Assembly: GCF_014189455.1 (NCBI RefSeq) | Contig: NZ_CP050296.1 | Span: forward strand, 7,056,067-7,120,066 | DNA from: Mesorhizobium huakuii | GTDB lineage: Bacteria; Pseudomonadota; Alphaproteobacteria; Rhizobiales; Rhizobiaceae | Reading direction: 5' to 3' | Length of the DNA stretch: 64,000 bases | Part shown: positions 1-64,000 of the stretch, piece after piece | Position numbering within the stretch: position 1 is the stretch's first letter | Layout of the letters: the number at the start of each line of letters is the position of its first letter | Notes under the pieces: generated by a model | Told to the model about the DNA's origin: nothing | What the model saw: only the letters and a program-made list of their open reading frames with translations | Databases searched by the model: none | Program-made: the position numbers and the translations under genes

Positions 1-1
1 C

Positions 2-274
2 CCTGAAGCGCCGCTGGTGGTCTATTTCTACAATCCCTTTTCCAAGGACGTTTTCGACATCGTCCTGAAAAATCTCGTGTCGTCGCTTGAGCGACGCCCG
101 CGGGATTGTTTCATCGTCTATGGAAGCTCGAGCCACCGCGCCATCGATTGGGCGAGGCCCGCCATCCACGAAACCGGCATCTTCAGGCAATTGCCCGTGC
201 CGGCGATGCCCGGTTTCCGCGATGCGATCCGCACCATCGACTATGCGGTCTTTCAGGTTCAGGCCGCGGCGTAA
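2..274 (+). CDS. SAM-dependent methyltransferase, C-terminal fragment
   Basis: The reading frame is open from the left edge of the window, so only the last 90 residues are present. The fragment reads PLVVYFYNPF...IVYGSSSHRAIDW and resembles the end of class I SAM-dependent methyltransferases that rhizobia often carry as small stand-alone proteins. The SAM-binding part lies outside the window, so substrate and even family are inferred from the tail only. Its stop overlaps the stop of the convergent flavoprotein gene by 16 bp. An internal GTG at position 17 could be mistaken for a start, but the upstream codons read on as protein. Confidence 0.5.
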   Translation, partial: PEAPLVVYFYNPFSKDVFDIVLKNLVSSLERRPRDCFIVYGSSSHRAIDWARPAIHETGIFRQLPVPAMPGFRDAIRTIDYAVFQVQAAA

Positions 275-1477
275 TTTCTGTCTTTTGCTCTTTGAACGAA
301 CCGCGCAACAGTGCGCGCGGCAAACGGCGTGCCGGCGGTGAACCGCATCAGCGGGCCGAAACTGCCGACCGCGCTCGCGCCGACAAAATGCAGCCCGGGA
401 ATGCTGGATTCGAACCCTGCGGAAAGCACCGGCAGCCCCTCCCGGCGGGCAATCGCGGCAAGCATATCGGGCGCGAACAGGCCGAGCTTGGCGATATCGA
501 TCCGGTAGCCCGTGCCGAGCAGGACGTGGTCGAAGGTGGCGGCATCCTTCTCGAACCGCAGTTCGATGCCATTGTCCTTGGCAGACGCGGCGACGATCCT
601 GCTGCCGGCATTGACCCTTATCCCATCGAAATCCGGCTTCAGCCAACCCGTCGCGCCGGCGCCGAGGCTGCGTCTGTTAAGCCCGGCCCTGGCTGGCTCC
701 GGAAACCGGTGCACGAAGCCTGGGACTTCGACCAGCCAGGAAATCGGGAACGGGCCGACCCTGGAAGGCGATGCGAGCCGTTCCGACAGGAAGTCGCGCA
801 AGCTCCAGCTCTGCTTTCCCGACAGCGCCCGATAGCCCAGCCAATGGATGTCGCCATGGCAGATGAGTTGGACTTCGGCGCCACTGCGCTTGAGCAGCAC
901 GGCGGATTCTGCAGGCGCTTTGCCCGCGCCCGATGACGGCGACGCGCTTGCCGCGGAAGGCCTCATAGCCAGTATGTTCACTGGCATGACTGACCAGTTC
1001 TTGTGGGATCCCGTTGAAGACGGCGGGGATCAGTTGCTGGTTCATCAGGCCGGTGGCAACGACGACGCGGCGCGCCTTGACGGCAGCGCCATCGGCCAGT
1101 GCCAGACGAAATCCACCGTTCGCCTTCTCAACACGGCCGACCCTGCGTGTATCCAGATCCGGAACCGCCTGGGCCTGGATCCATAATCCATAGTCGACGA
1201 AGTTTTCGAGCCACAGCGGTTCGCGGGGCGAGATTCCGAGGACCTTCGCGTAGGAATCAAGCGAGAGCGGACCTTTGGTGTGGCCGATATAGGTCGCGTG
1301 CCAGGGCGAACGCAGCCTCATGCCTCTCGGCATATGGTCGCGCCAGAAGGACATCGCGCCACCGAGCGTGAGCGTATCGACGCCTGCCGCCTTGAGGGCG
1401 GAAGCGGCGGCCAGCCCGAACGGACCAGCACCGATCACGGCCACCTCACAGTCGGTCCTGGGCATGAAAGCGGTCAT
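259..1477 (-). pseudogene. FAD/NAD(P)-binding oxidoreductase, broken by one frameshift
   Basis: The N-terminal half (MTAFMPRTDCEVAVIGAGPF) carries the GxGxxG dinucleotide-binding motif of flavin-dependent monooxygenase-like proteins. A second such motif, VIGRGQSAC, lies near residue 185. Directly after it the frame is lost near position 918, where one extra A follows TGC. Removing it gives a continuous 405-residue protein ending RAKDRNYAAA, with a conserved ATG (VGASAVGSFGP) motif near the end. Corrected length is an exact multiple of three. The family suggests a cytosolic FAD enzyme oxidising an unknown substrate. It is either a recent pseudogene or, more likely given the many similar indels in this window, a sequencing error. 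Confidence 0.7.
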
Positions 1478-1595
1478 CTCAGTGGTCTCGCCTGTCTGTT
1501 TCTGCAGCCGTGGAACTCACTCAGTTACGCGGCCGTCCTAAACATTCCCCGGTTAAGATTGCGGAAAGAGAGGCTTCCTCCGGCTATTGCTCGAC

Positions 1596-2804
1596 TCACA
1601 AAAGCCGAAGTAGCCGCCGCGTCAGCACTCTCCAGCCCGTCAAGGGCACGTCGATCAGGCCCGGCATCGGGTCTCTTGCCTGGAATGTCGCCCAAGCCCG
1701 TACTTTGGCGAATGAGCTGAAATAGGCCCGCTTCGTCAGCCGGCCGCTTGAGATCAGTCTGCCGGCCGCCACCATGTCCCGAACCAGATACATCCACGAC
1801 GTAGCAGGCCGGGCTGAGGCTGTCGGCACCGTTTGGCCCGATTTGATCGCCCAAAGCATAGCGCCGAGGTCGACGCCGGCGGCGGGGCCCAGTCCAAACC
1901 ATGTCCAGGGCCGAGGATTGACGTCGAGCACCTTCATCGAACCATCGCGCGCGTCGCGCTTGAATTCGACCTCGACCAGCCCGTGATGCGCGATCGACCC
2001 AAGCAGTCGGCGCGCGGCGTCGATCAGTTGCGGTTCATCGACAACCTCCACGAACGTGCTGGTGTAACCGAAGTCGACCGGATATTGCCGCGTACGACGG
2101 GCGGTGAATTCCGCCACCGGCGCGCCCTTATTCCAGAGCGCCGCATAGGAGAACTGGCTCTCTCCTCCGCCCGGTATCATTTCCTGAACCACGACATTTC
2201 CGCCGCCGATCTCTTCGGCACCCCAGCTGTAGGCCGTCAAAAACGATGCCTTGTCATGGGTCAGAACGGCCTTGGCGCGCGCAAAACGGCTGCGCCCGCC
2301 CATGTTCGGCTTCAGGATGACGGGAAAGCGAAGGTCGGCTGCCGCTGCCTGCTCGAGCGAGGTGATCTCATAGGTCAGCGGAACGGCGAGCCCCAGTTCG
2401 CGCGCCCGGCGATAGAGCAACGGCTTTTCACAGACCCATTTCAGTTGCTCCCAGCGTGGTAGCACAACGTCGAATATGGCGGACAACTGGTCGATCGATT
2501 GCGACACAAAACGAACTTCAGGATCGCCGCCGGCGATCAGCAGGAAGCCACCCAGCCCCTGAACCTTGGCCAGATTGAGCAGGAAGGCGACGGCACCACC
2601 GTCATCGGGACCGGGCCAGGTCATTGTCCGCTGGGCATATCGCGAAAAGCTGGGCAACGGGGTGTCGTTGCTCACCAGCCAGACAGGCACTTTCTGGGCG
2701 CCGAAGCTCCTGGCCAACGCCAGCGTCCCGTGCGCCCCGCCAAGAATGAGCACCCCGGCGGACCGGTTGGGAAGACGATCGTCCATCTCTGGCTGGGGAT
2801 GCAT
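1596..2804 (-). CDS. ATP-grasp domain protein, carboxylate-amine ligase-like
   Basis: This 402-residue protein starts with a Rossmann-like segment (GVLILGGAHGTLALARSF). It continues into an ATP-grasp fold with VILKPNMGG as a likely lysine/glycine-rich nucleotide loop and VEFKRD...VLDVNPRPW as the Mg-ATP acidic/Asn motif near residue 300. ATP-grasp enzymes join a carboxylate to an amine or thiol through an acyl-phosphate. The substrate here cannot be read from sequence. Two ATGs (2804 and 2786) are possible starts and neither has a strong ribosome binding site. The gene follows the flavoprotein on the same strand with a 118-bp gap, but there is no proof of a shared function. Confidence 0.8.
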   Translation of the reverse strand: MHPQPEMDDRLPNRSAGVLILGGAHGTLALARSFGAQKVPVWLVSNDTPLPSFSRYAQRTMTWPGPDDGGAVAFLLNLAKVQGLGGFLLIAGGDPEVRFVSQSIDQLSAIFDVVLPRWEQLKWVCEKPLLYRRARELGLAVPLTYEITSLEQAAAADLRFPVILKPNMGGRSRFARAKAVLTHDKASFLTAYSWGAEEIGGGNVVVQEMIPGGGESQFSYAALWNKGAPVAEFTARRTRQYPVDFGYTSTFVEVVDEPQLIDAARRLLGSIAHHGLVEVEFKRDARDGSMKVLDVNPRPWTWFGLGPAAGVDLGAMLWAIKSGQTVPTASARPATSWMYLVRDMVAAGRLISSGRLTKRAYFSSFAKVRAWATFQARDPMPGLIDVPLTGWRVLTRRLLRLL

Positions 2805-3068
2805 CTGTCAATTCCGGCAAACGGCACGCGATGGCAAGTTTCCCGGCGAACCGATTGACCGCCTGCAATATTTAAGCGACCTCTAATAATTCAAAGCGCC
2901 CGGTACTGCTGATTGTCCTTAGTCAGGCAATGGCATGGAAAGCACACCCCTTATCCCTCGGCAATAGCCGTCTGTATCGGAACAGGTAGAACCTTGGCCG
3001 ATTGTTGTAGCCGCCAGTAGAAAGTCTCGCGCCGGGCACCGGCCCGGCAACGAGAATTCGCGCTTCAA

Positions 3069-3500
3069 TTAATTCGTCACGACAATGCGCGTGTTGCCGA
3101 AGCCCACTTCCCGCACCATCGAATAGAAGGTCGCGGCATTGGCCGTGTGCAGCCGCACGCAGCCATGCGAGGCCGGGCGGCCGAGTTGCCTGACGGCGCC
3201 CGTCCCATGGATGGCATAGCCGCCATGGAAGAACACGGAATAAGGCATCGGCGACATGTCGTATTTGCGCGAATACCACATCCGCGCGGTCCGCTGCGGT
3301 CGGTACGTGCCACGCGGCGTGAAATAACCCGGACGCGCGGTCGATACGACCCAGCGATAAACCTCCGACCCGTATCGCACCGTCATCGTCTGCGACGACA
3401 CGTCGATATTCGCTTCCAACATCGCCGCGTAACTTGCGGACGGCGTACCAAACAGCGCGGTTGCCAACATCGCCGCTGCTACGAGAAAGAACTTCCTCAT
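3069..3500 (-). CDS. L,D-transpeptidase (YkuD domain), small secreted
   Basis: A 143-residue precursor begins with an N-terminal signal peptide (MRKFFLVAAAMLATALFGTPSASYA). A single YkuD domain follows. The catalytic motif HGTGAVRQLG...SHGCVRL supplies the active His and Cys. Proteins of this type cross-link meso-diaminopimelate residues of peptidoglycan or attach outer-membrane proteins to it in the periplasm. Rhizobia carry many short paralogues like this one. A GGGG-type ribosome binding site about 10 bases upstream supports the ATG at 3500. It is monocistronic and divergent from the M20 gene. Confidence 0.92.
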   Translation of the reverse strand: MRKFFLVAAAMLATALFGTPSASYAAMLEANIDVSSQTMTVRYGSEVYRWVVSTARPGYFTPRGTYRPQRTARMWYSRKYDMSPMPYSVFFHGGYAIHGTGAVRQLGRPASHGCVRLHTANAATFYSMVREVGFGNTRIVVTN

Positions 3501-3720
3501 GCGATCAAACCCCTTTGATTGCCCCTTGCCTGCTTGCCATCACGTTGTTTTTCACCTTTTTAATGGCACTGAACAAATAGCACACAGTCCTTGATCAATT
3601 CGCCAATCCAAAGCAGCGAATTTGAACGATTTCCCGCGATAGTTGCCGTAACGACACGTCGCAGGGACTTGATTGCCGGCGGGCTTGCAATGCAACGTCG
3701 ATCGCTGCTCAACTCTACCG

Positions 3721-4994
3721 ATGAACGAGACTCCTCCAAGCAATCGATGACAGGCGCGACGATGTCGTCGCGCTGACCGCCGACCTCATCCGTTTTCCGA
3801 CCATCAACCCACCCGGCGAAGCCTACCGGCCATGCGCCGAATATCTTGGCGCGCGGCTGAGGAAGCGTGGTTTTGAAACGGAATTCATCCGCGCCGAAGG
3901 CACGCCCGGCGACACCGATCGCTACCCGCGCGTCAATGTCGTGGCCCGGTTCGACGGCCGGTCACCCGGCGCCTGCGTCCACTTCAATTCACACATCGAC
4001 GTGGTCGAGGCTGGTGACGGCTGGACGGTCGATCCCTTTGCCGGCGTCGTCAAGGACGGCAGGGTCTATGGCGCGGCGCCTGCGACATGAAGGGCGGCCT
4101 GGCTGCGTCGATCATCGCCGCCGAAGCCTTCATGGACGTTTATCCCGACTTTCCCGGAGCCATCGAGATATCGGGCACCGTCGACGAGGAGTCCGGCGGC
4201 TTCGGCGGTGTCGCCCATCTGGCCGGGCTCGGCTATTTCTCCAAACCCAGGGTCGACCACGTCATCATTCCTGAGCCGTTGAACAAGGACCGCATCTGCC
4301 TTGGTCATCGCGGTGTTTGGTGGGCGGAGATCGAGACCAAGGGCGAGATCGCGCACGGTTCGATGCCGTTCCTCGGCGACAATGCGGTGCGCCACATGGG
4401 TGCCGTGTTGCAGGCCTTCGAGGACGAACTGTTCCCGGCGCTCGACCGCAAGATGACGCGCATGCCGGTGGTGCCCGAAGGTGCAAAACGCTCAACCATG
4501 AACATCAATTCCATCCATGGCGGCCAGACCGAGGATTTCCGGCCCGGCCTGCCCTCGCCCAACGTGCCCGATTCCTGCCGGCTGACCATCGACCGCCGCT
4601 TCCTGCTCGAGGAAGATCTCGCCACGGTCAAAGGCGAAGTGACCGGCATTCTCGAGCGGCTGAAGCGCGAGCGCAAAAGTTCGACTACGAGATCCGCGAC
4701 CTGATGGAAGTGCTGCCGCTGATGACCGAACGCGACGCGCCGGTGGTCAAGGCGGTGGCGCAAGGCATTCACGCGATCTTCGACCGCGAGCCCGACTACG
4801 TCATCTCGCCCGGCACCTATGACCAGAAGCACATTGCCCGCATCGGCCACATCTACGACTGCATCGCCTATGGGCCCGGCATTCTCGACCTCGCCCACCG
4901 GCCGGACGAGTGGGTCGGCATAGCGGACATGGTGGAATCGGCCAAGGTAATGGCGATCGGCCTCAACGTGCTGCTGCGCGGCACAACCGAATGA
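3721..4994 (+). pseudogene. M20 family metallo-amidohydrolase (ArgE/DapE type), three frameshifts
   Basis: Three frames must be joined: an N-terminal frame reading IDDRRDDVVALTADLIRFPT and FNSHIDVV, a middle frame from MKGGLAASI at 4087, and a final frame from FDYEIRDLMEV to LLRGTTE. The breaks lie near 3730, 4073 (VYGRGACDMKGG lacks one C) and 4677 (A-run one short). Corrected, it is about 424 residues, the usual M20 length. Metal ligands HID, ACDMKGG, the DEESGG catalytic Glu region and the final YDQKH region are all present. M20 enzymes hydrolyse acylated amino acids or dipeptides. The gene sits directly before a peptide-type ABC importer, so it probably processes the imported compound in the cytoplasm. 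Confidence 0.8.
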
Positions 4995-5118
4995 TCGGCC
5001 TGCGGCGCAAAAACATTTCTCCTGGCGCGGCGCGACAGCACGAAACGCAATTTACTCCCGCGCGAAATCACGCTTCTATCCCCAGGCTTAAGCATTTGAG
5101 CACATGGGGAGTTCAGCG

Positions 5119-6597
5119 ATGAAACTGTGGAAGACCCTTCTGGCCGCTGCCGTGCTGGCGCTCGCAACCGCCACTTCGGCGTTTGCCGCCCGGACCGATC
5201 TCGTCATCGGCATTCCGCTTGAACCCCCGCATCTCGACCCGACAGCGGGAGCGGCCGCGGCAATCCGGGAGGTCACCTACGCCAACATCTTCGAAGGTCT
5301 TACGCGTATCGGCCCGAACAGCGAAGTCCTGCCGGATCTGGCTGAGAGCTGGACCGTTTCAGATGACGGCAAGGTCTACACCTTCAAGCTGCACACGGGC
5401 GTGAAATTCCACGACGGGAGCGATTTCAGCGCCGACGACGTGAAGTTCTCGCTCGACCGTGCCCGCGCGGAAAACTCCGTCAACGCGCAAAAGCAGCTCT
5501 TTGCCGCCATCGACAAGGTCGACGTGGTCGACCCCGCCACCGTGAAGGTGACGCTCACCCACCCGCAGGGCTCGTTCCTCTACAATATGGGCTGGGGCGA
5601 CGCGGTGATCGTGTCGCCGAAATCCGCCGACACCAACAAGGAAAAGCCTGTTGGCACCGGCCCCTTCAAGTTCGAGAACTGGGCCAAGGGTTCATCGATC
5701 ACCCTGGTGAAATCAGATCATTACTGGGGCGCCCCTGCTTTTCTGGAAAAGGTCGAGTTCCGCATCGTTCCCGATGCCGCGGCGGCGGTACCGGCGCTGC
5801 TTTCCGGCGACATACAGGCTTTCCCCTTCTTCGATCCCGACAGCGTCTCCCAGGTCAAGGATGATCCGCGCTTCAAGGTGGTGGTCGGCGCGACCGAAGG
5901 CGAGACCATCCTGTCCATCAACAACAAGAAGCCGCCCTTCGACAAGCTGCAGGTGAGGCAGGCGATCTCCTACGCGCTCGACCGCAAGGCGATCATCGAC
6001 GGCGCCTCGGCCGGGCTCGGCCTGCCGATCGGCTCGCATATGTCGCCGGCCAACAAATATTATGTCGACCTCACCGGCCGCTATCCGCACGACGTGGCCA
6101 AGGCCAAGGAACTGCTCAAGGAGGCAGGACTGGAGAATGGCTTCAAGGCCACGTTGAGGCTGCCGCCGACCTCCTATGCACGGCTCGGCGGCGAGATCAT
6201 CGCCTCGCAGCTCCGCGATGTCGGCATCAACCTCGAGATTATCCCCGTCGAATGGGCGCAGTGGCTGGACCAGGTGTTCACCAAGAAGGACTACGACCTG
6301 ACCATCGTCTCCCATACCGAGCCGAACGACATCGATATCTACGCACGCAAGGACTACTATTTCAACTACGACAACCCTGCCTTCAACAAGGTCATTGCCG
6401 ATCTGGAGCTGACGTCCGACGAGGCCAAGCGCAAGGACTTGTATGCGCAAGCGCAAAAGATCCTGGCCGACGACGCCGTGGTCGGCTTCCTCTACGAACT
6501 GCCCAAGGTCGGGGTTTGGGACGCCAAGCTGCAAGGCCTGTGGGAAAACGCACCAATCCCCGCCAACGACCTGACCAAGGTGAAGTGGTCGGATTGA
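5119..6597 (+). CDS. ABC transporter periplasmic binding protein, family 5 (peptide/opine)
   Basis: The chosen ATG at 5119 has GGGGAG seven bases upstream. An in-frame ATG at 5104 lies on top of that site and is rejected. The 492-residue product begins with a signal peptide (MKLWKTLLAAAVLALATATSAFA) and has the SBP_bac_5 signature around YTFKLHTGVKFHDGSDFSADDV. It ends NDLTKVKWSD. Family 5 proteins capture di/oligopeptides, opines, nickel or sugars and hand them to Dpp/Opp-type permeases. It is the first gene of a four-cistron importer operon and follows an M20 hydrolase, which favours an acylated amino acid or peptide substrate. Confidence 0.92.
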   Translation: MKLWKTLLAAAVLALATATSAFAARTDLVIGIPLEPPHLDPTAGAAAAIREVTYANIFEGLTRIGPNSEVLPDLAESWTVSDDGKVYTFKLHTGVKFHDGSDFSADDVKFSLDRARAENSVNAQKQLFAAIDKVDVVDPATVKVTLTHPQGSFLYNMGWGDAVIVSPKSADTNKEKPVGTGPFKFENWAKGSSITLVKSDHYWGAPAFLEKVEFRIVPDAAAAVPALLSGDIQAFPFFDPDSVSQVKDDPRFKVVVGATEGETILSINNKKPPFDKLQVRQAISYALDRKAIIDGASAGLGLPIGSHMSPANKYYVDLTGRYPHDVAKAKELLKEAGLENGFKATLRLPPTSYARLGGEIIASQLRDVGINLEIIPVEWAQWLDQVFTKKDYDLTIVSHTEPNDIDIYARKDYYFNYDNPAFNKVIADLELTSDEAKRKDLYAQAQKILADDAVVGFLYELPKVGVWDAKLQGLWENAPIPANDLTKVKWSD

Positions 6598-6620
6598 TTT
6601 CGCCCTTCCGAGAAATGCGT

Positions 6621-6660
6621 GGCTCCGGAAGTAAACCTGCTTCCGGAGCCCGCCTTTTTC
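6621..6660 (+). terminator. Intra-operon hairpin between binding protein and permease genes
   Basis: A perfect 11-bp stem (GGCTCCGGAAG at 6621-6631 and its complement at 6640-6650) with an 8-base loop is followed by CGCC and five T. It lies between the stop of the binding-protein gene and the permease start. It probably works as a partial terminator or 3' stabiliser that keeps the binding protein in excess over the membrane subunits. Confidence 0.75.
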
Positions 6661-6676
6661 CGGCACGTTGGAACGG

Positions 6677-7624
6677 ATGACCACCTACCTCCTCAAGCGC
6701 CTCGCCATCTCGCTTGCCACGCTGGTGCTGGCGTCCATCGTGGTGTTCGCCGTGCTCGAAATCCTGCCCGGCGACCCGGCGCGACTGATGCTGGGCATGA
6801 ACGCCAGCGCCGACCAGGTCGAACTCCTGCGCAACCAGATGGGCCTCAACGCCCCGCTTGCCCTGCGCTATCTGCACTGGGCCAGCGGCCTGCTCAGCCT
6901 CGATTTCGGCCGCTCCTACACCTATTCGGTGCCGGTCATCGATCTCGTGCGCGAACGGCTTGCCGTCTCGCTGCCCCTGGCGCTGATCGCGCTGGCGCTC
7001 TCCACCATCATCGCGATACCCGTCGGCCTGTTTTCCGCCAGCCGGCGCGGACGCGCCGGCGACACGATTTCCATGGGCGCGGCACAGCTTGGCGTCGCCG
7101 TGCCCAATTTCTGGTTCGCGCTGGTGCTGATCTACATCTTCGCCGTATGGCTGCGGCTGGTCCCGGCCGGCGGCTTTCCCGGCTGGAGCGCCGGCGTCTG
7201 GCCGGCGCTGAAATCGCTGCTTCTGCCGGCGATCGCCCTTGCCTTGCCGCAGGCGGCGATCTTGGCGCGCGTCACCCGCTCGGCGCTGATCGAGGTGTTG
7301 AACGAGGACTATATCCGCACCGCCCGCGCCAAGGGCCTGCCCTATCGCGCCGTGCTGTGGCGGCATGCGCTGCGCAACGCCATGATCCCGGTGCTGACCA
7401 TACTCGGCCTGCAATTCGCCTTCCTGCTCGCCGGCACCATCATCATCGAGAATATCTTCTATCTCCCCGGCCTCGGCCGGCTGGTGTTCCAGGCGATCAC
7501 CCAGCGCGACCTGATCGTCGTCGAAAGCGTCGTCATGCTGCTGGTCGCCGCCGTCATTGCCGTCAACCTCATCGTCGACCTTTCCTATGCGGTCGTCGAT
7601 CCGCGCCTGAGAAGCCGGCAATGA
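6677..7624 (+). CDS. ABC transporter permease, DppB type
   Basis: The product MTTYLLKRLAISLATLVLAS is a 315-residue polytopic inner-membrane protein. It has the N-terminal segment typical of DppB/OppB and the cytoplasmic EAA loop (ARAKGLPYRAVLWRHALRNA) that contacts the ATPase. The ATG at 6677 is preferred over a TTG at 6668. It forms the transmembrane channel together with the next gene. Its stop overlaps that gene by 4 bp (ATGA), a sign of translational coupling. Confidence 0.93.
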   Translation: MTTYLLKRLAISLATLVLASIVVFAVLEILPGDPARLMLGMNASADQVELLRNQMGLNAPLALRYLHWASGLLSLDFGRSYTYSVPVIDLVRERLAVSLPLALIALALSTIIAIPVGLFSASRRGRAGDTISMGAAQLGVAVPNFWFALVLIYIFAVWLRLVPAGGFPGWSAGVWPALKSLLLPAIALALPQAAILARVTRSALIEVLNEDYIRTARAKGLPYRAVLWRHALRNAMIPVLTILGLQFAFLLAGTIIIENIFYLPGLGRLVFQAITQRDLIVVESVVMLLVAAVIAVNLIVDLSYAVVDPRLRSRQ

Positions 7625-8490
7625 CGCTGCACATCGACATCCCTGAGGAGACGTTCAGCTCCATCCTGGCCAAGGCTTTCAGGAACACAGCATTCGTCAC
7701 CGGCTTCGTCATCACCTTGCTGATCCTGGCGATGGCTGTCGTCTCCTATATCTGGACGCCTTACGATGTGACGAAGCTGGTCATATCAGACAAGACGCAA
7801 GGCCCCTCGCTGGCCCATTGGTTCGGCACCGACCATTTCGGCCGCGACATCCTGTCGATGATCATGGTCGGCGCCCGCAATTCAATCGCCGTGGCGCTTG
7901 TCGCGGTCGGCATCGGCATGGGCATAGGCGTGCCGCTCGGCGCTTTCGCCGCCGCGCGTGGCGGCTTGGTCGATGAAGCGCTGATGCGCATCAACGATCT
8001 GGTCTTCGCCTTCCCGGCACTGCTGTCGGCGATCATGATCACCGCCATCTTCGGGCCAGGTGCCGTCAATGCCATCATCGCCATCGGCATCTTCAACATT
8101 CCGGTGTTTGCCCGCGTCGCCCGCGCCGGCGCGCTGGCGATCTGGCCGCGCGAGTTCATCCTGGCCGCACGCGCCGCGGGAAAAAGCAGCACGCAGATAT
8201 CGATCGAACATGTGCTGCCCAACATCGCCACGCTGCTCCTGGTGCAAGGCACCATCCAGTTCGCGCTCGGCATCCTGGCCGAGGCCGGGCTTTCCTATCT
8301 CGGCCTCGGCGCGCAGCCGCCAATGCCGAGCTGGGGCCGCATGCTGTTCGACGCGCAGACGCGCATGGTGGTGGCACCGTGGATGGCGATCTTTCCCGGC
8401 ATGGCGATCGTCATCACGGTGCTCGGCCTGAACCTCCTGGGCGACGGCATCGCCGACATCCTCGACCCGAAATCGCGGCGGCAGCGATGA
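7621..8490 (+). CDS. ABC transporter permease, DppC type
   Basis: This 289-residue permease begins MTLHIDIPEETFSS at the ATG overlapping the preceding stop. It has an N-terminal membrane segment, the conserved HWFGTDHFGRDILSMIMVGAR motif region of DppC/OppC (positions about 60-80) and an EAA loop (AARAAGKSSTQISIEHVLPN). It pairs with the DppB-type subunit. A longer in-frame extension upstream is only a shadow of the DppB gene. The stop overlaps the ATPase start by 4 bp. Confidence 0.93.
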   Translation: MTLHIDIPEETFSSILAKAFRNTAFVTGFVITLLILAMAVVSYIWTPYDVTKLVISDKTQGPSLAHWFGTDHFGRDILSMIMVGARNSIAVALVAVGIGMGIGVPLGAFAAARGGLVDEALMRINDLVFAFPALLSAIMITAIFGPGAVNAIIAIGIFNIPVFARVARAGALAIWPREFILAARAAGKSSTQISIEHVLPNIATLLLVQGTIQFALGILAEAGLSYLGLGAQPPMPSWGRMLFDAQTRMVVAPWMAIFPGMAIVITVLGLNLLGDGIADILDPKSRRQR

Positions 8491-10110
8491 GCCTGCTGGA
8501 GATCGAGAACCTGTCGCTGACCATCGGCGAGACGCAGATCCTGAAAGACATGGAGCTTTCCGTCGCGCCCGGCGAAGTGATGGGGCTGGTCGGCGAATCC
8601 GGCTCCGGTAAGTCGATGACGGCGCTGACGGTGATGCAGCTTCTGCCGTATGCCGCGCGCGCCACCGGCCGCGTCTCGTTCGATGGCATCGATATCCTCG
8701 CGGCAAGCGAGGACCAGATGTGCGCGCTGCGCGGCGACGACATCGGCATGGTGTTCCAGGAGCCGATGACGGCGCTCAACCCGGTCAAGACCATCGGTGA
8801 ACAGGTGGCCGAAGGCATACGCTGGCATACCAAGGCCACGCGCGCGGCAGCCGAGGAGCGGGCGCGCAAAATGCTCGACCGCGTCGGTCTGCCCGAGGCG
8901 AAATTCCCGCTGTCGCGCTATCCGCACGAACTGTCGGGCGGCCAGCGCCAGCGTGTCGTCATCGCCATCGCTTGCGCGCTGAAACCGAAGCTCTTGATCG
9001 CCGACGAGCCGACCACGGCGCTCGACGTGGTGCTGCAGGCACAGATCCTCGACTTGTTGCTCGACCTTGTCGCGGAGAGCCGTATGGGCCTGCTGCTGAT
9101 CTCGCACGACCTCGCCGTCGTGACCGAGATGGCCGACCGTATCACCATCCTGCGCCGCGGTGAGGTGATGGAGGCCGGCGACACCGCCCGCACATTGTCC
9201 GAACAGCTCCACCCCCTACACGCGCCAGTTGGCGCAGGCCTCGATGCACGTGCCGGCACGCGCCAGGCCACACGATACAAGTCAGGGCAAGCCCCTGCTT
9301 CAGGTCGAAGGCGTGACCCGCGACTATCCCGGCCGCCGCGCCTCGCTGTTTCGGCGCGCGCCGACCATCCGCGCCGTGGACGATGTCTCCCTGTCGATGG
9401 CGCCGGGTCAGTCGGTGGCGCTGGTCGGCCGCTCCGGCTGCGGCAAGTCAACGCTTGCCCGCATGATCCTGGCGCTGGACAAGCCGAGCGCGGGCACGAT
9501 CCGCTTTCGCGGAGAAACCGTCACCGGCAAGGGCGAAGCCGAATTGAAGCCGGCCCGGCGCGACATGCAGGTCGTCTTCCAGGATCCCTATGGCTCCTTC
9601 GATCCGCGCCAGAAGGTCGAAAAACTGGTCGCAGAGCCCTTGCACGTGCTGGACAAGAAACCGACGCGCGCCGAGCGCCGCGAGATGGTGGCGCATGCGC
9701 TGCACGAGGTCGGCCTCGACCAGCGCGACATGGACAAGTACCCGCACGAATTTTCAGGCGGCCAGCGCCAGCGCCTGTCGATCGCCCGCGCCATCATCAC
9801 CCGTCCCAAGCTGGTTGTTGCAGACGAGCCGGTCTCGGCGCTCGATGTCTCGATCCGCGCCCAGATCCTAGATCTGTTCGCCGAGCTCAACCAGAAACTC
9901 GGCATCGCCTATCTCTTCATCACCCACGACCTGACCGTCGCACGTGCCATCACGGACGAGGTGCTGGTCATGCATGACGGCAAGATCGTCGAGCGCGGCA
10001 AGACGAACGAGGTGCTCGACCATCCGCGATCAGACGCGGCGAAGGCGCTCGTCACTGCCGCGCCGGACTTGCATCGGGCGATCGCCCGGAAGATGCAAGA
10101 GCAAGGGTGA
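8487..10110 (+). CDS. ABC transporter ATPase, fused DppD-DppF type, one frameshift
   Basis: Two ATPase units are encoded end to end. The first has Walker A GESGSGKS, signature LSGGQRQR and Walker B LLIADEPTTALD. The second has GRSGCGKS, FSGGQRQR and LVVADEPVSALD. The frame changes near 9214, where a run of five C should be four: reading HPYTRQLAQAS across it joins both halves into one 540-residue protein with no credible stop or start between them. The HPYTRQL stretch is the normal tail of a DppD unit. The fused protein would energise the two permeases by itself. Alternatively the second unit starts at ATG 9244, but it has no ribosome binding site. Confidence 0.85.
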
Positions 10111-10119
10111 GTGGGAACC

Positions 10120-10551
10120 CTACTCTTCCGGCTTCACCACATCGACCGGGCTGATGTCGAGCAGGTCGAGCGTGCGGCGCAGCAAGCGCACCTCGCTCTC
10201 GGCCAGTTGCGAATCCGCCTTGGCGATCTCAGCCATGTGCTGGGCCAATTGCTTGCGCCGTTCGACATCGAGATCGCGAAACAGAGCGATCGCCTGCGAG
10301 CCGTTGGTTTCGTAGCCGAATTCGTTGAGATATTCGATGACGGCGTCGATGCTGGTTTCCTGAATGCCGAAGGCATCCTTGCAGATGCGCCGGAAGGCAA
10401 CCATCTCGCTCTCGCTGACCGTCCCGTCGGCGAGGATCATGCGGAACAGCATCAGAAGTTCAGCCGACAGGACCGGATCGTCGGCGACCTTGCGCACGCC
10501 CGGGTCGCCGTCGAAGATGGAGCGTATCTGGTCCAGCAATGCGAATGCCAT
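10120..10551 (-). CDS. TerB family protein
   Basis: A 143-residue, all-helical acidic protein (MAFALLDQIRSIFDGD...) with the TerB-like DXXXXXXE metal-binding pattern in ILADGTVSESEMVAFRRI. TerB-type domains were found in tellurite resistance operons but most stand-alone copies in rhizobia have no shown role. AAAGAGG six bases before the ATG supports the start. It is convergent with the ABC ATPase gene, 9 bp away, and stands alone. Confidence 0.8.
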   Translation of the reverse strand: MAFALLDQIRSIFDGDPGVRKVADDPVLSAELLMLFRMILADGTVSESEMVAFRRICKDAFGIQETSIDAVIEYLNEFGYETNGSQAIALFRDLDVERRKQLAQHMAEIAKADSQLAESEVRLLRRTLDLLDISPVDVVKPEE

Positions 10552-10686
10552 CAGGGCCTCTTTCCGGGTTAACCAAATCCAAGCGCGATGCGCTTGGATA
10601 GAGGTAGCGCGGAATCGGCCTTGCGCAAACAGGGCTGTCGTGGTCGAACGCGGTTATCCCGCCGACCGGACGTCTCCGCACATCAG

Positions 10687-11474
10687 ATGATCGACCTCAC
10701 CACCCAGACAATCGTCATGCTTGCGCTCGCCGCCTTTGCCGCGGGCTTCGTCGATCTCGATTGCCGGCGGCGGTGGGCTGATCACCATCCCGGCGCTTTT
10801 GCTTGCCGGGTTCTCACCGGTCGCGGCGCTTGGAACCAACAAGCTGCAAGGCATGTTCGGCTCCGGGTCGGCGACCATCCATTATGCCTCCAAGGGCCAT
10901 GTCGACCTGCGTCGGCAATTGCCGTCGGCGCTGCTGGCGGCTACTGGGGGGTGTCGTTGGCGCCTTGCTGGCCACCATCGTTCCGGGCGATCTCTTGCGC
11001 GCCCTGCTGCCCCTGGTGCTGATCGCCATCGCACTCTATTTCGCGCTCAAGCCCAACATGAACGATGTCGATCGGGCCGAGCGTCTGTCGCCATTCCTGT
11101 TCGGACTGACCCTGGTGCCGGCAATCGGCTTCTATGACGGCCTGTTCGGCCCCGGCGCCGGCTCCTTCTACATGCTGGCCTTCGTCGCTCTTGCCGGCTA
11201 CGGCGTGCTCAAGGCGACGGCGCATACCAAGCTGCTCAATTTCGCCTCTAACATCGGCGGCTTCATTGTCTTCGCCGCTGTCGGCGTCATCTCCTGGAAG
11301 ATCGGCCTGATGATGGGCGTTGCCCAGTTCCTCGGCGCCCGCGTCGGCGCGAGCCTTGCCATGCGCATAGGCGCCAGGCTGATCAAGCCGCTGCTGGTGA
11401 TCGTCTGCGTGGCGCTCGCGGTGAAGCTGCTGGCCGATCCCGCCAACCCGCTGCGTGTCATGATTGGTGTGTGA
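10687..11474 (+). pseudogene. TauE/SafE (TSUP) family permease, two frameshifts
   Basis: Three frames combine to one 261-residue membrane protein: MIDLTTQTIVMLALAAFAAGFVD, then SIAGGGGLITIPALLLAGFSP...LRRQLPSALLAATGG, then VVGALLATIVPGD to PLRVMIGV. The breaks are an extra base near 10756 and a G6 run near 10945 that should be G5. GGGGLITIPALL and the internally repeated FDGLFGPGAGSF-like motif (YDGLFGPGAGSFY) are the hallmark of the TSUP family, which exports sulfite, sulfoacetate or related C-S compounds. Removal of the two extra bases restores an exact multiple of three, which favours sequencing error over decay. Confidence 0.8.
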
Positions 11475-11525
11475 TCACGCGCCTGTTACTATGGCGCTGT
11501 TCGAATCATGTTGGAGGAGCCACGC

Positions 11526-11696
11526 ATGAATCTCAGCGCGCCTACCCAGATCGTTTTCATCATTTCCCTGGTCATCGCCATCATCGGCATTCTCGCCGCG
11601 CTTGGCGTTCTCGCCTTTATCCCGCTCGCATCGGTGTGGATCGTTCTCATTGCCTACATCGTGCTCGCCGCCGGCTGCCTGATGCGCGGCGCCTGA
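11526..11696 (+). CDS. Small two-helix membrane protein, unknown
   Basis: A 56-residue protein, MNLSAPTQIVFIISLVIAI..., made of two hydrophobic helices with a short turn at ALGVLAFIPLAS. The start at 11526 is set by GGAGGAG six bases upstream; an in-frame ATG at 11508 precedes that site and is not used. I do not recognise a function. It lies alone between a TSUP permease and an AraC regulator and ends just before a strong terminator, so it is expressed as a short separate message. Confidence 0.65.
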   Translation: MNLSAPTQIVFIISLVIAIIGILAALGVLAFIPLASVWIVLIAYIVLAAGCLMRGA

Positions 11697-11723
11697 CAAG
11701 TTTCCCTTGAAGTGGGGACGGAG

Positions 11724-11752
11724 AGCGCCCGGCCAAAAGCCGGGCGCTTTTG
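11724..11752 (+). terminator. Rho-independent terminator
   Basis: A perfect 10-bp stem AGCGCCCGGC / GCCGGGCGCT with loop CAAAA is followed by TTTTG. It closes the message of the small membrane protein. Confidence 0.88.
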
Positions 11753-11798
11753 ATTCTGACCGAGGCTCTGCTAGGCTTGCCGGGCAGAAGGATGGCCA

Positions 11799-12629
11799 AT
11801 GCCGATCGAGATGCAGCGCCGGGAGGAACAGGACCGCTCCATCGCAGGGCGCTTCGAGATGCGCCGGCGCCTTCCCGATCCCGTGCTTGATGGCATCGTC
11901 ACGGACATTTGCGGCTATCGCGAAACCGCACCCGGCCATTTCCGCAATGTCGAATACGCCTCGCTGGCGGTGCCGCTCGTCATCAGCTTCGCCGAACCCT
12001 TCGCCATCGGCCTCGGCAAGGCGCCCGGCGACAATGACCGCTTCGCCAGTTTCGCCGCCGGGCTTTTCGCCGGACCGGTGATGATCGAATCCTTCGGTAC
12101 CGCCTGCTGCGTGCAGATCAACTTCACGCCGCTTGGCGCACGCCGTTTCTTCCGCTTGCCGATGAGCGAACTGACCGACAGCATGGTCGTCCTCGACGAC
12201 GTGCTGGGCGCTGAGGGTATGGCGCTTCGCGAACAGCTTGGCAATGCACCGGACTGGACGGCGCGTTTCGACCTTGCCGAAGCCTTCGTCACCGCGCGTC
12301 TCGCCAGCGCCGCCGAAACGCCGCTCGAAATCGCCTGGGCCTATGACCGCATCATCGCATCGGGCGGCCGAACCCGCATTGCATCGATCGCCGAGAGACT
12401 GGGCTGGAGCCGCAAGCACCTCGCCGAAAAATTTACCGACGCAACCGGCATCGGCCCCAAGACGCTGTCGCGCATCGTTCGCTTCAACCGGGCGCTCGGC
12501 CTGTCACGACAGCCGACGGCCGGCTGGGCCGATATCGCCGCCGATTGCGGCTATGCCGATCAGGCGCATCTGGTGCGCGAGTTCCGCGACCTTGCCGGCG
12601 AGACGCCGACGGCACTTGTCAGCAGGTAA
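11799..12629 (+). CDS. AraC family transcriptional regulator
   Basis: A 276-residue regulator with an N-terminal sensing region and a C-terminal AraC-type double helix-turn-helix (RIASIAERLGWSRKHLAEKF, then WADIAADCGYADQAHLVREF). AAGGA upstream of the ATG supports the start. The downstream VOC protein lies 73 bp away on the same strand and is the likely target or operon partner. The ligand is unknown. Confidence 0.88.
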   Translation: MPIEMQRREEQDRSIAGRFEMRRRLPDPVLDGIVTDICGYRETAPGHFRNVEYASLAVPLVISFAEPFAIGLGKAPGDNDRFASFAAGLFAGPVMIESFGTACCVQINFTPLGARRFFRLPMSELTDSMVVLDDVLGAEGMALREQLGNAPDWTARFDLAEAFVTARLASAAETPLEIAWAYDRIIASGGRTRIASIAERLGWSRKHLAEKFTDATGIGPKTLSRIVRFNRALGLSRQPTAGWADIAADCGYADQAHLVREFRDLAGETPTALVSR

Positions 12630-12702
12630 CATTTCTTCAAGACGCTGCAACGGCCTTCGAACAGAGTGGGTTATCGACCCAACCCAGATCAAGGAGGTTC
12701 CC

Positions 12703-13121
12703 ATGCCCACCACCACTGAAGCCCCCGCCTCTACCCCGCCCTGCGCTACAAAAACGCGGCGAAAATGATCGAGTGGCTCTGCGAAGCCTTCGGCTTCAGC
12801 GTCCGCGCCCGCTACGGCGAAGGCGATGTCGTGCACCATGCCGAACTGGTCTTCGGCGCCTCGATGATCATGCTGGGCAGTGCGCGCGATGACGATTACG
12901 GCAAGATGGTCGGCGAACCCGGCACCGGCGGCGGCAAGTCGATCTATGTCGCCGTCGACGATGCCGATACCGCCTATGCCAGGGCGAAAAAGGCTGGCGC
13001 GACGATCATCCAGGAACTGACCGACCGCGACTATGGCAGCCGCGAATTCATCTGCCGCGATCCGGAAGGCAGCGTCTGGTCGTTTGGTACCTACTGGCCG
13101 AAGGCGGGAGACAAGGGCTGA
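12703..13121 (+). pseudogene. VOC (glyoxalase/bleomycin resistance-like) protein, one frameshift near the start
   Basis: AAGGAGG directly before ATG 12703 fixes the start, giving MPTTTEAP, but the frame then runs to a stop after 20 codons. A second frame continues LYPALRYKNAAKMIEWLCEAFGF to WPKAGDKG. One C is missing in the C-run near 12730. Corrected length is 139 residues, normal for a single-domain VOC protein of the PhnB/YdcE-like group with GDVVHHAEL and EFICRDPEGSVWSFG motifs. Such proteins bind a metal and small ligands; the substrate is unknown. Confidence 0.8.
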
Positions 13122-13176
13122 ACGCCAGCATTGGCTTCGGCGAGCCATCATCGATGATTGGCCGAAGCTTCCCAAC

Positions 13177-13363
13177 TTCGTCATCCTAGGGCGAAGCAGC
13201 CGCGAAGCGGCGTCGCGGAGACCCTGGGATCCATTCCGTGACCTTGGTCATAGAGTGCAGCGGAGCAGAATTCTGGACCGCGGCGGCGCGTGGAAGTCGC
13301 GGCATGGATCCTCGGGTCTGCGCTGCGTCGCTACGCTCCTTGCTCCGCCCGTGGATGACGAAG
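13177..13363. repeat. Rhizobial mosaic intergenic element, imperfect 62-bp inverted repeat
   Basis: The two arms start TTCGTCATCC and, read inwards, share most bases over about 62 bp (GGGCG, AGCA, GCG, AGACCC, GGATCCAT), separated by about 60 bp. Such elements with GTCATCC termini are scattered between genes in Mesorhizobium-like genomes. It fills the gap between the VOC gene and cobQ, and no gene is seen here. Confidence 0.8.
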
Positions 13364-13399
13364 CGATGGGCGTTCCAGCCAATCGCCTGCGTCGCGAAA

Positions 13400-14875
13400 T
13401 TACCGCGCCAACGCGAAAATCGCGTCGCAGTCGAGATGGGTTTCCAGCTCGGCCGCGACGTCGTCCAGCGCCCGTTCGACGTCGGCGCGGTAGTCGATGC
13501 CGCCGCCCTTGATGCCGAGGCTTTCGAGGAACTTCCCGCGAAAGCCATCGGCACCGAACAGGCCATGCATATAGGTGCCCAAGACCTTGCCATCAGCCGA
13601 GATCGCGCCATCCGCGACGCCATTGATGATCGCCGACGGCCGCATCGTGTCCGGACCGGTGGTGCGGCCGAGATGGATTTCGTAGCCTTCGAGGGGTAGG
13701 TCGAATTGTACCGAGCGCGCGCTGACATTGCGCACCGTCTTCTCCGGCTCCATGACCGTTTCGATATCGAGCAGGCCAAGCCCTTCGGTCTCGGTGACGC
13801 TGCCTTCGATGCCATCGGGATCGCGCACGCGGTGGCCAAGCATCTGAAAACCGCCGCAAATGCCGACGACATGGCCGCCGCGCTTGCGGTGTGCTGCCAG
13901 ATCCCGGTCCCAGCCATTCTCGCGAAATTTCAGGAGATCGCCAATGGTAGACTTCGAGCCGGGAATGACCACCAGCCCGGCATCCTCCGGCAGCGGTTTT
14001 CCCGGCGGCACGAAAACCACCTCGACCTGAGGCTCGGCCTTGAGCGGGTCGAGATCGTCGAAATTGGCGATACGGCCGAGCATCGGCACCGCCACCTTCA
14101 GTGCCCGCGCCTCACCCGACGCCAGGCGTTCCAGCACCACCGAATCCTCCGACGGCAGCCGCGCCGCCGCCGTCAGCCACGGCACGACGCCAAAGCAGCG
14201 CCAGCCGGTGAAATTCTCGATCGCCTTCAAACCGTCATCGAACAGCGAAACATCGCCACGGAACTTGTTGATGAGGTAGCCGACGATCATGCGCCGGTCC
14301 TCTTCCGGCAGGATCAGATGCGTGCCGGCGACCGAAGCGATAACGCCGCCGCGATCGATGTCGCCGACCAGCACCACCGGTACATTGGCACGCGTGGCAA
14401 AGCCCATATTGGCGATGTCGCGGCTGCGCAAATTGATTTCCGCCGGCGAGCCGGCGCCCTCGACGATGACCAGATCGGCGTCCTCGCCGACCTTGCCCCA
14501 AGAATCCAGCACCGCATCCATCAGGCGGCCCTTCAGCGCCTGGTAGTCGCGCGCCCGCGCCTCGCCGAACACCTTGCCCTGGACGATGACCTGCGCGCCG
14601 ACATCGGTCTGAGGCTTGAGCAGCACCGGGTTCATGTGCACCGATGGCGCGACGCCGCAAGCGATCGCCTGCAGCCATTGCGCGCGGCCGATCTCGCCGC
14701 CGCCTTGGTTGTTGTCACCGGGAATATCGGCGACCGCCGCATTGTTCGACATGTTCTGCGGCTTGAACGGCCGCACCTTCAGGCCGCGCTTCTTCGCGGC
14801 GCGGCAGAGGCCGGCGACCAGCACCGTCTTGCCGACATCCGAACCCGTGCCTTGCAGCATGATCGCTTTGGCCAT
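13400..14875 (-). CDS. cobQ: Cobyric acid synthase CobQ
   Basis: The 491-residue protein begins MAKAIMLQGTGSDVGKT with the CobQ/CobB P-loop-like ATP-binding motif. It has the KPQNMSNNAAV signature, and ends in a class I glutamine amidotransferase domain with nucleophile ICGGFQML (Cys near 338) and catalytic YMHGLF His. The enzyme amidates four carboxyl groups of adenosyl-cobyrinic a,c-diamide to give cobyric acid, using glutamine and ATP. Its ATG overlaps the stop of the upstream cupin gene (ATGA). It shows that the organism makes its own cobalamin, which matters for the corrinoid methyltransferases further on. No cobalamin riboswitch is seen upstream. Confidence 0.97.
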   Translation of the reverse strand: MAKAIMLQGTGSDVGKTVLVAGLCRAAKKRGLKVRPFKPQNMSNNAAVADIPGDNNQGGGEIGRAQWLQAIACGVAPSVHMNPVLLKPQTDVGAQVIVQGKVFGEARARDYQALKGRLMDAVLDSWGKVGEDADLVIVEGAGSPAEINLRSRDIANMGFATRANVPVVLVGDIDRGGVIASVAGTHLILPEEDRRMIVGYLINKFRGDVSLFDDGLKAIENFTGWRCFGVVPWLTAAARLPSEDSVVLERLASGEARALKVAVPMLGRIANFDDLDPLKAEPQVEVVFVPPGKPLPEDAGLVVIPGSKSTIGDLLKFRENGWDRDLAAHRKRGGHVVGICGGFQMLGHRVRDPDGIEGSVTETEGLGLLDIETVMEPEKTVRNVSARSVQFDLPLEGYEIHLGRTTGPDTMRPSAIINGVADGAISADGKVLGTYMHGLFGADGFRGKFLESLGIKGGGIDYRADVERALDDVAAELETHLDCDAIFALAR

Positions 14876-15488
14876 CAGCTTCTGCCCTGCGTAACGGTTC
14901 CGGTGATCGTGGATTTCTGCGCCAGCGGCCCGCCGCGCCAGATATAGAGCGCCAAAAGCGGTTCCTTGCCGGTTCGCATGGCGTGGTTGACATTGGCAGC
15001 GTGGTGGACGACTTCGCCGGCCTGCCGCTTGCGGAAGCCGCCCTCCCCATGCGCCATTCCGTACCGCCGGTCAGCGGAATGTAGATTTCCTCGGCGACGT
15101 GATGGTGGTCGGGGTAGACGATCTCGGGCCCGAGGATCAGCAGGCCGGCCGCCACCTCGTCATTGGCGAAATGGCCACGCGTGCCGAAGACTTCCAGCCA
15201 GCCGTAATTGTCGATGAAGGCCTTGCCGAAATCGGCCTCGCTGTAGGTCTGCCCCCAGTACAATGCGTTGCAATGCTCCGCCAGCCATTGCACCAGCGGC
15301 TTCGCAGCCATCGGCGCCACGTCTGCCGCGCGATCGAGATGGCGCAGGCAGCCGAGCGGATGCGGCTCCAGCGCGCGGGCCGGCATGTCCCAGCCGACCC
15401 GCGCCACGGCGTCGCGCACCAGGGCGTTGTCCACGGAAGTGAGATAGGCGTGGAATCGTCCAAGCAGCTCATCGAATTTTGTCGTCAC
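14875..15488 (-). pseudogene. DMSP-lyase-like cupin protein, one frameshift
   Basis: The first frame runs from MTTKFDELLGRFHAYL through the cupin motif PDHHHVAEEIYIPLTGG (His 128-130, Glu 134) to TEWRMG. It then shifts near 15048, where a G-run is one base short, into GEGGFRKRQAGEVVHHAANVNHAMRT...LLALYIWRG. Corrected length is 204 residues, an exact multiple of three. The arrangement (about 120 residues of helical N-domain, then a cupin with second motif VNHAMRT and LALYxW) matches the DddQ/DddL/DddW-type dimethylsulfoniopropionate lyase family. Whether it cleaves DMSP is not shown. Its stop overlaps the cobQ start. Confidence 0.65.
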
Positions 15489-15630
15489 ATCTCGCTCCGG
15501 ACATGCATTGATGCACAGCCGCTCCGCAGCGGGTCGGGTTGCGCGGCGGCATCATTGGTCTAGATTGGTACGCGCGCAAAGCCAAAAACGACAGGCCAGC
15601 GGGCTAGCTGGCATATAGGGAGAGAACGCC

Positions 15631-16797
15631 ATGGACGCCGCGGTCGATGCGAGCACCAGCCAGTTCGAACTCAACGAGGAACAGCGCGCCATCCAGGAGA
15701 TGGCGCAGGCATTCGCCGCCGACCGCGTCGCGCCGAATGCGCTCGACTGGGATCGCAGGAAGCATTTCCCGGCCGACGTGATCCGCGAGACCGGGCCGCT
15801 CGGCCTCGGCGGCATCTATGTCAGGGACGATGTCGGTGGCTCCGCGCTCGGCCGGCTCGACGCCGTGCTGATCTTCGAGGCACTGTCGCAAGCCGATCCG
15901 GGCTTCTCGTCCTTCATCTCGATCCACAACATGGTGGCTTCGATGATCGATCGTTTCGGCAATGACGAGCAGCGCCAGCGCTTCCTGCCGAAGCTGACCT
16001 CGATGGAATGGCTGGCCAGCTACTGCCTGACCGAACCGGGCTCCGGCTCCGATGCCGCGGCACTCAAGACACGCGCGGCGAAAAGCGGCGGCGACTATGT
16101 GCTCAACGGCACCAAGCAATTCATCTCGGGCGCCGGCGACAGCGATGTTTATGCCGTGATGGTGCGCACCGGCGCCGACGGGCCGAAAGGCATCTCCGCC
16201 ATCGTCGTGCCGAAAGATGCGCCCGGCCTCTCCTTCGGCGCCAACGAGCACAAGATGGGCTGGCACATGCAGTCGACGCGCCAGGTCATTTTCGAGGACT
16301 GCAAGGTGCCGGCAGAGAATCTGCTATCCGGTGAAGGCGCCGGTTTCGGCATCGCCATGGCCGGGCTCGATGGCGGCCGGCTGAACATCGCCGCCTGTTC
16401 GCTGGGCGGCGCGCAGTCGGCGCTCGACAAGGCACTGTCCTACACCGCCGAGCGCAAGGCCTTCGGCTCGAAGATCAACCAGTTCCAGGCGCTGCAGTTC
16501 AGGCTGGCCGACATGGAGACCGAGCTGCAGGCGGCGCGCATCTTTCTCTATGCCGCCGTCTCGAAGCTCGACCGCAAGGCGCCCGATGCCGGCAAATGGT
16601 CGGCCATGGCCAAGCGCTTCGTCACCGACACCGGCTTCAACGTCGCCAACGACGCGCTGCAATTGCTGGGCGGTTACGGCTATCTGCATGACTACGGCAT
16701 CGAGAAACTGGTGCGCGACCTGCGCGTCCACCAGATTCTCGAAGGCACCAACGAGATCATGCGCGTCATTATCGCGCGCGCCCTGATCGGCCGCTGA
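15631..16797 (+). CDS. Acyl-CoA dehydrogenase, isobutyryl-CoA dehydrogenase-like
   Basis: A 388-residue flavoenzyme with all acyl-CoA dehydrogenase signatures: YCLTEPGSGSDAAALKT for FAD and substrate binding, ERKAFGSKINQFQALQFRLADM, LQLLGGYGYLHDYGIEKLVRD and the catalytic region HQILEGTNEIMRVI. GGGAGAG six bases before ATG 15631 sets the start. Its partner 26 bp downstream is 3-hydroxyisobutyrate dehydrogenase, so valine breakdown (isobutyryl-CoA to methacrylyl-CoA) is the best assignment. It could also accept other short branched acyl-CoAs. Confidence 0.9.
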   Translation: MDAAVDASTSQFELNEEQRAIQEMAQAFAADRVAPNALDWDRRKHFPADVIRETGPLGLGGIYVRDDVGGSALGRLDAVLIFEALSQADPGFSSFISIHNMVASMIDRFGNDEQRQRFLPKLTSMEWLASYCLTEPGSGSDAAALKTRAAKSGGDYVLNGTKQFISGAGDSDVYAVMVRTGADGPKGISAIVVPKDAPGLSFGANEHKMGWHMQSTRQVIFEDCKVPAENLLSGEGAGFGIAMAGLDGGRLNIAACSLGGAQSALDKALSYTAERKAFGSKINQFQALQFRLADMETELQAARIFLYAAVSKLDRKAPDAGKWSAMAKRFVTDTGFNVANDALQLLGGYGYLHDYGIEKLVRDLRVHQILEGTNEIMRVIIARALIGR

Positions 16798-16823
16798 AGC
16801 CAGCAAACTCCGGGAGTGAGACA

Positions 16824-17708
16824 ATGACGACGATCGCCTTCATCGGCCTCGGTAACATGGGCAATCCAATGGCCGCCAATCTGGTCAAAGCTGGACATGC
16901 GGTGAATGGTTTCGACCTGGTGCCGGAAAACCTCACCGTCGCCAAAGAACATGGCGTGACGATCATGGCGAACGCCTTGGCCGCAGTGAAGGACGCCGAT
17001 GTGGTGATCACCATGCTGCCCGCCGGCAAGCACGTGCTGTCGGTCTACGAAGACATCGCGGCCAAGGCAAAAAAGGGCGCGCTGTTCATCGATTCCTCGA
17101 CCATTGATGTGGACTCGGCGCGCAAGGCGCATGCGATTGCCGCGAAGCATGGGCTGCTCTCCATCGACGCACCCGTCTCCGGCGGCACCGGAGGTGCGGC
17201 AGCCGGCACGCTGACCTTCATGGCTGGCGGCTCCAACGATGCCTTCGCCGCCGCCGAACCGATCCTGAAGCCGATGGCCGGGCGCATCGTCCATTGCGGC
17301 GGCGACGGTGCCGGCCAGGCGGCAAAGATCTGCAACAACATGATCCTCGGCATTTCGATGATCGGCGTCGCCGAGGCCTTCGTGCTGGCCGAAAAGCTCG
17401 GCCTGTCGCATCAGGCACTGTTCGACGTCGCCTCGACCTCGTCAGGCCAATGCTGGTCCTTGACCACCTACTGCCCCGTGCCCGGCCCGGTGCCGACCTC
17501 GCCCGCCAACAGGGACTACAGGCCGGGCTTTGCCGCGGCCCTTATGCTGAAAGACCTGAAATTGTCCCAGGAAGCCGCACAGAGCGCGGGCGCCGTGACC
17601 CCACTTGGCGCCGAGGCGGCGCAGCTCTACGCCCTGTTCAACGCCCAAGGGCATGGCGGCGCCGATTTCTCCGGCATAATTAATTTTCTCAGGGGTGACC
17701 CGGCGTAA
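16824..17708 (+). CDS. mmsB: 3-hydroxyisobutyrate dehydrogenase
   Basis: The 294-residue protein starts MTTIAFIGLGNMGNPMAANL, the NAD-binding GxGxMG motif of beta-hydroxyacid dehydrogenases. It continues with DAPVSGGTGGA (substrate loop) and GAGQAAKICNNMILG holding the catalytic Lys. It oxidises 3-hydroxyisobutyrate to methylmalonate semialdehyde in valine degradation. A ribosome binding site GGGAGTGAG lies just before the ATG and the gap to the acyl-CoA dehydrogenase is short, so both are one operon. Confidence 0.95.
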   Translation: MTTIAFIGLGNMGNPMAANLVKAGHAVNGFDLVPENLTVAKEHGVTIMANALAAVKDADVVITMLPAGKHVLSVYEDIAAKAKKGALFIDSSTIDVDSARKAHAIAAKHGLLSIDAPVSGGTGGAAAGTLTFMAGGSNDAFAAAEPILKPMAGRIVHCGGDGAGQAAKICNNMILGISMIGVAEAFVLAEKLGLSHQALFDVASTSSGQCWSLTTYCPVPGPVPTSPANRDYRPGFAAALMLKDLKLSQEAAQSAGAVTPLGAEAAQLYALFNAQGHGGADFSGIINFLRGDPA

Positions 17709-17924
17709 CCAACGGATTTGATCGGCTTTTCCGGATCCATCCGGCAGAAAGACCGCAAATTTAGATTTGCTTAAGCTCTCGATAACTCCGCGGTAACGAT
17801 GTCCCTATAAAACAGATGGCGAGGCGGACATATCGCATCCGCCCGGCGCTCCGGATCAGGTCTCGCGTACCGGAGCCCGTAAGTTTCGCCAAGTGTTTGC
17901 GTAGCGAAACGCCATGCGTATCTG

Positions 17925-17959
17925 GCAAAGCCGCGTTCCCGATGGAGCGCGGTTTTTGC
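17925..17959 (+). terminator. Probable terminator downstream of mmsB
   Basis: GCAAAGCCGCG and CGCGGTTTTTGC form a stem with an 11-12 base loop, ending in five T on the plus strand. It lies in a 281-bp gap that otherwise shows no gene, and could end the mmsB message. Confidence 0.55.
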
Positions 17960-17989
17960 GTTTCTGCCGCGCACAATCAAGCCTGACGT

Positions 17990-18634
17990 CTATATTCCGA
18001 TCGCCGCGTTCGGAATTGGCACATGATCTTCGTTGGTCAATACAATCGGCGCATCCACCCCATCCACTCTGAGCACCAGCAGGCGCATGCTCCATGTGCC
18101 TGCATTGCGAACCAGATGGGAAAACACGGTGCCCTTGCCCTTGGCGCCATGGACGGGAATGCTGAACTGGGCGTCGCCCGCGCCGTTCGCGTTGACGTTG
18201 AGACTGCCGCCAACCCAGAAATTGTCGGTCACGTCGTCGCCAATAGCAGTTTTCACACGCGTGTCGGCGCGAATGGCATCCATGGTCATGTGATAGGCAT
18301 CACTGCCTTTGAGAAGGTAGGGAACGCTGCCGACCGACGCCGCGCAACCGCCGATCCCCACCACCCAGACAACCAGCCCGGCGATCGCCCAGTTGCGCTG
18401 CGTCTTGCGGAACTGGTCCGCGTCGCGCCAGGCCCGGTTCTGCCAGGCCCAGCGGCTGCCACGGGCGCCAAGCACGAAGATCATGATGAGGTTGACGACC
18501 GGGATCAGTGCCAGCAACGCGATGAAAGTGCTGTTGCCGATGCCCCAGATCCAGTTGAGGAAGAAGGCGCCCCAATTCCAGCGATCGAGTTCGGGCGGAA
18601 TTTCAGCGGGCTGGTTGAGCGGTTGTCCGGCCAT
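17990..18634 (-). CDS. Coa1/Tim21-domain membrane protein
   Basis: The start at 18634 (MAGQPLNQPAEIPPELDRWNWG) is chosen because GGGGGA precedes it by five bases; an ATG at 18646 lacks such a site. The 214-residue protein has two N-terminal membrane helices (FIALLALIPVVNLIMIFVLGA, then IAGLVVWVVGIGGC). They are followed by a C-terminal domain of the Coa1 type (cytochrome oxidase assembly factor-like family). The family name comes from the mitochondrial factor; the bacterial role is not established. It stands alone. Confidence 0.7.
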   Translation of the reverse strand: MAGQPLNQPAEIPPELDRWNWGAFFLNWIWGIGNSTFIALLALIPVVNLIMIFVLGARGSRWAWQNRAWRDADQFRKTQRNWAIAGLVVWVVGIGGCAASVGSVPYLLKGSDAYHMTMDAIRADTRVKTAIGDDVTDNFWVGGSLNVNANGAGDAQFSIPVHGAKGKGTVFSHLVRNAGTWSMRLLVLRVDGVDAPIVLTNEDHVPIPNAAIGI

Positions 18635-18718
18635 GAAATCCCCCATCGGTGCGTATGCCGATCGGTTCTAACGCATGATCCCGACAATGCGCAAAATCAA
18701 ACTTCCGCAGCGCCCATT

Positions 18719-19082
18719 TCACGCCTTTGACGACAGCCGGCGAAAATTCGCCTTCACCGCGCGGCTGGCCGGCTTCAGCGCAGCGCTGATCGACCGTTCG
18801 GCCGCGACGCCGTTGAACAGCGACGGCGTGCGACCGGAAAGGAGTTCCGGCCAGAAGCGCGATGCCGACTGCAGGAAGGACATTTGCGCCGCGAACGCGC
18901 CCTCAGCGATTGCCGCGTCTTCTCGTTCACCGCACGCGCGGTTTCGGTGCCCCAGGGCTGGCTGCTGCCGGCGTCCATGGCCATCAAGGGCAGGCGCATC
19001 ATCGCCACCAGGGTGCCAGCATCAGGTCCGCACCGATGCTGGCCGCTTCTTGCGGCCGTCGGCTCTTGCCGGTTTTTCTCAT
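18719..19082 (-). pseudogene. Small phasin-like protein, two frameshifts
   Basis: Three frames join to a 121-residue protein: MRKTGKSRRPQEAASIGADLMLA, then VAMMRLPLMAMDAGSSQPWG up to NEKT, then AAIAEGAFAAQMSFLQSASRF to RAVKANFRRLSSKA. One base is missing near 19010 and one near 18916. Correction restores a multiple of three. The helical, alanine-rich N-part and the EGAFAAQMSFLQ..FW segment recall the short phasins or granule-associated proteins of rhizobia, but I cannot name the family with confidence. An AAGGGG site lies about nine bases before the ATG. Confidence 0.5.
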
Positions 19083-19173
19083 GGAAATGAACCCCTTGTC
19101 GCAGCCGAGTGGCCGCTGCCTGACACACTACGCGCAGAGGATGAGGTTTGTTCCCCATTGCGACAGCATGTTT

Positions 19174-19213
19174 CTCGAGGCCGGGCGTCCCCTTGAAGGA
19201 ACGCCCGGTCGAG
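19174..19213. repeat. GC-rich inverted repeat after the aminotransferase gene
   Basis: CTCGA..CCGGGCGT pairs with ACGCCCGG.TCGAG around a 12-base loop, with a two-base bulge. It sits eight bases past the aminotransferase stop and may end its message, but no clear T-run follows on the minus strand. Confidence 0.45.
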
Positions 19214-19220
19214 GTTTGCC

Positions 19221-20600
19221 TCACCGCTTGCGCAGATCTGCCTGTGCCAGATCCAGTGCCTTGCCGATCCGCTCGCAGGCCATGTCGATCGTGTCGCGGG
19301 TCCAGATCAGCGGCGGCGACAGGATCATCGTGTCGCCGGTGGCGCGCAGCATCATGCCGTTGGCGATCGCATGGTCGCGCACCGTCACCGCTGCACTTCC
19401 CGAGGGCAGGAACCGTTCCTTGGTCGCCTTGTCCTTGACGATCTCGATCGCACCCATCAGCCCGATCGAACGCACCTCGCCGACCAGGTCATGCCCGGCA
19501 ATGCGCTCCTGCAGGGCCTTGGCGAAATAAGGTCCGGTGTCGTTCCTGACGCGATCGACCAGCCCTTCCTGCTCGATGATCTCCAGGTTCTTCAAGGCCA
19601 CGGCGCACGCCACGGGGTGTCCGGAATAGGTGTAGCCGTGGTTGAACTCGCCGCCCTTCTCGACCAGCGTCGAGGTGATGCGGTCACCGACCAGCAGCGC
19701 CGACAGCGGCTGGTAACCCGAGGTCAGCGCCTTGGCCGTGGTGATGGTGTCCGGTTCGATGCCGAAGGTCTGCGCCGCGAACCATTCACCGGTGCGGCCG
19801 TAGCCGGTGATGACCTCGTCGAGCATCAAAAGCACATCATATTTGCGGCAGATGCGCTGCACTTCCGGCCAGTAGCTCGCCGGCGGTATCTTGACGCCGC
19901 CCGCGCCCATCACCGGCTCGCCGATGAAAGCTGCGACCTTGTCGGCACCGGCCTCGAGGATGGCGTCCTCGACCGATTTGGCCGCGCGCAGGCCAAAATC
20001 ATGATCACTCTCGCCCGGCAGCGCCAGCTCATAGGCATAGGGCATCATCACATGGACGATGTTGGGCACGGCGCCATTGAGCTGCTTGTGCATGGCATCC
20101 ATGCCGCCGAGCGAGGTGCCGGCGATGGTCGAGCCGTGATAGGCCATCTTGCGCGAGATGATGCGGTTCTTCTCCGGCTTACCCTCGATCACCCAATAGT
20201 GGCGGACAAGACGCAAGGCGGTGTCGTTGGCCTCCGAGCCGGAGGAACCATAAAATACCTGGTTGACGTTCTTCGGCGCGATTTCCGCCAGCTTCTTGGA
20301 CAACAGCACCGGCGTCGGTGTCGAGCATTTGAAGAAGGAATTGTAGTAAGGCAGTTCCTTCATCTGCGCATAGGCGGCCTCGGCCAGTTCGTCGCGGCCA
20401 TAGCCGATATTGACGCACCACAGGCCGGCCATGCCGTCGAGCAGTTCCGCCCCTTCGGAATCGTAGATGAACGGCCCACTGGCGTGGGTGATGATGCGCG
20501 AACCCGCCTCACGCAATTCCTTGTGGTCGGTGAAGGGATGGAGATGATGCGCGGCGTCGATCTGCTGAAGCTGCTTCAGCGAATAATTCTGATAGGTCAT
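19221..20600 (-). CDS. Class III (omega) aminotransferase
   Basis: A 459-residue PLP enzyme beginning MTYQNYSLKQLQQIDAAHHLHPFTDHKEL. It contains FYGSSGSEANDTALRLVRHY (phosphate/PLP binding), LLMLDEVITGYGRTG (Asp binding the pyridine nitrogen) and TTAKALTSGYQPLSAL, whose Lys forms the Schiff base. This matches the omega-amino acid:pyruvate, putrescine or 4-aminobutyrate-type aminotransferases that use pyruvate as acceptor. The precise amino donor is not deducible. GAGGAAAG lies nine bases before the start. It is not obviously in an operon. Confidence 0.93.
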   Translation of the reverse strand: MTYQNYSLKQLQQIDAAHHLHPFTDHKELREAGSRIITHASGPFIYDSEGAELLDGMAGLWCVNIGYGRDELAEAAYAQMKELPYYNSFFKCSTPTPVLLSKKLAEIAPKNVNQVFYGSSGSEANDTALRLVRHYWVIEGKPEKNRIISRKMAYHGSTIAGTSLGGMDAMHKQLNGAVPNIVHVMMPYAYELALPGESDHDFGLRAAKSVEDAILEAGADKVAAFIGEPVMGAGGVKIPPASYWPEVQRICRKYDVLLMLDEVITGYGRTGEWFAAQTFGIEPDTITTAKALTSGYQPLSALLVGDRITSTLVEKGGEFNHGYTYSGHPVACAVALKNLEIIEQEGLVDRVRNDTGPYFAKALQERIAGHDLVGEVRSIGLMGAIEIVKDKATKERFLPSGSAAVTVRDHAIANGMMLRATGDTMILSPPLIWTRDTIDMACERIGKALDLAQADLRKR

Positions 20601-20650
20601 GTCTGGATCTTTCCTCTGGATTCAGTCCGGCTGGCGCCGGGGCGAATGCA

Positions 20651-20776
20651 TCAGAGGCTGGCAGGCGGTGAATAACCGATGCGGGCGCACAGCCGCAAAA
20701 GCTCCGCGCGCAGCGTGCGCGGTGACGGTGTCACCGCGACCCCGAACGTGCAGACAAAGGTCATAGCAGGAGCCAT
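20651..20776 (-). CDS. Possible 41-residue ORF, unknown
   Basis: In the 244-bp gap between the prolyl oligopeptidase and aminotransferase genes an ORF begins MAPAMTFVCTFGVAV and has AAGGTG six bases upstream. Nothing is recognised in it, and it may be chance. Confidence 0.2.
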   Translation of the reverse strand: MAPAMTFVCTFGVAVTPSPRTLRAELLRLCARIGYSPPASL

Positions 20777-20844
20777 GCAGGGCACCTTAGAGCAAAGGCT
20801 GGCCGAGGTGAACCACCCTTTGCTTGGCCCATGACGGAATAGTT

Positions 20845-22908
20845 CTATGCCTTGGCGCTCAGCGCCCGCTGCAGGAAGACATATTTCATCGCCGTCTGCG
20901 CCGCCTGAGGCCGGCGGTCGCCACGCCCGCCATGTCCGCCCTCGGTTTCCTCGAAGAACAGCGTCCCGACGTGCCCGGCCTCCTGAAGGCGGGCGGCCAT
21001 CTTGCGCGCATGGCCGGGATGGACGCGGTCATCAGCGGTCGAGGTCGTCAGCAGCACCGGCGGATAGACAGCATTGGCCTTGACGTGCTGGTAGGGCGAA
21101 TAGGCGGACAGCCATTTCACATCTTCCGGCTTCGACGGATCGCCATATTCGGCCATCCAGGAGGCGCCGGGCGGCAATTCGGTGTAGCGCAGCATGTCGA
21201 GCAGCGGCACGTCGATGATGACGGCGCCGAACAGCTCCGGATGCTGCGTCAGCGAAACGCCGGTCAGCAGGCCGCCATTCGAGCCACCCTGGATGCCGAG
21301 CGAGCTTGCCGTCGCGATGCCGCGCCTGACGACATCCTCGGCCACCGCGGCGAAATCGTCAAAACCGTTCTGGCGATTGCCTTTCAGCGCCGCCTGATGC
21401 CAGGCTGGCCCGAACTCGCCGCCGCCACGGATGCAGGCCTGCACATAGGCATTGCCCTTCTCCAGCCACAGCCTGCCGCGCACGCCGGCATAGCCGGGCA
21501 AGAGCGGCACTTCGAAGCCGCCATAGCCGTAGAGCAGCGTCGGCACCGGCCCCTTCTGATCGCTTCGCCTGACGACGAAATACGGGATCATCGTGCCGTC
21601 CTTCGAGCGCGCCTCGAACTGCTCCGAGATCAGCGGCGCGGCATCGAACCGCGCCGGTTGCGACTTTACCGTCTCCAGCGTCTCGCCATCATCATCCGAC
21701 CAGATGATCGAGCTCGGCGTCAGGAAATCCGTGAAGGAGAAAGAAACGCTTGAGCCGAAATGCTCGGCATGGCTGATGCCGACAGTGCCGTTCTCAGGCA
21801 GCGCGACCGGCTTCAGCGACCAGGCGCCACCCTTTCGCTCGCAGACGAGCACCTTGCCGCGCACATTGTCCATCAGGCTGATGAACAGCCGGTCCTGTGT
21901 GCGGGCAATGCCGGCGATCGACACGCGATAGGCCGGCGCCAGAAGAGTCTCGATGGCGCCGAAACTGCCGGTTTCGATCCAGTGCGCGAAATCGAGCGAG
22001 TAAAGCCCGTCCGGCTGACAGGCTGTACCGTCCGGCGCCGTCCATGGCGTGCGCACCCCGAACAAAAGCTGGTCCTTGAAAAGCGATGTGTCGGTGACAT
22101 CGTCGGGCAGCGGAATGCGCCTGTTTTCACCGGACGGGAGATGCAGGAAACTGTGCGATGCGAAGAAATCGATCGCCCGCGCCAGAAACACGTGACGCTT
22201 GTCGCCGTCGAATTCGACGCCGGCTCCGGCGGCGAGATCCTCTGTCTGCGCCTCGAAGATCGGCGTCGCGTCTTCGAGCTTGGTGCCGCGCTTCCAGAGC
22301 TTGATCACGCGCGGATAACCGGACTCGGTCTTATCAGCTTCCTCGAAGGCCGCTGAGACGATGACGGTTTCCTTGTCCAGCCAACTGAAGCCCGACTTCG
22401 AGGCTCGCGCGTGATATCCGCCTTCTACGAACGACTTGGTTTCGATATCGAACTCACGCATCTCGCTGGCGTCGCCGCCATCGGGCGACATTGACAGCAG
22501 GCAGCGGCTGAAATCCGGATAGAGCCGGCTGGCGCCGCTGAACACCCATTTTATGCCCTCCTTCGCAGCAAGCTGGTCGAAGTCGATGATCGTTTCCCAG
22601 ACCGGCTTCTCGGTTTTGTAGGAAGCGACGGTCGTGCGGCGCCACAAGCCGAGCGCATTGGTCTTGTCCTGCCAGAAATTATAGACATGGCCGGCGATTG
22701 CCGCGCCGACGGCGATGTTGTCCTCGGCCGTCATCAGGTCGAGCGCCGTCTCGAACGACGCCTGATAGGACGGATCGCCCTGCAACTCGCCGGTCGTGAT
22801 CTCGTTCTGGCCATGCACCCAGTCGAGAGACTTTTTGCTGGTCCTGTCCTCCAGCCAGAGAAAGGGATCTTCGATGCTGGCTTCTGGCTTGGCGATGGGC
22901 TTGGTCAT
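20845..22908 (-). CDS. Prolyl oligopeptidase family serine peptidase (S9A)
   Basis: The start at 22908 (MTKPIAKPEASIEDPFLWLED) has TTGGAG six bases upstream; an upstream in-frame start is less likely. The 687-residue protein has an N-terminal beta-propeller (about 70-420) and a C-terminal alpha/beta hydrolase domain. The catalytic Ser is in IQGGSNGGLLTG, the Asp in TSTADDRVHPGHA, and the His in EETEGGHGGRGD. This type cuts short peptides after proline in the cytoplasm. No signal peptide is visible. It stands between the aminotransferase and MFS genes on the same strand. Confidence 0.92.
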   Translation of the reverse strand: MTKPIAKPEASIEDPFLWLEDRTSKKSLDWVHGQNEITTGELQGDPSYQASFETALDLMTAEDNIAVGAAIAGHVYNFWQDKTNALGLWRRTTVASYKTEKPVWETIIDFDQLAAKEGIKWVFSGASRLYPDFSRCLLSMSPDGGDASEMREFDIETKSFVEGGYHARASKSGFSWLDKETVIVSAAFEEADKTESGYPRVIKLWKRGTKLEDATPIFEAQTEDLAAGAGVEFDGDKRHVFLARAIDFFASHSFLHLPSGENRRIPLPDDVTDTSLFKDQLLFGVRTPWTAPDGTACQPDGLYSLDFAHWIETGSFGAIETLLAPAYRVSIAGIARTQDRLFISLMDNVRGKVLVCERKGGAWSLKPVALPENGTVGISHAEHFGSSVSFSFTDFLTPSSIIWSDDDGETLETVKSQPARFDAAPLISEQFEARSKDGTMIPYFVVRRSDQKGPVPTLLYGYGGFEVPLLPGYAGVRGRLWLEKGNAYVQACIRGGGEFGPAWHQAALKGNRQNGFDDFAAVAEDVVRRGIATASSLGIQGGSNGGLLTGVSLTQHPELFGAVIIDVPLLDMLRYTELPPGASWMAEYGDPSKPEDVKWLSAYSPYQHVKANAVYPPVLLTTSTADDRVHPGHARKMAARLQEAGHVGTLFFEETEGGHGGRGDRRPQAAQTAMKYVFLQRALSAKA

Positions 22909-22992
22909 GGAATCTCCAATAGGCATGTTTCGGCACGCAACATCGACATGCCGCGTCCGATATTCAAGAGTTGCGGCACCCAAGCCAACGAT

Positions 22993-24153
22993 TCAGGCCT
23001 TCCCGCGACCGGCGACGCTCGCGACCGCCAGGACCAGGCACATGAGGCCAAGCGTGATCGGCAGGCCTCTTGCGCCCAGTATGTCCATGGCGGTGCCAGC
23101 CAACGGCGGCACCGCGATGCCGCCGACGCCCCACATCAGCGAAAAGGCAGCGTTGCCGGCGACCAGCGTCGAGCCGGTGAAGCGCTCGCCAAGCTCGATG
23201 ATCGACATCGTGTAGATGCCATAGGAAACCGCGCCCCAGACAAAGATCATCGGCCAGATCAGCGGCGTTTCGATGAGAAGCGGCAGCAGCGCGCATCCGA
23301 GCACCGTCAAGGAAACACAGGCAAGCCGCACCAGGCGCGCGGTCAGCCTCTCCGCCAGCAGGCCGAGCGGCACCTGCATGGCGATATTGCCGGCGATCAT
23401 CATCGACAGCAGCGCCGACATGCGGACTTCCGCGATGCCATAGTGGGTGCCATAGACCGGCAGCAAGGCCAGCGCCCCCTGTTCGAAACCCGCAGCCACG
23501 ATGACCGCGAACAGAAGCAGCCACGCCATCGGCACGAAGCCCAGGACGGAAACCCGATGCCCCGCTTCGTCCACCTTCGGCAGGCGCGGCAGCACCGAAG
23601 CCAGGCAGATGCCGCACAGCACGAAGGCGCAAATACCGACGAGGAAGGGCGGCCACCCCTGCGTGCCGACGGCAAGCAGGCAAAGCGGCCCGGCCGCGAA
23701 GCCGGCCGAGATGATCGTCGAATAGACGCCCATGATGCGCCCTCGCCGCGCCTGCGGCGCCAGTGCGATCACCCAGATTTCGCTCAACACATAGAGCGGA
23801 TTGGTCACCACGCCGATCAGGAAGCGCAGCGGAAACCAGAGATAGACATTCTGCGTCCAGCCGATCAGCGCCAGCACGACGGCCGAGAGCGCCGCACAAA
23901 TGAGCGCCGTGCGCCCTGCCCCGAACCGCCGCGCCAGCGCCGGGATCAGCGGCGACGAGACGATGAAGCCGATCGGCGTCATCGCCGCCGACAGGCCGAT
24001 CATCGCCGGCGAGACGCCCTGCCGCTGCAGGATGAAGCTCAGCAGCGGATAGGACAGGCCCTGCGCGATGGCGAACACCGAGACGGTCGCGATCACGCCG
24101 GTGATCGCCGCCCATTGCATTGCTTCGCCAGTTTCCGAATCCGTCGCGGCCAT
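22993..24153 (-). CDS. MFS transporter (copy 1 of a tandem pair)
   Basis: A 386-residue, 12-helix protein beginning MAATDSETGEAMQWAAITG with conserved segments LRFLIGVVTNPLYVLSEIWV and GRIMGVYSTIISAGFAAGPL (motif A-like loop R-R-G-R). It aligns along its whole length with the next gene upstream. The substrate is unknown. In-frame codons upstream of 24153 are read as non-coding. It is transcribed in the same direction as its paralogue, 92 bp behind it. Confidence 0.88.
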   Translation of the reverse strand: MAATDSETGEAMQWAAITGVIATVSVFAIAQGLSYPLLSFILQRQGVSPAMIGLSAAMTPIGFIVSSPLIPALARRFGAGRTALICAALSAVVLALIGWTQNVYLWFPLRFLIGVVTNPLYVLSEIWVIALAPQARRGRIMGVYSTIISAGFAAGPLCLLAVGTQGWPPFLVGICAFVLCGICLASVLPRLPKVDEAGHRVSVLGFVPMAWLLLFAVIVAAGFEQGALALLPVYGTHYGIAEVRMSALLSMMIAGNIAMQVPLGLLAERLTARLVRLACVSLTVLGCALLPLLIETPLIWPMIFVWGAVSYGIYTMSIIELGERFTGSTLVAGNAAFSLMWGVGGIAVPPLAGTAMDILGARGLPITLGLMCLVLAVASVAGRGKA

Positions 24154-24245
24154 GGTCCTACCGTTGCTGTACGGCAGGATTAGCGGCTCGGCCAAACAAC
24201 GATAGATCCCGCCGGCGAAAAGCGCTTGCTCCAGCCAGGTCCATG

Positions 24246-25421
24246 TCAGGAGACCCGGCGTTGCGCGGAGCGGTATAGAGCGAAGGCGACTAGGACCGCG
24301 TCGAGACCGGCGATCACCACAGGCAGGCCCAGCGGACCGATGCCTTGCATCAGCAGGCCGGCGCCCGGCGGGCCGACAATGCCGCCAACGCCCCACAGCA
24401 AGGCGAAGGCCGCATTGCCGGTGACGAGCAGCGTGCCCTTGAAGCGGCTGCCGAGTTCCACCAGCGCCATCGTATAGACGCCGTAACCGACAGCACCCAT
24501 CACCAGCAGCACACCCCAGATCAGCGGTGTGGTGATCAGCAGCGGCAGCAGCGCCGCGCAGATTGTCGTCGCCACCGCGCAGGCCACGATCATTGGGCGG
24601 CCGCCGAACCGCTCCGCGAGCAGGCCGAGCGGGATCTGCAACAGGATGTTGCCCAGGGACAGCGCCATCACCAGCGCGGCCAGCACGGCTTCCGGCAAGC
24701 CATAGCCGGCGCCAAAGACCGGGACCAGCGCATAGGTGCTTTGCTGGACGGCGGCCGAGACCAGAACCGCCAGTAGCAGCGCCGGCGCCAGCTTGGCAAA
24801 GCCGATGAAGCTGCCGGCGGGCTGGCCGTCATCCTCGAAACCGGTGAGCTTTGACGAGACAAGACGCAGAATGACGGCGCAAAGCACGAAGCCGCCGATG
24901 CCGACGCTGAAGGGCGCCCAGCCCGATGTACCGACGAAGGTCAAGGTGAAGGGCCCCGCCGCATAGCCGGCACCCATCAGCGTGTTGAACACACCCATCA
25001 CCCGGCCGCGCCGCGACGGCGGCGCCAGCGACAGCGCCCATACCTCGCCGAGGATGTAGAGCGGGTTGATGACGACGCCGATGATGAAGCGGATGACGTA
25101 CCAGGCCACCCAGTTCTGCAGATAGCCGATGCCGAGGAAGCACAGCGCGCCGATCAGCGAGCAGCCGACCGCCAGGTTGCGCGCGCCGACCAGCCGTACC
25201 GCCGCCGGCACGAACGAGGCCGACAGGATCAGCCCGAACGGCATCATTGCCGCCGACAGGCCGATCAGCCCGGGCGACAGGCCTTGCTTCTGCATCAGCA
25301 GCGTGAACAGCGGCGAGCTCAGCCCTTGCGCGGCGCCGAACATGGCAAGCGCGGCGGTGACGCCGGCAAGCGCTGCCCACTGCGTTCCCGCTTCGCCTTC
25401 GCTCGCGCCGGTTGCAACCAT
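24246..25421 (-). CDS. MFS transporter (copy 2 of a tandem pair)
   Basis: The 391-residue protein MVATGASEGEAGTQWAALAG shares with its neighbour the segments IRFIIGVVINPLYILGEVWALSLAPPSRRGRVMG and YGVYTMALVELGSRF..LLVTGNAAFALLWGVGGI. They are clear tandem duplicates with 12 predicted helices. No ligand can be inferred. It faces away from the MttB-family gene at 25678, so its promoter shares the divergent gap with that gene. Confidence 0.88.
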   Translation of the reverse strand: MVATGASEGEAGTQWAALAGVTAALAMFGAAQGLSSPLFTLLMQKQGLSPGLIGLSAAMMPFGLILSASFVPAAVRLVGARNLAVGCSLIGALCFLGIGYLQNWVAWYVIRFIIGVVINPLYILGEVWALSLAPPSRRGRVMGVFNTLMGAGYAAGPFTLTFVGTSGWAPFSVGIGGFVLCAVILRLVSSKLTGFEDDGQPAGSFIGFAKLAPALLLAVLVSAAVQQSTYALVPVFGAGYGLPEAVLAALVMALSLGNILLQIPLGLLAERFGGRPMIVACAVATTICAALLPLLITTPLIWGVLLVMGAVGYGVYTMALVELGSRFKGTLLVTGNAAFALLWGVGGIVGPPGAGLLMQGIGPLGLPVVIAGLDAVLVAFALYRSAQRRVS

Positions 25422-25677
25422 TCCGTCATTCCATGTGGGGTGCCGGCAGACCTCCCAGCCGGCAAGGTCACTGCTACGGGTTCAATCCGGGGAAAGAAAG
25501 GGCCGGCAGGGGGAAATCCGCTTGCGCCAACCCGACGGTGATCAGGCGAATGTCGCCGCCGCGCAACTGCCGTTCCGGCATGTCGCTTCCCTCGCCCTAG
25601 TGGTCGCCGCCTCCGCAATGGCCGGCGGGCCGCCGGTCCATTATGCCGCCCGCTGTTCGTACCGCATGAGGACCACC

Positions 25678-27255
25678 ATGACCGCCGCCCTACAATCTGC
25701 AGAACCGGGCCAGGCACCCGACCGTGCCCGCCGTGGCGGCCGCGCTGGAAAACGCGCCGGAGGCTCGGCCGCCTTCGAGCAGCCGGCTTTCCGCCAGTTG
25801 AAGAACCCGCTGACGCCGACCAGGCTGGTGTCGGACGACGAGCTGGAATCGATCCACCTCGCTTCCTTGCGCGTGCTCAGGGAGATCGGCGTCGACGTCC
25901 TGCACGACGAAGCTCGCCGCATCATGAAAACGCATGGCGCGGATGTGCGCGAAGGTAGCGAGCGCGTGCGCTTCGACAGCGACATGATCCTCGATTTGAT
26001 CTCGAACTGCCCGTCGGAATTCACGCTGCATGCCCGCAACCCTGCGCACAACGTCCGCTTCGGCGGCAACAATGTGATCCTGTCGATGATGGCGTCGGCG
26101 CCGAACTGCTCCGACATCGATCGCGGCCGCCGACCCGGCAACCAGGCGGACTACCGCAACTTCCTGCGCCTGGCGCAGATGCACAACATCCTGAACTGCA
26201 CCGGTGGCTATCCGGTCGAGCCGACCGACATCCATCCGTCGGTCCGCCACCTCGAATGCATCCGCGACCTCGCCACGCTGACCGACAAGGTGTTCCACAT
26301 CTATTCGCTCGGCAAGGAGCGCAATGTCGACGGCATCGAGATCACCCGGATCGCGCGCGGCATCAGCCACGAGCAACTGCTCGAGGAGCCGTCCGTCTTC
26401 ACCATCATCAACACCAACTCGCCGCTCAAGCTCGACGTGCCGATGATGGAAGGCATCATCCAGATGTCGAGCAAGGGCCAGGTCGTTGTCGTCACGCCCT
26501 TTACCCTGTCGGGTGCGATGGCGCCGGTCACCATCGCCGGCGCGCTGGTGCAGCAGAACGCCGAGGCACTGTCCGGCATCGCCTTTGCCCAGATGGTGCG
26601 CAAGGGCGCGCCTGTCGGCTATGGCGGCTTCACCTCCAATGTCGACATGAAGTCCGGCTCCCCGGCCTTCGGCACGCCCGAATATATGAAGGCGCAGCTC
26701 GTCGGCGGCCAGCTTGCCCGCCGCTACAATATCCCCTACCGCACCTCCAACACTTGCGCCGCCAACACGGTCGACGCGCAGGCCGCCTATGAGAGCGTGT
26801 TCTCGCTGTGGGGCGCCATCCAGGGCGGCGGCAATCTGATGATGCACGGCGCCGGCTGGCTCGAAGGCGGCCTGCGCTGCTCCTACGAAAAGACCATTCT
26901 GGACATCGATCTGTTGCAGATGGTGGCCGAATTCCTGACCCCGCTCGACCTGTCCGACGAGGCGCTCGGCTTCGACGCCATCCAGTCGGTCGGCCCCGGC
27001 GGCCATTTCTTCGGCACCCAGCACACGCAGGACCGCTACAAGACCGCCTTCTACTCGCCGATCCTGTCCGACTGGCGCAATTTCGAGACCTGGGCGGAAG
27101 CCGGATCGCCGACGGCGATGGAAAAGGCCAACAGGGTGTGGAAAGAACGGCTGGCATCCTATGACGAGCCCTACATGGACCCGGCGATCCGCGAGGAGCT
27201 CAACGATTTCGTCCAGAAGCGCACAGCCGAAGGCGGCGCGCCGACCGATTTTTGA
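25678..27255 (+). CDS. MttB-superfamily methylamine:corrinoid methyltransferase 1 (non-pyrrolysine)
   Basis: The ATG at 25678 has GAGGA five bases upstream, and an ATG at 25666 lacks a site. The 525-residue protein belongs to the trimethylamine methyltransferase superfamily (COG5598), a TIM-barrel fold that moves a methyl group from a quaternary or tertiary amine to the cobalt of a corrinoid protein. Family signatures include HEQLLEEPSVFTIINTNSPL, MAPVTIAGALVQQNAEAL, GAGWLEGGLRCSYEKTILD and GPGGHFFGTQHTQDRYKTAFY. No in-frame amber codon is present, so this is not a pyrrolysine enzyme. Characterised non-pyrrolysine members use glycine betaine, carnitine or proline betaine. The first 40 residues are basic and low-complexity. 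It heads a plus-strand run with a dimethylglycine-dehydrogenase-like gene, which makes glycine betaine an attractive but unproven substrate. Confidence 0.9.
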   Translation: MTAALQSAEPGQAPDRARRGGRAGKRAGGSAAFEQPAFRQLKNPLTPTRLVSDDELESIHLASLRVLREIGVDVLHDEARRIMKTHGADVREGSERVRFDSDMILDLISNCPSEFTLHARNPAHNVRFGGNNVILSMMASAPNCSDIDRGRRPGNQADYRNFLRLAQMHNILNCTGGYPVEPTDIHPSVRHLECIRDLATLTDKVFHIYSLGKERNVDGIEITRIARGISHEQLLEEPSVFTIINTNSPLKLDVPMMEGIIQMSSKGQVVVVTPFTLSGAMAPVTIAGALVQQNAEALSGIAFAQMVRKGAPVGYGGFTSNVDMKSGSPAFGTPEYMKAQLVGGQLARRYNIPYRTSNTCAANTVDAQAAYESVFSLWGAIQGGGNLMMHGAGWLEGGLRCSYEKTILDIDLLQMVAEFLTPLDLSDEALGFDAIQSVGPGGHFFGTQHTQDRYKTAFYSPILSDWRNFETWAEAGSPTAMEKANRVWKERLASYDEPYMDPAIREELNDFVQKRTAEGGAPTDF

Positions 27256-27308
27256 TCATCCGTGTTGTTGATGAACTGATCTTTCGTATGGATTTGATGA
27301 ACGGTCGA

Positions 27309-27447
27309 CCCCCACTCCGTCGAGCTGCGCTCGACACCTCTCCCCGATCGACGGGGGAGAGGAAGGGCGCGAAGCGATCTCAGCTGGCTCCCTTCCTCTC
27401 CCTCCGGGAGGGAGAGGTGGCGCCGCGAAGCGGCGACGGAGTGGGGG
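27309..27447. repeat. Intergenic inverted-repeat element with 14-bp perfect ends
   Basis: CCCCCACTCCGTCG at 27309-27322 is repeated inverted at 27434-27447. Inside are further paired arms (CCTCTCCC...GGGAGAGG twice). This is a second class of rhizobial intergenic repeat. It separates the MttB-family gene from the DUF559 gene, whose likely GTG start lies in its right arm. Confidence 0.75.
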
Positions 27448-27902
27448 AAGCCGCTGGTCAAACCCGCAGTCGCCGCAAAACGGGCACCACCCAGCGAGCC
27501 AGAAAACTCAGGCAAGGTGACAACCAGGCCGAAGCACTGCTTTGGCTTGAGTTAAAAGCCCGCAAACTTGGCGGCTACAAGTTCACGCGCCAGTTTTCCA
27601 TCGGACCTTTCTTCGCAGACTTCGCCTGCCGCGAAAAATGGCTCGTCGTCGAACTCGACGGCTCACAACACGCCGACAGTTCCTATGACGGCCGCCGCGA
27701 CGACTTCATGCGCGCTCAAGGCTATTCGATCCTGCGTGTCTGGAGCCATGAAGTCCTGAAACAGCGTACTTCCGTCTGTGAAACCATTCTTGCCGTGCTT
27801 GACGGCAGGCTGGCCGAAGGCACCATTGTCTCCGACCTTCGTTTTGTCTTCACACCGCGCTCATCCGATTCAATTTCTCTAAAAACGGACCTATCTTCAT
27901 GA
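27441..27902 (+). CDS. DUF559 (Vsr-like endonuclease fold) protein
   Basis: The recognisable domain reads KLRQGDNQAEALLWLELKAR..GYKFTRQFSIGPFFADFAC, then KWLVVELDGSQH and YSILRVWSHEVLKQ, the PD-(D/E)XK-like core of DUF559 proteins related to very-short-patch repair endonucleases. The start is uncertain: the GTG at 27441 gives 153 residues and lies in the intergenic repeat. The stop overlaps the ATG of the next gene (ATGA). Such genes are often found as stray passengers in rhizobial genomes, and a role in the surrounding pathway is unlikely. Confidence 0.8.
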   Translation: MGEAAGQTRSRRKTGTTQRARKLRQGDNQAEALLWLELKARKLGGYKFTRQFSIGPFFADFACREKWLVVELDGSQHADSSYDGRRDDFMRAQGYSILRVWSHEVLKQRTSVCETILAVLDGRLAEGTIVSDLRFVFTPRSSDSISLKTDLSS

Positions 27903-30469
27903 AATCCCACGTAAAAGCGGTTGTCATCGGCGGTGGTGTCGTCGGCTGCTCGGTGCTCTATCACCTGGCCAAGGCCGGCTGGACCGACATCATGCTGATC
28001 GAGCGCTCGGAGCTCACCTCCGGCTCGTCCTGGCACGCGGCGGGCGGCTTCCATACGCTGAACGGCGATCCCAACGTCGCCAAGCTGCAGGCCTACACCG
28101 TGCAGCTCTACAAGGAGATCGAGGAAATCTCCGGCCAGTCCTGCTCGCTGCATCTTACGGGCGGCGTCATGATGGCCGATACACCGGAACGCATGGACTT
28201 CCTACGCCTGGCCCACGCCAAGGGCCGCTATCTCGGCATGGACACCGAGCTGATCACGCCGTCCGAAGCCAAGGCGATGTTCCCGCTGATGGACGAAAAG
28301 AACTTCGTCGGCGCCATGTGGGACCCGGTCGAAGGTCATCTCGACCCATCCGGCACCACGATTGCCTACTCCAAGGCGGCCAAGAAGCTCGGCGCCGAGA
28401 TCGTGCTGCGCAATCGCGTCGTCGACCTGACGCAGCAGCCGGACGGCACCTGGAACGTCGTCACCGAGCAGGGCACGGTCCACGCCGAGCATGTCGTCAA
28501 CTGCGGCGGCCTGTGGGCGCGCGAGATCGGCCGTATGGTCGGCGTCGAACTGCCGGTTCTGGCCATGGAGCACATGTACCTGCTCACCGAGCCGATGCCG
28601 GAGGTCGAGGAGTTCAACAAGTCGACCGGCCGCGAAATGATCGGCGTGCTCGACTTCAAGGGCGAGATCTACACCCGCCAGGAGCGCAACGGTATCCTGC
28701 TCGGCACCTACGAAAAGGCCTGCAAGCCATGGTCGCCGGTCAACACGCCATGGGATTTCGGCCATGAACTGCTGCCGCCGGATCTCGATCGCATCGCGCC
28801 ATCGCTGGAAATCGGCTTCAAGCATTTCCCCGGCATCGAGAAGGCCGGCATCAAGCAGATCATCAACGGTCCCTTCACCTTCGCGCTCGACGGCAACCCG
28901 CTGGTCGGCCCGGTGCAGGGCCTGACCAATTTCTGGTGCGCTTGCGCCGTCATGGCTGGCTTCAGCCAGGGCGGCGGCGTCGGCCTCGCCCTGTCCAACT
29001 GGATGGTGCATGGCGATCCGGGCTTCGACGTCTGGGGCATGGATGTCGCCCGCTTCGGCGAATGGGCCGGCCTGCGCTACACCAACGCCAAGGTGCGCGA
29101 AAACTATTCGCGCCGCTTCTCTATCCGCTTCCCCAATGAGGAACTGCCGGCGGCACGTCCTGCGCAGACGACGCCGCTCTACGACACCATGCTCGCCAAC
29201 AACGCCGTCATGGGCGACAGCTGGGGCCTGGAAACCCCGCTGTGGTTCGCGCCGAAGGGTAAGGAGCCGAAAGACATCGTCTCCTTCCACCGCTCCAACG
29301 ATTTCGGCCCGATCCGCGAGGAAGTGCGCGCCACGCGCGAGCGCGTCGGCGTCACCGAGATCGCCAACTTCGCCAAATACGAAGTGTCGGGACCGGGTGC
29401 GGAAGAGTTCCTCAACCGGCTGATGACCAACCGCATGCCGAAGACCGGCCGTATTGTGCTCACCCCGATGATCAACGAATTCGGCAAGCTGATCGGCGAC
29501 TTCACCATTGCCAAGGCCGGTGAAGACCGCTTCATGATCTGGGGCTCGTCGGCGGCGCAGAAATACCACATGCGCTGGTTCGAAAAGCACCTGCCGAAGG
29601 ATGGTTCGGTGCGCATCCACCGCTTCGACCAGACACTGGTCGGTCTGTCGATCGCCGGGCCGAGATCGCGTGACCTGCTGCAGAAGCTGGTCGACGTCGA
29701 CATTTCGACCAAAGCCTTCCGCTTCATGGATTTCCGCGAGATGGCGGTCGGCGGCGCGCCGTGCCTGGTCAACCGCATCACCTATACCGGCGATCTCGGC
29801 TACGAAATCTGGATGGCGCCGGCCTACCAGCGCCTGGTGTACAAGGCGATCAAGGACGCCGGCGAGGAGTTTGGTCTCGTCGATTTCGGCATGCGCGCCC
29901 TGCTGTCCATGCGCCTGGAAAAGAACTTCCCGACCTGGTTTCGCGAGCTGCGGCCGATCTACGGCCCGTTCGAAGGCTCGATGGACCGCTTCATCAAGCT
30001 GGAGAAGAACGATTTCATCGGCCGTGAGGCCGCCGCCAAGGAACAGGCGGAAGGTCCAAAGCTGCGCCGCGTCTCCTTCATCGTGGATGCGGCGGACGCC
30101 GATGTCATGGGCGACGAGCCGATCTGGGCCAAGGTCAGCAAGGACTACGGCACAGTGGAAAAGCCGCATGGCTACGGTGCGCCGCGCTTCGACACATCAG
30201 GCAAGGAAGTGCGTGGTTCCAAGGCCGCGGAAGGCGCTTCCGCCGTGCGCGGTATTGTCGACGGCGACTGGCGCGTGGTCGGCTGGGTCACGTCGGGCGG
30301 TTATGCGCATTATGTCCAGAAGTCGATGGCGCAAGGCTATGTGCCGGCAGCACTGGCCGAGGACGAAAGCGCCGGACTGTTCGAGATCGAGATCCTCGGA
30401 CATCGGCGTCCGGCGCGCATCAATGTCGAGGCACCTTTCGATCCGAGCGGCGAGAAGATGCGGACCTGA
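27899..30469 (+). CDS. Dimethylglycine dehydrogenase-like FAD/GcvT oxidoreductase 1
   Basis: An 856-residue protein with an N-terminal DAO-type FAD domain (VVIGGGVVGCSVLYHL) and GSSWHAAGG, in which His 46 matches the covalent-FAD His of dimethylglycine and sarcosine dehydrogenases. A middle linker and a GcvT-like tetrahydrofolate domain follow from about residue 430 (TPMINEFGKLIGDFT, GDLGYEIWMA, MRLEKNFPTW), with a GcvT C-terminal barrel at the end. Enzymes of this architecture oxidatively demethylate N-methyl amino acids and pass the carbon to tetrahydrofolate as 5,10-methylene-H4folate. It follows MttB-1 on the same strand, so it may process the product left after the first corrinoid-dependent demethylation. 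The exact N-methyl substrate is not certain. Confidence 0.9.
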   Translation: MKSHVKAVVIGGGVVGCSVLYHLAKAGWTDIMLIERSELTSGSSWHAAGGFHTLNGDPNVAKLQAYTVQLYKEIEEISGQSCSLHLTGGVMMADTPERMDFLRLAHAKGRYLGMDTELITPSEAKAMFPLMDEKNFVGAMWDPVEGHLDPSGTTIAYSKAAKKLGAEIVLRNRVVDLTQQPDGTWNVVTEQGTVHAEHVVNCGGLWAREIGRMVGVELPVLAMEHMYLLTEPMPEVEEFNKSTGREMIGVLDFKGEIYTRQERNGILLGTYEKACKPWSPVNTPWDFGHELLPPDLDRIAPSLEIGFKHFPGIEKAGIKQIINGPFTFALDGNPLVGPVQGLTNFWCACAVMAGFSQGGGVGLALSNWMVHGDPGFDVWGMDVARFGEWAGLRYTNAKVRENYSRRFSIRFPNEELPAARPAQTTPLYDTMLANNAVMGDSWGLETPLWFAPKGKEPKDIVSFHRSNDFGPIREEVRATRERVGVTEIANFAKYEVSGPGAEEFLNRLMTNRMPKTGRIVLTPMINEFGKLIGDFTIAKAGEDRFMIWGSSAAQKYHMRWFEKHLPKDGSVRIHRFDQTLVGLSIAGPRSRDLLQKLVDVDISTKAFRFMDFREMAVGGAPCLVNRITYTGDLGYEIWMAPAYQRLVYKAIKDAGEEFGLVDFGMRALLSMRLEKNFPTWFRELRPIYGPFEGSMDRFIKLEKNDFIGREAAAKEQAEGPKLRRVSFIVDAADADVMGDEPIWAKVSKDYGTVEKPHGYGAPRFDTSGKEVRGSKAAEGASAVRGIVDGDWRVVGWVTSGGYAHYVQKSMAQGYVPAALAEDESAGLFEIEILGHRRPARINVEAPFDPSGEKMRT

Positions 30470-30478
30470 GGTTCGGCC

Positions 30479-31834
30479 ATGGACAGCGCGGCGCCAAAAG
30501 GCAATTTCGGCCGCCATCGCAAGATCATGCCGTTCGAGCCCGGCTCGATCGAGGAATTGCGTGAAGGCTCCCGCCAGAAAGCGGCGTCACTCAACCAGCA
30601 TGTGCTGGGCTATGGCGTGCAGGCAGAAGCGGAATGGGCGGCGGCGGGCATTGCCGCCTCCGACCTTCCGGCGATGCGGAAATACCGGCTGGAGCGCATC
30701 CGCGCCGAACTGAAGCGCCGCGGCTATGCCGGCGCCCTGCTCTACGATCCCGTCAACATCCGCTACGCCACCGATAGCACCAACATGCAGCTGTGGGTGG
30801 CGCACAATCCGACACGGCATTGCTTCGTCGCCACCGAGGGACCGGTGGTGCTGTTCGACTATTTCTCCTGCGAGCATCTGTCAGACCATTCCGGCGTCGT
30901 CGACGAGGTGCGACCGGCCGTCTCGTGGATGTATCTCTACGGCGGCGAACTCACGGACCAAAAGGTCCGCCGCTGGGCCGCCGGCATTGCCGATCTTGTG
31001 AGGGAACATGGCGGCGGCAACAGCCGCATCGCCGTCGACCACCTCAATCCCGAAGGGGTCGAGGAACTGGCTCGACTTGGTATCTCCATCGGCAATGGCG
31101 AAGCGGTGATGGAGAATGCGCGGCTGATCAAATCGCCGGACGAAATCCTCGCCATGCGCCGCGCCATCGTCGCTTGCGAGGCGGCGATGGGCGAGATGGA
31201 GCAGGCGCTAAAACCCGGCATCTCCGAGAACGAATTGTGGGCGGAACTGCATCGCGGCAACATTGCGCGCGGCGGCGAATGGATCGAAACGCGCCTGCTG
31301 GCGTCAGGCCCGCGCACCAATCCGTGGTTCCAGGAATGCTCGTCGCGCGTGATCGAAGCCGGCGACCTCGTCGCCTTCGACACCGACCTGATCGGCCCTT
31401 ACGGCTTCTGCGCCGACCTGTCGCGCACCTGGCTGTGCGGCGATAACAAGCCGACCAACGAACAGCGCGACCTGTTTCGCATTGCCGCCGACCAGATCGA
31501 ACACAACACTGAATTGATGCGACCCGGCATCTCGTTCCGCGACCTTGTCGAACGCTCGGCCGTACCGCCGGGAGATTGCTTTCCGACCCGCTACGGCGTG
31601 CTCTATCACGGCGTCGGCCTGGCTGACGAATACCCGACGCTGCCGCATGCCGGCGACTGGACGCCAGACACGCCGGACGGCGTGCTCGAACCCGGCATGG
31701 TCCTGTGCGTGGAAAGCTATATCGGCCGGCTGGGCGGCAGAGAGGGCGTCAAGATCGAAGAGCAGATCCTGATCACCGAGACCGGCAACGAGCAGCTTTC
31801 AACCTACCCGTTGGATACGCGGCTGCTCGGCTAA
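30479..31834 (+). CDS. M24-fold enzyme, DddP-like
   Basis: The 451-residue protein has the pita-bread fold of M24 aminopeptidase P/creatinase. All five metal ligands are visible: two Asp in AFDTDLIGPYGFCADLSRTW, His in YHGVGL, Glu in CVESYIG and Glu in VKIEEQILITE. Beyond the fold it shares with the DMSP lyase DddP the stretches NIRYATDSTNMQLW, NIARGGEWIETRLL and SGPRTNPWFQEC, recalled from the Roseovarius protein. True DddP cleaves DMSP to dimethylsulfide and acrylate, while other members hydrolyse creatine, ectoine or X-Pro peptides. It starts nine bases after the preceding flavoprotein and must be co-transcribed. A role on an onium compound is inferred. Confidence 0.8.
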   Translation: MDSAAPKGNFGRHRKIMPFEPGSIEELREGSRQKAASLNQHVLGYGVQAEAEWAAAGIAASDLPAMRKYRLERIRAELKRRGYAGALLYDPVNIRYATDSTNMQLWVAHNPTRHCFVATEGPVVLFDYFSCEHLSDHSGVVDEVRPAVSWMYLYGGELTDQKVRRWAAGIADLVREHGGGNSRIAVDHLNPEGVEELARLGISIGNGEAVMENARLIKSPDEILAMRRAIVACEAAMGEMEQALKPGISENELWAELHRGNIARGGEWIETRLLASGPRTNPWFQECSSRVIEAGDLVAFDTDLIGPYGFCADLSRTWLCGDNKPTNEQRDLFRIAADQIEHNTELMRPGISFRDLVERSAVPPGDCFPTRYGVLYHGVGLADEYPTLPHAGDWTPDTPDGVLEPGMVLCVESYIGRLGGREGVKIEEQILITETGNEQLSTYPLDTRLLG

Positions 31835-32626
31835 TCCAGCAAGCGCTTCGCGCATTGCCCGCACTGTCTTTTCCGGCGTCGTCCTGGCGGTGATGAAGGG
31901 CAGGCCCTTGCGGCGCGCCGTCCAACCGACGATCGCGACCTTGTGAGCCGCCGGTTCGAAACGCTGCGCCAGCGCCCAACTCTCGCAGTCGATCGCGGCT
32001 ATGTCAGCCCTGCCCTCGGCGACAGCAACGATCGAGGCGCGATGACCGCCGCTTGCACTGCGCGAGGAAAAGATATCGAGGCTTTCGCCGGCCGCCTGCA
32101 GGTCGCGCGTCAGCCCGATAATGCCCGACATCGAATCGAGGCTGTTGAAGGTGAAGCGCTTGCCGCGCATCAGGTCTAGCGGCAGCAAGGCCTTGCCGTC
32201 CGCGGGCGATCGGGCCTCAGGCCCCTCGCCTGTCCGCATCACCAGCGCGCTGGAATAGAGCTCGCTTTGCCCGCCTTCATAGGCGTCGTAGCTCGGCTGG
32301 CCGACCACTTGCACATGGCTGGACAGGCCGAGTTCCATCGGCCCCCAGCAGGTCTGCGCGAACAGCAGAGCCGGGTGCAGCCAGAGCTGGTGATAGTCGA
32401 GTTCATCCGGCGGCAATGTCGCCGGATCAGGCGCGATCAAGGCTCCGTTGATATCGCGTATCCCGCCCGGCACCGGCGGCAGATCGCCATTGCGGCGCAC
32501 GATGGTTTGCGGCGCATCGATGCCCTTCTGCCGGAAGGCGTCGCGCAGCAGCAGCCATTGCGCGTCGACCTCGTCGCGCGCCTCAGGCCAGTCATACATC
32601 GGCAGAGCCGCAATCGATTCACTCAT
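31799..32626 (-). CDS. PhnD/SsuA-like periplasmic-binding-fold protein, orphan
   Basis: A 275-residue protein, MSESIAALPMYDWPEARDEV, with PhnD-like features: GQPSYDAYEGGQSELYSS, FNSLDSMSGIIGL and AIDCESWALAQRF. PhnD proteins bind phosphonates for an ABC importer, but this copy has no signal peptide and no neighbouring permease or ATPase. It may be a cytosolic ligand-binding protein, or its signal peptide may be missed. Its 3' end overlaps the M24 gene by 36 bp in convergent orientation. Confidence 0.72.
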   Translation of the reverse strand: MSESIAALPMYDWPEARDEVDAQWLLLRDAFRQKGIDAPQTIVRRNGDLPPVPGGIRDINGALIAPDPATLPPDELDYHQLWLHPALLFAQTCWGPMELGLSSHVQVVGQPSYDAYEGGQSELYSSALVMRTGEGPEARSPADGKALLPLDLMRGKRFTFNSLDSMSGIIGLTRDLQAAGESLDIFSSRSASGGHRASIVAVAEGRADIAAIDCESWALAQRFEPAAHKVAIVGWTARRKGLPFITARTTPEKTVRAMREALAGLAEQPRIQRVG

Positions 32627-32718
32627 GCCGATATCAAATCATCACATCTGGAGAAAGGATCGCAAAAACGCGGCGTCCAATCAGAATTGGCCGACACGGA
32701 ACCCGGGAATGCCCAGAA

Positions 32719-33729
32719 TTATTCCTTGGGCGGCTCGGCGGGCACCGGCGCGGTGCCGAGCCCATTGATGTTGCGGGCCCGGATGCGTGGCTTGAACGCC
32801 CGGCCGTGCTCAGGCGCGCGCCGCAGCACCGGATGCACGATCGGCTCCTTCGCTTTGAAGGCATAAGCTTTGATCAGCGCGAAATAGTTCGGATAGGCAT
32901 AGCCATTGTTCATCCGCAGCCATTCGTCACGGCGGTCGCGAAACAGTTTCGGCAGCTTGTACCAGGCGACCGTCGGGGTCTTGTGGTGGACGAAGTGCAG
33001 ATTGTTGTTGAGGAACAGATATGACAGCGGCGAGCGCTCGATGATCACCGTGCGGCCTTCCGGGTGCTCGGACCACTGATGCTCGGCAAAAGTGCGGATC
33101 GCAATCAGCGACTGGCCGAGCCACACCGGCGCCAGAATGTAGAGCCACAGCGGAATGCCGAAGCCGAACTGCACGATCGGCGCCACGATGGCGAGGCCGA
33201 TCGCATGCAGCAGCCAGGCTTTGCGGATCGCCTTGTCGCCAGCCATCATCTGCTTGAAATCGTCGATAAAGAAGCCGATGCAGGACAGCCAGGGGCCGAG
33301 GAAGAACCGGCCGGCCATGGTGTTGTTGATCTTGAGCAGGAACTTCATCGTCGGCGGCAAATCGTCGTGCTGCCACAGCGCCTGGTAATAGCTCTCCGGA
33401 TCGTCGAGCGGATCGGTCAGCCGGTCGTCGGCATGGTGACGCAAATGCAGCGTCTTGAAGCGGCGGAACGGCCAGACCAGGCCGATCGGCAGGAAGACGA
33501 AGGCTTCGTTGATCAACGCGCTGCGCGTCGGATGGCCATGCAGCACTTCGTGCATGATCGACGACTGCAGTGCCAGGATAAAGCCGAGGAGAGCGAGAGC
33601 CACGATGGGATAGGACGGCCAGAGCAGGAAACCGGTGGCGAGCCATGTTCCGTAACAGAAGAAAGCGAGAACCACGGTCGGCCACTCGATGGCCGGTGCG
33701 TTGCGTCGCTTGATGCTCTTGCCTGTCAT
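32719..33729 (-). CDS. Membrane fatty acid desaturase family protein
   Basis: About 336 residues from MTGKSIKRRNAPAIEW (a GTG at 33741 is an alternative start). Hydrophobic helices alternate with three His boxes: HEVLHGH, LHLRHHADD and NLHFVHHKTP. These bind the di-iron centre of membrane desaturases and hydroxylases. The family acts on fatty acids or carotenoids in the inner membrane; the substrate is unknown. It is divergent from the XRE regulator. Confidence 0.88.
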   Translation of the reverse strand: MTGKSIKRRNAPAIEWPTVVLAFFCYGTWLATGFLLWPSYPIVALALLGFILALQSSIMHEVLHGHPTRSALINEAFVFLPIGLVWPFRRFKTLHLRHHADDRLTDPLDDPESYYQALWQHDDLPPTMKFLLKINNTMAGRFFLGPWLSCIGFFIDDFKQMMAGDKAIRKAWLLHAIGLAIVAPIVQFGFGIPLWLYILAPVWLGQSLIAIRTFAEHQWSEHPEGRTVIIERSPLSYLFLNNNLHFVHHKTPTVAWYKLPKLFRDRRDEWLRMNNGYAYPNYFALIKAYAFKAKEPIVHPVLRRAPEHGRAFKPRIRARNINGLGTAPVPAEPPKE

Positions 33730-33860
33730 GCTATCGACCACTGTCCTTCAGTCGCCGGAACCCCCGATGGTTCCTGACAGCATAGTGTCAGGAGAAGTGA
33801 TTCCACTCAACGCGACAAAGTATACAAAATGTTGCGATTGCGCATATTTGACCGCACATG

Positions 33861-33873
33861 TTACACATTGTAA
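33861..33873. promoter_or_regulatory. Palindrome in the desaturase/XRE divergent gap
   Basis: TTACA-CAT-TGTAA is a perfect inverted repeat, extendable to TGTTACA..TGTAAACA. It lies about 87 bases before the XRE regulator start and is a candidate operator for it. Confidence 0.5.
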
Positions 33874-33959
33874 ACAAGCTTAGGGATTCATTTACGCCTG
33901 AGACGCCCCGCTGGGCCGCTCCGACGCAAATTTTTCCTCAAGATTCGGAGGACCGGACG

Positions 33960-34817
33960 ATGGACAAACGCGACCTGTCAGCAATCTTTCGGGAGCGTCT
34001 GAAGCTGCTCCTGACACGGTCCGACCTCAACCAGTCGGCATTCGCGTCAGCGGTCGGCATCGATCGGTCGGCGCTGTCACAGCTGATGTCAGGCGCGTCG
34101 ACGCGCCTGCCGCGCGCCGAAACGTTGCTCAACATCGCCGCCGAATTCAAGGTGTCGCTGGACTGGCTGCTCGGCCTCAGCCAGGACGAAGGCGTCACCG
34201 GCGAAATCCGCGAAAGCCTGGAGATCGAGGAAGCGCCTGACGGTTTCGACCGCACGCTGCTCGCCAAATGGTTCGCCGAGGCCGCGGGTACCAAGATCCG
34301 TTACGTGCCGGCCGGCATCCCCGACCTGCTGCGAACCCGCGCGCTGGTCGACTACGAGGCCAACATCACCAACAGGAGCCGCCTGGCGCAGGCCAGCGAG
34401 ACGCAATACCGCATCGAATACAACCGGCGCCCGGAAACCGACATGGAAGTCTGCATGCCGCGCCACACGCTGGAGATTTTTGCGCGCGGCCTCGGCGTCT
34501 GGGACCGTTTTCCCGAGGCCGACCGCCGGCAGCAGCTCGCCCATATGGCGACGCTGCTCGACGATCTCTATCCGACCTTCCGGCTGTTTCTCTACGACGG
34601 CCGCATGCGCTATTCGATCCCGCTTACCATCTTCGGCCCCTACCGCGCCGCCATCTATGTCGGCGACATGTATGTCGTGCTGAACGCCACCCAGCCGATC
34701 CAGGCGCTGACCCAGCATTTCGACAATCTGATCCGCGCCGCCGACATCAACCCACACGAGGCCGCCGCCTACGCGCGCAATCTGGCCGGGATGTCGTTTC
34801 CATCAGGCTCTGCCTGA
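33960..34817 (+). CDS. XRE family transcriptional regulator
   Basis: The ATG at 33960 has GGAGGA seven bases upstream, so a longer in-frame ORF from 33858 is discarded. The 285-residue product begins MDKRDLSAIFRERLKLLL and has a helix-turn-helix at about residues 10-70 (QSAFASAVGIDRSALSQLM). A 210-residue effector domain of unknown ligand follows, with YGRM-like strands and EVCMPRHTLEIFARGLG. It lies 153 bp before bmt on the same strand and is the best local candidate to regulate it, possibly in response to a methyl donor. That link is inferred from position only. Confidence 0.88.
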   Translation: MDKRDLSAIFRERLKLLLTRSDLNQSAFASAVGIDRSALSQLMSGASTRLPRAETLLNIAAEFKVSLDWLLGLSQDEGVTGEIRESLEIEEAPDGFDRTLLAKWFAEAAGTKIRYVPAGIPDLLRTRALVDYEANITNRSRLAQASETQYRIEYNRRPETDMEVCMPRHTLEIFARGLGVWDRFPEADRRQQLAHMATLLDDLYPTFRLFLYDGRMRYSIPLTIFGPYRAAIYVGDMYVVLNATQPIQALTQHFDNLIRAADINPHEAAAYARNLAGMSFPSGSA

Positions 34818-34915
34818 TCGATAGCAATCGCGGCCAGTCGACCGGCCTTGGCCGTCGATATGGCCAAGGACCAGGTCAATCACATTGCCGAAAGGTCGCG
34901 GCAAATCATTGACTG

Positions 34916-34937
34916 GACATAAAGACTTCTTTATATC
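34916..34937. promoter_or_regulatory. Palindromic operator upstream of bmt
   Basis: GACATAAAG-ACTT-CTTTATATC is an almost perfect inverted repeat 33 bases before the bmt ATG. It is nearly identical to the palindrome upstream of the methyl-H4folate:corrinoid methyltransferase gene (49271-49293). A TTCGAATTCGAA palindrome follows directly. Confidence 0.7.
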
Positions 34938-34970
34938 CTTATTCGAATTCGAAACACGAAAGCCAATCCG

Positions 34971-35993
34971 ATGACGACTACCAATCCGATCGATGCCTTG
35001 CTGGCTGAAAAGGGTGTGCTGCTGGCCGATGGCGCCACGGGCACCAACCTGTTCGCGATGGGCCTGGAGGCCGGCGAGGCACCGGAACTGCTGAACGAGA
35101 CGGCGCCCGGCACCATCACCAGCCTGCACCAGAATTTCGTCGATGCCGGCGCCGACATCATCCTGACCAACTCCTTCGGCGGCACCCGCCACCGGCTGAA
35201 ACTCCACCATGCGCAGGACCGCGTGCATGCGCTCAACAAGCGCGCCGCCGAGATTGCCCGGGCCGTTGCCGACAAGGCCGGCCGCAAGGTGATCGTTGCC
35301 GGCTCTGTCGGCCCGACCGGCGAATTGCTGGTGCCGCTTGGCGCCATGACCTATGACGAGGCGGTCGACGCTTTCGCCGAGCAGATCGAGGGTCTCAAGG
35401 AAGGCGGCGCGGAAGTCGCCTGGATCGAAACCATGTCGGCGCCCGACGAAATCCGCGCGGCCGCCGAAGCGGCGATCCGCGTCGGCCTGCCCTACACCTA
35501 TACCGGCTCCTTCGACACCGCCGGCCGCACCATGATGGGCCTGCTGCCGAAGGATATCCATGGCGTCGTTGACGGGCTGTCCGAGGCACCGCTCGGCGTT
35601 GGCGCCAATTGCGGCGTCGGTGCCTCCGATATCCTGGCCTCGCTGCTCGACATGACTGAGGCGAAGCCGCTGGCGACCGTGATCGTCAAGGGCAATTGCG
35701 GCATTCCCGAATTCCGCGGCACCGAGATCCATTATTCCGGCACGCCGGAACTGATGGCCGACTATGTCCGCCTCGCCGTCGATGCCGGTGCGAAAATCGT
35801 CGGCGGCTGCTGCGGCACCTCGTTCCAGCATCTTGCCGCCATGCGCAAGGCGCTCGACGCCCACACTAGGGCGGATCGTCCGACTGTAGAGACGATCGTC
35901 GAGCGCATCGGTCCGATGCGCAACAAGGTGGCGACGGAAAACACCGCCGAGACCAGCGAAGCCCGCCGCGAGCGTCGCCGCAGCCGGGCCTGA
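34971..35993 (+). CDS. bmt: Betaine:homocysteine S-methyltransferase
   Basis: A 340-residue TIM-barrel enzyme of the Hcy-binding family. MTTTNPIDALLAEKGVLLADGATGTNLF opens the barrel, and zinc ligands are in GANCGVG (Cys) and GGCCGTS (two Cys). It moves a methyl group from glycine betaine to homocysteine, giving dimethylglycine and methionine. This function has been shown for the Sinorhizobium meliloti homologue. A basic ERRRSRA tail ends the protein. It is flanked upstream by the XRE regulator and a palindromic operator. In this window it would compete with the corrinoid route for the same donor. Confidence 0.93.
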   Translation: MTTTNPIDALLAEKGVLLADGATGTNLFAMGLEAGEAPELLNETAPGTITSLHQNFVDAGADIILTNSFGGTRHRLKLHHAQDRVHALNKRAAEIARAVADKAGRKVIVAGSVGPTGELLVPLGAMTYDEAVDAFAEQIEGLKEGGAEVAWIETMSAPDEIRAAAEAAIRVGLPYTYTGSFDTAGRTMMGLLPKDIHGVVDGLSEAPLGVGANCGVGASDILASLLDMTEAKPLATVIVKGNCGIPEFRGTEIHYSGTPELMADYVRLAVDAGAKIVGGCCGTSFQHLAAMRKALDAHTRADRPTVETIVERIGPMRNKVATENTAETSEARRERRRSRA

Positions 35994-36008
35994 AGCGATA
36001 GATTTCGA

Positions 36009-36278
36009 TTATTCGCTGTTGTCGGCGTAGCTCGATTGCGCCGACTTGAAATCGACGACGTTGTCGCCACGCATCGTCATCAGCGCGCCGGATGCGGCCG
36101 GATCACTGATCTGTTCCAGCATGGCGCGGAAGCGGTCGTTGGTCAGCGCCGACAGGGCGGTGTGACGCGCCTGTGCGACATCGTCGCTGATGCGCCTGGA
36201 TTCGGCCGATGGGGCTGATGAAACCGTCGAAGCGTCTCGCACCGGCGGCGGCAAGTTGACGATAGTCCTGATCTGCAA
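36009..36278 (-). CDS. Conserved small protein, unknown
   Basis: A TTG at 36278 preceded by GAGGGAG five bases away is the likely start, giving 89 residues from LQIRTIVNLPPPVRDAST to VDFKSAQSSYADNSE. A longer ORF to 36422 has no better start. The protein is polar and probably partly disordered; no family is recognised. It lies behind the terminator of the vWA gene and so has its own promoter. Confidence 0.5.
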   Translation of the reverse strand: MQIRTIVNLPPPVRDASTVSSAPSAESRRISDDVAQARHTALSALTNDRFRAMLEQISDPAASGALMTMRGDNVVDFKSAQSSYADNSE

Positions 36279-36378
36279 TTCCGGCTCCCTCAAGCCCTGT
36301 AAACATGGCTGGTGTAACGAGAGGAAATTGCGATCCGGTACCGGAAATACCGCGCAATTTAACGATCTGAAAATTCGG

Positions 36379-36414
36379 AAAAAAGGCCGGCAAGGGAATG
36401 ACCCCTCGCCGGCC
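36379..36414 (-). terminator. Terminator of the sigma factor/vWA operon
   Basis: On the minus strand GGCCGGC.AGGG pairs with CCCT.GCCGGCC and six T follow. It ends the vWA gene, whose stop is 74 bases upstream. Confidence 0.85.
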
Positions 36415-36487
36415 TGCCTCACCCGCCCGTAGGCCGGTTTCCCCTGTCAGAACGATCCCATCTGAAAGAAACCGGCCGTCATCGCCA

Positions 36488-38654
36488 CTACCGGTTACCG
36501 CCCAGCGCCGAGGCAAGGCGCACAAGCGAGAGGAACTCGGACCTGTACCCAAACGGGTCGGCTCCTCGGGCGGCAGTGGCAATCTCCATGATCCTGTCGT
36601 AACCGAACTTCGCGGTCGCATCCTCGTCGCGCAACTTCTGGCCGAAGGCGGCAACCGCGACGGAGAAGCGCTGGTCGGTGCTGGCCTGGTCGAACGACGC
36701 CACCTCGTTGGCCGAGGTCACCGGCGTGGTGATCAGCTTCGAAACGTCCTCGGTGGGCAGCTTGTAGCGGATCTTGACGAAGGCATATTCGTCCGCATTG
36801 GCGACGCCGCCATTGTTGACCGTGGCCTGGCCATAGCGCAGCGGGTCGATCTGCTCGCCGCCGCTGCCTTTCGGCGTGATCTCGTAGATCGCGGTGACCG
36901 AATGGCCAGAGCCGATATCGCCGGCATCGACGCGGTCATTGTTGAAGTCCTCGCGATTGAGCGCCCGGGTCTCGTAGCCGATCAGCCGGTATTCCGAGAC
37001 CTTGTTCGGGTTGAACTCGACCTGGATCTTCACGTCCTTGGCGATCGGGAACAGCGTCGAGGAGGCATCCTCGACCAGCACCTTTTCCGCCTCGGCCAGC
37101 GTGTCGATATAGGCTGCCGTGCCGTTTCCGTTCTGGGCGATGGTCTGCATCATCTGGTCGTTCAGATTGTCGTGGCCGAAGCCGAAAACCGACAGGAAGA
37201 CACCGCTCTTGCGCTCCTGTTCGATCAAACGTTTCAGATCATCGTCGTCGCTCTGGCCGACATTGAAGTCGCCATCGGTGGCCAGCATCACCCGGTTGAC
37301 GCCGTCCTTGACGAAGGATTGCTGGGCAAGCTTGTAGGCTTCCCTGATGCCGGCCTCGCCGGCGGTCGAACCGCCGGGCGTCAGATTGTCGATGGCATTG
37401 AGGATCTTGTCCTTCTCGGCAGCCCTGGTCGGCATCAGCACGGTGCCGGCCTCGCCGGCATAGGTGACGATGGAGATGGTGTCGTCGGCCCTGAGCTTGC
37501 TGACCAGCAGCCGGAATGCCGACTTGAGCAACGGTAGCTTGTCCGGTTCATCCATGGAGCCCGAGACATCGATCAGGAAGACAAGATTGGCCTTCGGCTG
37601 CTCGGTCGGCTTGATGTCGAAGCCCTTGATGGCGACATGCATCAGCTTGGTGTGCTCGTTCCACGGCGTCGGCATGACGCTGACGGTCGAGTTGAACGGC
37701 GTCGACGCCGAGTCCGGCCCCTTCCAGTCATAAGGGAAGTAGTTGATCATCTCCTCGACACGCACCGTGTCGGCCTGCGGCACGGAGCCTTCCTTCAGCG
37801 AACGGCGCACGAAGGAATAGGAGGCGGTGTCGACGTCGATCGAGAAGGTCGAGACCGGATCCTCGAGTGCGGCATGCACCGGATTGGTCTTGAAATCCTG
37901 GACGCGGTTGCGGTTCTCCTCCTGCGGTGCGACCTGATCCGCCGGCGCCATGGTCGGCTGTGGCGCCATCAGCTTGGACTCGGCAGCCGGCACGCGGGCA
38001 ACCCGCGATGCGTAGGGCGCGGTCGTGGTGCCATCCAACGCGAACTCGCCTGTCGGGGCCGGCGCCGGCGCCGGCTTGTAAGCTTGCAAAGTGTCCGACT
38101 CCGGCTGGTTGATTGTTGCCGGGGCATCAGCCGGCACACCACGTCCTTGCGCATTCTGCTGCGCCACGCCGCCAACGGCAGTCGATCTCGGGTTTCGGCG
38201 GTGCGACCGGCGTAGCCAGCACGTCATTGGCGTCGCGGCTTTCCACATCCGCGTCGGCCTTCTTGTCCTTCGCCAGTTCCGTCGGAGCCTGCTTCGGCTC
38301 GGCCGGCTTCAACGTCGCCGGCTTGTCGGCCAGCGTCTCGGTGATCTTTTCGTCGCCGCCGAATTTGGACGGCTGTTCCCTCAGCATATGGAAGGTGGCG
38401 TATCCGGCGATCGGCAGGGCGACGAGCCCGGCAATGGCCGGCGTGGCAATGAGTTTCTTTTGCATGATCTCGCTCCAGAGCTTTTGTGCTCGCTCTGTGA
38501 GACGAAGACCGCCGGCCGATCCTTGGGTGACGGCGGAAATATTTTCCTGATCATAGGCGCGCAGGGCGGCTTCGAAGGCGCGCGCCTTCGCGCTCTCGCC
38601 GGGCGCCGGTACTGCTGCGTCGCGCAGCCTGTTGAGTTCGTTGTCGTCGACCAT
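36488..38654 (-). CDS. Membrane-anchored von Willebrand A protein, YfbK-like, one frameshift
   Basis: The start at 38654 (MVDDNELNRLRDAA) has GGGGAAG seven bases upstream, inside the last codons of the sigma gene. The N-terminus (about 75 residues) is followed by one membrane helix (LIATPAIAGLVALPIAGYAT), a Pro/Ala/Lys-rich linker, and a vWA domain with MIDAS motif VFLIDVSGSMDEPDKL and a C-terminal DUF3520-like part. One extra base near 38180 must be removed, giving 721 residues. The partner is an ECF sigma factor, so the cytosolic N-terminus may restrain sigma while the periplasmic vWA part senses a ligand; this is inference. Confidence 0.82.
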
Positions 38655-38656
38655 GG

Positions 38657-39220
38657 TCACACTTCCCCGGCTGAACGCATCAGCGTCTTCAGCCGTTTCT
38701 TCGCTTCATGGATGTGCCAGGAAACAGTCGTCTCCGAGATCGCCATCGCCTCGGCGGCGGCCGCGTGGCTCAAGCCCTCGCCATAGACCAGCAGCACGGC
38801 GTCGCGTTGCTTGTCCGGAAGCTGCCGCACGGCGGCCCACAGCGCCTCGGCCGGATCCTCGCTCTCGGCCGGAGCCTCGCCCGAAATCAGCGCATGGACG
38901 CCATAGGCCTCGGTCTTCACCGTCTCGCGCGCGGTCTTGCGCATCATATCGCGCGCCGCATTCATCGTCACGGAATAGAGCCATGTCGTGAAGGCGCCGC
39001 CGCCGCGATAGTCGCGGATCGCCTTGCCGAGCCGGACACAGACTTCCTGGGCGATGTCTTCGGCATCGGCCTTCTTCCCGCACCAGCGATAGGCGGCGCG
39101 ATAGACGAAGTCGTAGTGACGCTCCAGCAACTTGCCGAAGGCCCCCCTGTCTCCGCCCTTCGCCCGCCCGATCAGTTCGGCGTCGGAGGCTTCGCTCTCA
39201 TCCAGCATCATCGCCATCAT
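38657..39220 (-). CDS. ECF-type RNA polymerase sigma factor
   Basis: A 187-residue sigma-70 family factor with region 2 (DFVYRAAYRWCGKKADAEDIAQEVCVRLGKAI) and region 4 (QLPDKQRDAVLLVYGEGLSHAAAAEAMAISETTVSWHIHEAKKRL). It lacks regions 1 and 3. Several ATGs cluster at the start (MMAMM), so the exact initiator is uncertain. The stop overlaps the vWA gene. It directs core polymerase to a small regulon, unknown here. Confidence 0.93.
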   Translation of the reverse strand: MMAMMLDESEASDAELIGRAKGGDRGAFGKLLERHYDFVYRAAYRWCGKKADAEDIAQEVCVRLGKAIRDYRGGGAFTTWLYSVTMNAARDMMRKTARETVKTEAYGVHALISGEAPAESEDPAEALWAAVRQLPDKQRDAVLLVYGEGLSHAAAAEAMAISETTVSWHIHEAKKRLKTLMRSAGEV

Positions 39221-39290
39221 TTGCCTGTTGGACGAAGGCTAATGGCTAAACCTTGGGGTGATGGAAAGATTTTTTTGGCAGGTGCCCTCT

Positions 39291-39340
39291 TCCTTCTCCC
39301 CATTCTACGGGGGAGAAGGTGCCCGAAGGGCGGATGAGGG
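39291..39340. repeat. Short rhizobial palindromic repeat
   Basis: CCTTCTCCCC-N7-GGGGGAGAAGG followed by GCCCGAAGGGCGGATGAGGG, a common rhizobial intergenic motif, lies between the sigma factor and dienelactone hydrolase genes. Confidence 0.7.
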
Positions 39341-39386
39341 ACGGCGCCAACTCTCGAAAGTTGGTGCCAACAGGTACGCAAAAACC

Positions 39387-40124
39387 CTACAGCAACGTTT
39401 CGGCAAACAGCGTGATCAGCCTTTGCCAGTGCCGCTCGGCGCCGGCTTCGTTGTAGACGCTGTGGTCCGGCACGCACCAGCCATGCGCCATGCCGACATA
39501 GTTCTCGATCGCGTGGTCGACTTCGGCATTGCGCAGCGCGTCCGCCAGCCTTGTCGACTGTTCCGGCGGGAAACTCCTGTCGACGCCGGCCATCCCGACA
39601 TAGACGCGCGCCTTGATGGACGCCGCCTTGCGATGCGGGCTGTCCGCGGCATCGCTGGCGAGATTGCCGCCATGGAAACTGGCGGCGGCCTTGATCCGGT
39701 CTGGATAGGCCGCGGCGACGTTCAGCGCCCGCGCGCCGCCCATGCAATAACCGACGGTGCCGATCGGCCCGGTGACGCCCTCGACGGAGAGCGCATCGAG
39801 AAAGGCCGCGCTGTCGCCGATGGTCATCTCCTGCGTCGTCCCGGTCACCAGCGCCATCAGCGCCGCCTTGGTCTTTTCCTCGGTGAAGGCGGTCTTGGCA
39901 TCGAACGGACCATAGGGCACGTTGCGGTAGAACAGGTCCGGCACCAGCACCGCATAACCTTCGCCCGCCAGCCGCTCGGCCATGCCGTCAAGCGCCGGGC
40001 GCGGACCGAAAGCATCCTGGTAGAGAATGACACCGGCCTTGGCCGGGGACGCCTTGGCCGAGCCGAACAGGCCCGCCTTCGCCACGCCGTGATGGGTCTT
40101 GATCCGAAGGTCCTGCTTGGTCAT
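39387..40124 (-). CDS. Dienelactone hydrolase family protein
   Basis: A 245-residue alpha/beta hydrolase with Cys nucleophile in GYCMGG, Asp in MAGVDRSFPPE and His in GMAHGWCVPD. This triad typifies dienelactone hydrolases, which open cyclic ester intermediates of chloroaromatic degradation. Many members act on other esters, so substrate is unassigned. It appears monocistronic. Confidence 0.9.
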   Translation of the reverse strand: MTKQDLRIKTHHGVAKAGLFGSAKASPAKAGVILYQDAFGPRPALDGMAERLAGEGYAVLVPDLFYRNVPYGPFDAKTAFTEEKTKAALMALVTGTTQEMTIGDSAAFLDALSVEGVTGPIGTVGYCMGGARALNVAAAYPDRIKAAASFHGGNLASDAADSPHRKAASIKARVYVGMAGVDRSFPPEQSTRLADALRNAEVDHAIENYVGMAHGWCVPDHSVYNEAGAERHWQRLITLFAETLL

Positions 40125-40266
40125 TGCCTGCTCCGTTTTTCAGATGCGCGATACATATCCGCGCGAGCTGCCACGGCAAGGCATTCCTTGAAAGTACCCG
40201 TCAACATTTCGTGCAGGATGGCGTGACGCGCTCGCAGGCTCCCGAGGCTCGACGTGGAAGGCTGGA

Positions 40267-40962
40267 TCAACCGGCGGCCAATGCGAAGCTCGCCATATGG
40301 AAGGCCTGGACATCAGGCGGATAGCGATATTCCGTGCCATAGGGACAGGCATTGCGGTCGAGGCAACCGCCGCTCCGGCATGGTCCGCCATTCGCTCCCC
40401 GAACATGCGCAAGGCAGGCCTGATAGGCGAACCCTTCCCTGGAGTATGCATCGACCGGGCAGGATTTCAGGCAGGGTTTTGCGACACAGGCGTCGCAGAG
40501 ATGGATCATCTCGCCCTGCTGCGGAAGCGCGATCTCGTCCTCGAACAGCAGCGCGCCGCGATAGGCATGCCAAAGCCCGTATTGCGGGTGCATGAGAATA
40601 CCAAGCGGCGACGGTTTCAGTCCCTCGGCCCGCATCGCCCATTGCTGGAACGGCAGATAGGGTTTGTCGGACGGTGAAACGGCGCGTGCCCCGAATGCCG
40701 CCGCCACATCGCCGATGACCTGCCGTGACCAGCTGTCGAGCGGATTGGCGATTTGCTGTGGCTGCCTTTCGCGCCAGCGCAGGAAATGCGGCCAGGGCGC
40801 CGCACCCGCTTGCCCGACCAGCAGCACGGATTTTGCCGGTACGCCCGAGGCGCCATGCGCGGCGTCGTCGTTATCGGAAAAAACAAAACCGCCGCGCAGG
40901 ATGAGGCCGTTGGCGCCAAGCGCGGCCGTGATCCCTTCGATCATGCCGCGCGCAAGAATCAT
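40267..40962 (-). CDS. Eight-cysteine ferredoxin-like protein
   Basis: A 231-residue protein. Its first 150 residues are cluster-free and end near GLWHAYRGALLFEDEIALP. Cysteines follow at 156, 159, 164, 168, 183, 195, 200 and 206 (CDACVAKPCLKSCPVDAY and a later CRSGGCLDRNACPYG). This resembles the C-terminal double-[4Fe-4S] part of QueG-like proteins. It lies 89 bp after MttB-2 on the same strand and shares a transcript with it, so it could be an electron donor for corrinoid reactivation. Its own family role is not known. Confidence 0.72.
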   Translation of the reverse strand: MILARGMIEGITAALGANGLILRGGFVFSDNDDAAHGASGVPAKSVLLVGQAGAAPWPHFLRWRERQPQQIANPLDSWSRQVIGDVAAAFGARAVSPSDKPYLPFQQWAMRAEGLKPSPLGILMHPQYGLWHAYRGALLFEDEIALPQQGEMIHLCDACVAKPCLKSCPVDAYSREGFAYQACLAHVRGANGGPCRSGGCLDRNACPYGTEYRYPPDVQAFHMASFALAAG

Positions 40963-41051
40963 CCCTTCTTGTCCGGATCGGAGAAGGCGCTCCGCCAGAC
41001 TTCCTTGTGGATGATGTTGGCGACTTTAGCCCCGCCTGACTCGGGCTCCTT

Positions 41052-42626
41052 TCAAGTGAAGGCGTCGGGCATCGACCCCTTCTTCTTGGCGATGAACTCC
41101 TTCAGCGCTTCGTCGATGCTCGGGTCGAGATGCGGCGCCTCATAGCTTTCCAGCCAGCGGCGGGCGAGTTCGTTGGCGCGCTGCGGCGCGGTCTTCTCGC
41201 CCTCGGCCAGCCACTGCTCGTAGGAATTGTTGTCGGCAATGTTGGAGCGGTAGAACGCCGTCTGGAAATTGGCCTGGGTGTGGTCGCAGCCAAGATAGTG
41301 GCTGCCCGGGCCGACCTGGCGGATGGCGTCCATCGCCTGGCCGTTTTCCGACAGGTCGACGCCCTCGGAGAATTTTTGGGTCATGCCGAGCTGGTCGATG
41401 TCCATCATGAATTTTTCGTAGCAGGACGCCAGCCCGCCTTCGAGCCAGCCGGCCGAGTGAAGGACAAAGTTGGTGCCGGCAAGGATCGTCGAGTTCAGCG
41501 TGTTGGCGCTTTCATAGGCCGCCTGCGCATCTGGAACCTTGGACGCGCAGAGCGAACCACCGGTGCGGAACGGCAGGCCGAGCCGGCGTGCGAGCTGTGC
41601 GGCGCCATAGGACACCAGCGACGGCTCCGGCGTGCCGAAGGTCGGCGCGCCGGACTGCATCGAGATCGACGAGGCGAAGGTGCCGAACAGCACCGGCGCG
41701 CCCGGCCGGATCAGCTGCGTGAACGATGCGCCAGCCAGCACTTCGGCCAGAACCTGCGTCAGCGTGCCAGCCACCGTCACCGGGCTCATCGCGCCGGCCA
41801 GGATGAACGGGGTGACGATGCAGGCCTGGTTGTGGCGCGAATAAACCTTCAGCGCGCCCAGCATGGTCTCGTCGAACACCATCGGCGAGTTGGCGTTGAT
41901 CAGGCTGGTCAGCACGGTGTTGTTTTCGACGAAATCGTCGCCGAAGACGAGCTTGGCCATGGCGACGGTGTCTTCGGCGCGTTCCGGCGCCGTCACCGAG
42001 CCCATGAACGGCTTGTCGGAATATTTGATGTGGCTGTAGACCATGTCGAGGTGGCGCTTGTTGACCGGCACGTCGACCGGCTCGCACACCGTGCCGCCCG
42101 AATGGTGGATCGACGGCGCCATATAGGCGAGTTTCACGAAATTCCGGAAATCCTCGATCGTCGCGTAGCGGCGGACGCCGTCGAGGTCGCGTACGAAGGG
42201 CGGGCCATAGACCGGCGCGAAAACAGTGGCGTTGCCGCCAATCTGCACCGAGCGTTCGGAATTGCGGGCGTGCTGGGTATAGACGGACGGTGCGGTCTTC
42301 AGCAGCGAACGGGAAAGCCCCTTCGGGAAGTGCACGCGCTCGCCCTTGACGTCTGCGCCGGCCTCTTTCCACAGCTGCAACGCTTCGGCGTCATCGCGAA
42401 AAATGATGCCGATCTCCTCGAGCACCGTATCGGTGTTCTTCTCGATCAGTGCGAGGCCCTCCTCGTCGAGCACCTCATAGACGTTGATCTTGCGCTTGAT
42501 GTAGGTGAGCTGGGTGCCGGGTCCGCCGCCGGAGCGCGCCGCGCGCCTGGCCGCTGCTCCGCCGCTCGCACCGCGCCCACGCCGCGCGTTTGACGCTTCC
42601 TGGTCGACTGCCGCGTGTTCGCTCAT
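41052..42626 (-). CDS. MttB-superfamily methyltransferase 2 (non-pyrrolysine)
   Basis: The ATG at 42626 (MSEHAAVDQEASNARRGRGA) has GGGAAGAG six bases upstream. The 524-residue protein is a divergent paralogue of the gene at 25678: LHSAGWLEGGLASCYEKFMMDIDQLGM and GPGSHYLGCDHTQANFQTAFYRS match the same core positions. There is no amber codon, so pyrrolysine is absent. A basic Arg/Ala-rich N-terminus of about 40 residues is shared with the first copy. It faces the corrinoid protein gene across a 289-bp gap, an arrangement expected of a cognate methyltransferase/corrinoid pair. Substrate is unknown; glycine betaine or another quaternary amine is likely by family. Confidence 0.9.
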   Translation of the reverse strand: MSEHAAVDQEASNARRGRGASGGAAARRAARSGGGPGTQLTYIKRKINVYEVLDEEGLALIEKNTDTVLEEIGIIFRDDAEALQLWKEAGADVKGERVHFPKGLSRSLLKTAPSVYTQHARNSERSVQIGGNATVFAPVYGPPFVRDLDGVRRYATIEDFRNFVKLAYMAPSIHHSGGTVCEPVDVPVNKRHLDMVYSHIKYSDKPFMGSVTAPERAEDTVAMAKLVFGDDFVENNTVLTSLINANSPMVFDETMLGALKVYSRHNQACIVTPFILAGAMSPVTVAGTLTQVLAEVLAGASFTQLIRPGAPVLFGTFASSISMQSGAPTFGTPEPSLVSYGAAQLARRLGLPFRTGGSLCASKVPDAQAAYESANTLNSTILAGTNFVLHSAGWLEGGLASCYEKFMMDIDQLGMTQKFSEGVDLSENGQAMDAIRQVGPGSHYLGCDHTQANFQTAFYRSNIADNNSYEQWLAEGEKTAPQRANELARRWLESYEAPHLDPSIDEALKEFIAKKKGSMPDAFT

Positions 42627-42754
42627 GATCGCTCTTCCCTGAATATGGCCTGGCCTGACGATGGCTGGTCCGTAACCGTTGCGGCCGCATGGCGCGGCTT
42701 TCGCCGGATCGTACCCATGCACCCTATTCGAAACGGCCCGTCCGCGCCAACGCC

Positions 42755-42893
42755 TGTCGCAAAATCGACAAGAAAACCAATAGATTTTCCAGTCGCTTTC
42801 CTTTTGCGGGAAGTCGCAAATCAGCTATGGATAGCCGCCCGTTGCGGGTTAGGTATGAGCGCTAAAATTTTGTGCCTTGCGACACAGTCGCGA
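42755..42893. promoter_or_regulatory. Divergent control region with three GTCGC-type palindromes
   Basis: Between MttB-2 and the corrinoid gene lie TGTCG-CAAAAT-CGACA (42755-42770), TTTGCG-GGAAGT-CGCAAA (42803-42820) and GCGAC-ACA-GTCGC (42879-42891). Two similar palindromes precede the GlxA-type regulator gene at 56074. They are candidate operators for a common regulator. Confidence 0.5.
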
Positions 42894-42915
42894 TGCCGTG
42901 AGGAGCTGGATAAAA

Positions 42916-43614
42916 ATGTCCGACGACGAGATCATCCTTTCTGAACTTTCCGACGACGAGTTGGTGCAGCAGATGCACGACGATCTCTATGACGGGTTGA
43001 AGGAAGAGATCGAGGAAGGCACGCGCATCCTTCTGGAGCGCGGCTGGGCGCCGTACAAGGTGCTGACCGAGGCGTTGGTCGAAGGCATGCGCATCGTCGG
43101 CGAGGATTTTCGCGACGGCATCCTGTTCGTTCCCGAAGTGCTGTTGTCCGCCAACGCAATGAAGGCCGGCATGTTCATCCTGCGTCCGCTGCTCGCCGCC
43201 ACCGGCGCGCCGAAGCAGGGCAAGATGGTCATCGGCACCGTCAAGGGCGACATCCACGACATCGGCAAGAACCTCGTCGGCATGATGATGGAAGGCGCCG
43301 GCTTCGACGTCATCGATCTCGGCATCAACAACGCGGTCGAGAAATATCTCGATGCGATCGAGCAGCATCAGCCCGACATTATCGGCATGTCGGCGCTTTT
43401 GACCACGACCATGCCCTACATGAAGGTCGTCATCGACACGATGAAGGAAAAGGGCATCCGCGACGACTATGTCGTGCTGGTCGGCGGCGCGCCGCTCAAC
43501 GAGGAGTTCGGCAAGGCCGTCGGCGCCGACGCCTATTGCCGCGATGCGGCGGTGGCGGTCGAGACCGCCAAGGACTTCATGAAGCGCAAGCATAACGTGC
43601 GCGCTTCCGCCTGA
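42916..43614 (+). CDS. Corrinoid (cobalamin-binding) methyl-carrier protein
   Basis: A 232-residue protein of the MtbC/MttC type. Residues 10-100 form the helical cap domain (DGLKEEIEEGTRILLERG, FVPEVLLSANAMKAGM). The Rossmann-like B12-binding domain follows with D112-x-H114-x-x-G117 (His 114 is the lower cobalt ligand), SALLTTTM and VGGAPLN. It carries a methyl group on cobalt between MttB enzymes and the methyl-H4folate transferase. AGGAG lies 10 bases before ATG 42916. The gene is divergent from MttB-2 and probably serves both MttB copies, since no second corrinoid protein is seen here. Confidence 0.95.
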   Translation: MSDDEIILSELSDDELVQQMHDDLYDGLKEEIEEGTRILLERGWAPYKVLTEALVEGMRIVGEDFRDGILFVPEVLLSANAMKAGMFILRPLLAATGAPKQGKMVIGTVKGDIHDIGKNLVGMMMEGAGFDVIDLGINNAVEKYLDAIEQHQPDIIGMSALLTTTMPYMKVVIDTMKEKGIRDDYVVLVGGAPLNEEFGKAVGADAYCRDAAVAVETAKDFMKRKHNVRASA

Positions 43615-43641
43615 CCCAAGGCATCAGGATGGACCGACAAG

Positions 43642-43671
43642 AAAAGCCGCGCCTTGCAGCGCGGCTTTTTT
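43642..43671. terminator. Bidirectional terminator
   Basis: AAAA-GCCGCGC-CTTGCA-GCGCGGC-TTTTTT: a perfect 7-bp GC stem with A-run on one side and T-run on the other. It ends the corrinoid protein message and, on the other strand, the entericidin gene. Confidence 0.9.
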
Positions 43672-43699
43672 GTTCCCAGATGATGGACGAGGCTGCCGA

Positions 43700-43837
43700 T
43701 CAGTTGGCGACAGTGTCTTTGACAGCCCTTGCCGTCGATTTGACATCCTTGCCGACACCCCGAATGGTGTTGGCGCAGGCCGTAAGGGCCAAGGCACAGG
43801 CAAGAATGGCAATCGGTGCGATGCGCAGCAGTTTCAT
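43700..43837 (-). CDS. Entericidin A/B family lipoprotein
   Basis: A 45-residue precursor, MKLLRIAPIAILACALALTACANTIRG, with a lipobox LTAC and the GVGKDVKS core of entericidin-like peptides. After lipidation of Cys it would be anchored in the membrane; the enteric relatives form a toxin/antidote pair. GAGGGAG precedes the ATG by eight bases. It is too short for ordinary gene finders and lies unrelated between the methyl-transfer genes. Confidence 0.85.
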   Translation of the reverse strand: MKLLRIAPIAILACALALTACANTIRGVGKDVKSTARAVKDTVAN

Positions 43838-43891
43838 GGACGGTGTCTCCCTCGACAGATAAATTAGCCCCGCAGCGAAAGCCGGCTCGAC

Positions 43892-44518
43892 TTGGTCAGG
43901 ACGCAAAAAACGAAACCGAATCAAACAGACAGGCTGCTCGTCATCGCCTGCGGGATGATTGCGCGCGAGGTCTTGGCCGTCAAGGAACAGCTCGGGCTCA
44001 CTCACCTTGAACTGACCTGTTTGCCGGCGGAGTTTCATTTCTATCCCGACCGCATCGCGCCCGCCATGGACAAGGCGATCGAGAAGGCCAAGGCGGAAGG
44101 TTACGAGCACATTTTCGTCGGCTATGCCGATTGCGGCACTGGCGGCCTGCTCGACCGCGTCATCGAGAAGCATGGCGTCGAGCGCATGGCCGGCCCGCAT
44201 TGCTTTGCCTTCTATCAAGGCATGGAGGCCTACGCGAAAATCGCCGCCGACGACATGATGTCCTTCTACATGACGGACTTTCTGTGCCGTCAGTTCGATG
44301 CCTTCTTCATGAAGCCGCTCGGCCTCGACAAGCACCCGGAGCTGATCAAGGACTATTTCGGCAACTACGAGAAACTGGTCTATCTCGCCCAGACCGACGA
44401 CCCGGAACTCGACAAGGTCGCGGAAAAGGCCGCCGCTATGCTCGGCCTCGCCTATGAGCGCCGGGCGACCGGCTATGGCGACCTGACGGCTGAAATGGCG
44501 CGGGCTGCGGTCGCCTGA
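43892..44518 (+). CDS. DUF1638 protein
   Basis: Up to 208 residues: core DRLLVIACGMIAREVLAVKEQLG, LPAEFHFYPDRIAPAMDKAI and GYADCGTGGLLDRVIEKHGVERM match DUF1638, a family of unknown biochemistry often found next to MttB-type methyltransferases. The start is uncertain: a TTG at 43892 without a good ribosome binding site is the only upstream option, and the next ATG cuts into the conserved core. Conserved Cys and His residues suggest a metal site. Context suggests a helper for the corrinoid system. Confidence 0.75.
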   Translation: MVRTQKTKPNQTDRLLVIACGMIAREVLAVKEQLGLTHLELTCLPAEFHFYPDRIAPAMDKAIEKAKAEGYEHIFVGYADCGTGGLLDRVIEKHGVERMAGPHCFAFYQGMEAYAKIAADDMMSFYMTDFLCRQFDAFFMKPLGLDKHPELIKDYFGNYEKLVYLAQTDDPELDKVAEKAAAMLGLAYERRATGYGDLTAEMARAAVA

Positions 44519-44528
44519 ACGCAGTGCG

Positions 44529-45450
44529 CTAGGCGGCCTCCTCCGTCCTTAGCGCCCGCAAGCACATCCGCGAAGCTCGTCTTGCAGGCAAAGCCCAGCC
44601 GATCTCTCGCCCGCGATGCGTCATAGACCCGGTCGATGGAGGAAAACATCGTCCAGCCTTTTCGCGCATAAAGCGCCGGAAAGTCTGGGAAATAATGCGC
44701 GACGACGGCTGGCGCATCCCTGATCAGCGTATCGCAATCGTCGGGCTGGAACGGTGTCGGCGCGCAGACGATAAAGATATCGAAGCCCAGCTGCGGCGCC
44801 TTCTCCAACGCGGCGACATGAGCCTCCGCCGCATCTTCCACCGTCAGCCGCCGGAACAGCAATTCATTCGCCTTGGTGTTTGAATCAGACTGTTCGATCG
44901 CATGCGCCATGTCATCGGCCTCGGGAAAGAAGCGGGCCGTGCGCAGCACGACCACCGGCAGGCCATGCTGCAGAGAATAGAGGCGGCAGAGATGTTCGGC
45001 CGAAAGCTTGGTCACGCCATAGATGTTGCGCGGTTCGGGCGACATTGCCTCAGTCAGCCAGGCGGCCTTGCGCGCACCGCCCTTGAAGCCGTCGCGTATC
45101 GCCTGCGAGATCATCAGTGAAGTGGTCGAAGTGAAGACAAAGCGTTGCACGCCGGTCGCCACCGCTGCATCCAGCAGGTTGAGCGTGCCCTGAACGTTCG
45201 TCGCGACGAAGTCCGTGTTCTCAAAATGCTCTATATTGGGCTTGTGCAGCGCGCCGCTGTGAATGATGGCTTCGATACGATTGTCCCCGACCACCCGCAT
45301 GACCAGGTCACGATCGGCGATCGAGCCGATCATCTGCGTTTCAACAGATGGAACAGGGTCAAGACCGATCACCTCATGGCCAAGCGCGCGCAGGCGCGGC
45401 GCCAGAGCGCTGCCCAGCCAACCCGACGATCCCGTGAGCAAGATTCGCAT
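44529..45450 (-). CDS. NAD-dependent epimerase/dehydratase family protein, probable frameshift at the end
   Basis: The protein starts MRILLTGSSGWLGSALAPRL with a GxxGxxG NAD-binding motif. It has the YGVTK active Tyr/Lys motif of extended short-chain dehydrogenases. The uninterrupted ORF runs to 44473 and would overlap the DUF1638 gene. Deleting one G in a GGG near 44548 gives the tail ADVLAALRTEEAA and 306 residues, ending 10 bp clear of it, which I prefer. Substrate (probably a nucleotide-sugar or similar) is unknown. Confidence 0.82.
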
Positions 45451-45599
45451 GCGTCACCATGATTTTTGACGGTGACGCTGTTAAGCACGGATGACAGGCG
45501 CGAGCGACCCGATAAAATCAGGCATCAAGCTGGCAACCGCGCCGCTCCAGACATTAACTGCCATTTTTATCGACTGCCATTTTATCCAGGGAGTTCCAG

Positions 45600-46175
45600 A
45601 TGATCCTTCGTCCCCTTTTCGCCGCCATCGGCCTGCTCTGCTGCACCCTGCCCGCCCTTGCCGACGGCCAGGTGCAGAAGCTGATCACGCCTGCCGACAA
45701 GGCCCGCCTCGACAAATATGGCGAGACGCGCAAGGCGGCACTCGCCGAGGCGAAGGCCGGCACCCCGGCCGAGGTCAAACAGCTCGATGCCTTGCTGGCG
45801 AAGCCACTGGTGTCGTTCTCCGACAAGGACCTGACCGGCAACTGGAAGTGCCGCACCATCAAGGCGGGCGGATTGAGCCCGCTCGTCATCTATGGCTGGT
45901 TCAAGTGCAAGGTGACCGACGATGGTTCCGGCTGGCGGCTGGAAAAGATCAGCGGCTCGCAGCGCACCCAGGGCCGCTTTTTCGACGATGGCGGGAAGCG
46001 CGCGATCTATCTGGGCTCCGGCTCCGTCAACGACGATAAGGCAAAGCCCTATGGCAGCGGCCCGCAGACCGACCAGGTCGGTTACGCCTTCCGCACCGGC
46101 GCCAAGGAATGGCGCATCGAACTTCCCGCGCCCTACTACGAATCGAAGCTCGACATCATCGAGTTCAAGCGTTGA
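45600..46175 (+). CDS. DUF4893 secreted protein
   Basis: A 191-residue precursor with an N-terminal signal peptide (MILRPLFAAIGLLCCTLPALA). A domain with LTGNWKCRTIK, VIYGWFKCKV and YAFRTGAKEWRIELPAPYYESKLDIIEF follows, typical of the DUF4893 family in rhizobia. It is probably periplasmic; its function is unknown. GGGAG six bases before ATG 45600 sets the start. Confidence 0.85.
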   Translation: MILRPLFAAIGLLCCTLPALADGQVQKLITPADKARLDKYGETRKAALAEAKAGTPAEVKQLDALLAKPLVSFSDKDLTGNWKCRTIKAGGLSPLVIYGWFKCKVTDDGSGWRLEKISGSQRTQGRFFDDGGKRAIYLGSGSVNDDKAKPYGSGPQTDQVGYAFRTGAKEWRIELPAPYYESKLDIIEFKR

Positions 46176-46265
46176 GCGTGGTCATCAAGATTTAACCCGA
46201 TTCCGGCACAAATTCCGGCCAGCAGCGCGCGGCAGGCAGCCGCGTGCAAGGCAGGGAAGCAGGTT

Positions 46266-47047
46266 ATGTCTTCACCGGTTGGACCCAGCGCGCCGATCGT
46301 CGTCGTGACCGGCGGCGGCCAGCATGTCTGGGCCATGATCAACGCAATCGCCGATCGCGTTGGTCCTGTCAGCGTCGTCCTCGAAACCCCTGAATCCAAA
46401 AAGCAATTGCTGCGCGGTCGGGCTCGCCGCCAGGGCTGGATCTCGGCCATGGGCCAGCTTGGCACGATGGTGCTGAGCAGGCTGGGCAAGCGGCTCCTGG
46501 CTAGCCATAGCGCGCGATTGATCGCGGAGGAGAAACTGGACGTTGAGCCGCGACCAGACCAGAAGATCATCCGAGTGGCCTCGGCCAATGGGCCTGAGTG
46601 CCTGCAGGCGATCCAAAAAATCCAGCCAGGCGTTGTGCTGCTCAACGGTTGCCGGCTGATCTCGGCCGGGATGCTGAGCAAGATGCCCTGCCCGGTGCTC
46701 AACTATCATGCGGGCATCACGCCGAAATATCGCGGCATGAATGGCGGCTATTGGGCTCTGGTATCAGGTGATGCGCAGAATTTCGGCACGACTGTCCACC
46801 TCGTCGACGCCGGCGTCGACACTGGCGGCGTGCTGAAGCAGGCGTGCGGCAGACCGAAAAAGGCGACACCATCTCAAGTCACGCGCTACGCCAGGCGGCG
46901 TTCTCGCGCGACATATGCGTCGAGGCCATCACCGATGCGCTGGCTGGAAAACTCACGACGATCGATCCCGGCCTGCCTTCGAAACAATGGTATCATCCGA
47001 CGATCTGGTTCTACGTCTGGACCGGCCTCAGAACCGGAATCTGGTAG
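46266..47047 (+). pseudogene. Formyltransferase-fold protein, one frameshift
   Basis: The reconstructed 260-residue protein has the folate-dependent formyltransferase core: VVVTGGGQHVW, VLLNGCRLI, NYHAGITPKYRGMNGGYWALVSGD with catalytic His, and HLVDAGVDTGGVLKQ with the catalytic Asp. The frame breaks near 46846 (one C missing before GTGCGGCAG) and continues VRQTEKGDTISSHALRQ to the end. Corrected length is a multiple of three. Family members move a formyl group from 10-formyl-H4folate to an amino sugar, amino acid or tRNA. No specific acceptor is deducible. Confidence 0.75.
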
Positions 47048-47250
47048 GCTTTGTCAGCCCTGAGTCACACAATGCCAGACGGCTTTTTCGGTGCGCCGAC
47101 CCTGCCTCCTGCGCGCGCCGCGGACGAATAAACGCACCTTTCATTTTACGACATTGAAATGCGTCGCTTTTGAATGCGCGCGCGTCGTCCCATAACAAGC
47201 GGCCCCACTGCGCATGCGGCAATGCTCGATAGTTCGAGGAGCGAGAATTC

Positions 47251-47553
47251 ATGGCCGATCTTATCGTCGTCTACTGGCGCGACATTCCTGCCCAGGTCAT
47301 CGTCAAGAAGGGCCGGCAGAACGCCAAGCGCGAACTGCCGCTGCGCTTCACCGAGGCCATCGACATGTGCGCCATGCGCACCGGCGCCGGCGGCACCGAC
47401 GACTATCTGGCCGAATGGCGCAAGGCCGATCCGGTTCCGGTCGGCGACGATCTCGAAGCTGAGGTCGAAAAGGCTTTTCAGGACCTCGACACGAAATATG
47501 ACCGCGAGCGGCTGGTCGCTCTGGTCAAGGCAGGCGGCAAAGACAATGTCTGA
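47251..47553 (+). CDS. Small virulence-factor-family protein, first gene of the MetV/MetF operon
   Basis: A 100-residue soluble protein, MADLIVVYWRDIPAQVIVKKGRQNAKREL. The family is labelled virulence factor in databases. Here it is cotranslated with a MetV-like protein (8-bp overlap) and lies at the head of a folate operon, so a role in methylene-H4folate reductase assembly or regulation is more likely than virulence; this is inference. Confidence 0.75.
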   Translation: MADLIVVYWRDIPAQVIVKKGRQNAKRELPLRFTEAIDMCAMRTGAGGTDDYLAEWRKADPVPVGDDLEAEVEKAFQDLDTKYDRERLVALVKAGGKDNV

Positions 47554-48142
47554 GACAAATCCGGCGGTTACCCAGGCCACTCTGGTCAAGAAGGCAGCGC
47601 CGAAGTCCGACTACAAGCCGGCCGACGTGTCGCCGCAGCGGCGCGTGCAGCGCTCTTTCGCGGTGAGATTGTGGTCGATCCGGCATTCGCGCCTGCTCGA
47701 ATGGTTCTATTCCCGTTTCGCCGACATGTTTCTGCTCCTCCACCCTCTGTGGAAGGGCATCGGCTACGGTCGCGTCGAGGCCCCGATCAAATTCGTCGAA
47801 AAGCGCGTGAAGGGCTTCATGTTCGACTGCCGCATGTGCGGCCAGTGCATCCTGTCGTCGACCGGCATGTCATGCCCGATGAACTGCCCCAAGCAGCTTC
47901 GCAACGGTCCCTGCGGCGGCGTTCGCGCCAACGGCAATTGCGAAGTCGAGCCCGACATGCCCTGCGTCTGGGTCAAGGCCTGGGAAGGTTCGCAGAACAT
48001 GGTCAACTCTGACAAGATCCTGACCGTGCAGAAGCCGGTCGACCAGTCGTTGCGCGAAACCTCGGCCTGGCTGCGGGTCACCGCGCAGGCGGCGGCCGCC
48101 CGTGAAGCCGCGGCTGCCCCAAAGACCGGAGCCGCCGCATGA
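47546..48142 (+). CDS. MetV-like methylene-H4folate reductase C-terminal domain protein
   Basis: A 198-residue protein of the MTHFR_C (PF12225-type) family. Cysteines at 95, 98, 101, 110, 114, 123, 132 and 140 (CRMCGQCILSSTGMSCPMNC) form a metal- or cluster-binding core. In acetogens the equivalent MetV pairs with MetF to make a functional methylene-H4folate reductase. It overlaps the upstream gene by 8 bp and its stop overlaps the MetF start by 4 bp. Confidence 0.87.
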   Translation: MSETNPAVTQATLVKKAAPKSDYKPADVSPQRRVQRSFAVRLWSIRHSRLLEWFYSRFADMFLLLHPLWKGIGYGRVEAPIKFVEKRVKGFMFDCRMCGQCILSSTGMSCPMNCPKQLRNGPCGGVRANGNCEVEPDMPCVWVKAWEGSQNMVNSDKILTVQKPVDQSLRETSAWLRVTAQAAAAREAAAAPKTGAAA

Positions 48143-49231
48143 CCGCCCGTCAGCGCGACGAGAACCCGGCCGGCATTCATCTGCCACTCGATCCCCTGCC
48201 CGGCCACTCGTCCCGCGGCCGGCTGGAGCGCGTGCTGCGGCGCGGCGAGTTCGCGGTGACGACCGAGCTCAACCCGCCCGACAGCGCCGACCCCGAGGAC
48301 GTCTACAACCGGGCCAAGATCTTCGACGGCTGGGTCGACGCCATCAACGCCGTCGATGCCTCGGGCGCCAACTGCCACATGTCCTCGGTCGGCATCTGCG
48401 CGCTTTTTGACCCGCATGGGCTATGCCCCGATCATGCAGATCGCTTGCCGCGACAAGAACCGCATCGCCATCCAGGGCGACGTGCTGGGCGGCGCAGCGA
48501 TGGGTGTCGCCAACATGCTGTGCCTGACCGGCGACGGCGTGCAGGCCGGCGACCAGCCCGGCGCCAAGCCGGTGTTCGATCTCGATTCCATGTCGCTGCT
48601 CGAAACCGTCCGCATCATGCGCGACAATGGCAAATTCCTGTCCGGCCGCAAGCTGACGACGCCGCCGCAGGTCTTCCTGGGTGCTGCTGTCAACCCGTTC
48701 GCGCCGCCCTTCGATTTCCGCCCGATCCATCTCGGCAAGAAGATCGCCGCCGGCGCACAGTTCGTGCAGACGCAGTATTGTTTCGACGTGCCGATGTTCA
48801 GGACCTTCATGCAGAAGGCGCGCGATCTTGGCCACACCGAAAAAGTGTTCGTCCTGTGCGGCGTCGGCCCCCTAGCTTCGGCCAAGACCGCCAAGTGGAT
48901 CCGCTCCAACGTGCCGGGTATCCACATTCCGGACGCCATCATCAAGCGGCTGGAGGGCGCCCAGGACCAGAAGAAGGAAGGCAAGCAGCTCTGCATCGAC
49001 ATCATCAACGAGGTGAAGGAAATCCCCGGTATCTCGGGCATCCATGTGATGGCCTACCGGCAGGAGGAATATGTCGCCGAGATCGTCGATGAATCGGGCG
49101 TGCTCAAGGGCCGCCAGCCCTGGAAGCGCGAAATCCGCCGCGACGACCAGATGGTTGCCGACCGGCTCGATCATATACTGCACGACGAGATTACCGAAAC
49201 GCAGGTGGACATGGTAAAGACCGCGCACTAA
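48139..49231 (+). CDS. Methylenetetrahydrofolate reductase (MetF family), one frameshift
   Basis: Two frames join at a T-run near 48410 (five T instead of four), giving 363 residues. The fold is a FAD-binding TIM barrel with FAVTTELNPPDSADP (substrate/FAD Glu), LCLTGDGVQAGD (the GD motif) and QFVQTQYCFDVPMF. Methylene-H4folate reductase interconverts 5-methyl- and 5,10-methylene-H4folate. With a corrinoid methyl input it would run in the oxidative direction to feed methyl groups into the one-carbon pool. The partner MetV-like subunit is encoded just upstream. Confidence 0.88.
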
Positions 49232-49270
49232 GCGCGGCCGATCACCAGACCCTGGAACGAAACCAGAGAC

Positions 49271-49293
49271 GATATAAAGAAGCACTTTATATC
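49271..49293. promoter_or_regulatory. Perfect palindrome upstream of the methyl-H4folate:corrinoid methyltransferase
   Basis: GATATAAAG-AAGCA-CTTTATATC is a perfect 9-bp inverted repeat with a 5-base spacer, ending 16 bases before the ATG at 49310 and one base before the ribosome binding site. It matches the repeat upstream of bmt (34916-34937). Confidence 0.75.
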
Positions 49294-49309
49294 AAGGCGG
49301 AGAGACTTC

Positions 49310-50284
49310 ATGACCCGGACCATTGTCGCCTCGGCGACACGAGAGATCATCATCGGCTTCGACCAGCCCTTCTGCGTCATCGGCGAGCGCATCAACCCGA
49401 CCGGCCGCAAGAAGCTCGCCGCCGAGATGATCGCCGGCAATTTCGAGACCGTCATCAAGGACGCGTTGGAGCAGGCCGCCTGCGGCGCCACCATGCTCGA
49501 CGTCAATGCCGGCGTCACCGCCGTCGACCCCAATGCGACCGAGCCGGCGCTGCTGGTGCAGACGCTGGAGATCGTCCAGGGCCTCGTCGACCTGCCGCTG
49601 TCGATCGACAGCTCGGTTACCGCCGCGATCGAGGCAGCACTCAAGGTCGCCAAGGGCCGCCCGCTGGTCAACTCCGTCACCGGCGAGGAGGAAAAACTCG
49701 AAGCCATCCTGCCGCTGATCAAGAAATACAACGTGCCGGTCGTCGCCATCTCCAATGACGAGACCGGCATTTCGATGGATCCGGACGTGCGCTTCGCCGT
49801 CGCCAAGAAGATCGTCCAGCGCTGTGCCGATTTCGGCATTCCCGCTCATGACGTCGTCGTCGACCCGCTGGTCATGCCGATCGGCGCGCTGGGTGACGCC
49901 GGCCGCCAGGTGTTCGCGCTGCTGCGTCGGCTGCGCGAGGAGCTCAAGGTCAACACCACCTGCGGCCTGTCCAACATTTCGTTCGGCCTGCCGCATCGCC
50001 ACGGCATCAACGCCGCCTTCATCCCCATGGTGATCGGCGCCGGCATGACCTCGGCGATCATGAACCCGGTGCGGCCGCAGGAAATGGAAGCCGTGCGCGG
50101 CGCCAATGTGCTCAACGGCACCGACGAGAACTGCACCAACTGGATCCGAACCTACAAGGACTACAAGCCGGCCGAAGGCGGCCATGCGGTCGCGGCGCCG
50201 ACGGCGGTCAACGCCCCTGGCGAGGGCGCCGGCAACGGTGGCCGCCGCCGCGGCGGACGAGAGGCCCGGATGGGCCGGGGATAA
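49310..50284 (+). CDS. Methyltetrahydrofolate:corrinoid methyltransferase (MtrH/AcsE type)
   Basis: A 324-residue pterin-binding TIM-barrel protein: GERINPTGRKKLAAEM, ATMLDVNAG, LPLSIDSSV, VDPLVMPIGA and NTTCGLSNISFGLPHR are the family's ordered motifs. It moves a methyl group between corrinoid-bound cobalt and tetrahydrofolate. Here it can take the methyl group loaded by MttB and give 5-methyl-H4folate to MetF/MetV. It follows metF by 78 bp on the same strand and is preceded by a perfect operator palindrome. The tail is glycine/arginine-rich. Confidence 0.93.
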   Translation: MTRTIVASATREIIIGFDQPFCVIGERINPTGRKKLAAEMIAGNFETVIKDALEQAACGATMLDVNAGVTAVDPNATEPALLVQTLEIVQGLVDLPLSIDSSVTAAIEAALKVAKGRPLVNSVTGEEEKLEAILPLIKKYNVPVVAISNDETGISMDPDVRFAVAKKIVQRCADFGIPAHDVVVDPLVMPIGALGDAGRQVFALLRRLREELKVNTTCGLSNISFGLPHRHGINAAFIPMVIGAGMTSAIMNPVRPQEMEAVRGANVLNGTDENCTNWIRTYKDYKPAEGGHAVAAPTAVNAPGEGAGNGGRRRGGREARMGRG

Positions 50285-50294
50285 GCGCGCAATC

Positions 50295-52520
50295 GTGAAT
50301 TCACCTGCCAACATCACCGATCCACTCGTGCTGTTCATGCCGTCGGGCAAGCGCGGGCGGTTTCCAGTCGGCACGCCGGTGCTCGATGCCGCGCGCCAGC
50401 TTGGCGTCTATGTCGAGAGCGTGTGCGGCGGCCGCGCCACGTGCGGGCGCTGCCAGATCGAGGTGCAGGAAGGCAATTTCGCCAAGCACAAGATCGTCTC
50501 CTCCAACGACCACATCTCGCCCAAGGGACCCAAGGAAGAGCGCTACGAACGCGTGCGCGGCCTGCCTGAACGGCGCCGCCTCTCCTGCTCGGCGCAGATC
50601 CTCGGCGACCTCGTCATCGACGTGCCGCAGGACACCGTCATCAATGCGCAGACCATCCGCAAGGATGCCGACACCAGGGTGATCGCCCGCGATACGGCAA
50701 TCCGCATGTGCTATGTCGAAATCGAAGAGCCCGACATGCACAAGCCGCTCGGCGATCTCGACCGGCTGAAGATCGCGCTGATGAAGGATTGGGGCTTCAA
50801 GAACCTCGAATTCGACTTCTACCTGCTGCCGCAGGTGCAGGGCATCCTGCGCAAGGGCAACTGGACCGCCACCGCCGCCATCCACAAGGATGCCGACAGC
50901 GATATCGCGCGTGTCATCGCGCTGTGGCCGGGCCTCAAGAACGAGGCCTATGGGCTGGCCTGCGATATCGGCTCGACCACCATCGCCATGCATCTGGTGT
51001 CGCTGCTGTCGGGCCGCGTCGCCGCCTCGTCCGGCACCTCGAACCCGCAGATCCGCTTCGGCGAGGATCTGATGAGCCGCGTCTCCTATGTGATGATGAA
51101 CCCGGACGGCCGCGAAGGCATGACGGTGGCCGTACGCGAAGCGATCTCCAGCCTTGTCGACAAGGTCTGCGCGGAAGGCAATGTCCAGCGCAACGACATT
51201 CTGGATTCCGTCTTCGTCGGCAATCCGATCATGCACCATCTGTTCCTCGGCATCGATCCGACCGAACTCGGCGGTGCCCCCTTCGCGCTCGCCGTCTCGG
51301 GCGCGGTGCGCATCAAGGCCTCCGACATCGGCCTCAAGCTCAACCAGGGTGCCCGCCTCTACATGCTGCCTTGCATTGCCGGCCATGTCGGCGCCGACGC
51401 GGCGGCGGTGACGCTGTCCGAAGGCCCGCATCGCCAGGACGAGATGATGCTGATCGTCGACGTCGGCACCAATGCCGAGATCGTGCTTGGCAATCGTGCG
51501 CGGGTCGTGGCGGCCTCTTCTCCGACCGGTCCGGCTTTCGAGGGTGCCGAAATCTCCGGCGGCCAGCGTGCCGCGCCCGGCGCCATCGAGCGTGTGCGCA
51601 TCGACCCCGACACGCTGGAACCCAAATACCGCGTCATCGGTTCGGAACTGTGGTCCGACGAACCGGGCTTCCTCGACAGCGTGCAGGCGACCGGCGTGAC
51701 CGGCATCTGCGGCTCCGGCATCATCGAGATCGTGGCGGAAATGTATCTCGCCGGCATCATCTCGGAGGATGGCGTTGTCGACGGATCGCTTGCGGCACGC
51801 TCGCCACGGGTCGTCGCCAATGGCCGCACCTTCTCCTACGTGCTGAAGGAAGGCGAGCCGAAGATCACCATCACCCAGACCGACGTGCGCGCCATCCAGC
51901 TCGCCAAGGCCGCTCTTTATGCCGGCACCAAGCTCTTGATGGAAAAGCAGAACACCGAGCATGTCGACCGCATCCACTTCGCCGGCGCCTTCGGCTCGTT
52001 CATCGATCCGAAATACGCCATGGTGCTGGGCCTGATCCCCGACTGTGACCTCGACAAGGTTTCCGCCGTCGGCAACGCCGCGGGTGCCGGCGCACGCATG
52101 GCGCTCCTGAACCGCGGCTATCGCCGCGAGATCGAGGAGACGGTGAGCCAAATCGAGAAGATCGAGACCGCGCTGGAACCAAAATTCCAGGAGCATTTCG
52201 TCTACGCCATGGCGCTGCCCAACAAGGTCGACCCGTTCCCGAAACTGTCGGCGGCGGTGAAACTGCCGCCGCGCAAGACGGTAAGCGAGGACGGTGTCGC
52301 CGGCGACGCCGCCCCGCGCCGGCGCTCGCGCGAAGGCCACGCGGCAAGGCGCAGCCGGGGAATAGAAGCAACCTTCACAGGTCGCCTCGAAATCCCAAAC
52401 TCATTTGCATGCAAATGTTTCCGGATCGAACCGATCCGGAAACCAAAACGCTGTTTTCGCGAAATCCACCCGATACATGGCAGGCGCATTTACCCGGCAT
52501 CGAACGGCGGCCGAAGATAA
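50295..52520 (+). CDS. RACo-type corrinoid reductive activator (2Fe-2S, ASKHA domain)
   Basis: A GTG at 50295 is the likely start (VNSPANITDPLVLFMPSGKR). Cys 44, 50, 53 and 98 form a plant-type [2Fe-2S] cluster, followed by a linker and a large ASKHA ATPase domain (GLACDIGSTTIAMHLVSL, DVGTNAEIVLGN, GICGSGIIEIVAEMY). Such proteins use ATP to re-reduce Co(II) corrinoid that has been oxidised by accident. The C-terminal 50 residues after SREGHAARRSRG look unnatural and run into a palindrome upstream of the next gene. A one-base indel near 52350 that gave a stop at 52363 would be more typical of the family (about 690 residues), but I cannot prove it. Confidence 0.88.
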   Translation: MNSPANITDPLVLFMPSGKRGRFPVGTPVLDAARQLGVYVESVCGGRATCGRCQIEVQEGNFAKHKIVSSNDHISPKGPKEERYERVRGLPERRRLSCSAQILGDLVIDVPQDTVINAQTIRKDADTRVIARDTAIRMCYVEIEEPDMHKPLGDLDRLKIALMKDWGFKNLEFDFYLLPQVQGILRKGNWTATAAIHKDADSDIARVIALWPGLKNEAYGLACDIGSTTIAMHLVSLLSGRVAASSGTSNPQIRFGEDLMSRVSYVMMNPDGREGMTVAVREAISSLVDKVCAEGNVQRNDILDSVFVGNPIMHHLFLGIDPTELGGAPFALAVSGAVRIKASDIGLKLNQGARLYMLPCIAGHVGADAAAVTLSEGPHRQDEMMLIVDVGTNAEIVLGNRARVVAASSPTGPAFEGAEISGGQRAAPGAIERVRIDPDTLEPKYRVIGSELWSDEPGFLDSVQATGVTGICGSGIIEIVAEMYLAGIISEDGVVDGSLAARSPRVVANGRTFSYVLKEGEPKITITQTDVRAIQLAKAALYAGTKLLMEKQNTEHVDRIHFAGAFGSFIDPKYAMVLGLIPDCDLDKVSAVGNAAGAGARMALLNRGYRREIEETVSQIEKIETALEPKFQEHFVYAMALPNKVDPFPKLSAAVKLPPRKTVSEDGVAGDAAPRRRSREGHAARRSRGIEATFTGRLEIPNSFACKCFRIEPIRKPKRCFREIHPIHGRRIYPASNGGRR
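52394..52415 (-). promoter_or_regulatory. 22-bp motif, copy 1, upstream of the first DUF1127 gene
   Basis: On the minus strand TTTGCATG-CAAATGAGTTTGGG matches 20 of 22 bases of a motif at 55367-55388. It contains CATTTGCATGCAAATG (52402-52417), a perfect 16-bp palindrome, and lies 139 bases before the DUF1127 start. Confidence 0.5.
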
Positions 52521-52555
52521 TCCTCGGCTCCCGCTGTTCTTCAAGGGAGATGAAA

Positions 52556-52741
52556 ATGTCGATGTTTGGAAATCTCGGTCGCTTCGGTGTGACCATCAGG
52601 CAGACCCATGCCAGGAACAAGGCGATCCGCGCGCTGAACAGCCTGCCGGCGCATGTCCAGAAGGATATTGGCTGGCCGGCGTCGCCGCCTGCCGACCCGC
52701 AGGCCGCGCTCATTTCGCTGCTTCTGGGGACGGCGCGCTGA
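52556..52741 (+). CDS. DUF1127 protein 1
   Basis: A 61-residue protein, MSMFGNLGRFGVTIRQTHARNKA, with the DUF1127 signature LPAHVQKDIGWPAS. Of several ATGs, 52556 is spaced six bases from GGGAG. Some relatives bind RNA or act in phosphate and carbon metabolism; the role here is unknown. A paralogue is encoded at 55096. Confidence 0.82.
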   Translation: MSMFGNLGRFGVTIRQTHARNKAIRALNSLPAHVQKDIGWPASPPADPQAALISLLLGTAR

Positions 52742-52851
52742 TGACCTTCGCCGACAAATGCAAATTGCTCGACAGGCGCCGGGGGTCTCGCACATCCCCG
52801 GCGGCAACCAGCAACCGGCTGCGCGCGGCACTTTTGCCGCGCCGCTGACTG

Positions 52852-52874
52852 CGGCGGCGTGCATCACGCCGCCG
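52852..52874. repeat. Strong GC hairpin in the gap after DUF1127
   Basis: CGGCGGCGTG-CAT-CACGCCGCCG is a perfect 10-bp stem; a second hairpin GCGCGGCA-CTTT-TGCCGCGC lies just upstream (52823-52842). The gap 52742-52976 holds no clear gene and no T-run follows. Confidence 0.5.
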
Positions 52875-52976
52875 TGTGGACCACTGCGTAAATCTTGACA
52901 TTTTCGGCCAAGGTACGATCTTCGGAAATAGTGGAGGTTTCTCTTAGTCGGCTCTTGCCGAAGTTCGCGTGTCCGC

Positions 52977-53930
52977 ATGCCAAGTCTGAAAAGCCACTTC
53001 GTGTCCTTCGTGCTCAGGTACAGCCGCAAAAAGGCCTTTTCCAGCCCGGAAAACCTGCAGCGCTGGATCGCGGCCGCGCGCAAGACCGAGGACCATCACC
53101 CCCCGGTCTCACTGCAGCAGCGTTTCGACATCCAGACGCGCACCGTCGACGGCTTTCCGGTTTATGAGATCGCTCCGAGGGCCGGCGAGCAGAGGCGGAT
53201 TCTCTACCTGCATGGCGGCGCCTATGTCTTTGAGATCACGCCCTATCATTGGCATCTGATCGCCGAGATGGCCGACCGGCTGGGCTACGGCATCACCGTG
53301 CCGATCTATCCGATCGCCCCGGAACACGATTTCCACGCCATGTTCGGCATGGTCGGCGAAGTCTATCGCCAGATGCTCGACGAGACAGAGGCGCAAGACA
53401 TCATCTTCATGGGTGATTCCGCCGGTGGCAACATGGCGGTGGTGCTGACCATGATGGCCGCGGAAGAAGGCTTGCCCCTGCCCTCGCGCCACGTGCTGAT
53501 CTCACCCGGCCTCGACATGTCGCTTTCCAACCCCGAGCTGTTCGAGGCCGAGCGCAACGACCCCTGGCTCGGTATTCCCGGCGGCCTCGAAGCGATCCGG
53601 ATGTACAGCGCCGGCATCGACCGCAGCGACTGGCACATCAGCCCGATCTATGGCGACCTGTCGGTGCTGCCGAAAACGCTGCTTTTGACCGGCTCGCACG
53701 ATCTCTTGACGCCTGACAATCTGATCTTCGCGCAAAAGGCGCGGGACGCCGGTGTCGAGATTGATGTCATCCACGAGGAAGGCATGTTCCACGCATGGCC
53801 ATTGATCGACATGCCGGAATCGCGACGCGCGCGCCAGCACATCGCGGCGTTTCTCAGCGAGAAGCGCTCGCCGGTCAGGCCAGATAGGAAAACAAGGTTC
53901 GAAGCGCCCTCCGCCGAGGCGGCGGAGTAG
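52977..53930 (+). CDS. Alpha/beta hydrolase (hormone-sensitive lipase family)
   Basis: A 317-residue esterase with oxyanion motif LHGGAYVFE, nucleophile GDSAGGN, acid GSHDLLTPD and His in GMFHAWPLIDM. Short acyl esters are usual substrates of the family; the real one is unknown. It is separate from the DUF1127 genes and convergent with LysR. Confidence 0.9.
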   Translation: MPSLKSHFVSFVLRYSRKKAFSSPENLQRWIAAARKTEDHHPPVSLQQRFDIQTRTVDGFPVYEIAPRAGEQRRILYLHGGAYVFEITPYHWHLIAEMADRLGYGITVPIYPIAPEHDFHAMFGMVGEVYRQMLDETEAQDIIFMGDSAGGNMAVVLTMMAAEEGLPLPSRHVLISPGLDMSLSNPELFEAERNDPWLGIPGGLEAIRMYSAGIDRSDWHISPIYGDLSVLPKTLLLTGSHDLLTPDNLIFAQKARDAGVEIDVIHEEGMFHAWPLIDMPESRRARQHIAAFLSEKRSPVRPDRKTRFEAPSAEAAE

Positions 53931-53942
53931 CGCTTCTGCTTT
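53901..53942 (+). terminator. Terminator between the hydrolase and LysR genes
   Basis: GAAGCGC.CTCCGCC-GAGGC-GGCGGAG.GCGCTTC forms a long stem with a small bulge, overlapping the hydrolase stop and followed by a T-rich TGCTTTC. Confidence 0.65.
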
Positions 53943-53963
53943 CGGTCCGATCCTGTTGACGGA

Positions 53964-54863
53964 TCAGAACTTGCCGGTTTCCCGGAACACTTCGAAGGTC
54001 GCGCGGATATGGTCGGCGACGGCCTTGACCGGGGCGCTGGCGTCCGGCGCCACCACCATGGCCAGATTGTAGGTGCCGATATCGGGCATGCCGTCCTTCG
54101 GGCAGAGCTCGACCATGTCGTTGCCGAGGAAGGATCGCGGCAGCGGCGCGACGGCCAGGTCAGCCATGATCGCGGCGCGCTGGCCGGCCGTGTGCGCGCT
54201 CATGTAAGCGACGCGGTAGTTGCGGCCCTCGCGCCCCAGCGCTTCGAGCGCGCCGGCACGCCAAGCGCAGCCCTCTTCCCACAATGAAACCGGCAGCGGT
54301 TCGCGCAGATGCGCGCAGCCGCCCTTGGCGCCGGCCCAGACGATCGGCTCGGTCAAAAGCACCTCGGCGCCGAGCGCGCTGGTCTTGTAGGAGTTGGTCA
54401 GAAGCGTGATGTCGAGCGCGCGGTCGTCCATGCGCCGGCGCAGATTGCTGCTCTGATCGATGGTGACGTCGACGGCGATCGAGGGGTGCGACTGCGCGAA
54501 ACGCTTCAGCACGTGGGGCAGCACGCGCTCGCCATAATCATCCGGCGAACCGAGCCGCACCACGCCGACGATCTCGGGAATGATGAACTTCGACACCACC
54601 TCGCGGTTGATCGACAGCAGCCGCCGGGCATAGCCGAGCAGCATCTCGCCATCCGTCGTCAGCGACACCGAGCGGGCGTCGCGCGCGAACACCGAGCGGC
54701 CAAGAATGTCCTCCAGCTTCTTGATCTGCATGGAGACAGCGGACGGCGTGCGGAAGACGGCATTGGCGGCGGTGGTAAAGCTGCCGGTCTCGGCAATCGC
54801 CACGAAAGTGCGCAAAACGTCGAGATCAAGCAGCGGCAGTGGATGATTGAGTGGGGCGTTCAT
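53964..54863 (-). CDS. LysR family transcriptional regulator
   Basis: A 299-residue regulator with the N-terminal LysR helix-turn-helix (TFVAIAETGSFTTAANAVFRTPSAVSMQIKKLE) and a C-terminal periplasmic-binding-type effector domain. Its start is the ATG at 54863. The gap to the DUF1127 gene at 55096 holds no gene, so LysR may control that gene; this is a guess from position. Confidence 0.92.
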   Translation of the reverse strand: MNAPLNHPLPLLDLDVLRTFVAIAETGSFTTAANAVFRTPSAVSMQIKKLEDILGRSVFARDARSVSLTTDGEMLLGYARRLLSINREVVSKFIIPEIVGVVRLGSPDDYGERVLPHVLKRFAQSHPSIAVDVTIDQSSNLRRRMDDRALDITLLTNSYKTSALGAEVLLTEPIVWAGAKGGCAHLREPLPVSLWEEGCAWRAGALEALGREGRNYRVAYMSAHTAGQRAAIMADLAVAPLPRSFLGNDMVELCPKDGMPDIGTYNLAMVVAPDASAPVKAVADHIRATFEVFRETGKF

Positions 54864-55095
54864 GGGAACTGACCTTCAATTTTTCTGATACAAAGCATCA
54901 TTCCATTTCGTTTGATTGAACACCGAATTGGGAGGATAGTCAACTCCATCGAGGCAGGTTGCTGCCACAAGCAGCAACGAAACGACCACGTCACAGACCT
55001 GCAATCGACATGAAATGGGATTGAAACACGCCGCGTGTAAGGCCCCACGCATCAAAGGTCGGAATGTCTCCGGCCCGCCACCAAAGGAGAATAAA

Positions 55096-55281
55096 ATGTC
55101 TATCCTGTCGTCCCTCGGTCGCATCGCGACTGAATTCAGCGCGGCCCGCGCCCGCTACCAGACCGAACGCGCCATCCGCTCCCTGCCGATCGAACTGCAG
55201 AAGGATATCGGCTGGCCCGAGGCTTCCGACACCAAGACCGGCATTCGCAACGGCGTTGGATCCTGGGCTGGAGCGAAGTAA
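55096..55281 (+). CDS. DUF1127 protein 2
   Basis: A 61-residue protein, MSILSSLGRIATEFSAARARY, with the DUF1127 signature LPIELQKDIGWPEA. AAAGGAGA about six bases upstream sets the start. It is followed directly by a strong terminator and is divergent from LysR. Confidence 0.85.
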   Translation: MSILSSLGRIATEFSAARARYQTERAIRSLPIELQKDIGWPEASDTKTGIRNGVGSWAGAK

Positions 55282-55300
55282 ACCGTGTGTACCAAATGCT

Positions 55301-55345
55301 GAAGGCCTGCCGCGCGGACCCAGCCCGGCAGGCCTTCTCTATTTT
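55301..55345 (+). terminator. Strong rho-independent terminator of DUF1127-2
   Basis: GAAGGCCTGCCG and CGGCAGGCCTTC form a perfect 12-bp stem, followed by TCTATTTT. Confidence 0.85.
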
Positions 55346-55366
55346 ACCCAGGCCTTCCACATTTTG

Positions 55367-55388
55367 TTTGCATTCAAATGAGTTTGAG
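55367..55388 (+). promoter_or_regulatory. 22-bp motif, copy 2
   Basis: TTTGCATT-CAAATGAGTTTGAG differs in only two positions from the motif at 52394-52415. It lies in a 361-bp gap between DUF1127-2 and the small ORF at 55643. Apart from this motif and the terminator the gap shows nothing recognisable. Confidence 0.45.
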
Positions 55389-55642
55389 AGCCATGTCACC
55401 AACGCATGGCGCATATGAGCAAGCCGCATAGCGGCTCTGATTTCGAATTAATGCCTTGTAAACAATCACAAATTTCGAGCAGATTGCCCAAATTTGTCGC
55501 ATTCGGTGTCGTATTTCATATCAAGCGCTTCGCTTTTGCGATTTAGTTTCACGCAGCACAAGCCTATATGACCACCAGCAAACGAGCTGCCCCACTCCAT
55601 CAAGCGAAGGCGACCCGTCTGAGCAACCGATAGGAGATGATC

Positions 55643-55777
55643 ATGAAGCTTTTTGCCCGCCTCTTCGCCCGCCGCGAAATGAACCTGACCACCGCTCTCG
55701 AGCGTCAGCGCCTCGCCAACACCATGCCCGGCCAGACCGGTGCGATGGCTGCGGCGCGCCTCGGCTTCGTCGCCTGA
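55643..55777 (+). CDS. 44-residue small protein, unknown
   Basis: MKLFARLFARREMNLTTALERQ continues to LANTMPGQTGAMAAARLGFVA. It has TAGGAGAT about four bases before the ATG and a hairpin with T-run after it, so it is a complete transcription unit too short for most gene finders. It is basic at the N-terminus, with no recognisable domain. The position near two DUF1127 genes and the size suggest a similar class of small regulatory protein, but this is not proven. Confidence 0.55.
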   Translation: MKLFARLFARREMNLTTALERQRLANTMPGQTGAMAAARLGFVA

Positions 55778-55822
55778 CCATTTTCCGGGGCAGCGCCTCC
55801 CTGCCGCTGCTTCAAGACTGTA

Positions 55823-55856
55823 GCGCCGCCTGGCTCCGGCCACGGCGGCGTTTTTG
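55823..55856 (+). terminator. Terminator after the 44-residue ORF
   Basis: CGCCGCC (55824-55830) pairs with GGCGGCG (55844-55850), with TGG/CCA pairing in the loop region, followed by TTTTTG. Confidence 0.8.
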
Positions 55857-55947
55857 TTTTGCCTTTGCACATTTCGCCTGTCGCTTGATGCTGCTCCCCC
55901 GGAACATGACTGGATGTTCCCGAGAGCATTGCGGCCAGCAATTGCCC

Positions 55948-56043
55948 ATTTGCGACCCATGTCGCAAATTTTGTCTCGCCAAGGCGGCCTAGCCAATTGA
56001 CAGCCAAGGTTTTTCCTGATGTCGCTATGCTATTCGCGACATC
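55948..56043. promoter_or_regulatory. Two palindromes upstream of the GlxA-type regulator
   Basis: ATTTGCGAC-CCAT-GTCGCAAAT (55948-55969) and GATGTCGC-N10-GCGACATC (56018-56043) are perfect inverted repeats with GTCGC/GCGAC cores. They lie before the GTG at 56074 and suggest autoregulation; related repeats lie in the MttB-2/corrinoid divergent gap and upstream of the flavoprotein gene at 63764. Confidence 0.6.
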
Positions 56044-56073
56044 CTGTTCGCGCCATGGCCAGATGAGGTTCCC

Positions 56074-57075
56074 GTGAACGCCGTCAAGCATCCGATCAAG
56101 CGATCGTTTGTGTTCTTCCTTGTTCCCGATTTCACGATGATCGCTTTTGCGACCGCACTCGACCCGCTGCGCTCCGCCAATCGCATGCTCGGCTACGAGG
56201 CCTATCGCTGGCGCCTGGCCAGCATCGACGGCAAGCCGGTGCGCGCCTCGAACGGCGTCGAATGCGCGGTCAACACCTCGCTGGAGGAAGAGCGCAAGAA
56301 GATGGCGGGCCCCGACCGGCCGAACATGGCCATCGTCTGCAGCGGCATCAATGTCGAGCGCTATCAGAACAAGTCAGCCTTCGCCTGGCTGCGCGAGGAA
56401 TATAATCGCGGCGTCGCTGTCGGCGGCCTGTGCACTGGCGCGCATATCCTCGCCGCCGCCGGCCTGTTGTCCAACAAGCGCTGCGCCATCCATTGGGAAA
56501 ACCTGCCGGGCTTTTCCGAGGCGTTTCCGAAGGCCAATGTCTTTGCCGACCTCTTCGAGATCGACCAGAACATCTACACCTGCGCCGGCGGCACCGCCGC
56601 GCTCGACATGATGTTGAAGCTGATCGGCGACGATTTCGACGAGAGCCTCGTCAACCGTGTCTGCGAACAGGTGCTGACCGATCGCGTGCGCAGCCCGACC
56701 GACCGCCAGCGCCTGCCGCTCCGCGCGCGCCTCGGCGTGCAGAACTCGAAAGTGCTGACCATCATCGAGCTGATGGAAGGCAATCTCTCCGAGCCGCTGT
56801 CGCTGATCGAGATCGCCGACCATGTCGACCTGTCGCGCAGGCAGATCGAGCGGCTGTTCCGCACCGAGATGGGCAGATCCCCTGCCCGCTACTATCTGGA
56901 AATCCGGCTTGACCGCGCCCGGCATCTGCTGATCCAGTCGTCGATGCCGGTGGTCGAAGTGGCTGTCGCCTGCGGCTTCGTCTCGGCCTCACATTTCTCC
57001 AAATGCTACCGCGAGCTCTACGCCCGCTCGCCGCAGCAGGAACGCGTCGACCGCAAGCAGTTGCTGGCGGCTTGA
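56074..57075 (+). CDS. GlxA family (GbdR-like) AraC-type regulator
   Basis: A 333-residue protein starting at a GTG. Residues about 10-190 form a DJ-1/PfpI-like amidotransferase domain (SFVFFLVPDFTMIAFATAL, GGLCTGAHILAAAGLL); residues 225-320 form an AraC helix-turn-helix (LIEIADHVDLSRRQIERLFRTEMG, VEVAVACGFVSASHFSKCYRELY). This is the architecture of GbdR, CdhR and ArgR, which sense glycine betaine/dimethylglycine, carnitine or arginine. The neighbouring dimethylglycine-dehydrogenase-like enzyme and upstream palindromes fit a betaine-type sensor, but the ligand is inferred. Confidence 0.88.
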   Translation: MNAVKHPIKRSFVFFLVPDFTMIAFATALDPLRSANRMLGYEAYRWRLASIDGKPVRASNGVECAVNTSLEEERKKMAGPDRPNMAIVCSGINVERYQNKSAFAWLREEYNRGVAVGGLCTGAHILAAAGLLSNKRCAIHWENLPGFSEAFPKANVFADLFEIDQNIYTCAGGTAALDMMLKLIGDDFDESLVNRVCEQVLTDRVRSPTDRQRLPLRARLGVQNSKVLTIIELMEGNLSEPLSLIEIADHVDLSRRQIERLFRTEMGRSPARYYLEIRLDRARHLLIQSSMPVVEVAVACGFVSASHFSKCYRELYARSPQQERVDRKQLLAA

Positions 57076-57082
57076 TCGCCGG

Positions 57083-57880
57083 TCAGGTCCCGGCCGGCTG
57101 CCCCTGCGCCGTGCGCATCGCCTCGACACGGATATCTTCGGTCAGCCTAGCCTTCAGGCCTGAGAATTCCGGGCTGGTCTTCAGCGTGTAATGGCGCGGA
57201 TGCGGCAGGTCGATGGCGACATCCGACTTGATGCTGCCGGGCCGCGCCGTCATCACGATGACCCGCGAGGCCATGAAGATCGCCTCCTCGATGTCGTGGG
57301 TGACGAACAGCACGGTCTTCTTGCGCCGCTCCCAGATGCCGAGCAAAAGCTCCTGCATCAGCCCGCGTGTCTGGTTGTCGAGCGCGCCGAACGGCTCATC
57401 CAGCAACAGGATCTCGGGATCGTTGGCGAGCGCCCGGGCGATCGCGGTGCGCTGCTGCATGCCGCCGGACAGCTGCTTCGGCCAATGGTTCTCGAACCCC
57501 TTCAGCCCGACGAGATCGACATAGGAAGCGACGAGCCCGTCCCGCTCTTTTTGCGCCATGCCGCGTTCGCGCAGGCCGAAGGCGATGTTCTCGGCGACCG
57601 TCAGCCACGGGAACAGCGTGTAGGACTGGAAGACCATGCCGCGATCCGGCCCCGGCCGGGTCACCGCCTTGCCGTCAAGCAGCACGCGGCCTTCGCTCGG
57701 TGCCTCGAGACCGGCGACGATCCTCAGCAGCGTCGACTTTCCGCAGCCGGACGGCCCCAGGATGGTGATGAAATCATTGGCGGCAACCGCCAGGTCGATC
57801 GGCATCAGCGCCTTGACCGGCTGCCCGCCACGCACGCCGGCAAAGGTGCGCGAGACGCCCTCGATGAGAAGCTTGCTCAC
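57083..57880 (-). CDS. ABC transporter ATPase, SsuB/TauB type
   Basis: A 265-residue ATPase beginning at a GTG (MSKLLIEGVSRTFAGVRGGQ) that overlaps the permease stop. It has Walker A GPSGCGKST, Q-loop VFQSYTLFPWL, signature LSGGMQQRTAIARAL and Walker B ILLLDEPFGALD. It drives the SsuA-like importer encoded upstream. Confidence 0.93.
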   Translation of the reverse strand: MSKLLIEGVSRTFAGVRGGQPVKALMPIDLAVAANDFITILGPSGCGKSTLLRIVAGLEAPSEGRVLLDGKAVTRPGPDRGMVFQSYTLFPWLTVAENIAFGLRERGMAQKERDGLVASYVDLVGLKGFENHWPKQLSGGMQQRTAIARALANDPEILLLDEPFGALDNQTRGLMQELLLGIWERRKKTVLFVTHDIEEAIFMASRVIVMTARPGSIKSDVAIDLPHPRHYTLKTSPEFSGLKARLTEDIRVEAMRTAQGQPAGT

Positions 57881-58656
57881 GCCAGGCTCCACGGAAAGAG
57901 CCAGCGGTTGAAGGCCTTGAAGGCAAAATCGGACAACAGCCCAATCAGCCCGATGACGATGATGCCGAAGATGATCTGTCCGGTCGCCAGCCGTGACTGG
58001 CTGTTGATGATCATGTAGCCGATGCCCGAGGACGAGCCGATCAGTTCGGCGACGATGACATAAGTCCAGGCCCAGCCGAGCACCAGCCGCAGCGTCTCGG
58101 CGATTTCGGGCGCGTTGGCCGGCATGATCACCCGTTTGACGATACCGTTGTTGGTCGAGCCCAGCGTATAGGCGGCCTCGACCAGGTCGCGCCGTGTCGA
58201 CCCGACCTTGACGGCGACGATCAGGATGATCTGGAACACCGAGCCGACGAAGATGACCAGCAATTTTTCCAACTCGCCGATGCCGGCCCACAGGATGAGC
58301 AGCGGAATGAAGGCCGAGGCCGGCAAATAGCGGGCGAAGGAGACGAAGGGTTCCAGGAATGCCTCCACCGGCTTCCAGGCGCCCATGGCGATGCCGATCG
58401 GCACCGCGACGACCGACGCCAGCACGAAGCCGCCGAAGACGCGCCAGATGGTGATCAGTATGTCGAGCCAGAAACGATCCTCGACCAGCAGCCGCCAGCC
58501 GTCTCGCAGCATCGACAGCGGATCGGCGAGGAAGATGCGGTTGACGTGCCCGCCAAGCGTGATCCAGGCCCAGAAGGCGACGAACAGCACGAAGAAGGAA
58601 ATGCCGAGCACGGTTCGCAGGCCCGGCGAGACTGGATGCAAGGGGCGCATCTTCAA
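57877..58656 (-). CDS. ABC transporter permease, SsuC/TauC type
   Basis: A 259-residue inner-membrane protein of the BPD transporter family with about six helices and the EAA loop (EAAYTLGSTNNGIVKRVIMPANAPEI). It forms the channel of the three-gene importer and overlaps the ATPase gene by 4 bp. Confidence 0.93.
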   Translation of the reverse strand: MKMRPLHPVSPGLRTVLGISFFVLFVAFWAWITLGGHVNRIFLADPLSMLRDGWRLLVEDRFWLDILITIWRVFGGFVLASVVAVPIGIAMGAWKPVEAFLEPFVSFARYLPASAFIPLLILWAGIGELEKLLVIFVGSVFQIILIVAVKVGSTRRDLVEAAYTLGSTNNGIVKRVIMPANAPEIAETLRLVLGWAWTYVIVAELIGSSSGIGYMIINSQSRLATGQIIFGIIVIGLIGLLSDFAFKAFNRWLFPWSLA

Positions 58657-58740
58657 ATCGTCCCCATCTTCAGATCGTCACTTGTCCAGGAGAAGACGGC
58701 GGCGCCAGGCGCCGCCGCATGATGGGCAAAGGCCGGACGG

Positions 58741-59691
58741 TCAGTTGGACACCGCGCTGGTGTCGGCCAGCGTGGCAACGTCGGGGGCTTCCTTGATCAG
58801 CCCCATCTGCAGCAGCAAGTCGCCGGCGGTCTTGGAAAAGTCCAGGAATTCCTTGGTGAAGAACTGCTTGTTCTCGGCCTTGTCGGCCCATTTCAGGTAC
58901 TTCGCCGAATCCTCGAATTCCTTGGCCGACTGCTTCACGTCAGCGCCCATGATTTCGTAGGATTTCTGCGGGTCTTTCTTGATCAGGTCGAGCGCCTCGA
59001 AATAGCTGTCGGCAAGCGCCTTGGCCGCGTCCGGATTGGCCTTGAGGAATTCGGGTGTGCAGCCGACCGTGTCGAGAACCATCGGGTAGTCGAGCGTGGT
59101 CGCCAGTATGTGGCCCTGGTCGGCCTTGTCGCGCACCGCCGAAATGAACGGCTCATAGGTGACGGCGGCATCGTTCTGGCCGGCAAGGAAGGCCTGCGCT
59201 GCGGCGTCCGGCTCGAGATTGACGACCGTCACGTCCTTGGTCGACATGCCGTTCTTGTTCAGCACCCAGGCGAGCAGAAAATAGGGCGACGTGCCCGGGG
59301 CCGAGGAGGCGACGCTCTTGCCCTTGAGATCGGCGACCGACTTGATGTCGTTGCGCACGACAATGCCGTCGGCGCCATAGGATTTGTCGAGCTGGAAGAT
59401 CTGCTTGGTGGTCACCCCGCTGGCGTTCCACACCAGCCAGGTCTCGACCGTGGTGGCGGCGCATTGCAGGTCGCCGCTGGCGATGGCGAGCGGACGGCTG
59501 GCCTGAGGCACCTTCTTCAAGGTCACGTCGAGGCCGTGCTTCTCGAAGAGGCCTGCCTGCTTGGCAAGCGTCAGCGGTGCAAAGCCGGTCCAGCCGCTGA
59601 TGCCGATGGTGACCGATGTGGCGGCCATCACCGGCGCGGACAGGCTGGCGGCAAGCGTCAAAGTCGCGGCAAAAACGGCGATCCGGTTCAT
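58741..59691 (-). CDS. ABC transporter periplasmic binding protein, SsuA/TauA (NMT1) type
   Basis: A 316-residue precursor with signal peptide MNRIAVFAATLTLAASLSAPVMAA followed by VTIGISGWTGFAPLTLAKQAGLFEKHGL, the family's first strand-helix motif. Relatives bind taurine, alkanesulfonates, nitrate or pyrimidine precursors. The substrate here is not known. AAGGGGAA lies six bases before the ATG. The position beside the GlxA-like regulator may reflect import of an onium or sulfonate compound. Confidence 0.9.
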   Translation of the reverse strand: MNRIAVFAATLTLAASLSAPVMAATSVTIGISGWTGFAPLTLAKQAGLFEKHGLDVTLKKVPQASRPLAIASGDLQCAATTVETWLVWNASGVTTKQIFQLDKSYGADGIVVRNDIKSVADLKGKSVASSAPGTSPYFLLAWVLNKNGMSTKDVTVVNLEPDAAAQAFLAGQNDAAVTYEPFISAVRDKADQGHILATTLDYPMVLDTVGCTPEFLKANPDAAKALADSYFEALDLIKKDPQKSYEIMGADVKQSAKEFEDSAKYLKWADKAENKQFFTKEFLDFSKTAGDLLLQMGLIKEAPDVATLADTSAVSN

Positions 59692-59830
59692 GTGAGTTCC
59701 CCTTTTGTTTGTCTTGAGGGAAATTGTTCACAGACGCCAATCGGCTTGTCAATCAACAGGAACGTGTTCGGCGGCACGGTCGCCGCGATTGCCTCGTCGC
59801 CGACGCTCAGCCGGGCAGAAGCCGTGCCCG

Positions 59831-60171
59831 TCAATAGCCGTCGCAGACGCACTCGGCGGACGAGATCTGATCGTTCCAGTCGCCTCCGAGATAGCGGGCT
59901 CTGCGGCTGATCTCAATCGAACTGCCGCCCATCCGCGTATCCTCATAGGCTATGAGCGTGCAGCCGCGGCTAACGAACACCGACGACACACGATCGTTCC
60001 AGAACTGACCGCCACGAAAACTTACCGAATCATTGGGCGCCATTTCGATGGATCGTCCGCGAAAATTCGCGTGCTCGAACATGACGCAGGCAGGCTGGTC
60101 GTTGTATTGGGCGCTGGCGCCGTCGGCAAAAGCACGGACGCGACAGCTGTCAGGATGGCAAGGCGTTTCAT
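59831..60171 (-). pseudogene. Secreted beta/gamma-crystallin-like protein, one frameshift
   Basis: A signal-peptide frame (MKRLAILTAVASV) joins, after one missing base near 60130, the frame FADGASAQYNDQPACVMFEHANFRGRSIEM...FWNDRVSSVFV...GGDWNDQISSAECVCDGY. Two crystallin-like Greek-key units of about 40 residues repeat the pattern FEHxxFRGRSIEM / YEDTRMGGSSIEI and FWNDRVSSV / DWNDQISSA, characteristic Ca-binding N/D-D-x-x-S-S motifs. Corrected length is 113 residues. It is probably periplasmic. Confidence 0.7.
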
Positions 60172-60259
60172 CTCTTATTTCCTCGGTTTCGACCGCGGTC
60201 CCCCACCGCTGGATAGCGCGGTCCGGACCGTTTGCCAATGCTCCAGCCCGCAGCCCAAG

Positions 60260-61108
60260 CTAGCGACTGTCCAACATCCAGCTGCGGTTGCGCCACATTT
60301 TCTCGCCGATCTGGCAGTCGGCGGGTGGCTTGTCCTGCGCCAGTACCACTGGCGGATGATCCGCCTCCTCCGCCGCCCATTGCGGTGACGCCGGACCGGC
60401 AAGTTCCAGCACCAGCTTGCGGCGTATGGCTTCGGGAAATTGCGTCCAGTCGTTGACCGGGATCATGAAGGCGCCAGGCCCTCCGATGACGCAGTCGCTG
60501 TAGTAGCGGTCGAGATCGTTGACGTCGTAGGCGCCGGAAAAGCCGCCCCGGGTCATCAGCGGCAGGCCGTTGATGATGATGCCTTGCCTGACCACGCCAT
60601 CGCGGGTGAGATTGACCGGCGCGCCCTGATTGTTGGGTCCGTCGCCCGAAATGTCGATGACCCGCTTGGTCCCCTGGTAGCCGCTTTCGGCGAAAAGGTC
60701 GCTGCCGAACTCCAACGCACCGGAGATCGAGGTGCGTCGTGCGCTGTTCGGCGGCTGGGCGGACAATTGCGCGACCACCCGCTCCGCATCGGCACGGTTG
60801 GCGATGACCGTCCATGGCACGATGACGCGTTGCCATGTGGTGCCGGCCCATTCGACATAGGTGACGGCGATCTTGCCATGGGCGCCATCGGCGATCGCCT
60901 GCAGCACATTGTCATGCGTCAGCGCCGCCGCGTAGCCGTGACGCTGGATCTCGAGCTCGTCCGCCGACATCGACAGCGAAACATCGACGGCCAGCACCAG
61001 CTCGACATCGACCGGCTCGTCTGCGCGAGACGGAGGCGCCAGCCAGAGCAGCAACGCCAGCGCCGCACAGCCGGAAAGGAGATGTCTTGCACAAGGGAAA
61101 GCAGACAT
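60260..61108 (-). CDS. DUF1194 secreted protein (vWA-like)
   Basis: A 282-residue precursor with a signal peptide (MSAFPCARHLLSGCAALALLL). A DUF1194 domain with a MIDAS-like DVSLSM motif (VELVLAVDVSLSMSADELE) and IDISGDGPNNQG follows. It is likely periplasmic; its function is unknown. It lies between the ABC system and the second flavoprotein gene. Confidence 0.85.
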   Translation of the reverse strand: MSAFPCARHLLSGCAALALLLWLAPPSRADEPVDVELVLAVDVSLSMSADELEIQRHGYAAALTHDNVLQAIADGAHGKIAVTYVEWAGTTWQRVIVPWTVIANRADAERVVAQLSAQPPNSARRTSISGALEFGSDLFAESGYQGTKRVIDISGDGPNNQGAPVNLTRDGVVRQGIIINGLPLMTRGGFSGAYDVNDLDRYYSDCVIGGPGAFMIPVNDWTQFPEAIRRKLVLELAGPASPQWAAEEADHPPVVLAQDKPPADCQIGEKMWRNRSWMLDSR

Positions 61109-61140
61109 GCCGCAAGGGTAAGCGAAAATCGCACGCTTAA

Positions 61141-61173
61141 AAAGACAAAAGCCCGGCTCGAAGCCAGGCTTTT
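61141..61173 (-). terminator. Terminator of the second flavoprotein gene
   Basis: AAAAGCC.GGCT-TCG-AGCC.GGCTTTT on the minus strand, one mismatch in the stem, followed by further T, 30 bases past the flavoprotein stop. Confidence 0.8.
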
Positions 61174-61202
61174 GCGATCAGTCCGTTGCTCCGGCCGAAA
61201 CC

Positions 61203-63764
61203 TCAGCTGCGCGGCTTGAGGTTCTCCGGGTCATAGAGCGGCTTGTAGCCGACGCCGGCGACCTCGACCGGATAGGTCTCGCCGAAATACTCGACATTGA
61301 GCTTGCGGCCTTCCTGGGCATACGCCCGCGGCAGATAGGCGAGCGCAATGTTCTTGCCGATGGTTGGGCCATAGGCGACCGATGTGGTGAAGGAGCGGCG
61401 GCCGAGTTCGTCGACCAGCGTCTCACCGGTGGCGGGATCCAGCACCGGCATGGTGCCCACGGGATAACGCGCCACACCCTTGGAATCGGTATTTTCCGTC
61501 ATCACCAGCGTGCACAAAGTCGCCGGCTGATGCTCGCGGGCGCGGTATTCGACATGCTTGGCTTTGCCGCAGAAATCGTTCTCCTTGACCTTCGGACGGG
61601 CGAGATCGGCTTCCAGCAGATTGTACTCGGTCAAGAGGTCGGCGTTCTGCAGCCGCAGGCTCTTTTCCATGCGCCGCGTATTGGCATAGGTCTCGACGCC
61701 GAACGGCATCACGCCGGTCGAGCGCAGCGCGTCCCAGACGGCCAGGCCATCTTCGTAACGCATATGCAGTTCCCAGCCCTGCTCGCCGACATAGGAGATG
61801 CGGAACGCGGTGACATCCTTGCCGCCGATCCTGACCGGCTTGATCGCCGCGAACGGGAAATTCTCCGGCGAAAGGCCCTCGGGATTCTCGACCACCTTCT
61901 GCAAGGTCGTGCGGGCATTCGGCCCCCAGATGCCGATGGTGACGTATTTCTCGGTCACATCGGTGATGGTGGCGTCAAAACCTTTGTCCTGCGCGGTGCG
62001 CTGCATGTAGCGGAAGTCGCGCGGGCCGGCGTCGGCGCCGTCGATCACCCGACAACGGTCGGCCATGCGGATCACGGTAAAGTCGGCGCGCACCATGCCT
62101 TCCTCGTCGAGGAAGTGGGTGTAGATGCCCTTGCCGATATTGTTGTCGCCGCCGATCTTGGCTGCGCACAGCCATTCCAGCAGCGCGACATGGTCTGGCC
62201 CTTCGACGTCATACATCGAGAAATGCGAGAGGTTGACGATGCCGCAATCCTCGCTCATCGCCAGATGCTCGGCATTGGAGACACGCCAGAAATGGCGGTT
62301 GTCCCACTCGTTCTCACGCACGGGTACCCGGTTGCCATACTTCTCAAGCAGGTGCTCGTTGGCGGCGTAGCCATGGGCGCGCTCCCAGCCGCCCAGCTCC
62401 ATGAAGTAGCCGCCGAGCTCCTTCTCGCGCTCCCAGAACGGCGAGCGCCTGATGTTGCGGCCCTTGGAGAACGGCTCGCGCGGATGCACCGCCGGATTAT
62501 AGACCTTCATCGCCGTTTCGGTGCAGCGATCCCAGATGAACTGTTCCTTCGTCTGGTGCGGATAGAAGCGCGCATAGTCGATGGCGTGATGGTCGATCCC
62601 GGTGCGGCCGTCGGTCATCCAGTCGGCGATCAGCTTGCCCATGCCCGGGCCGTCCTTGACCCAGATGGCGACGGCATACCAGAGACCCCTCACCTTCTGG
62701 CTTTCGCCCATGGACGGGCCACCGTCGGCGGTCACCTGCAGCAGGCCGTTGAAGGAATGGCTTTCGTTATAGCCGAGTTCGCCCAGGATCGGCGTCAGTT
62801 CCATGGCGCGCTCGAGCGGCGCCAGGATCTGCTCCATGTCGAGGTCGCGCTGCGACGGCGACAGCCGCGCCTCATGCTTTTCGAGCAGGTCGCGCGGATG
62901 GCAAAGGCGCGGGTTGTTTTCTTCGTAATAGCCCCACTCGATCTGGCCGCCCTCGGCGGTCTTGGGGTCACCGGTGTCGCGCATATAGGCCGAGTTGCCC
63001 TGGTCGCGCAGCAGCGGCCAGCCGATCTCCTTGCCGGTGCCGGCGAACTCATTGTAGGGCCCGAAGAAAGTCAGCGGATGGTCGATCGGCATGACCGGCA
63101 GGTCCTCGCCGACCATTTCCGCGATCAGCCGGCCCCAGATGCCGGCGCAGACGATGACATAGTCGGCCTCGATCGTGCCGCGATCGGTCACCACGGCGCT
63201 GATGCGGCCGTCCTTGACCACGAGCGACTTGGCCGGCGTGTTGGCGAAGGATTTCAGCTTACCCGACGCTTCCGCCTGGTCGACCAGCTTGCCGGCGACA
63301 GTCTGCGAGCGCGGGATGACGAGGCCGGCGTCCGGATCCCACAGGCCGCCCTGCACCATGTCCTGTTCGATCAGCGGGAATTTTTCCTTGATCTCGGCCG
63401 GTTCGATCAGCCGCGCGCGTGTTCCAAAAGCTTTCGCCGAGGCGATCTTGCGCTTGATCTCGTCCATGCGGCTGTCGTCGCCGACGCGCGCGACCTCGAG
63501 ACCGCCGATGCGCGCGTAATGGCCCATCTTCTCGTAGAAATCGATGGAATAGAGCGTCGTCCAGCAGGACAGGAAATCATGGCTGGTCGTGTAGCAGAAG
63601 TCGGAAGCATGCGCGGTCGAGCCGATATCGGTCGGAATGCCCGACTTGTCGATGCCGACAATGTCGGTCCAACCACGTTCGATCAGGTGATGGGCGATCG
63701 ATGCGCCGACAATACCGCCGAGGCCAATGATGACGACCTTCGCCTTTTTCGGAAACTCTGCCAT
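61203..63764 (-). CDS. Dimethylglycine dehydrogenase-like FAD/GcvT oxidoreductase 2
   Basis: The ATG at 63764 gives an 853-residue protein (MAEFPKKAKVVIIGLGGIVGASIAHHL). It has the same DAO-GcvT architecture as the gene at 27899: FAD motif GxGxxG, DIGSTAHASDF in place of the covalent His motif, and a folate-binding GcvT module from about 430 with a C-terminal barrel. The sequence is clearly a different subfamily from copy 1 (INHIRPTM-like motifs are absent), so its substrate, probably an N-methyl compound such as sarcosine or dimethylglycine, is likely different. A GTCGC-type half-palindrome lies upstream at 63832-63848. Confidence 0.88.
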   Translation of the reverse strand: MAEFPKKAKVVIIGLGGIVGASIAHHLIERGWTDIVGIDKSGIPTDIGSTAHASDFCYTTSHDFLSCWTTLYSIDFYEKMGHYARIGGLEVARVGDDSRMDEIKRKIASAKAFGTRARLIEPAEIKEKFPLIEQDMVQGGLWDPDAGLVIPRSQTVAGKLVDQAEASGKLKSFANTPAKSLVVKDGRISAVVTDRGTIEADYVIVCAGIWGRLIAEMVGEDLPVMPIDHPLTFFGPYNEFAGTGKEIGWPLLRDQGNSAYMRDTGDPKTAEGGQIEWGYYEENNPRLCHPRDLLEKHEARLSPSQRDLDMEQILAPLERAMELTPILGELGYNESHSFNGLLQVTADGGPSMGESQKVRGLWYAVAIWVKDGPGMGKLIADWMTDGRTGIDHHAIDYARFYPHQTKEQFIWDRCTETAMKVYNPAVHPREPFSKGRNIRRSPFWEREKELGGYFMELGGWERAHGYAANEHLLEKYGNRVPVRENEWDNRHFWRVSNAEHLAMSEDCGIVNLSHFSMYDVEGPDHVALLEWLCAAKIGGDNNIGKGIYTHFLDEEGMVRADFTVIRMADRCRVIDGADAGPRDFRYMQRTAQDKGFDATITDVTEKYVTIGIWGPNARTTLQKVVENPEGLSPENFPFAAIKPVRIGGKDVTAFRISYVGEQGWELHMRYEDGLAVWDALRSTGVMPFGVETYANTRRMEKSLRLQNADLLTEYNLLEADLARPKVKENDFCGKAKHVEYRAREHQPATLCTLVMTENTDSKGVARYPVGTMPVLDPATGETLVDELGRRSFTTSVAYGPTIGKNIALAYLPRAYAQEGRKLNVEYFGETYPVEVAGVGYKPLYDPENLKPRS

Positions 63765-63831
63765 TGCCCGCGACTCCAAAGTGATAAAGCGGGCGGACTA
63801 TAGGGCGGAGCGGTAGGCCTGATGAAGCCTG

Positions 63832-63848
63832 TTTGCGACATTGGCAAA
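63832..63848. promoter_or_regulatory. Candidate operator upstream of flavoprotein 2
   Basis: TTTGC-GACATTG-GCAAA is a short inverted repeat resembling one arm of ATTTGCGAC-CCAT-GTCGCAAAT seen before the GlxA regulator. The match is partial. Confidence 0.35.
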
Positions 63849-63907
63849 AAGCCGAGCGACCCTGAGGGCCGAACACGCTTCCCCTGGCAGCACTGGTGGG
63901 GATTCCT

Positions 63908-64000
63908 TTACGCGACAAAGTTGGATTCGCGTTCGAAACTCCCCAGGAGCTTCTCGAAGACAAGCCGCTTGCCTTCGCGCACGCTGTCTTCAAGCGGGTT
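63908..64000 (-). CDS. C-terminal fragment of an unidentified protein at the right edge
   Basis: An open frame enters from the right edge and ends at 63908; its last 30 residues are NPLEDSVREGKRLVFEKLLG then SFERESNFVA. Codon use fits a real gene in this genome. The fragment is too short to name. It lies 144 bp upstream of the second flavoprotein gene and could be in the same transcription unit. Confidence 0.4.
   Translation of the reverse strand, partial: NPLEDSVREGKRLVFEKLLGSFERESNFVA

Follow-up and report, generated by a model that had tools for sequence, protein, structure and literature searches.

Gene content of the locus

The window is the whole stretch of DNA analysed, 64,000 nucleotides of the Mesorhizobium huakuii contig NZ_CP050296.1 (positions 7,056,067 to 7,120,066), and carries the following genes, given with their coordinates in the window, strand, assignment and basis.

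25678 to 27255, + strand: MttB-1, non-pyrrolysine MttB-superfamily methyltransferase (PF06253, 658 bits)
27899 to 30469, + strand: dimethylglycine/sarcosine-dehydrogenase-like flavoprotein with DAO and GCV_T domains (Pfam)
30479 to 31834, + strand: M24 protein nearest to the DMSP lyase DddP, role uncertain (NCBIfam)
34971 to 35993, + strand: MtgE/Bmt-like homocysteine methyltransferase (PF02574; NF005718, 570 bits, cut-off 338)
40267 to 40962, - strand: MMACHC/CblC-fold protein, candidate corrinoid-handling partner (predicted fold, Cys pattern)
41052 to 42626, - strand: MttB-2, best candidate for the glycine betaine methyltransferase MtgB (PF06253, 768 bits)
42916 to 43614, + strand: MtgC, stand-alone corrinoid protein (hub) with B12-binding and cap domains (PF02607 and PF02310)
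43892 to 44518, + strand: DUF1638 protein, putatively acting in cobalamin reactivation (PF07796, 85 bits; one match in the genome)
47251 to 47553, + strand: PF13769 protein of 100 aa, proposed RamA partner (Pfam, co-occurrence, neighbourhood, fusion)
47546 to 48142, + strand: MetV-type MTHFR C-terminal protein (PF12225)
48139 to 49231, + strand: MetF2-like methylene-H4folate reductase, frame-disrupted (PF02219)
49310 to 50284, + strand: MtgD, methyl-H4folate:corrinoid methyltransferase of the AcsE/MetH type (PF00809, CdhD, PRK07535)
50295 to 52520, + strand: RamA/RACo-type corrinoid activator (PF14574, PF17651, PF17650, Fer2)

All gene classes named in a preliminary description of this DNA were found in the window by Pfam or NCBIfam domain matches, including the two MttB proteins, whose PF06253 scores exceed the cut-off of 25 and whose matches contain no internal stop, ruling out a pyrrolysine MttB. 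The assignment of the gene at 49310 to 50284 to an MtrH-type H4folate transferase was rejected, as Pfam at E <= 0.01 returned PF00809 and CdhD only, NCBIfam returned PRK07535, and the MtrH model gave no match at these limits. MtgA of the anaerobic Desulfitobacterium hafniense system is a member of the MtrH family. Three genes had been overlooked, namely the MtgE/BHMT-like gene (34971-35993), the PF13769 gene (47251-47553) and the MMACHC-like gene (40267-40962); the set described as complete thus lacked MtgE, while the genes that were named stand. In between lie genes of other kinds (sigma factor, VWA, desaturase, hydrolase). No Rfam RNA at gathering score and no tRNA were found in the window.

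Likely starts differ from those of the longest open reading frames for MttB-1 (25666 or 25678; longest frame from 25129), MttB-2 (ATG at 42626; from 42722), MtgC (ATG at 42916; from 42877) and RamA (between 50295 and 50337; from 50106). The PF12225 match of the MetV-type protein, which is placed in the same order in Sinorhizobium meliloti, lies within the frame 47174-48142, with a start at 47546. The MetF2-like gene adjoins MtgD and has a frame change near 48.4 kb in this assembly, being uninterrupted in the 11 relatives compared; if it is not an assembly error, this disruption may leave the route without a working folate exit, a point against the hub explanation favoured below. The genome as a whole holds eight MttB genes (nine matches, two of which are adjacent pieces) and one gene each for MtgC and DUF1638. 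The genome gives six PF02310 matches, and MtgC alone among them lies in a short frame (251 aa). Against the two NCBIfam MtgC models it scores 211.6 (cut-off 370) and 173.9 (cut-off 310), short of each threshold.

MttB enzymes and their substrates

The substrates of the MttB enzymes can be proposed from their relatedness. Glycine betaine, the original guess, is likely the substrate of MttB-2, which has 45% identity to D. hafniense MtgB and is the nearest to that betaine enzyme among the eight MttB proteins. The guess is less apt for MttB-1, with 36% identity to MtgB and a closer relationship to four other paralogs. Compared with solved structures, MttB-2 scores 970 bits to PDB 4yyc (residues 44-556) and 422 to 2qne; the former is an MttB-like protein deposited as 'putative trimethylamine methyltransferase', presumably from S. 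meliloti. Homologs of the DAO and GCV_T flavoprotein adjoin MttB-1 homologs in four Phyllobacterium loci. The M24 protein at 30479-31834 falls short of the NCBIfam equivalog cut-off for DddP (478 against 600 bits). In Mesorhizobium alhagi, the available text on an mttB mutant, with the paralog unspecified, describes no salt phenotype (PMC4302635), an observation that counts against the explanation favoured below.

Conservation and synteny

Among 297 genomes of the same order, 88 have both MttB and DUF1638, 9 have DUF1638 only and 7 have MttB only, a joint occurrence that exceeds chance. Stretches of up to 20 kb around DUF1638 in 96 other genomes contain MtgC in 86, MtgD in 64, RamA in 61, the PF13769 protein in 59, MttB-2 in 47 and MtgE in 44, with MetF2 homologs in only 18 at the identity limit used, a low count that speaks against the hub explanation. 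The order of these genes is retained in S. meliloti Ak57, and Paracoccus aminovorans shares MttB-2, the MMACHC-like protein, MtgC, DUF1638, MetV, MetF2, MtgD and RamA. The core genes form a cluster, not a scatter, that is conserved across the order. The system had been described as dispersed and mixed with unrelated genes, which is true only locally because the same genes are packed together in other genomes.

Candidate B12-handling proteins

In Alphaproteobacteria the PF13769 protein is almost invariably accompanied by RACo (61 of 62 genomes), whereas nine genomes have RACo alone, and it is fused to RACo once; we propose that it assists RamA. A limited literature search returned no mention of PF13769. 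The MMACHC-like gene adjoins MttB-2 and encodes a protein with eight invariant Cys residues, which probably carries Fe-S and is predicted to fold like MMACHC/CblC, a B12 chaperone. The S. meliloti homolog of this protein bears the annotation ferredoxin. The nearest known proteins are MMACHC/CblC, QueG and reductive dehalogenases, from which it differs in the invariant Cys residues, which MMACHC is not known to have, and in a Pfam MMACHC score of 14.6 bits (17.3 for a homolog) that is below the cut-off of 27. We propose that it loads, dealkylates or reduces the corrinoid. No MMACHC-like protein in a methyltransferase cluster appeared in the literature among the matches listed, and both the tie of the PF13769 protein to RACo and the Cys-rich MMACHC/CblC-fold protein beside MttB-2 seem unreported.

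Comparison with known systems

With MtgE counted, the gene set corresponds by domain to the aerobic MtgBCDE system published for Ruegeria and Phaeobacter, in which a single corrinoid hub works for both betaine demethylation and methionine synthesis. Its domain classes were found in the window (PF06253, PF02607 with PF02310, PF00809, PF02574, RamA-like and DUF1638). Such a set had been called unusual in an aerobe; the kind itself is already published for aerobic Ruegeria pomeroyi and Phaeobacter. In the parts available of Mausz et al. (2025, PMC12478193), R. pomeroyi has MtgBCD with MtgE, RamA, DUF1638 and MetF2, the same seven protein classes by domain, and is likewise an aerobic alphaproteobacterium with several MttB-type genes and MetF2 adjoining MtgD. 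Beyond what is described for R. pomeroyi, this strain has nearly all of the genes in one region together with the PF13769 and MMACHC-like genes and a classical MetH. None of the terms virulence, ferredoxin, hypothetical or Mesorhizobium appears in the main text of PMC12478193, and nothing on topic was found in a limited literature search on betaine, cobalamin, methyltransferase or demethylation in Mesorhizobium.

The split methionine synthase of Phaeobacter inhibens, for which excerpts of Price et al. (2018, PMC5764234) give fitness data, divides its homocysteine, pterin and B12 domains among three proteins and is accompanied by RamA-like and DUF1638 proteins, as here. PF02965 (MetH) is absent in P. 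inhibens but present in this genome, and its co-presence with the split set in S. meliloti was called unexplained in the same source. The anaerobic MtgB-MtgC-MtgA system of D. hafniense, which passes methyl groups to H4folate according to passages of PMC12478193 and PMC7154762, also combines an MttB-superfamily enzyme with a corrinoid protein; it differs in that the H4folate enzyme of the window is of the PF00809/PRK07535 type and the corrinoid protein is below the MtgC cut-offs.

Proposed mechanism

Gene content, conservation, co-occurrence and predicted fold are established in this analysis. The locus very likely encodes an MtgBCDE-type system, built around one corrinoid hub, in a rhizobium that lives aerobically. 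The cluster most likely demethylates betaine-like compounds via vitamin B12 and can also produce methionine. MttB-2 would methylate the Co(I) of MtgC, the only protein of its kind in the genome, likely from betaine, and MttB-1 and the six paralogs encoded elsewhere may do so from other methylated amines. MtgD would then pass the methyl group to H4folate and MetV/MetF2 would oxidize methyl-H4folate for C1 metabolism, with DMGDH-like enzymes processing betaine onward from dimethylglycine. This route from quaternary amine through cobalt and H4folate to methylene-H4folate was anticipated in the preliminary description and remains the best reading; it rests on the published parts available on R. 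pomeroyi, where mtgC and mtgD were mutated in a comparable gene set (PMC12478193). It is half the story: taken with MtgE, the corrinoid and pterin proteins are the counterparts of a split methionine synthase (PMC5764234), and in the reverse direction MtgD, MtgC and MtgE would yield methionine. That MtgC and MtgD work in both directions, and that methionine synthesis requires the RamA-like and DUF1638 proteins, is taken by analogy from published genetics on relatives. Oxidized Co(II) would be rescued by RamA and DUF1638, with the PF13769 protein assisting RamA and the MMACHC-like protein serving in corrinoid loading, dealkylation or reduction. A role of MtgE purely as a module conflicts with available data on purified P. 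inhibens Bmt, which converts betaine or DMSP directly to methionine without B12 (PMC12366255).

Alternative explanations

The cluster could instead serve chiefly as a split methionine synthase, together with the proteins that reactivate it, the adjoining MttB genes being passengers or serving non-betaine compounds. The set is present without PF02965 (MetH) or PF08267 (MetE) matches in five of nine same-genus genomes, which also speaks for the favoured hub explanation, and four (G007, G020, G077, G085) of the nine DUF1638-positive genomes without an MttB match pair MtgC with DUF1638. We nevertheless consider this explanation unlikely in view of the co-occurrence of MttB and DUF1638 in 88 of 297 genomes, the presence of MttB-2 and MtgC within one stretch in 47 of 96, and the increase of marine MtgB-type proteins on betaine noted in the accessible text of PMC12478193. 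Moreover, because this strain already has an intact-looking MetH, methionine need not explain why the set is kept, a point that likewise weighs on the favoured hub explanation.

The finding that MtgE exceeds the NCBIfam betaine-homocysteine methyltransferase cut-off, the acceptance of both betaine and DMSP by P. inhibens Bmt, and the DddP-like gene close to MttB-1 would fit betaine demethylation through MtgE/Bmt alone, by betaine-homocysteine transfer, leaving the corrinoid genes for DMSP, carnitine, proline betaine or the like. This too has a low probability, as MttB-2 is the closest of the eight to the D. hafniense betaine enzyme and, in the portions available of Mausz et al. (PMC12478193), R. 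pomeroyi requires mtgC for growth on betaine and a cited S. meliloti bhmt mutant grows on betaine when given methionine. Coincidental proximity in a large genome, with no joint system, could draw on the unrelated genes interspersed in the window and is extremely improbable given that the same genes are clustered across many other families and genera.

Implications

Taken together, the data support the reading of the locus as an MtgBCDE-type corrinoid hub; the preliminary description is thereby partly supported: its outline holds, the kind of system was already known, and parts of the set were missing from it. The type of system is already known from marine bacteria, and two candidate B12-handling parts are added to it. 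We give about even chances to an extended reading, in which the oxygen-sensitive Co(I) hub is maintained under aerobic conditions by the PF13769 protein as RamA partner and by the MMACHC/CblC-like protein as an Fe-S loader or repairer of the MtgC corrinoid, and the set is the sole methionine synthase in some rhizobia of the same genus. The recently described marine betaine/methionine hub appears as a conserved cluster also in a soil, plant-associated lineage, and some species there gave no match to MetH or MetE. The link between PF13769 and RamA offers a sharp prediction on the reactivation of corrinoid proteins in aerobes. In the MMACHC-like protein, bacteria may have an equivalent of the human B12 chaperone that works beside a methyltransferase.

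Gene content of the cluster

The genome carrying the window comprises 8.45 Mb on four contigs. Pfam and NCBIfam searches bear out most of the genes named in the preliminary description (MttB-1 and MttB-2, the flavoprotein, the B12 protein, DUF1638, the MTHFR, the pterin methyltransferase and RACo), and the MetV called there corresponds to a PF12225 match. MtgE, the PF13769 gene and the Cys-rich gene were overlooked there.

Genes of the cluster (window positions; Pfam/NCBIfam calls unless otherwise stated)
25678-27255, MttB-1
27899-30469, DMGDH-like DAO+GCV_T flavoprotein
34971-35993, MtgE, betaine-homocysteine-methyltransferase-like (newly listed)
40267-40962, Cys-rich gene, MMACHC/CblC-like by predicted fold (newly listed)
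41052-42626, minus strand, MttB-2
42916-43614, MtgC, stand-alone B12 protein
43892-44518, DUF1638
47174-48142, ORF of MetV (PF12225), likely start 47546
47251-47553, PF13769 gene (newly listed)
48139-49231, MetF2, MetF-like MTHFR
49310-50284, MtgD, pterin-binding methyltransferase
about 50295-52520, RACo (RamA)

The nearest named homolog loci are from Mesorhizobium, for example M. metallidurans for MttB-2 (96% identity) and M. escarrei for MtgC (98%), which makes this the probable genus of the genome. Near 48.4 kb the reading frame of the MetF-like gene shifts; all 11 relatives compared have it uninterrupted, and an assembly error is the probable, though unproved, cause. A further MttB paralog (L007, G000:C1:5493411-5494899) is likewise split into two pieces that overlap, as a frameshift would leave it. 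Upstream of the cluster, a CobB/CobQ-type amidotransferase (13400-14875; PF07685, PF01656) is probably a B12-synthesis gene. A formyl-transferase-like protein (46266-47063), also kept in S. meliloti, separates DUF1638 from the PF13769 gene, and a second DMGDH-like flavoprotein (61203-63779) lies beyond the range first described.

Conservation in the order

DUF1638 is found in 97 and MttB in 95 of 297 genomes of the order, with both in 88, and the cluster is conserved. When 100 stretches around DUF1638 from the 96 other DUF1638-positive genomes were compared with the window proteins, homologs were found in 92 genomes at the chosen limits. As contig ends cut many stretches, the counts among the 96 are lower bounds: MtgC 86, MtgD 64, RamA 61, PF13769 59, MttB-2 47, MtgE 44, Cys-rich gene 25, DMGDH-like gene 23, MetF2 18 and MttB-1 8. 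Four Phyllobacterium loci keep the order MttB-1, DMGDH-like, MtgE, Cys-rich gene, MttB-2, MtgC, DUF1638, PF13769, MtgD, RamA, and S. meliloti Ak57 by its own annotation matches this order over the span bounded by bmt and the ASKHA protein. The set had been described as dispersed and mixed with unrelated genes; interspersed genes are indeed present, but they are largely local, and the cluster itself is conserved elsewhere.

At the same limits, the DUF1638 stretches of G198, G215, G219 and G236 (L063-L066) contain no window-protein homolog, and these four genomes have no MttB match. Six genomes of families f7 and f13 (G006, G012, G053, G089, G117, G142) have strong MttB matches and no DUF1638 match, and may use another reactivation route. 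On plasmid pOM4 of Mesorhizobium onobrychidis (L208), an MtgC with 97% identity neighbors type IV secretion genes and stands alone, with no other window protein matched within the 24.7 kb examined.

PF13769 and RamA

Of 289 genomes across the class, 62 have PF13769, 70 have RACo and 61 have both; a Fisher value for this co-occurrence is not a true probability because the genomes are related. By family, both occur in 33, PF13769 only in one and RACo only in four. Of the 62 genomes with PF13769, 41 have it no more than 8 kb upstream of RACo and on its strand; in the others the two are farther apart on one contig (8), on different contigs (12) or RACo is missing (1). In that last genome (G553), a 6.8 kb contig carries MtgC, DUF1638, PF13769 and MtgD in this order and stops after MtgD, so RACo may have been cut off. 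Seven of the nine genomes with RACo and no PF13769 have RACo scores of at most 231 bits, and one of the nine (G537) has the full core. A single fusion among 77 hits (L049) carries PF13769 and the RACo domains, all above cut-off, in one 769-aa frame. We infer that the PF13769 protein is a partner of RamA. Its structure model is confident (pLDDT 92.7) and has no clear match in the PDB; the literature searched contained no mention of PF13769 by name.

Substrates of the methyltransferases

The genome has eight MttB genes (nine matches, two being adjacent pieces) and one MtgC. MttB-2 is the paralog closest to the D. hafniense betaine enzyme (45%) and scores 970 bits against PDB 4yyc, making glycine betaine, the substrate first proposed, a fair guess from similarity for MttB-2. 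The proposal fits MttB-1 less well, as it is 36% identical to that enzyme and closer to four other paralogs (46-49%). MttB-1 neighbors the DMGDH-like gene and a DddP-like M24 protein (30479-31834) that scores under the NCBIfam DddP cut-off. In Tepidamorphus-type loci (L126-L128), too, homologs of this DddP-like protein have MttB-1 or DMGDH-like genes close by.

Relation to methionine synthesis

Judged by its domains, the set is that of the published aerobic MtgBCDE system. R. pomeroyi mutants in mtgC or mtgD require methionine, and supplying it does not enable growth on betaine (PMC12478193); methionine synthesis in P. inhibens needs homocysteine, pterin and B12 proteins together with RamA-like and DUF1638 proteins (PMC5764234). 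Whether Bmt/MtgE belongs to a corrinoid-synthase module or is an independent betaine/DMSP methyltransferase is a standing conflict between PMC12366255 and PMC12478193. Eight of eight same-genus relatives have MttB-2, MtgC, DUF1638, PF13769, MetF2, MtgD, RamA and the Cys-rich gene in their stretches. MtgE is present in four (G064, G096, G207, G279) and not seen in that of G189, while the other three stretches stop short of its usual place.

PMC5764234 leaves unexplained the presence of RamA and DUF1638 alongside a normal MetH in S. meliloti, and the genome studied here likewise has an intact-looking MetH on contig C1 (a 1299-aa frame with both B12-binding and reactivation domains). Three partial MetH reactivation-domain matches lie apart from it (L016-L018, G000:C3:193886-195708). 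Among nine same-genus genomes, PF02965 (MetH) is present in four (this genome, G189, G224 and G240) and PF08267 (MetE) in G240 alone; the other five (G064, G096, G123, G207, G279) match neither, the search for MetE covering forms with PF08267. In a hand-picked set of DUF1638-positive genomes, PF02965 is present in 14 of 30. The set is thus found alongside MetH in some genomes and without it in others.
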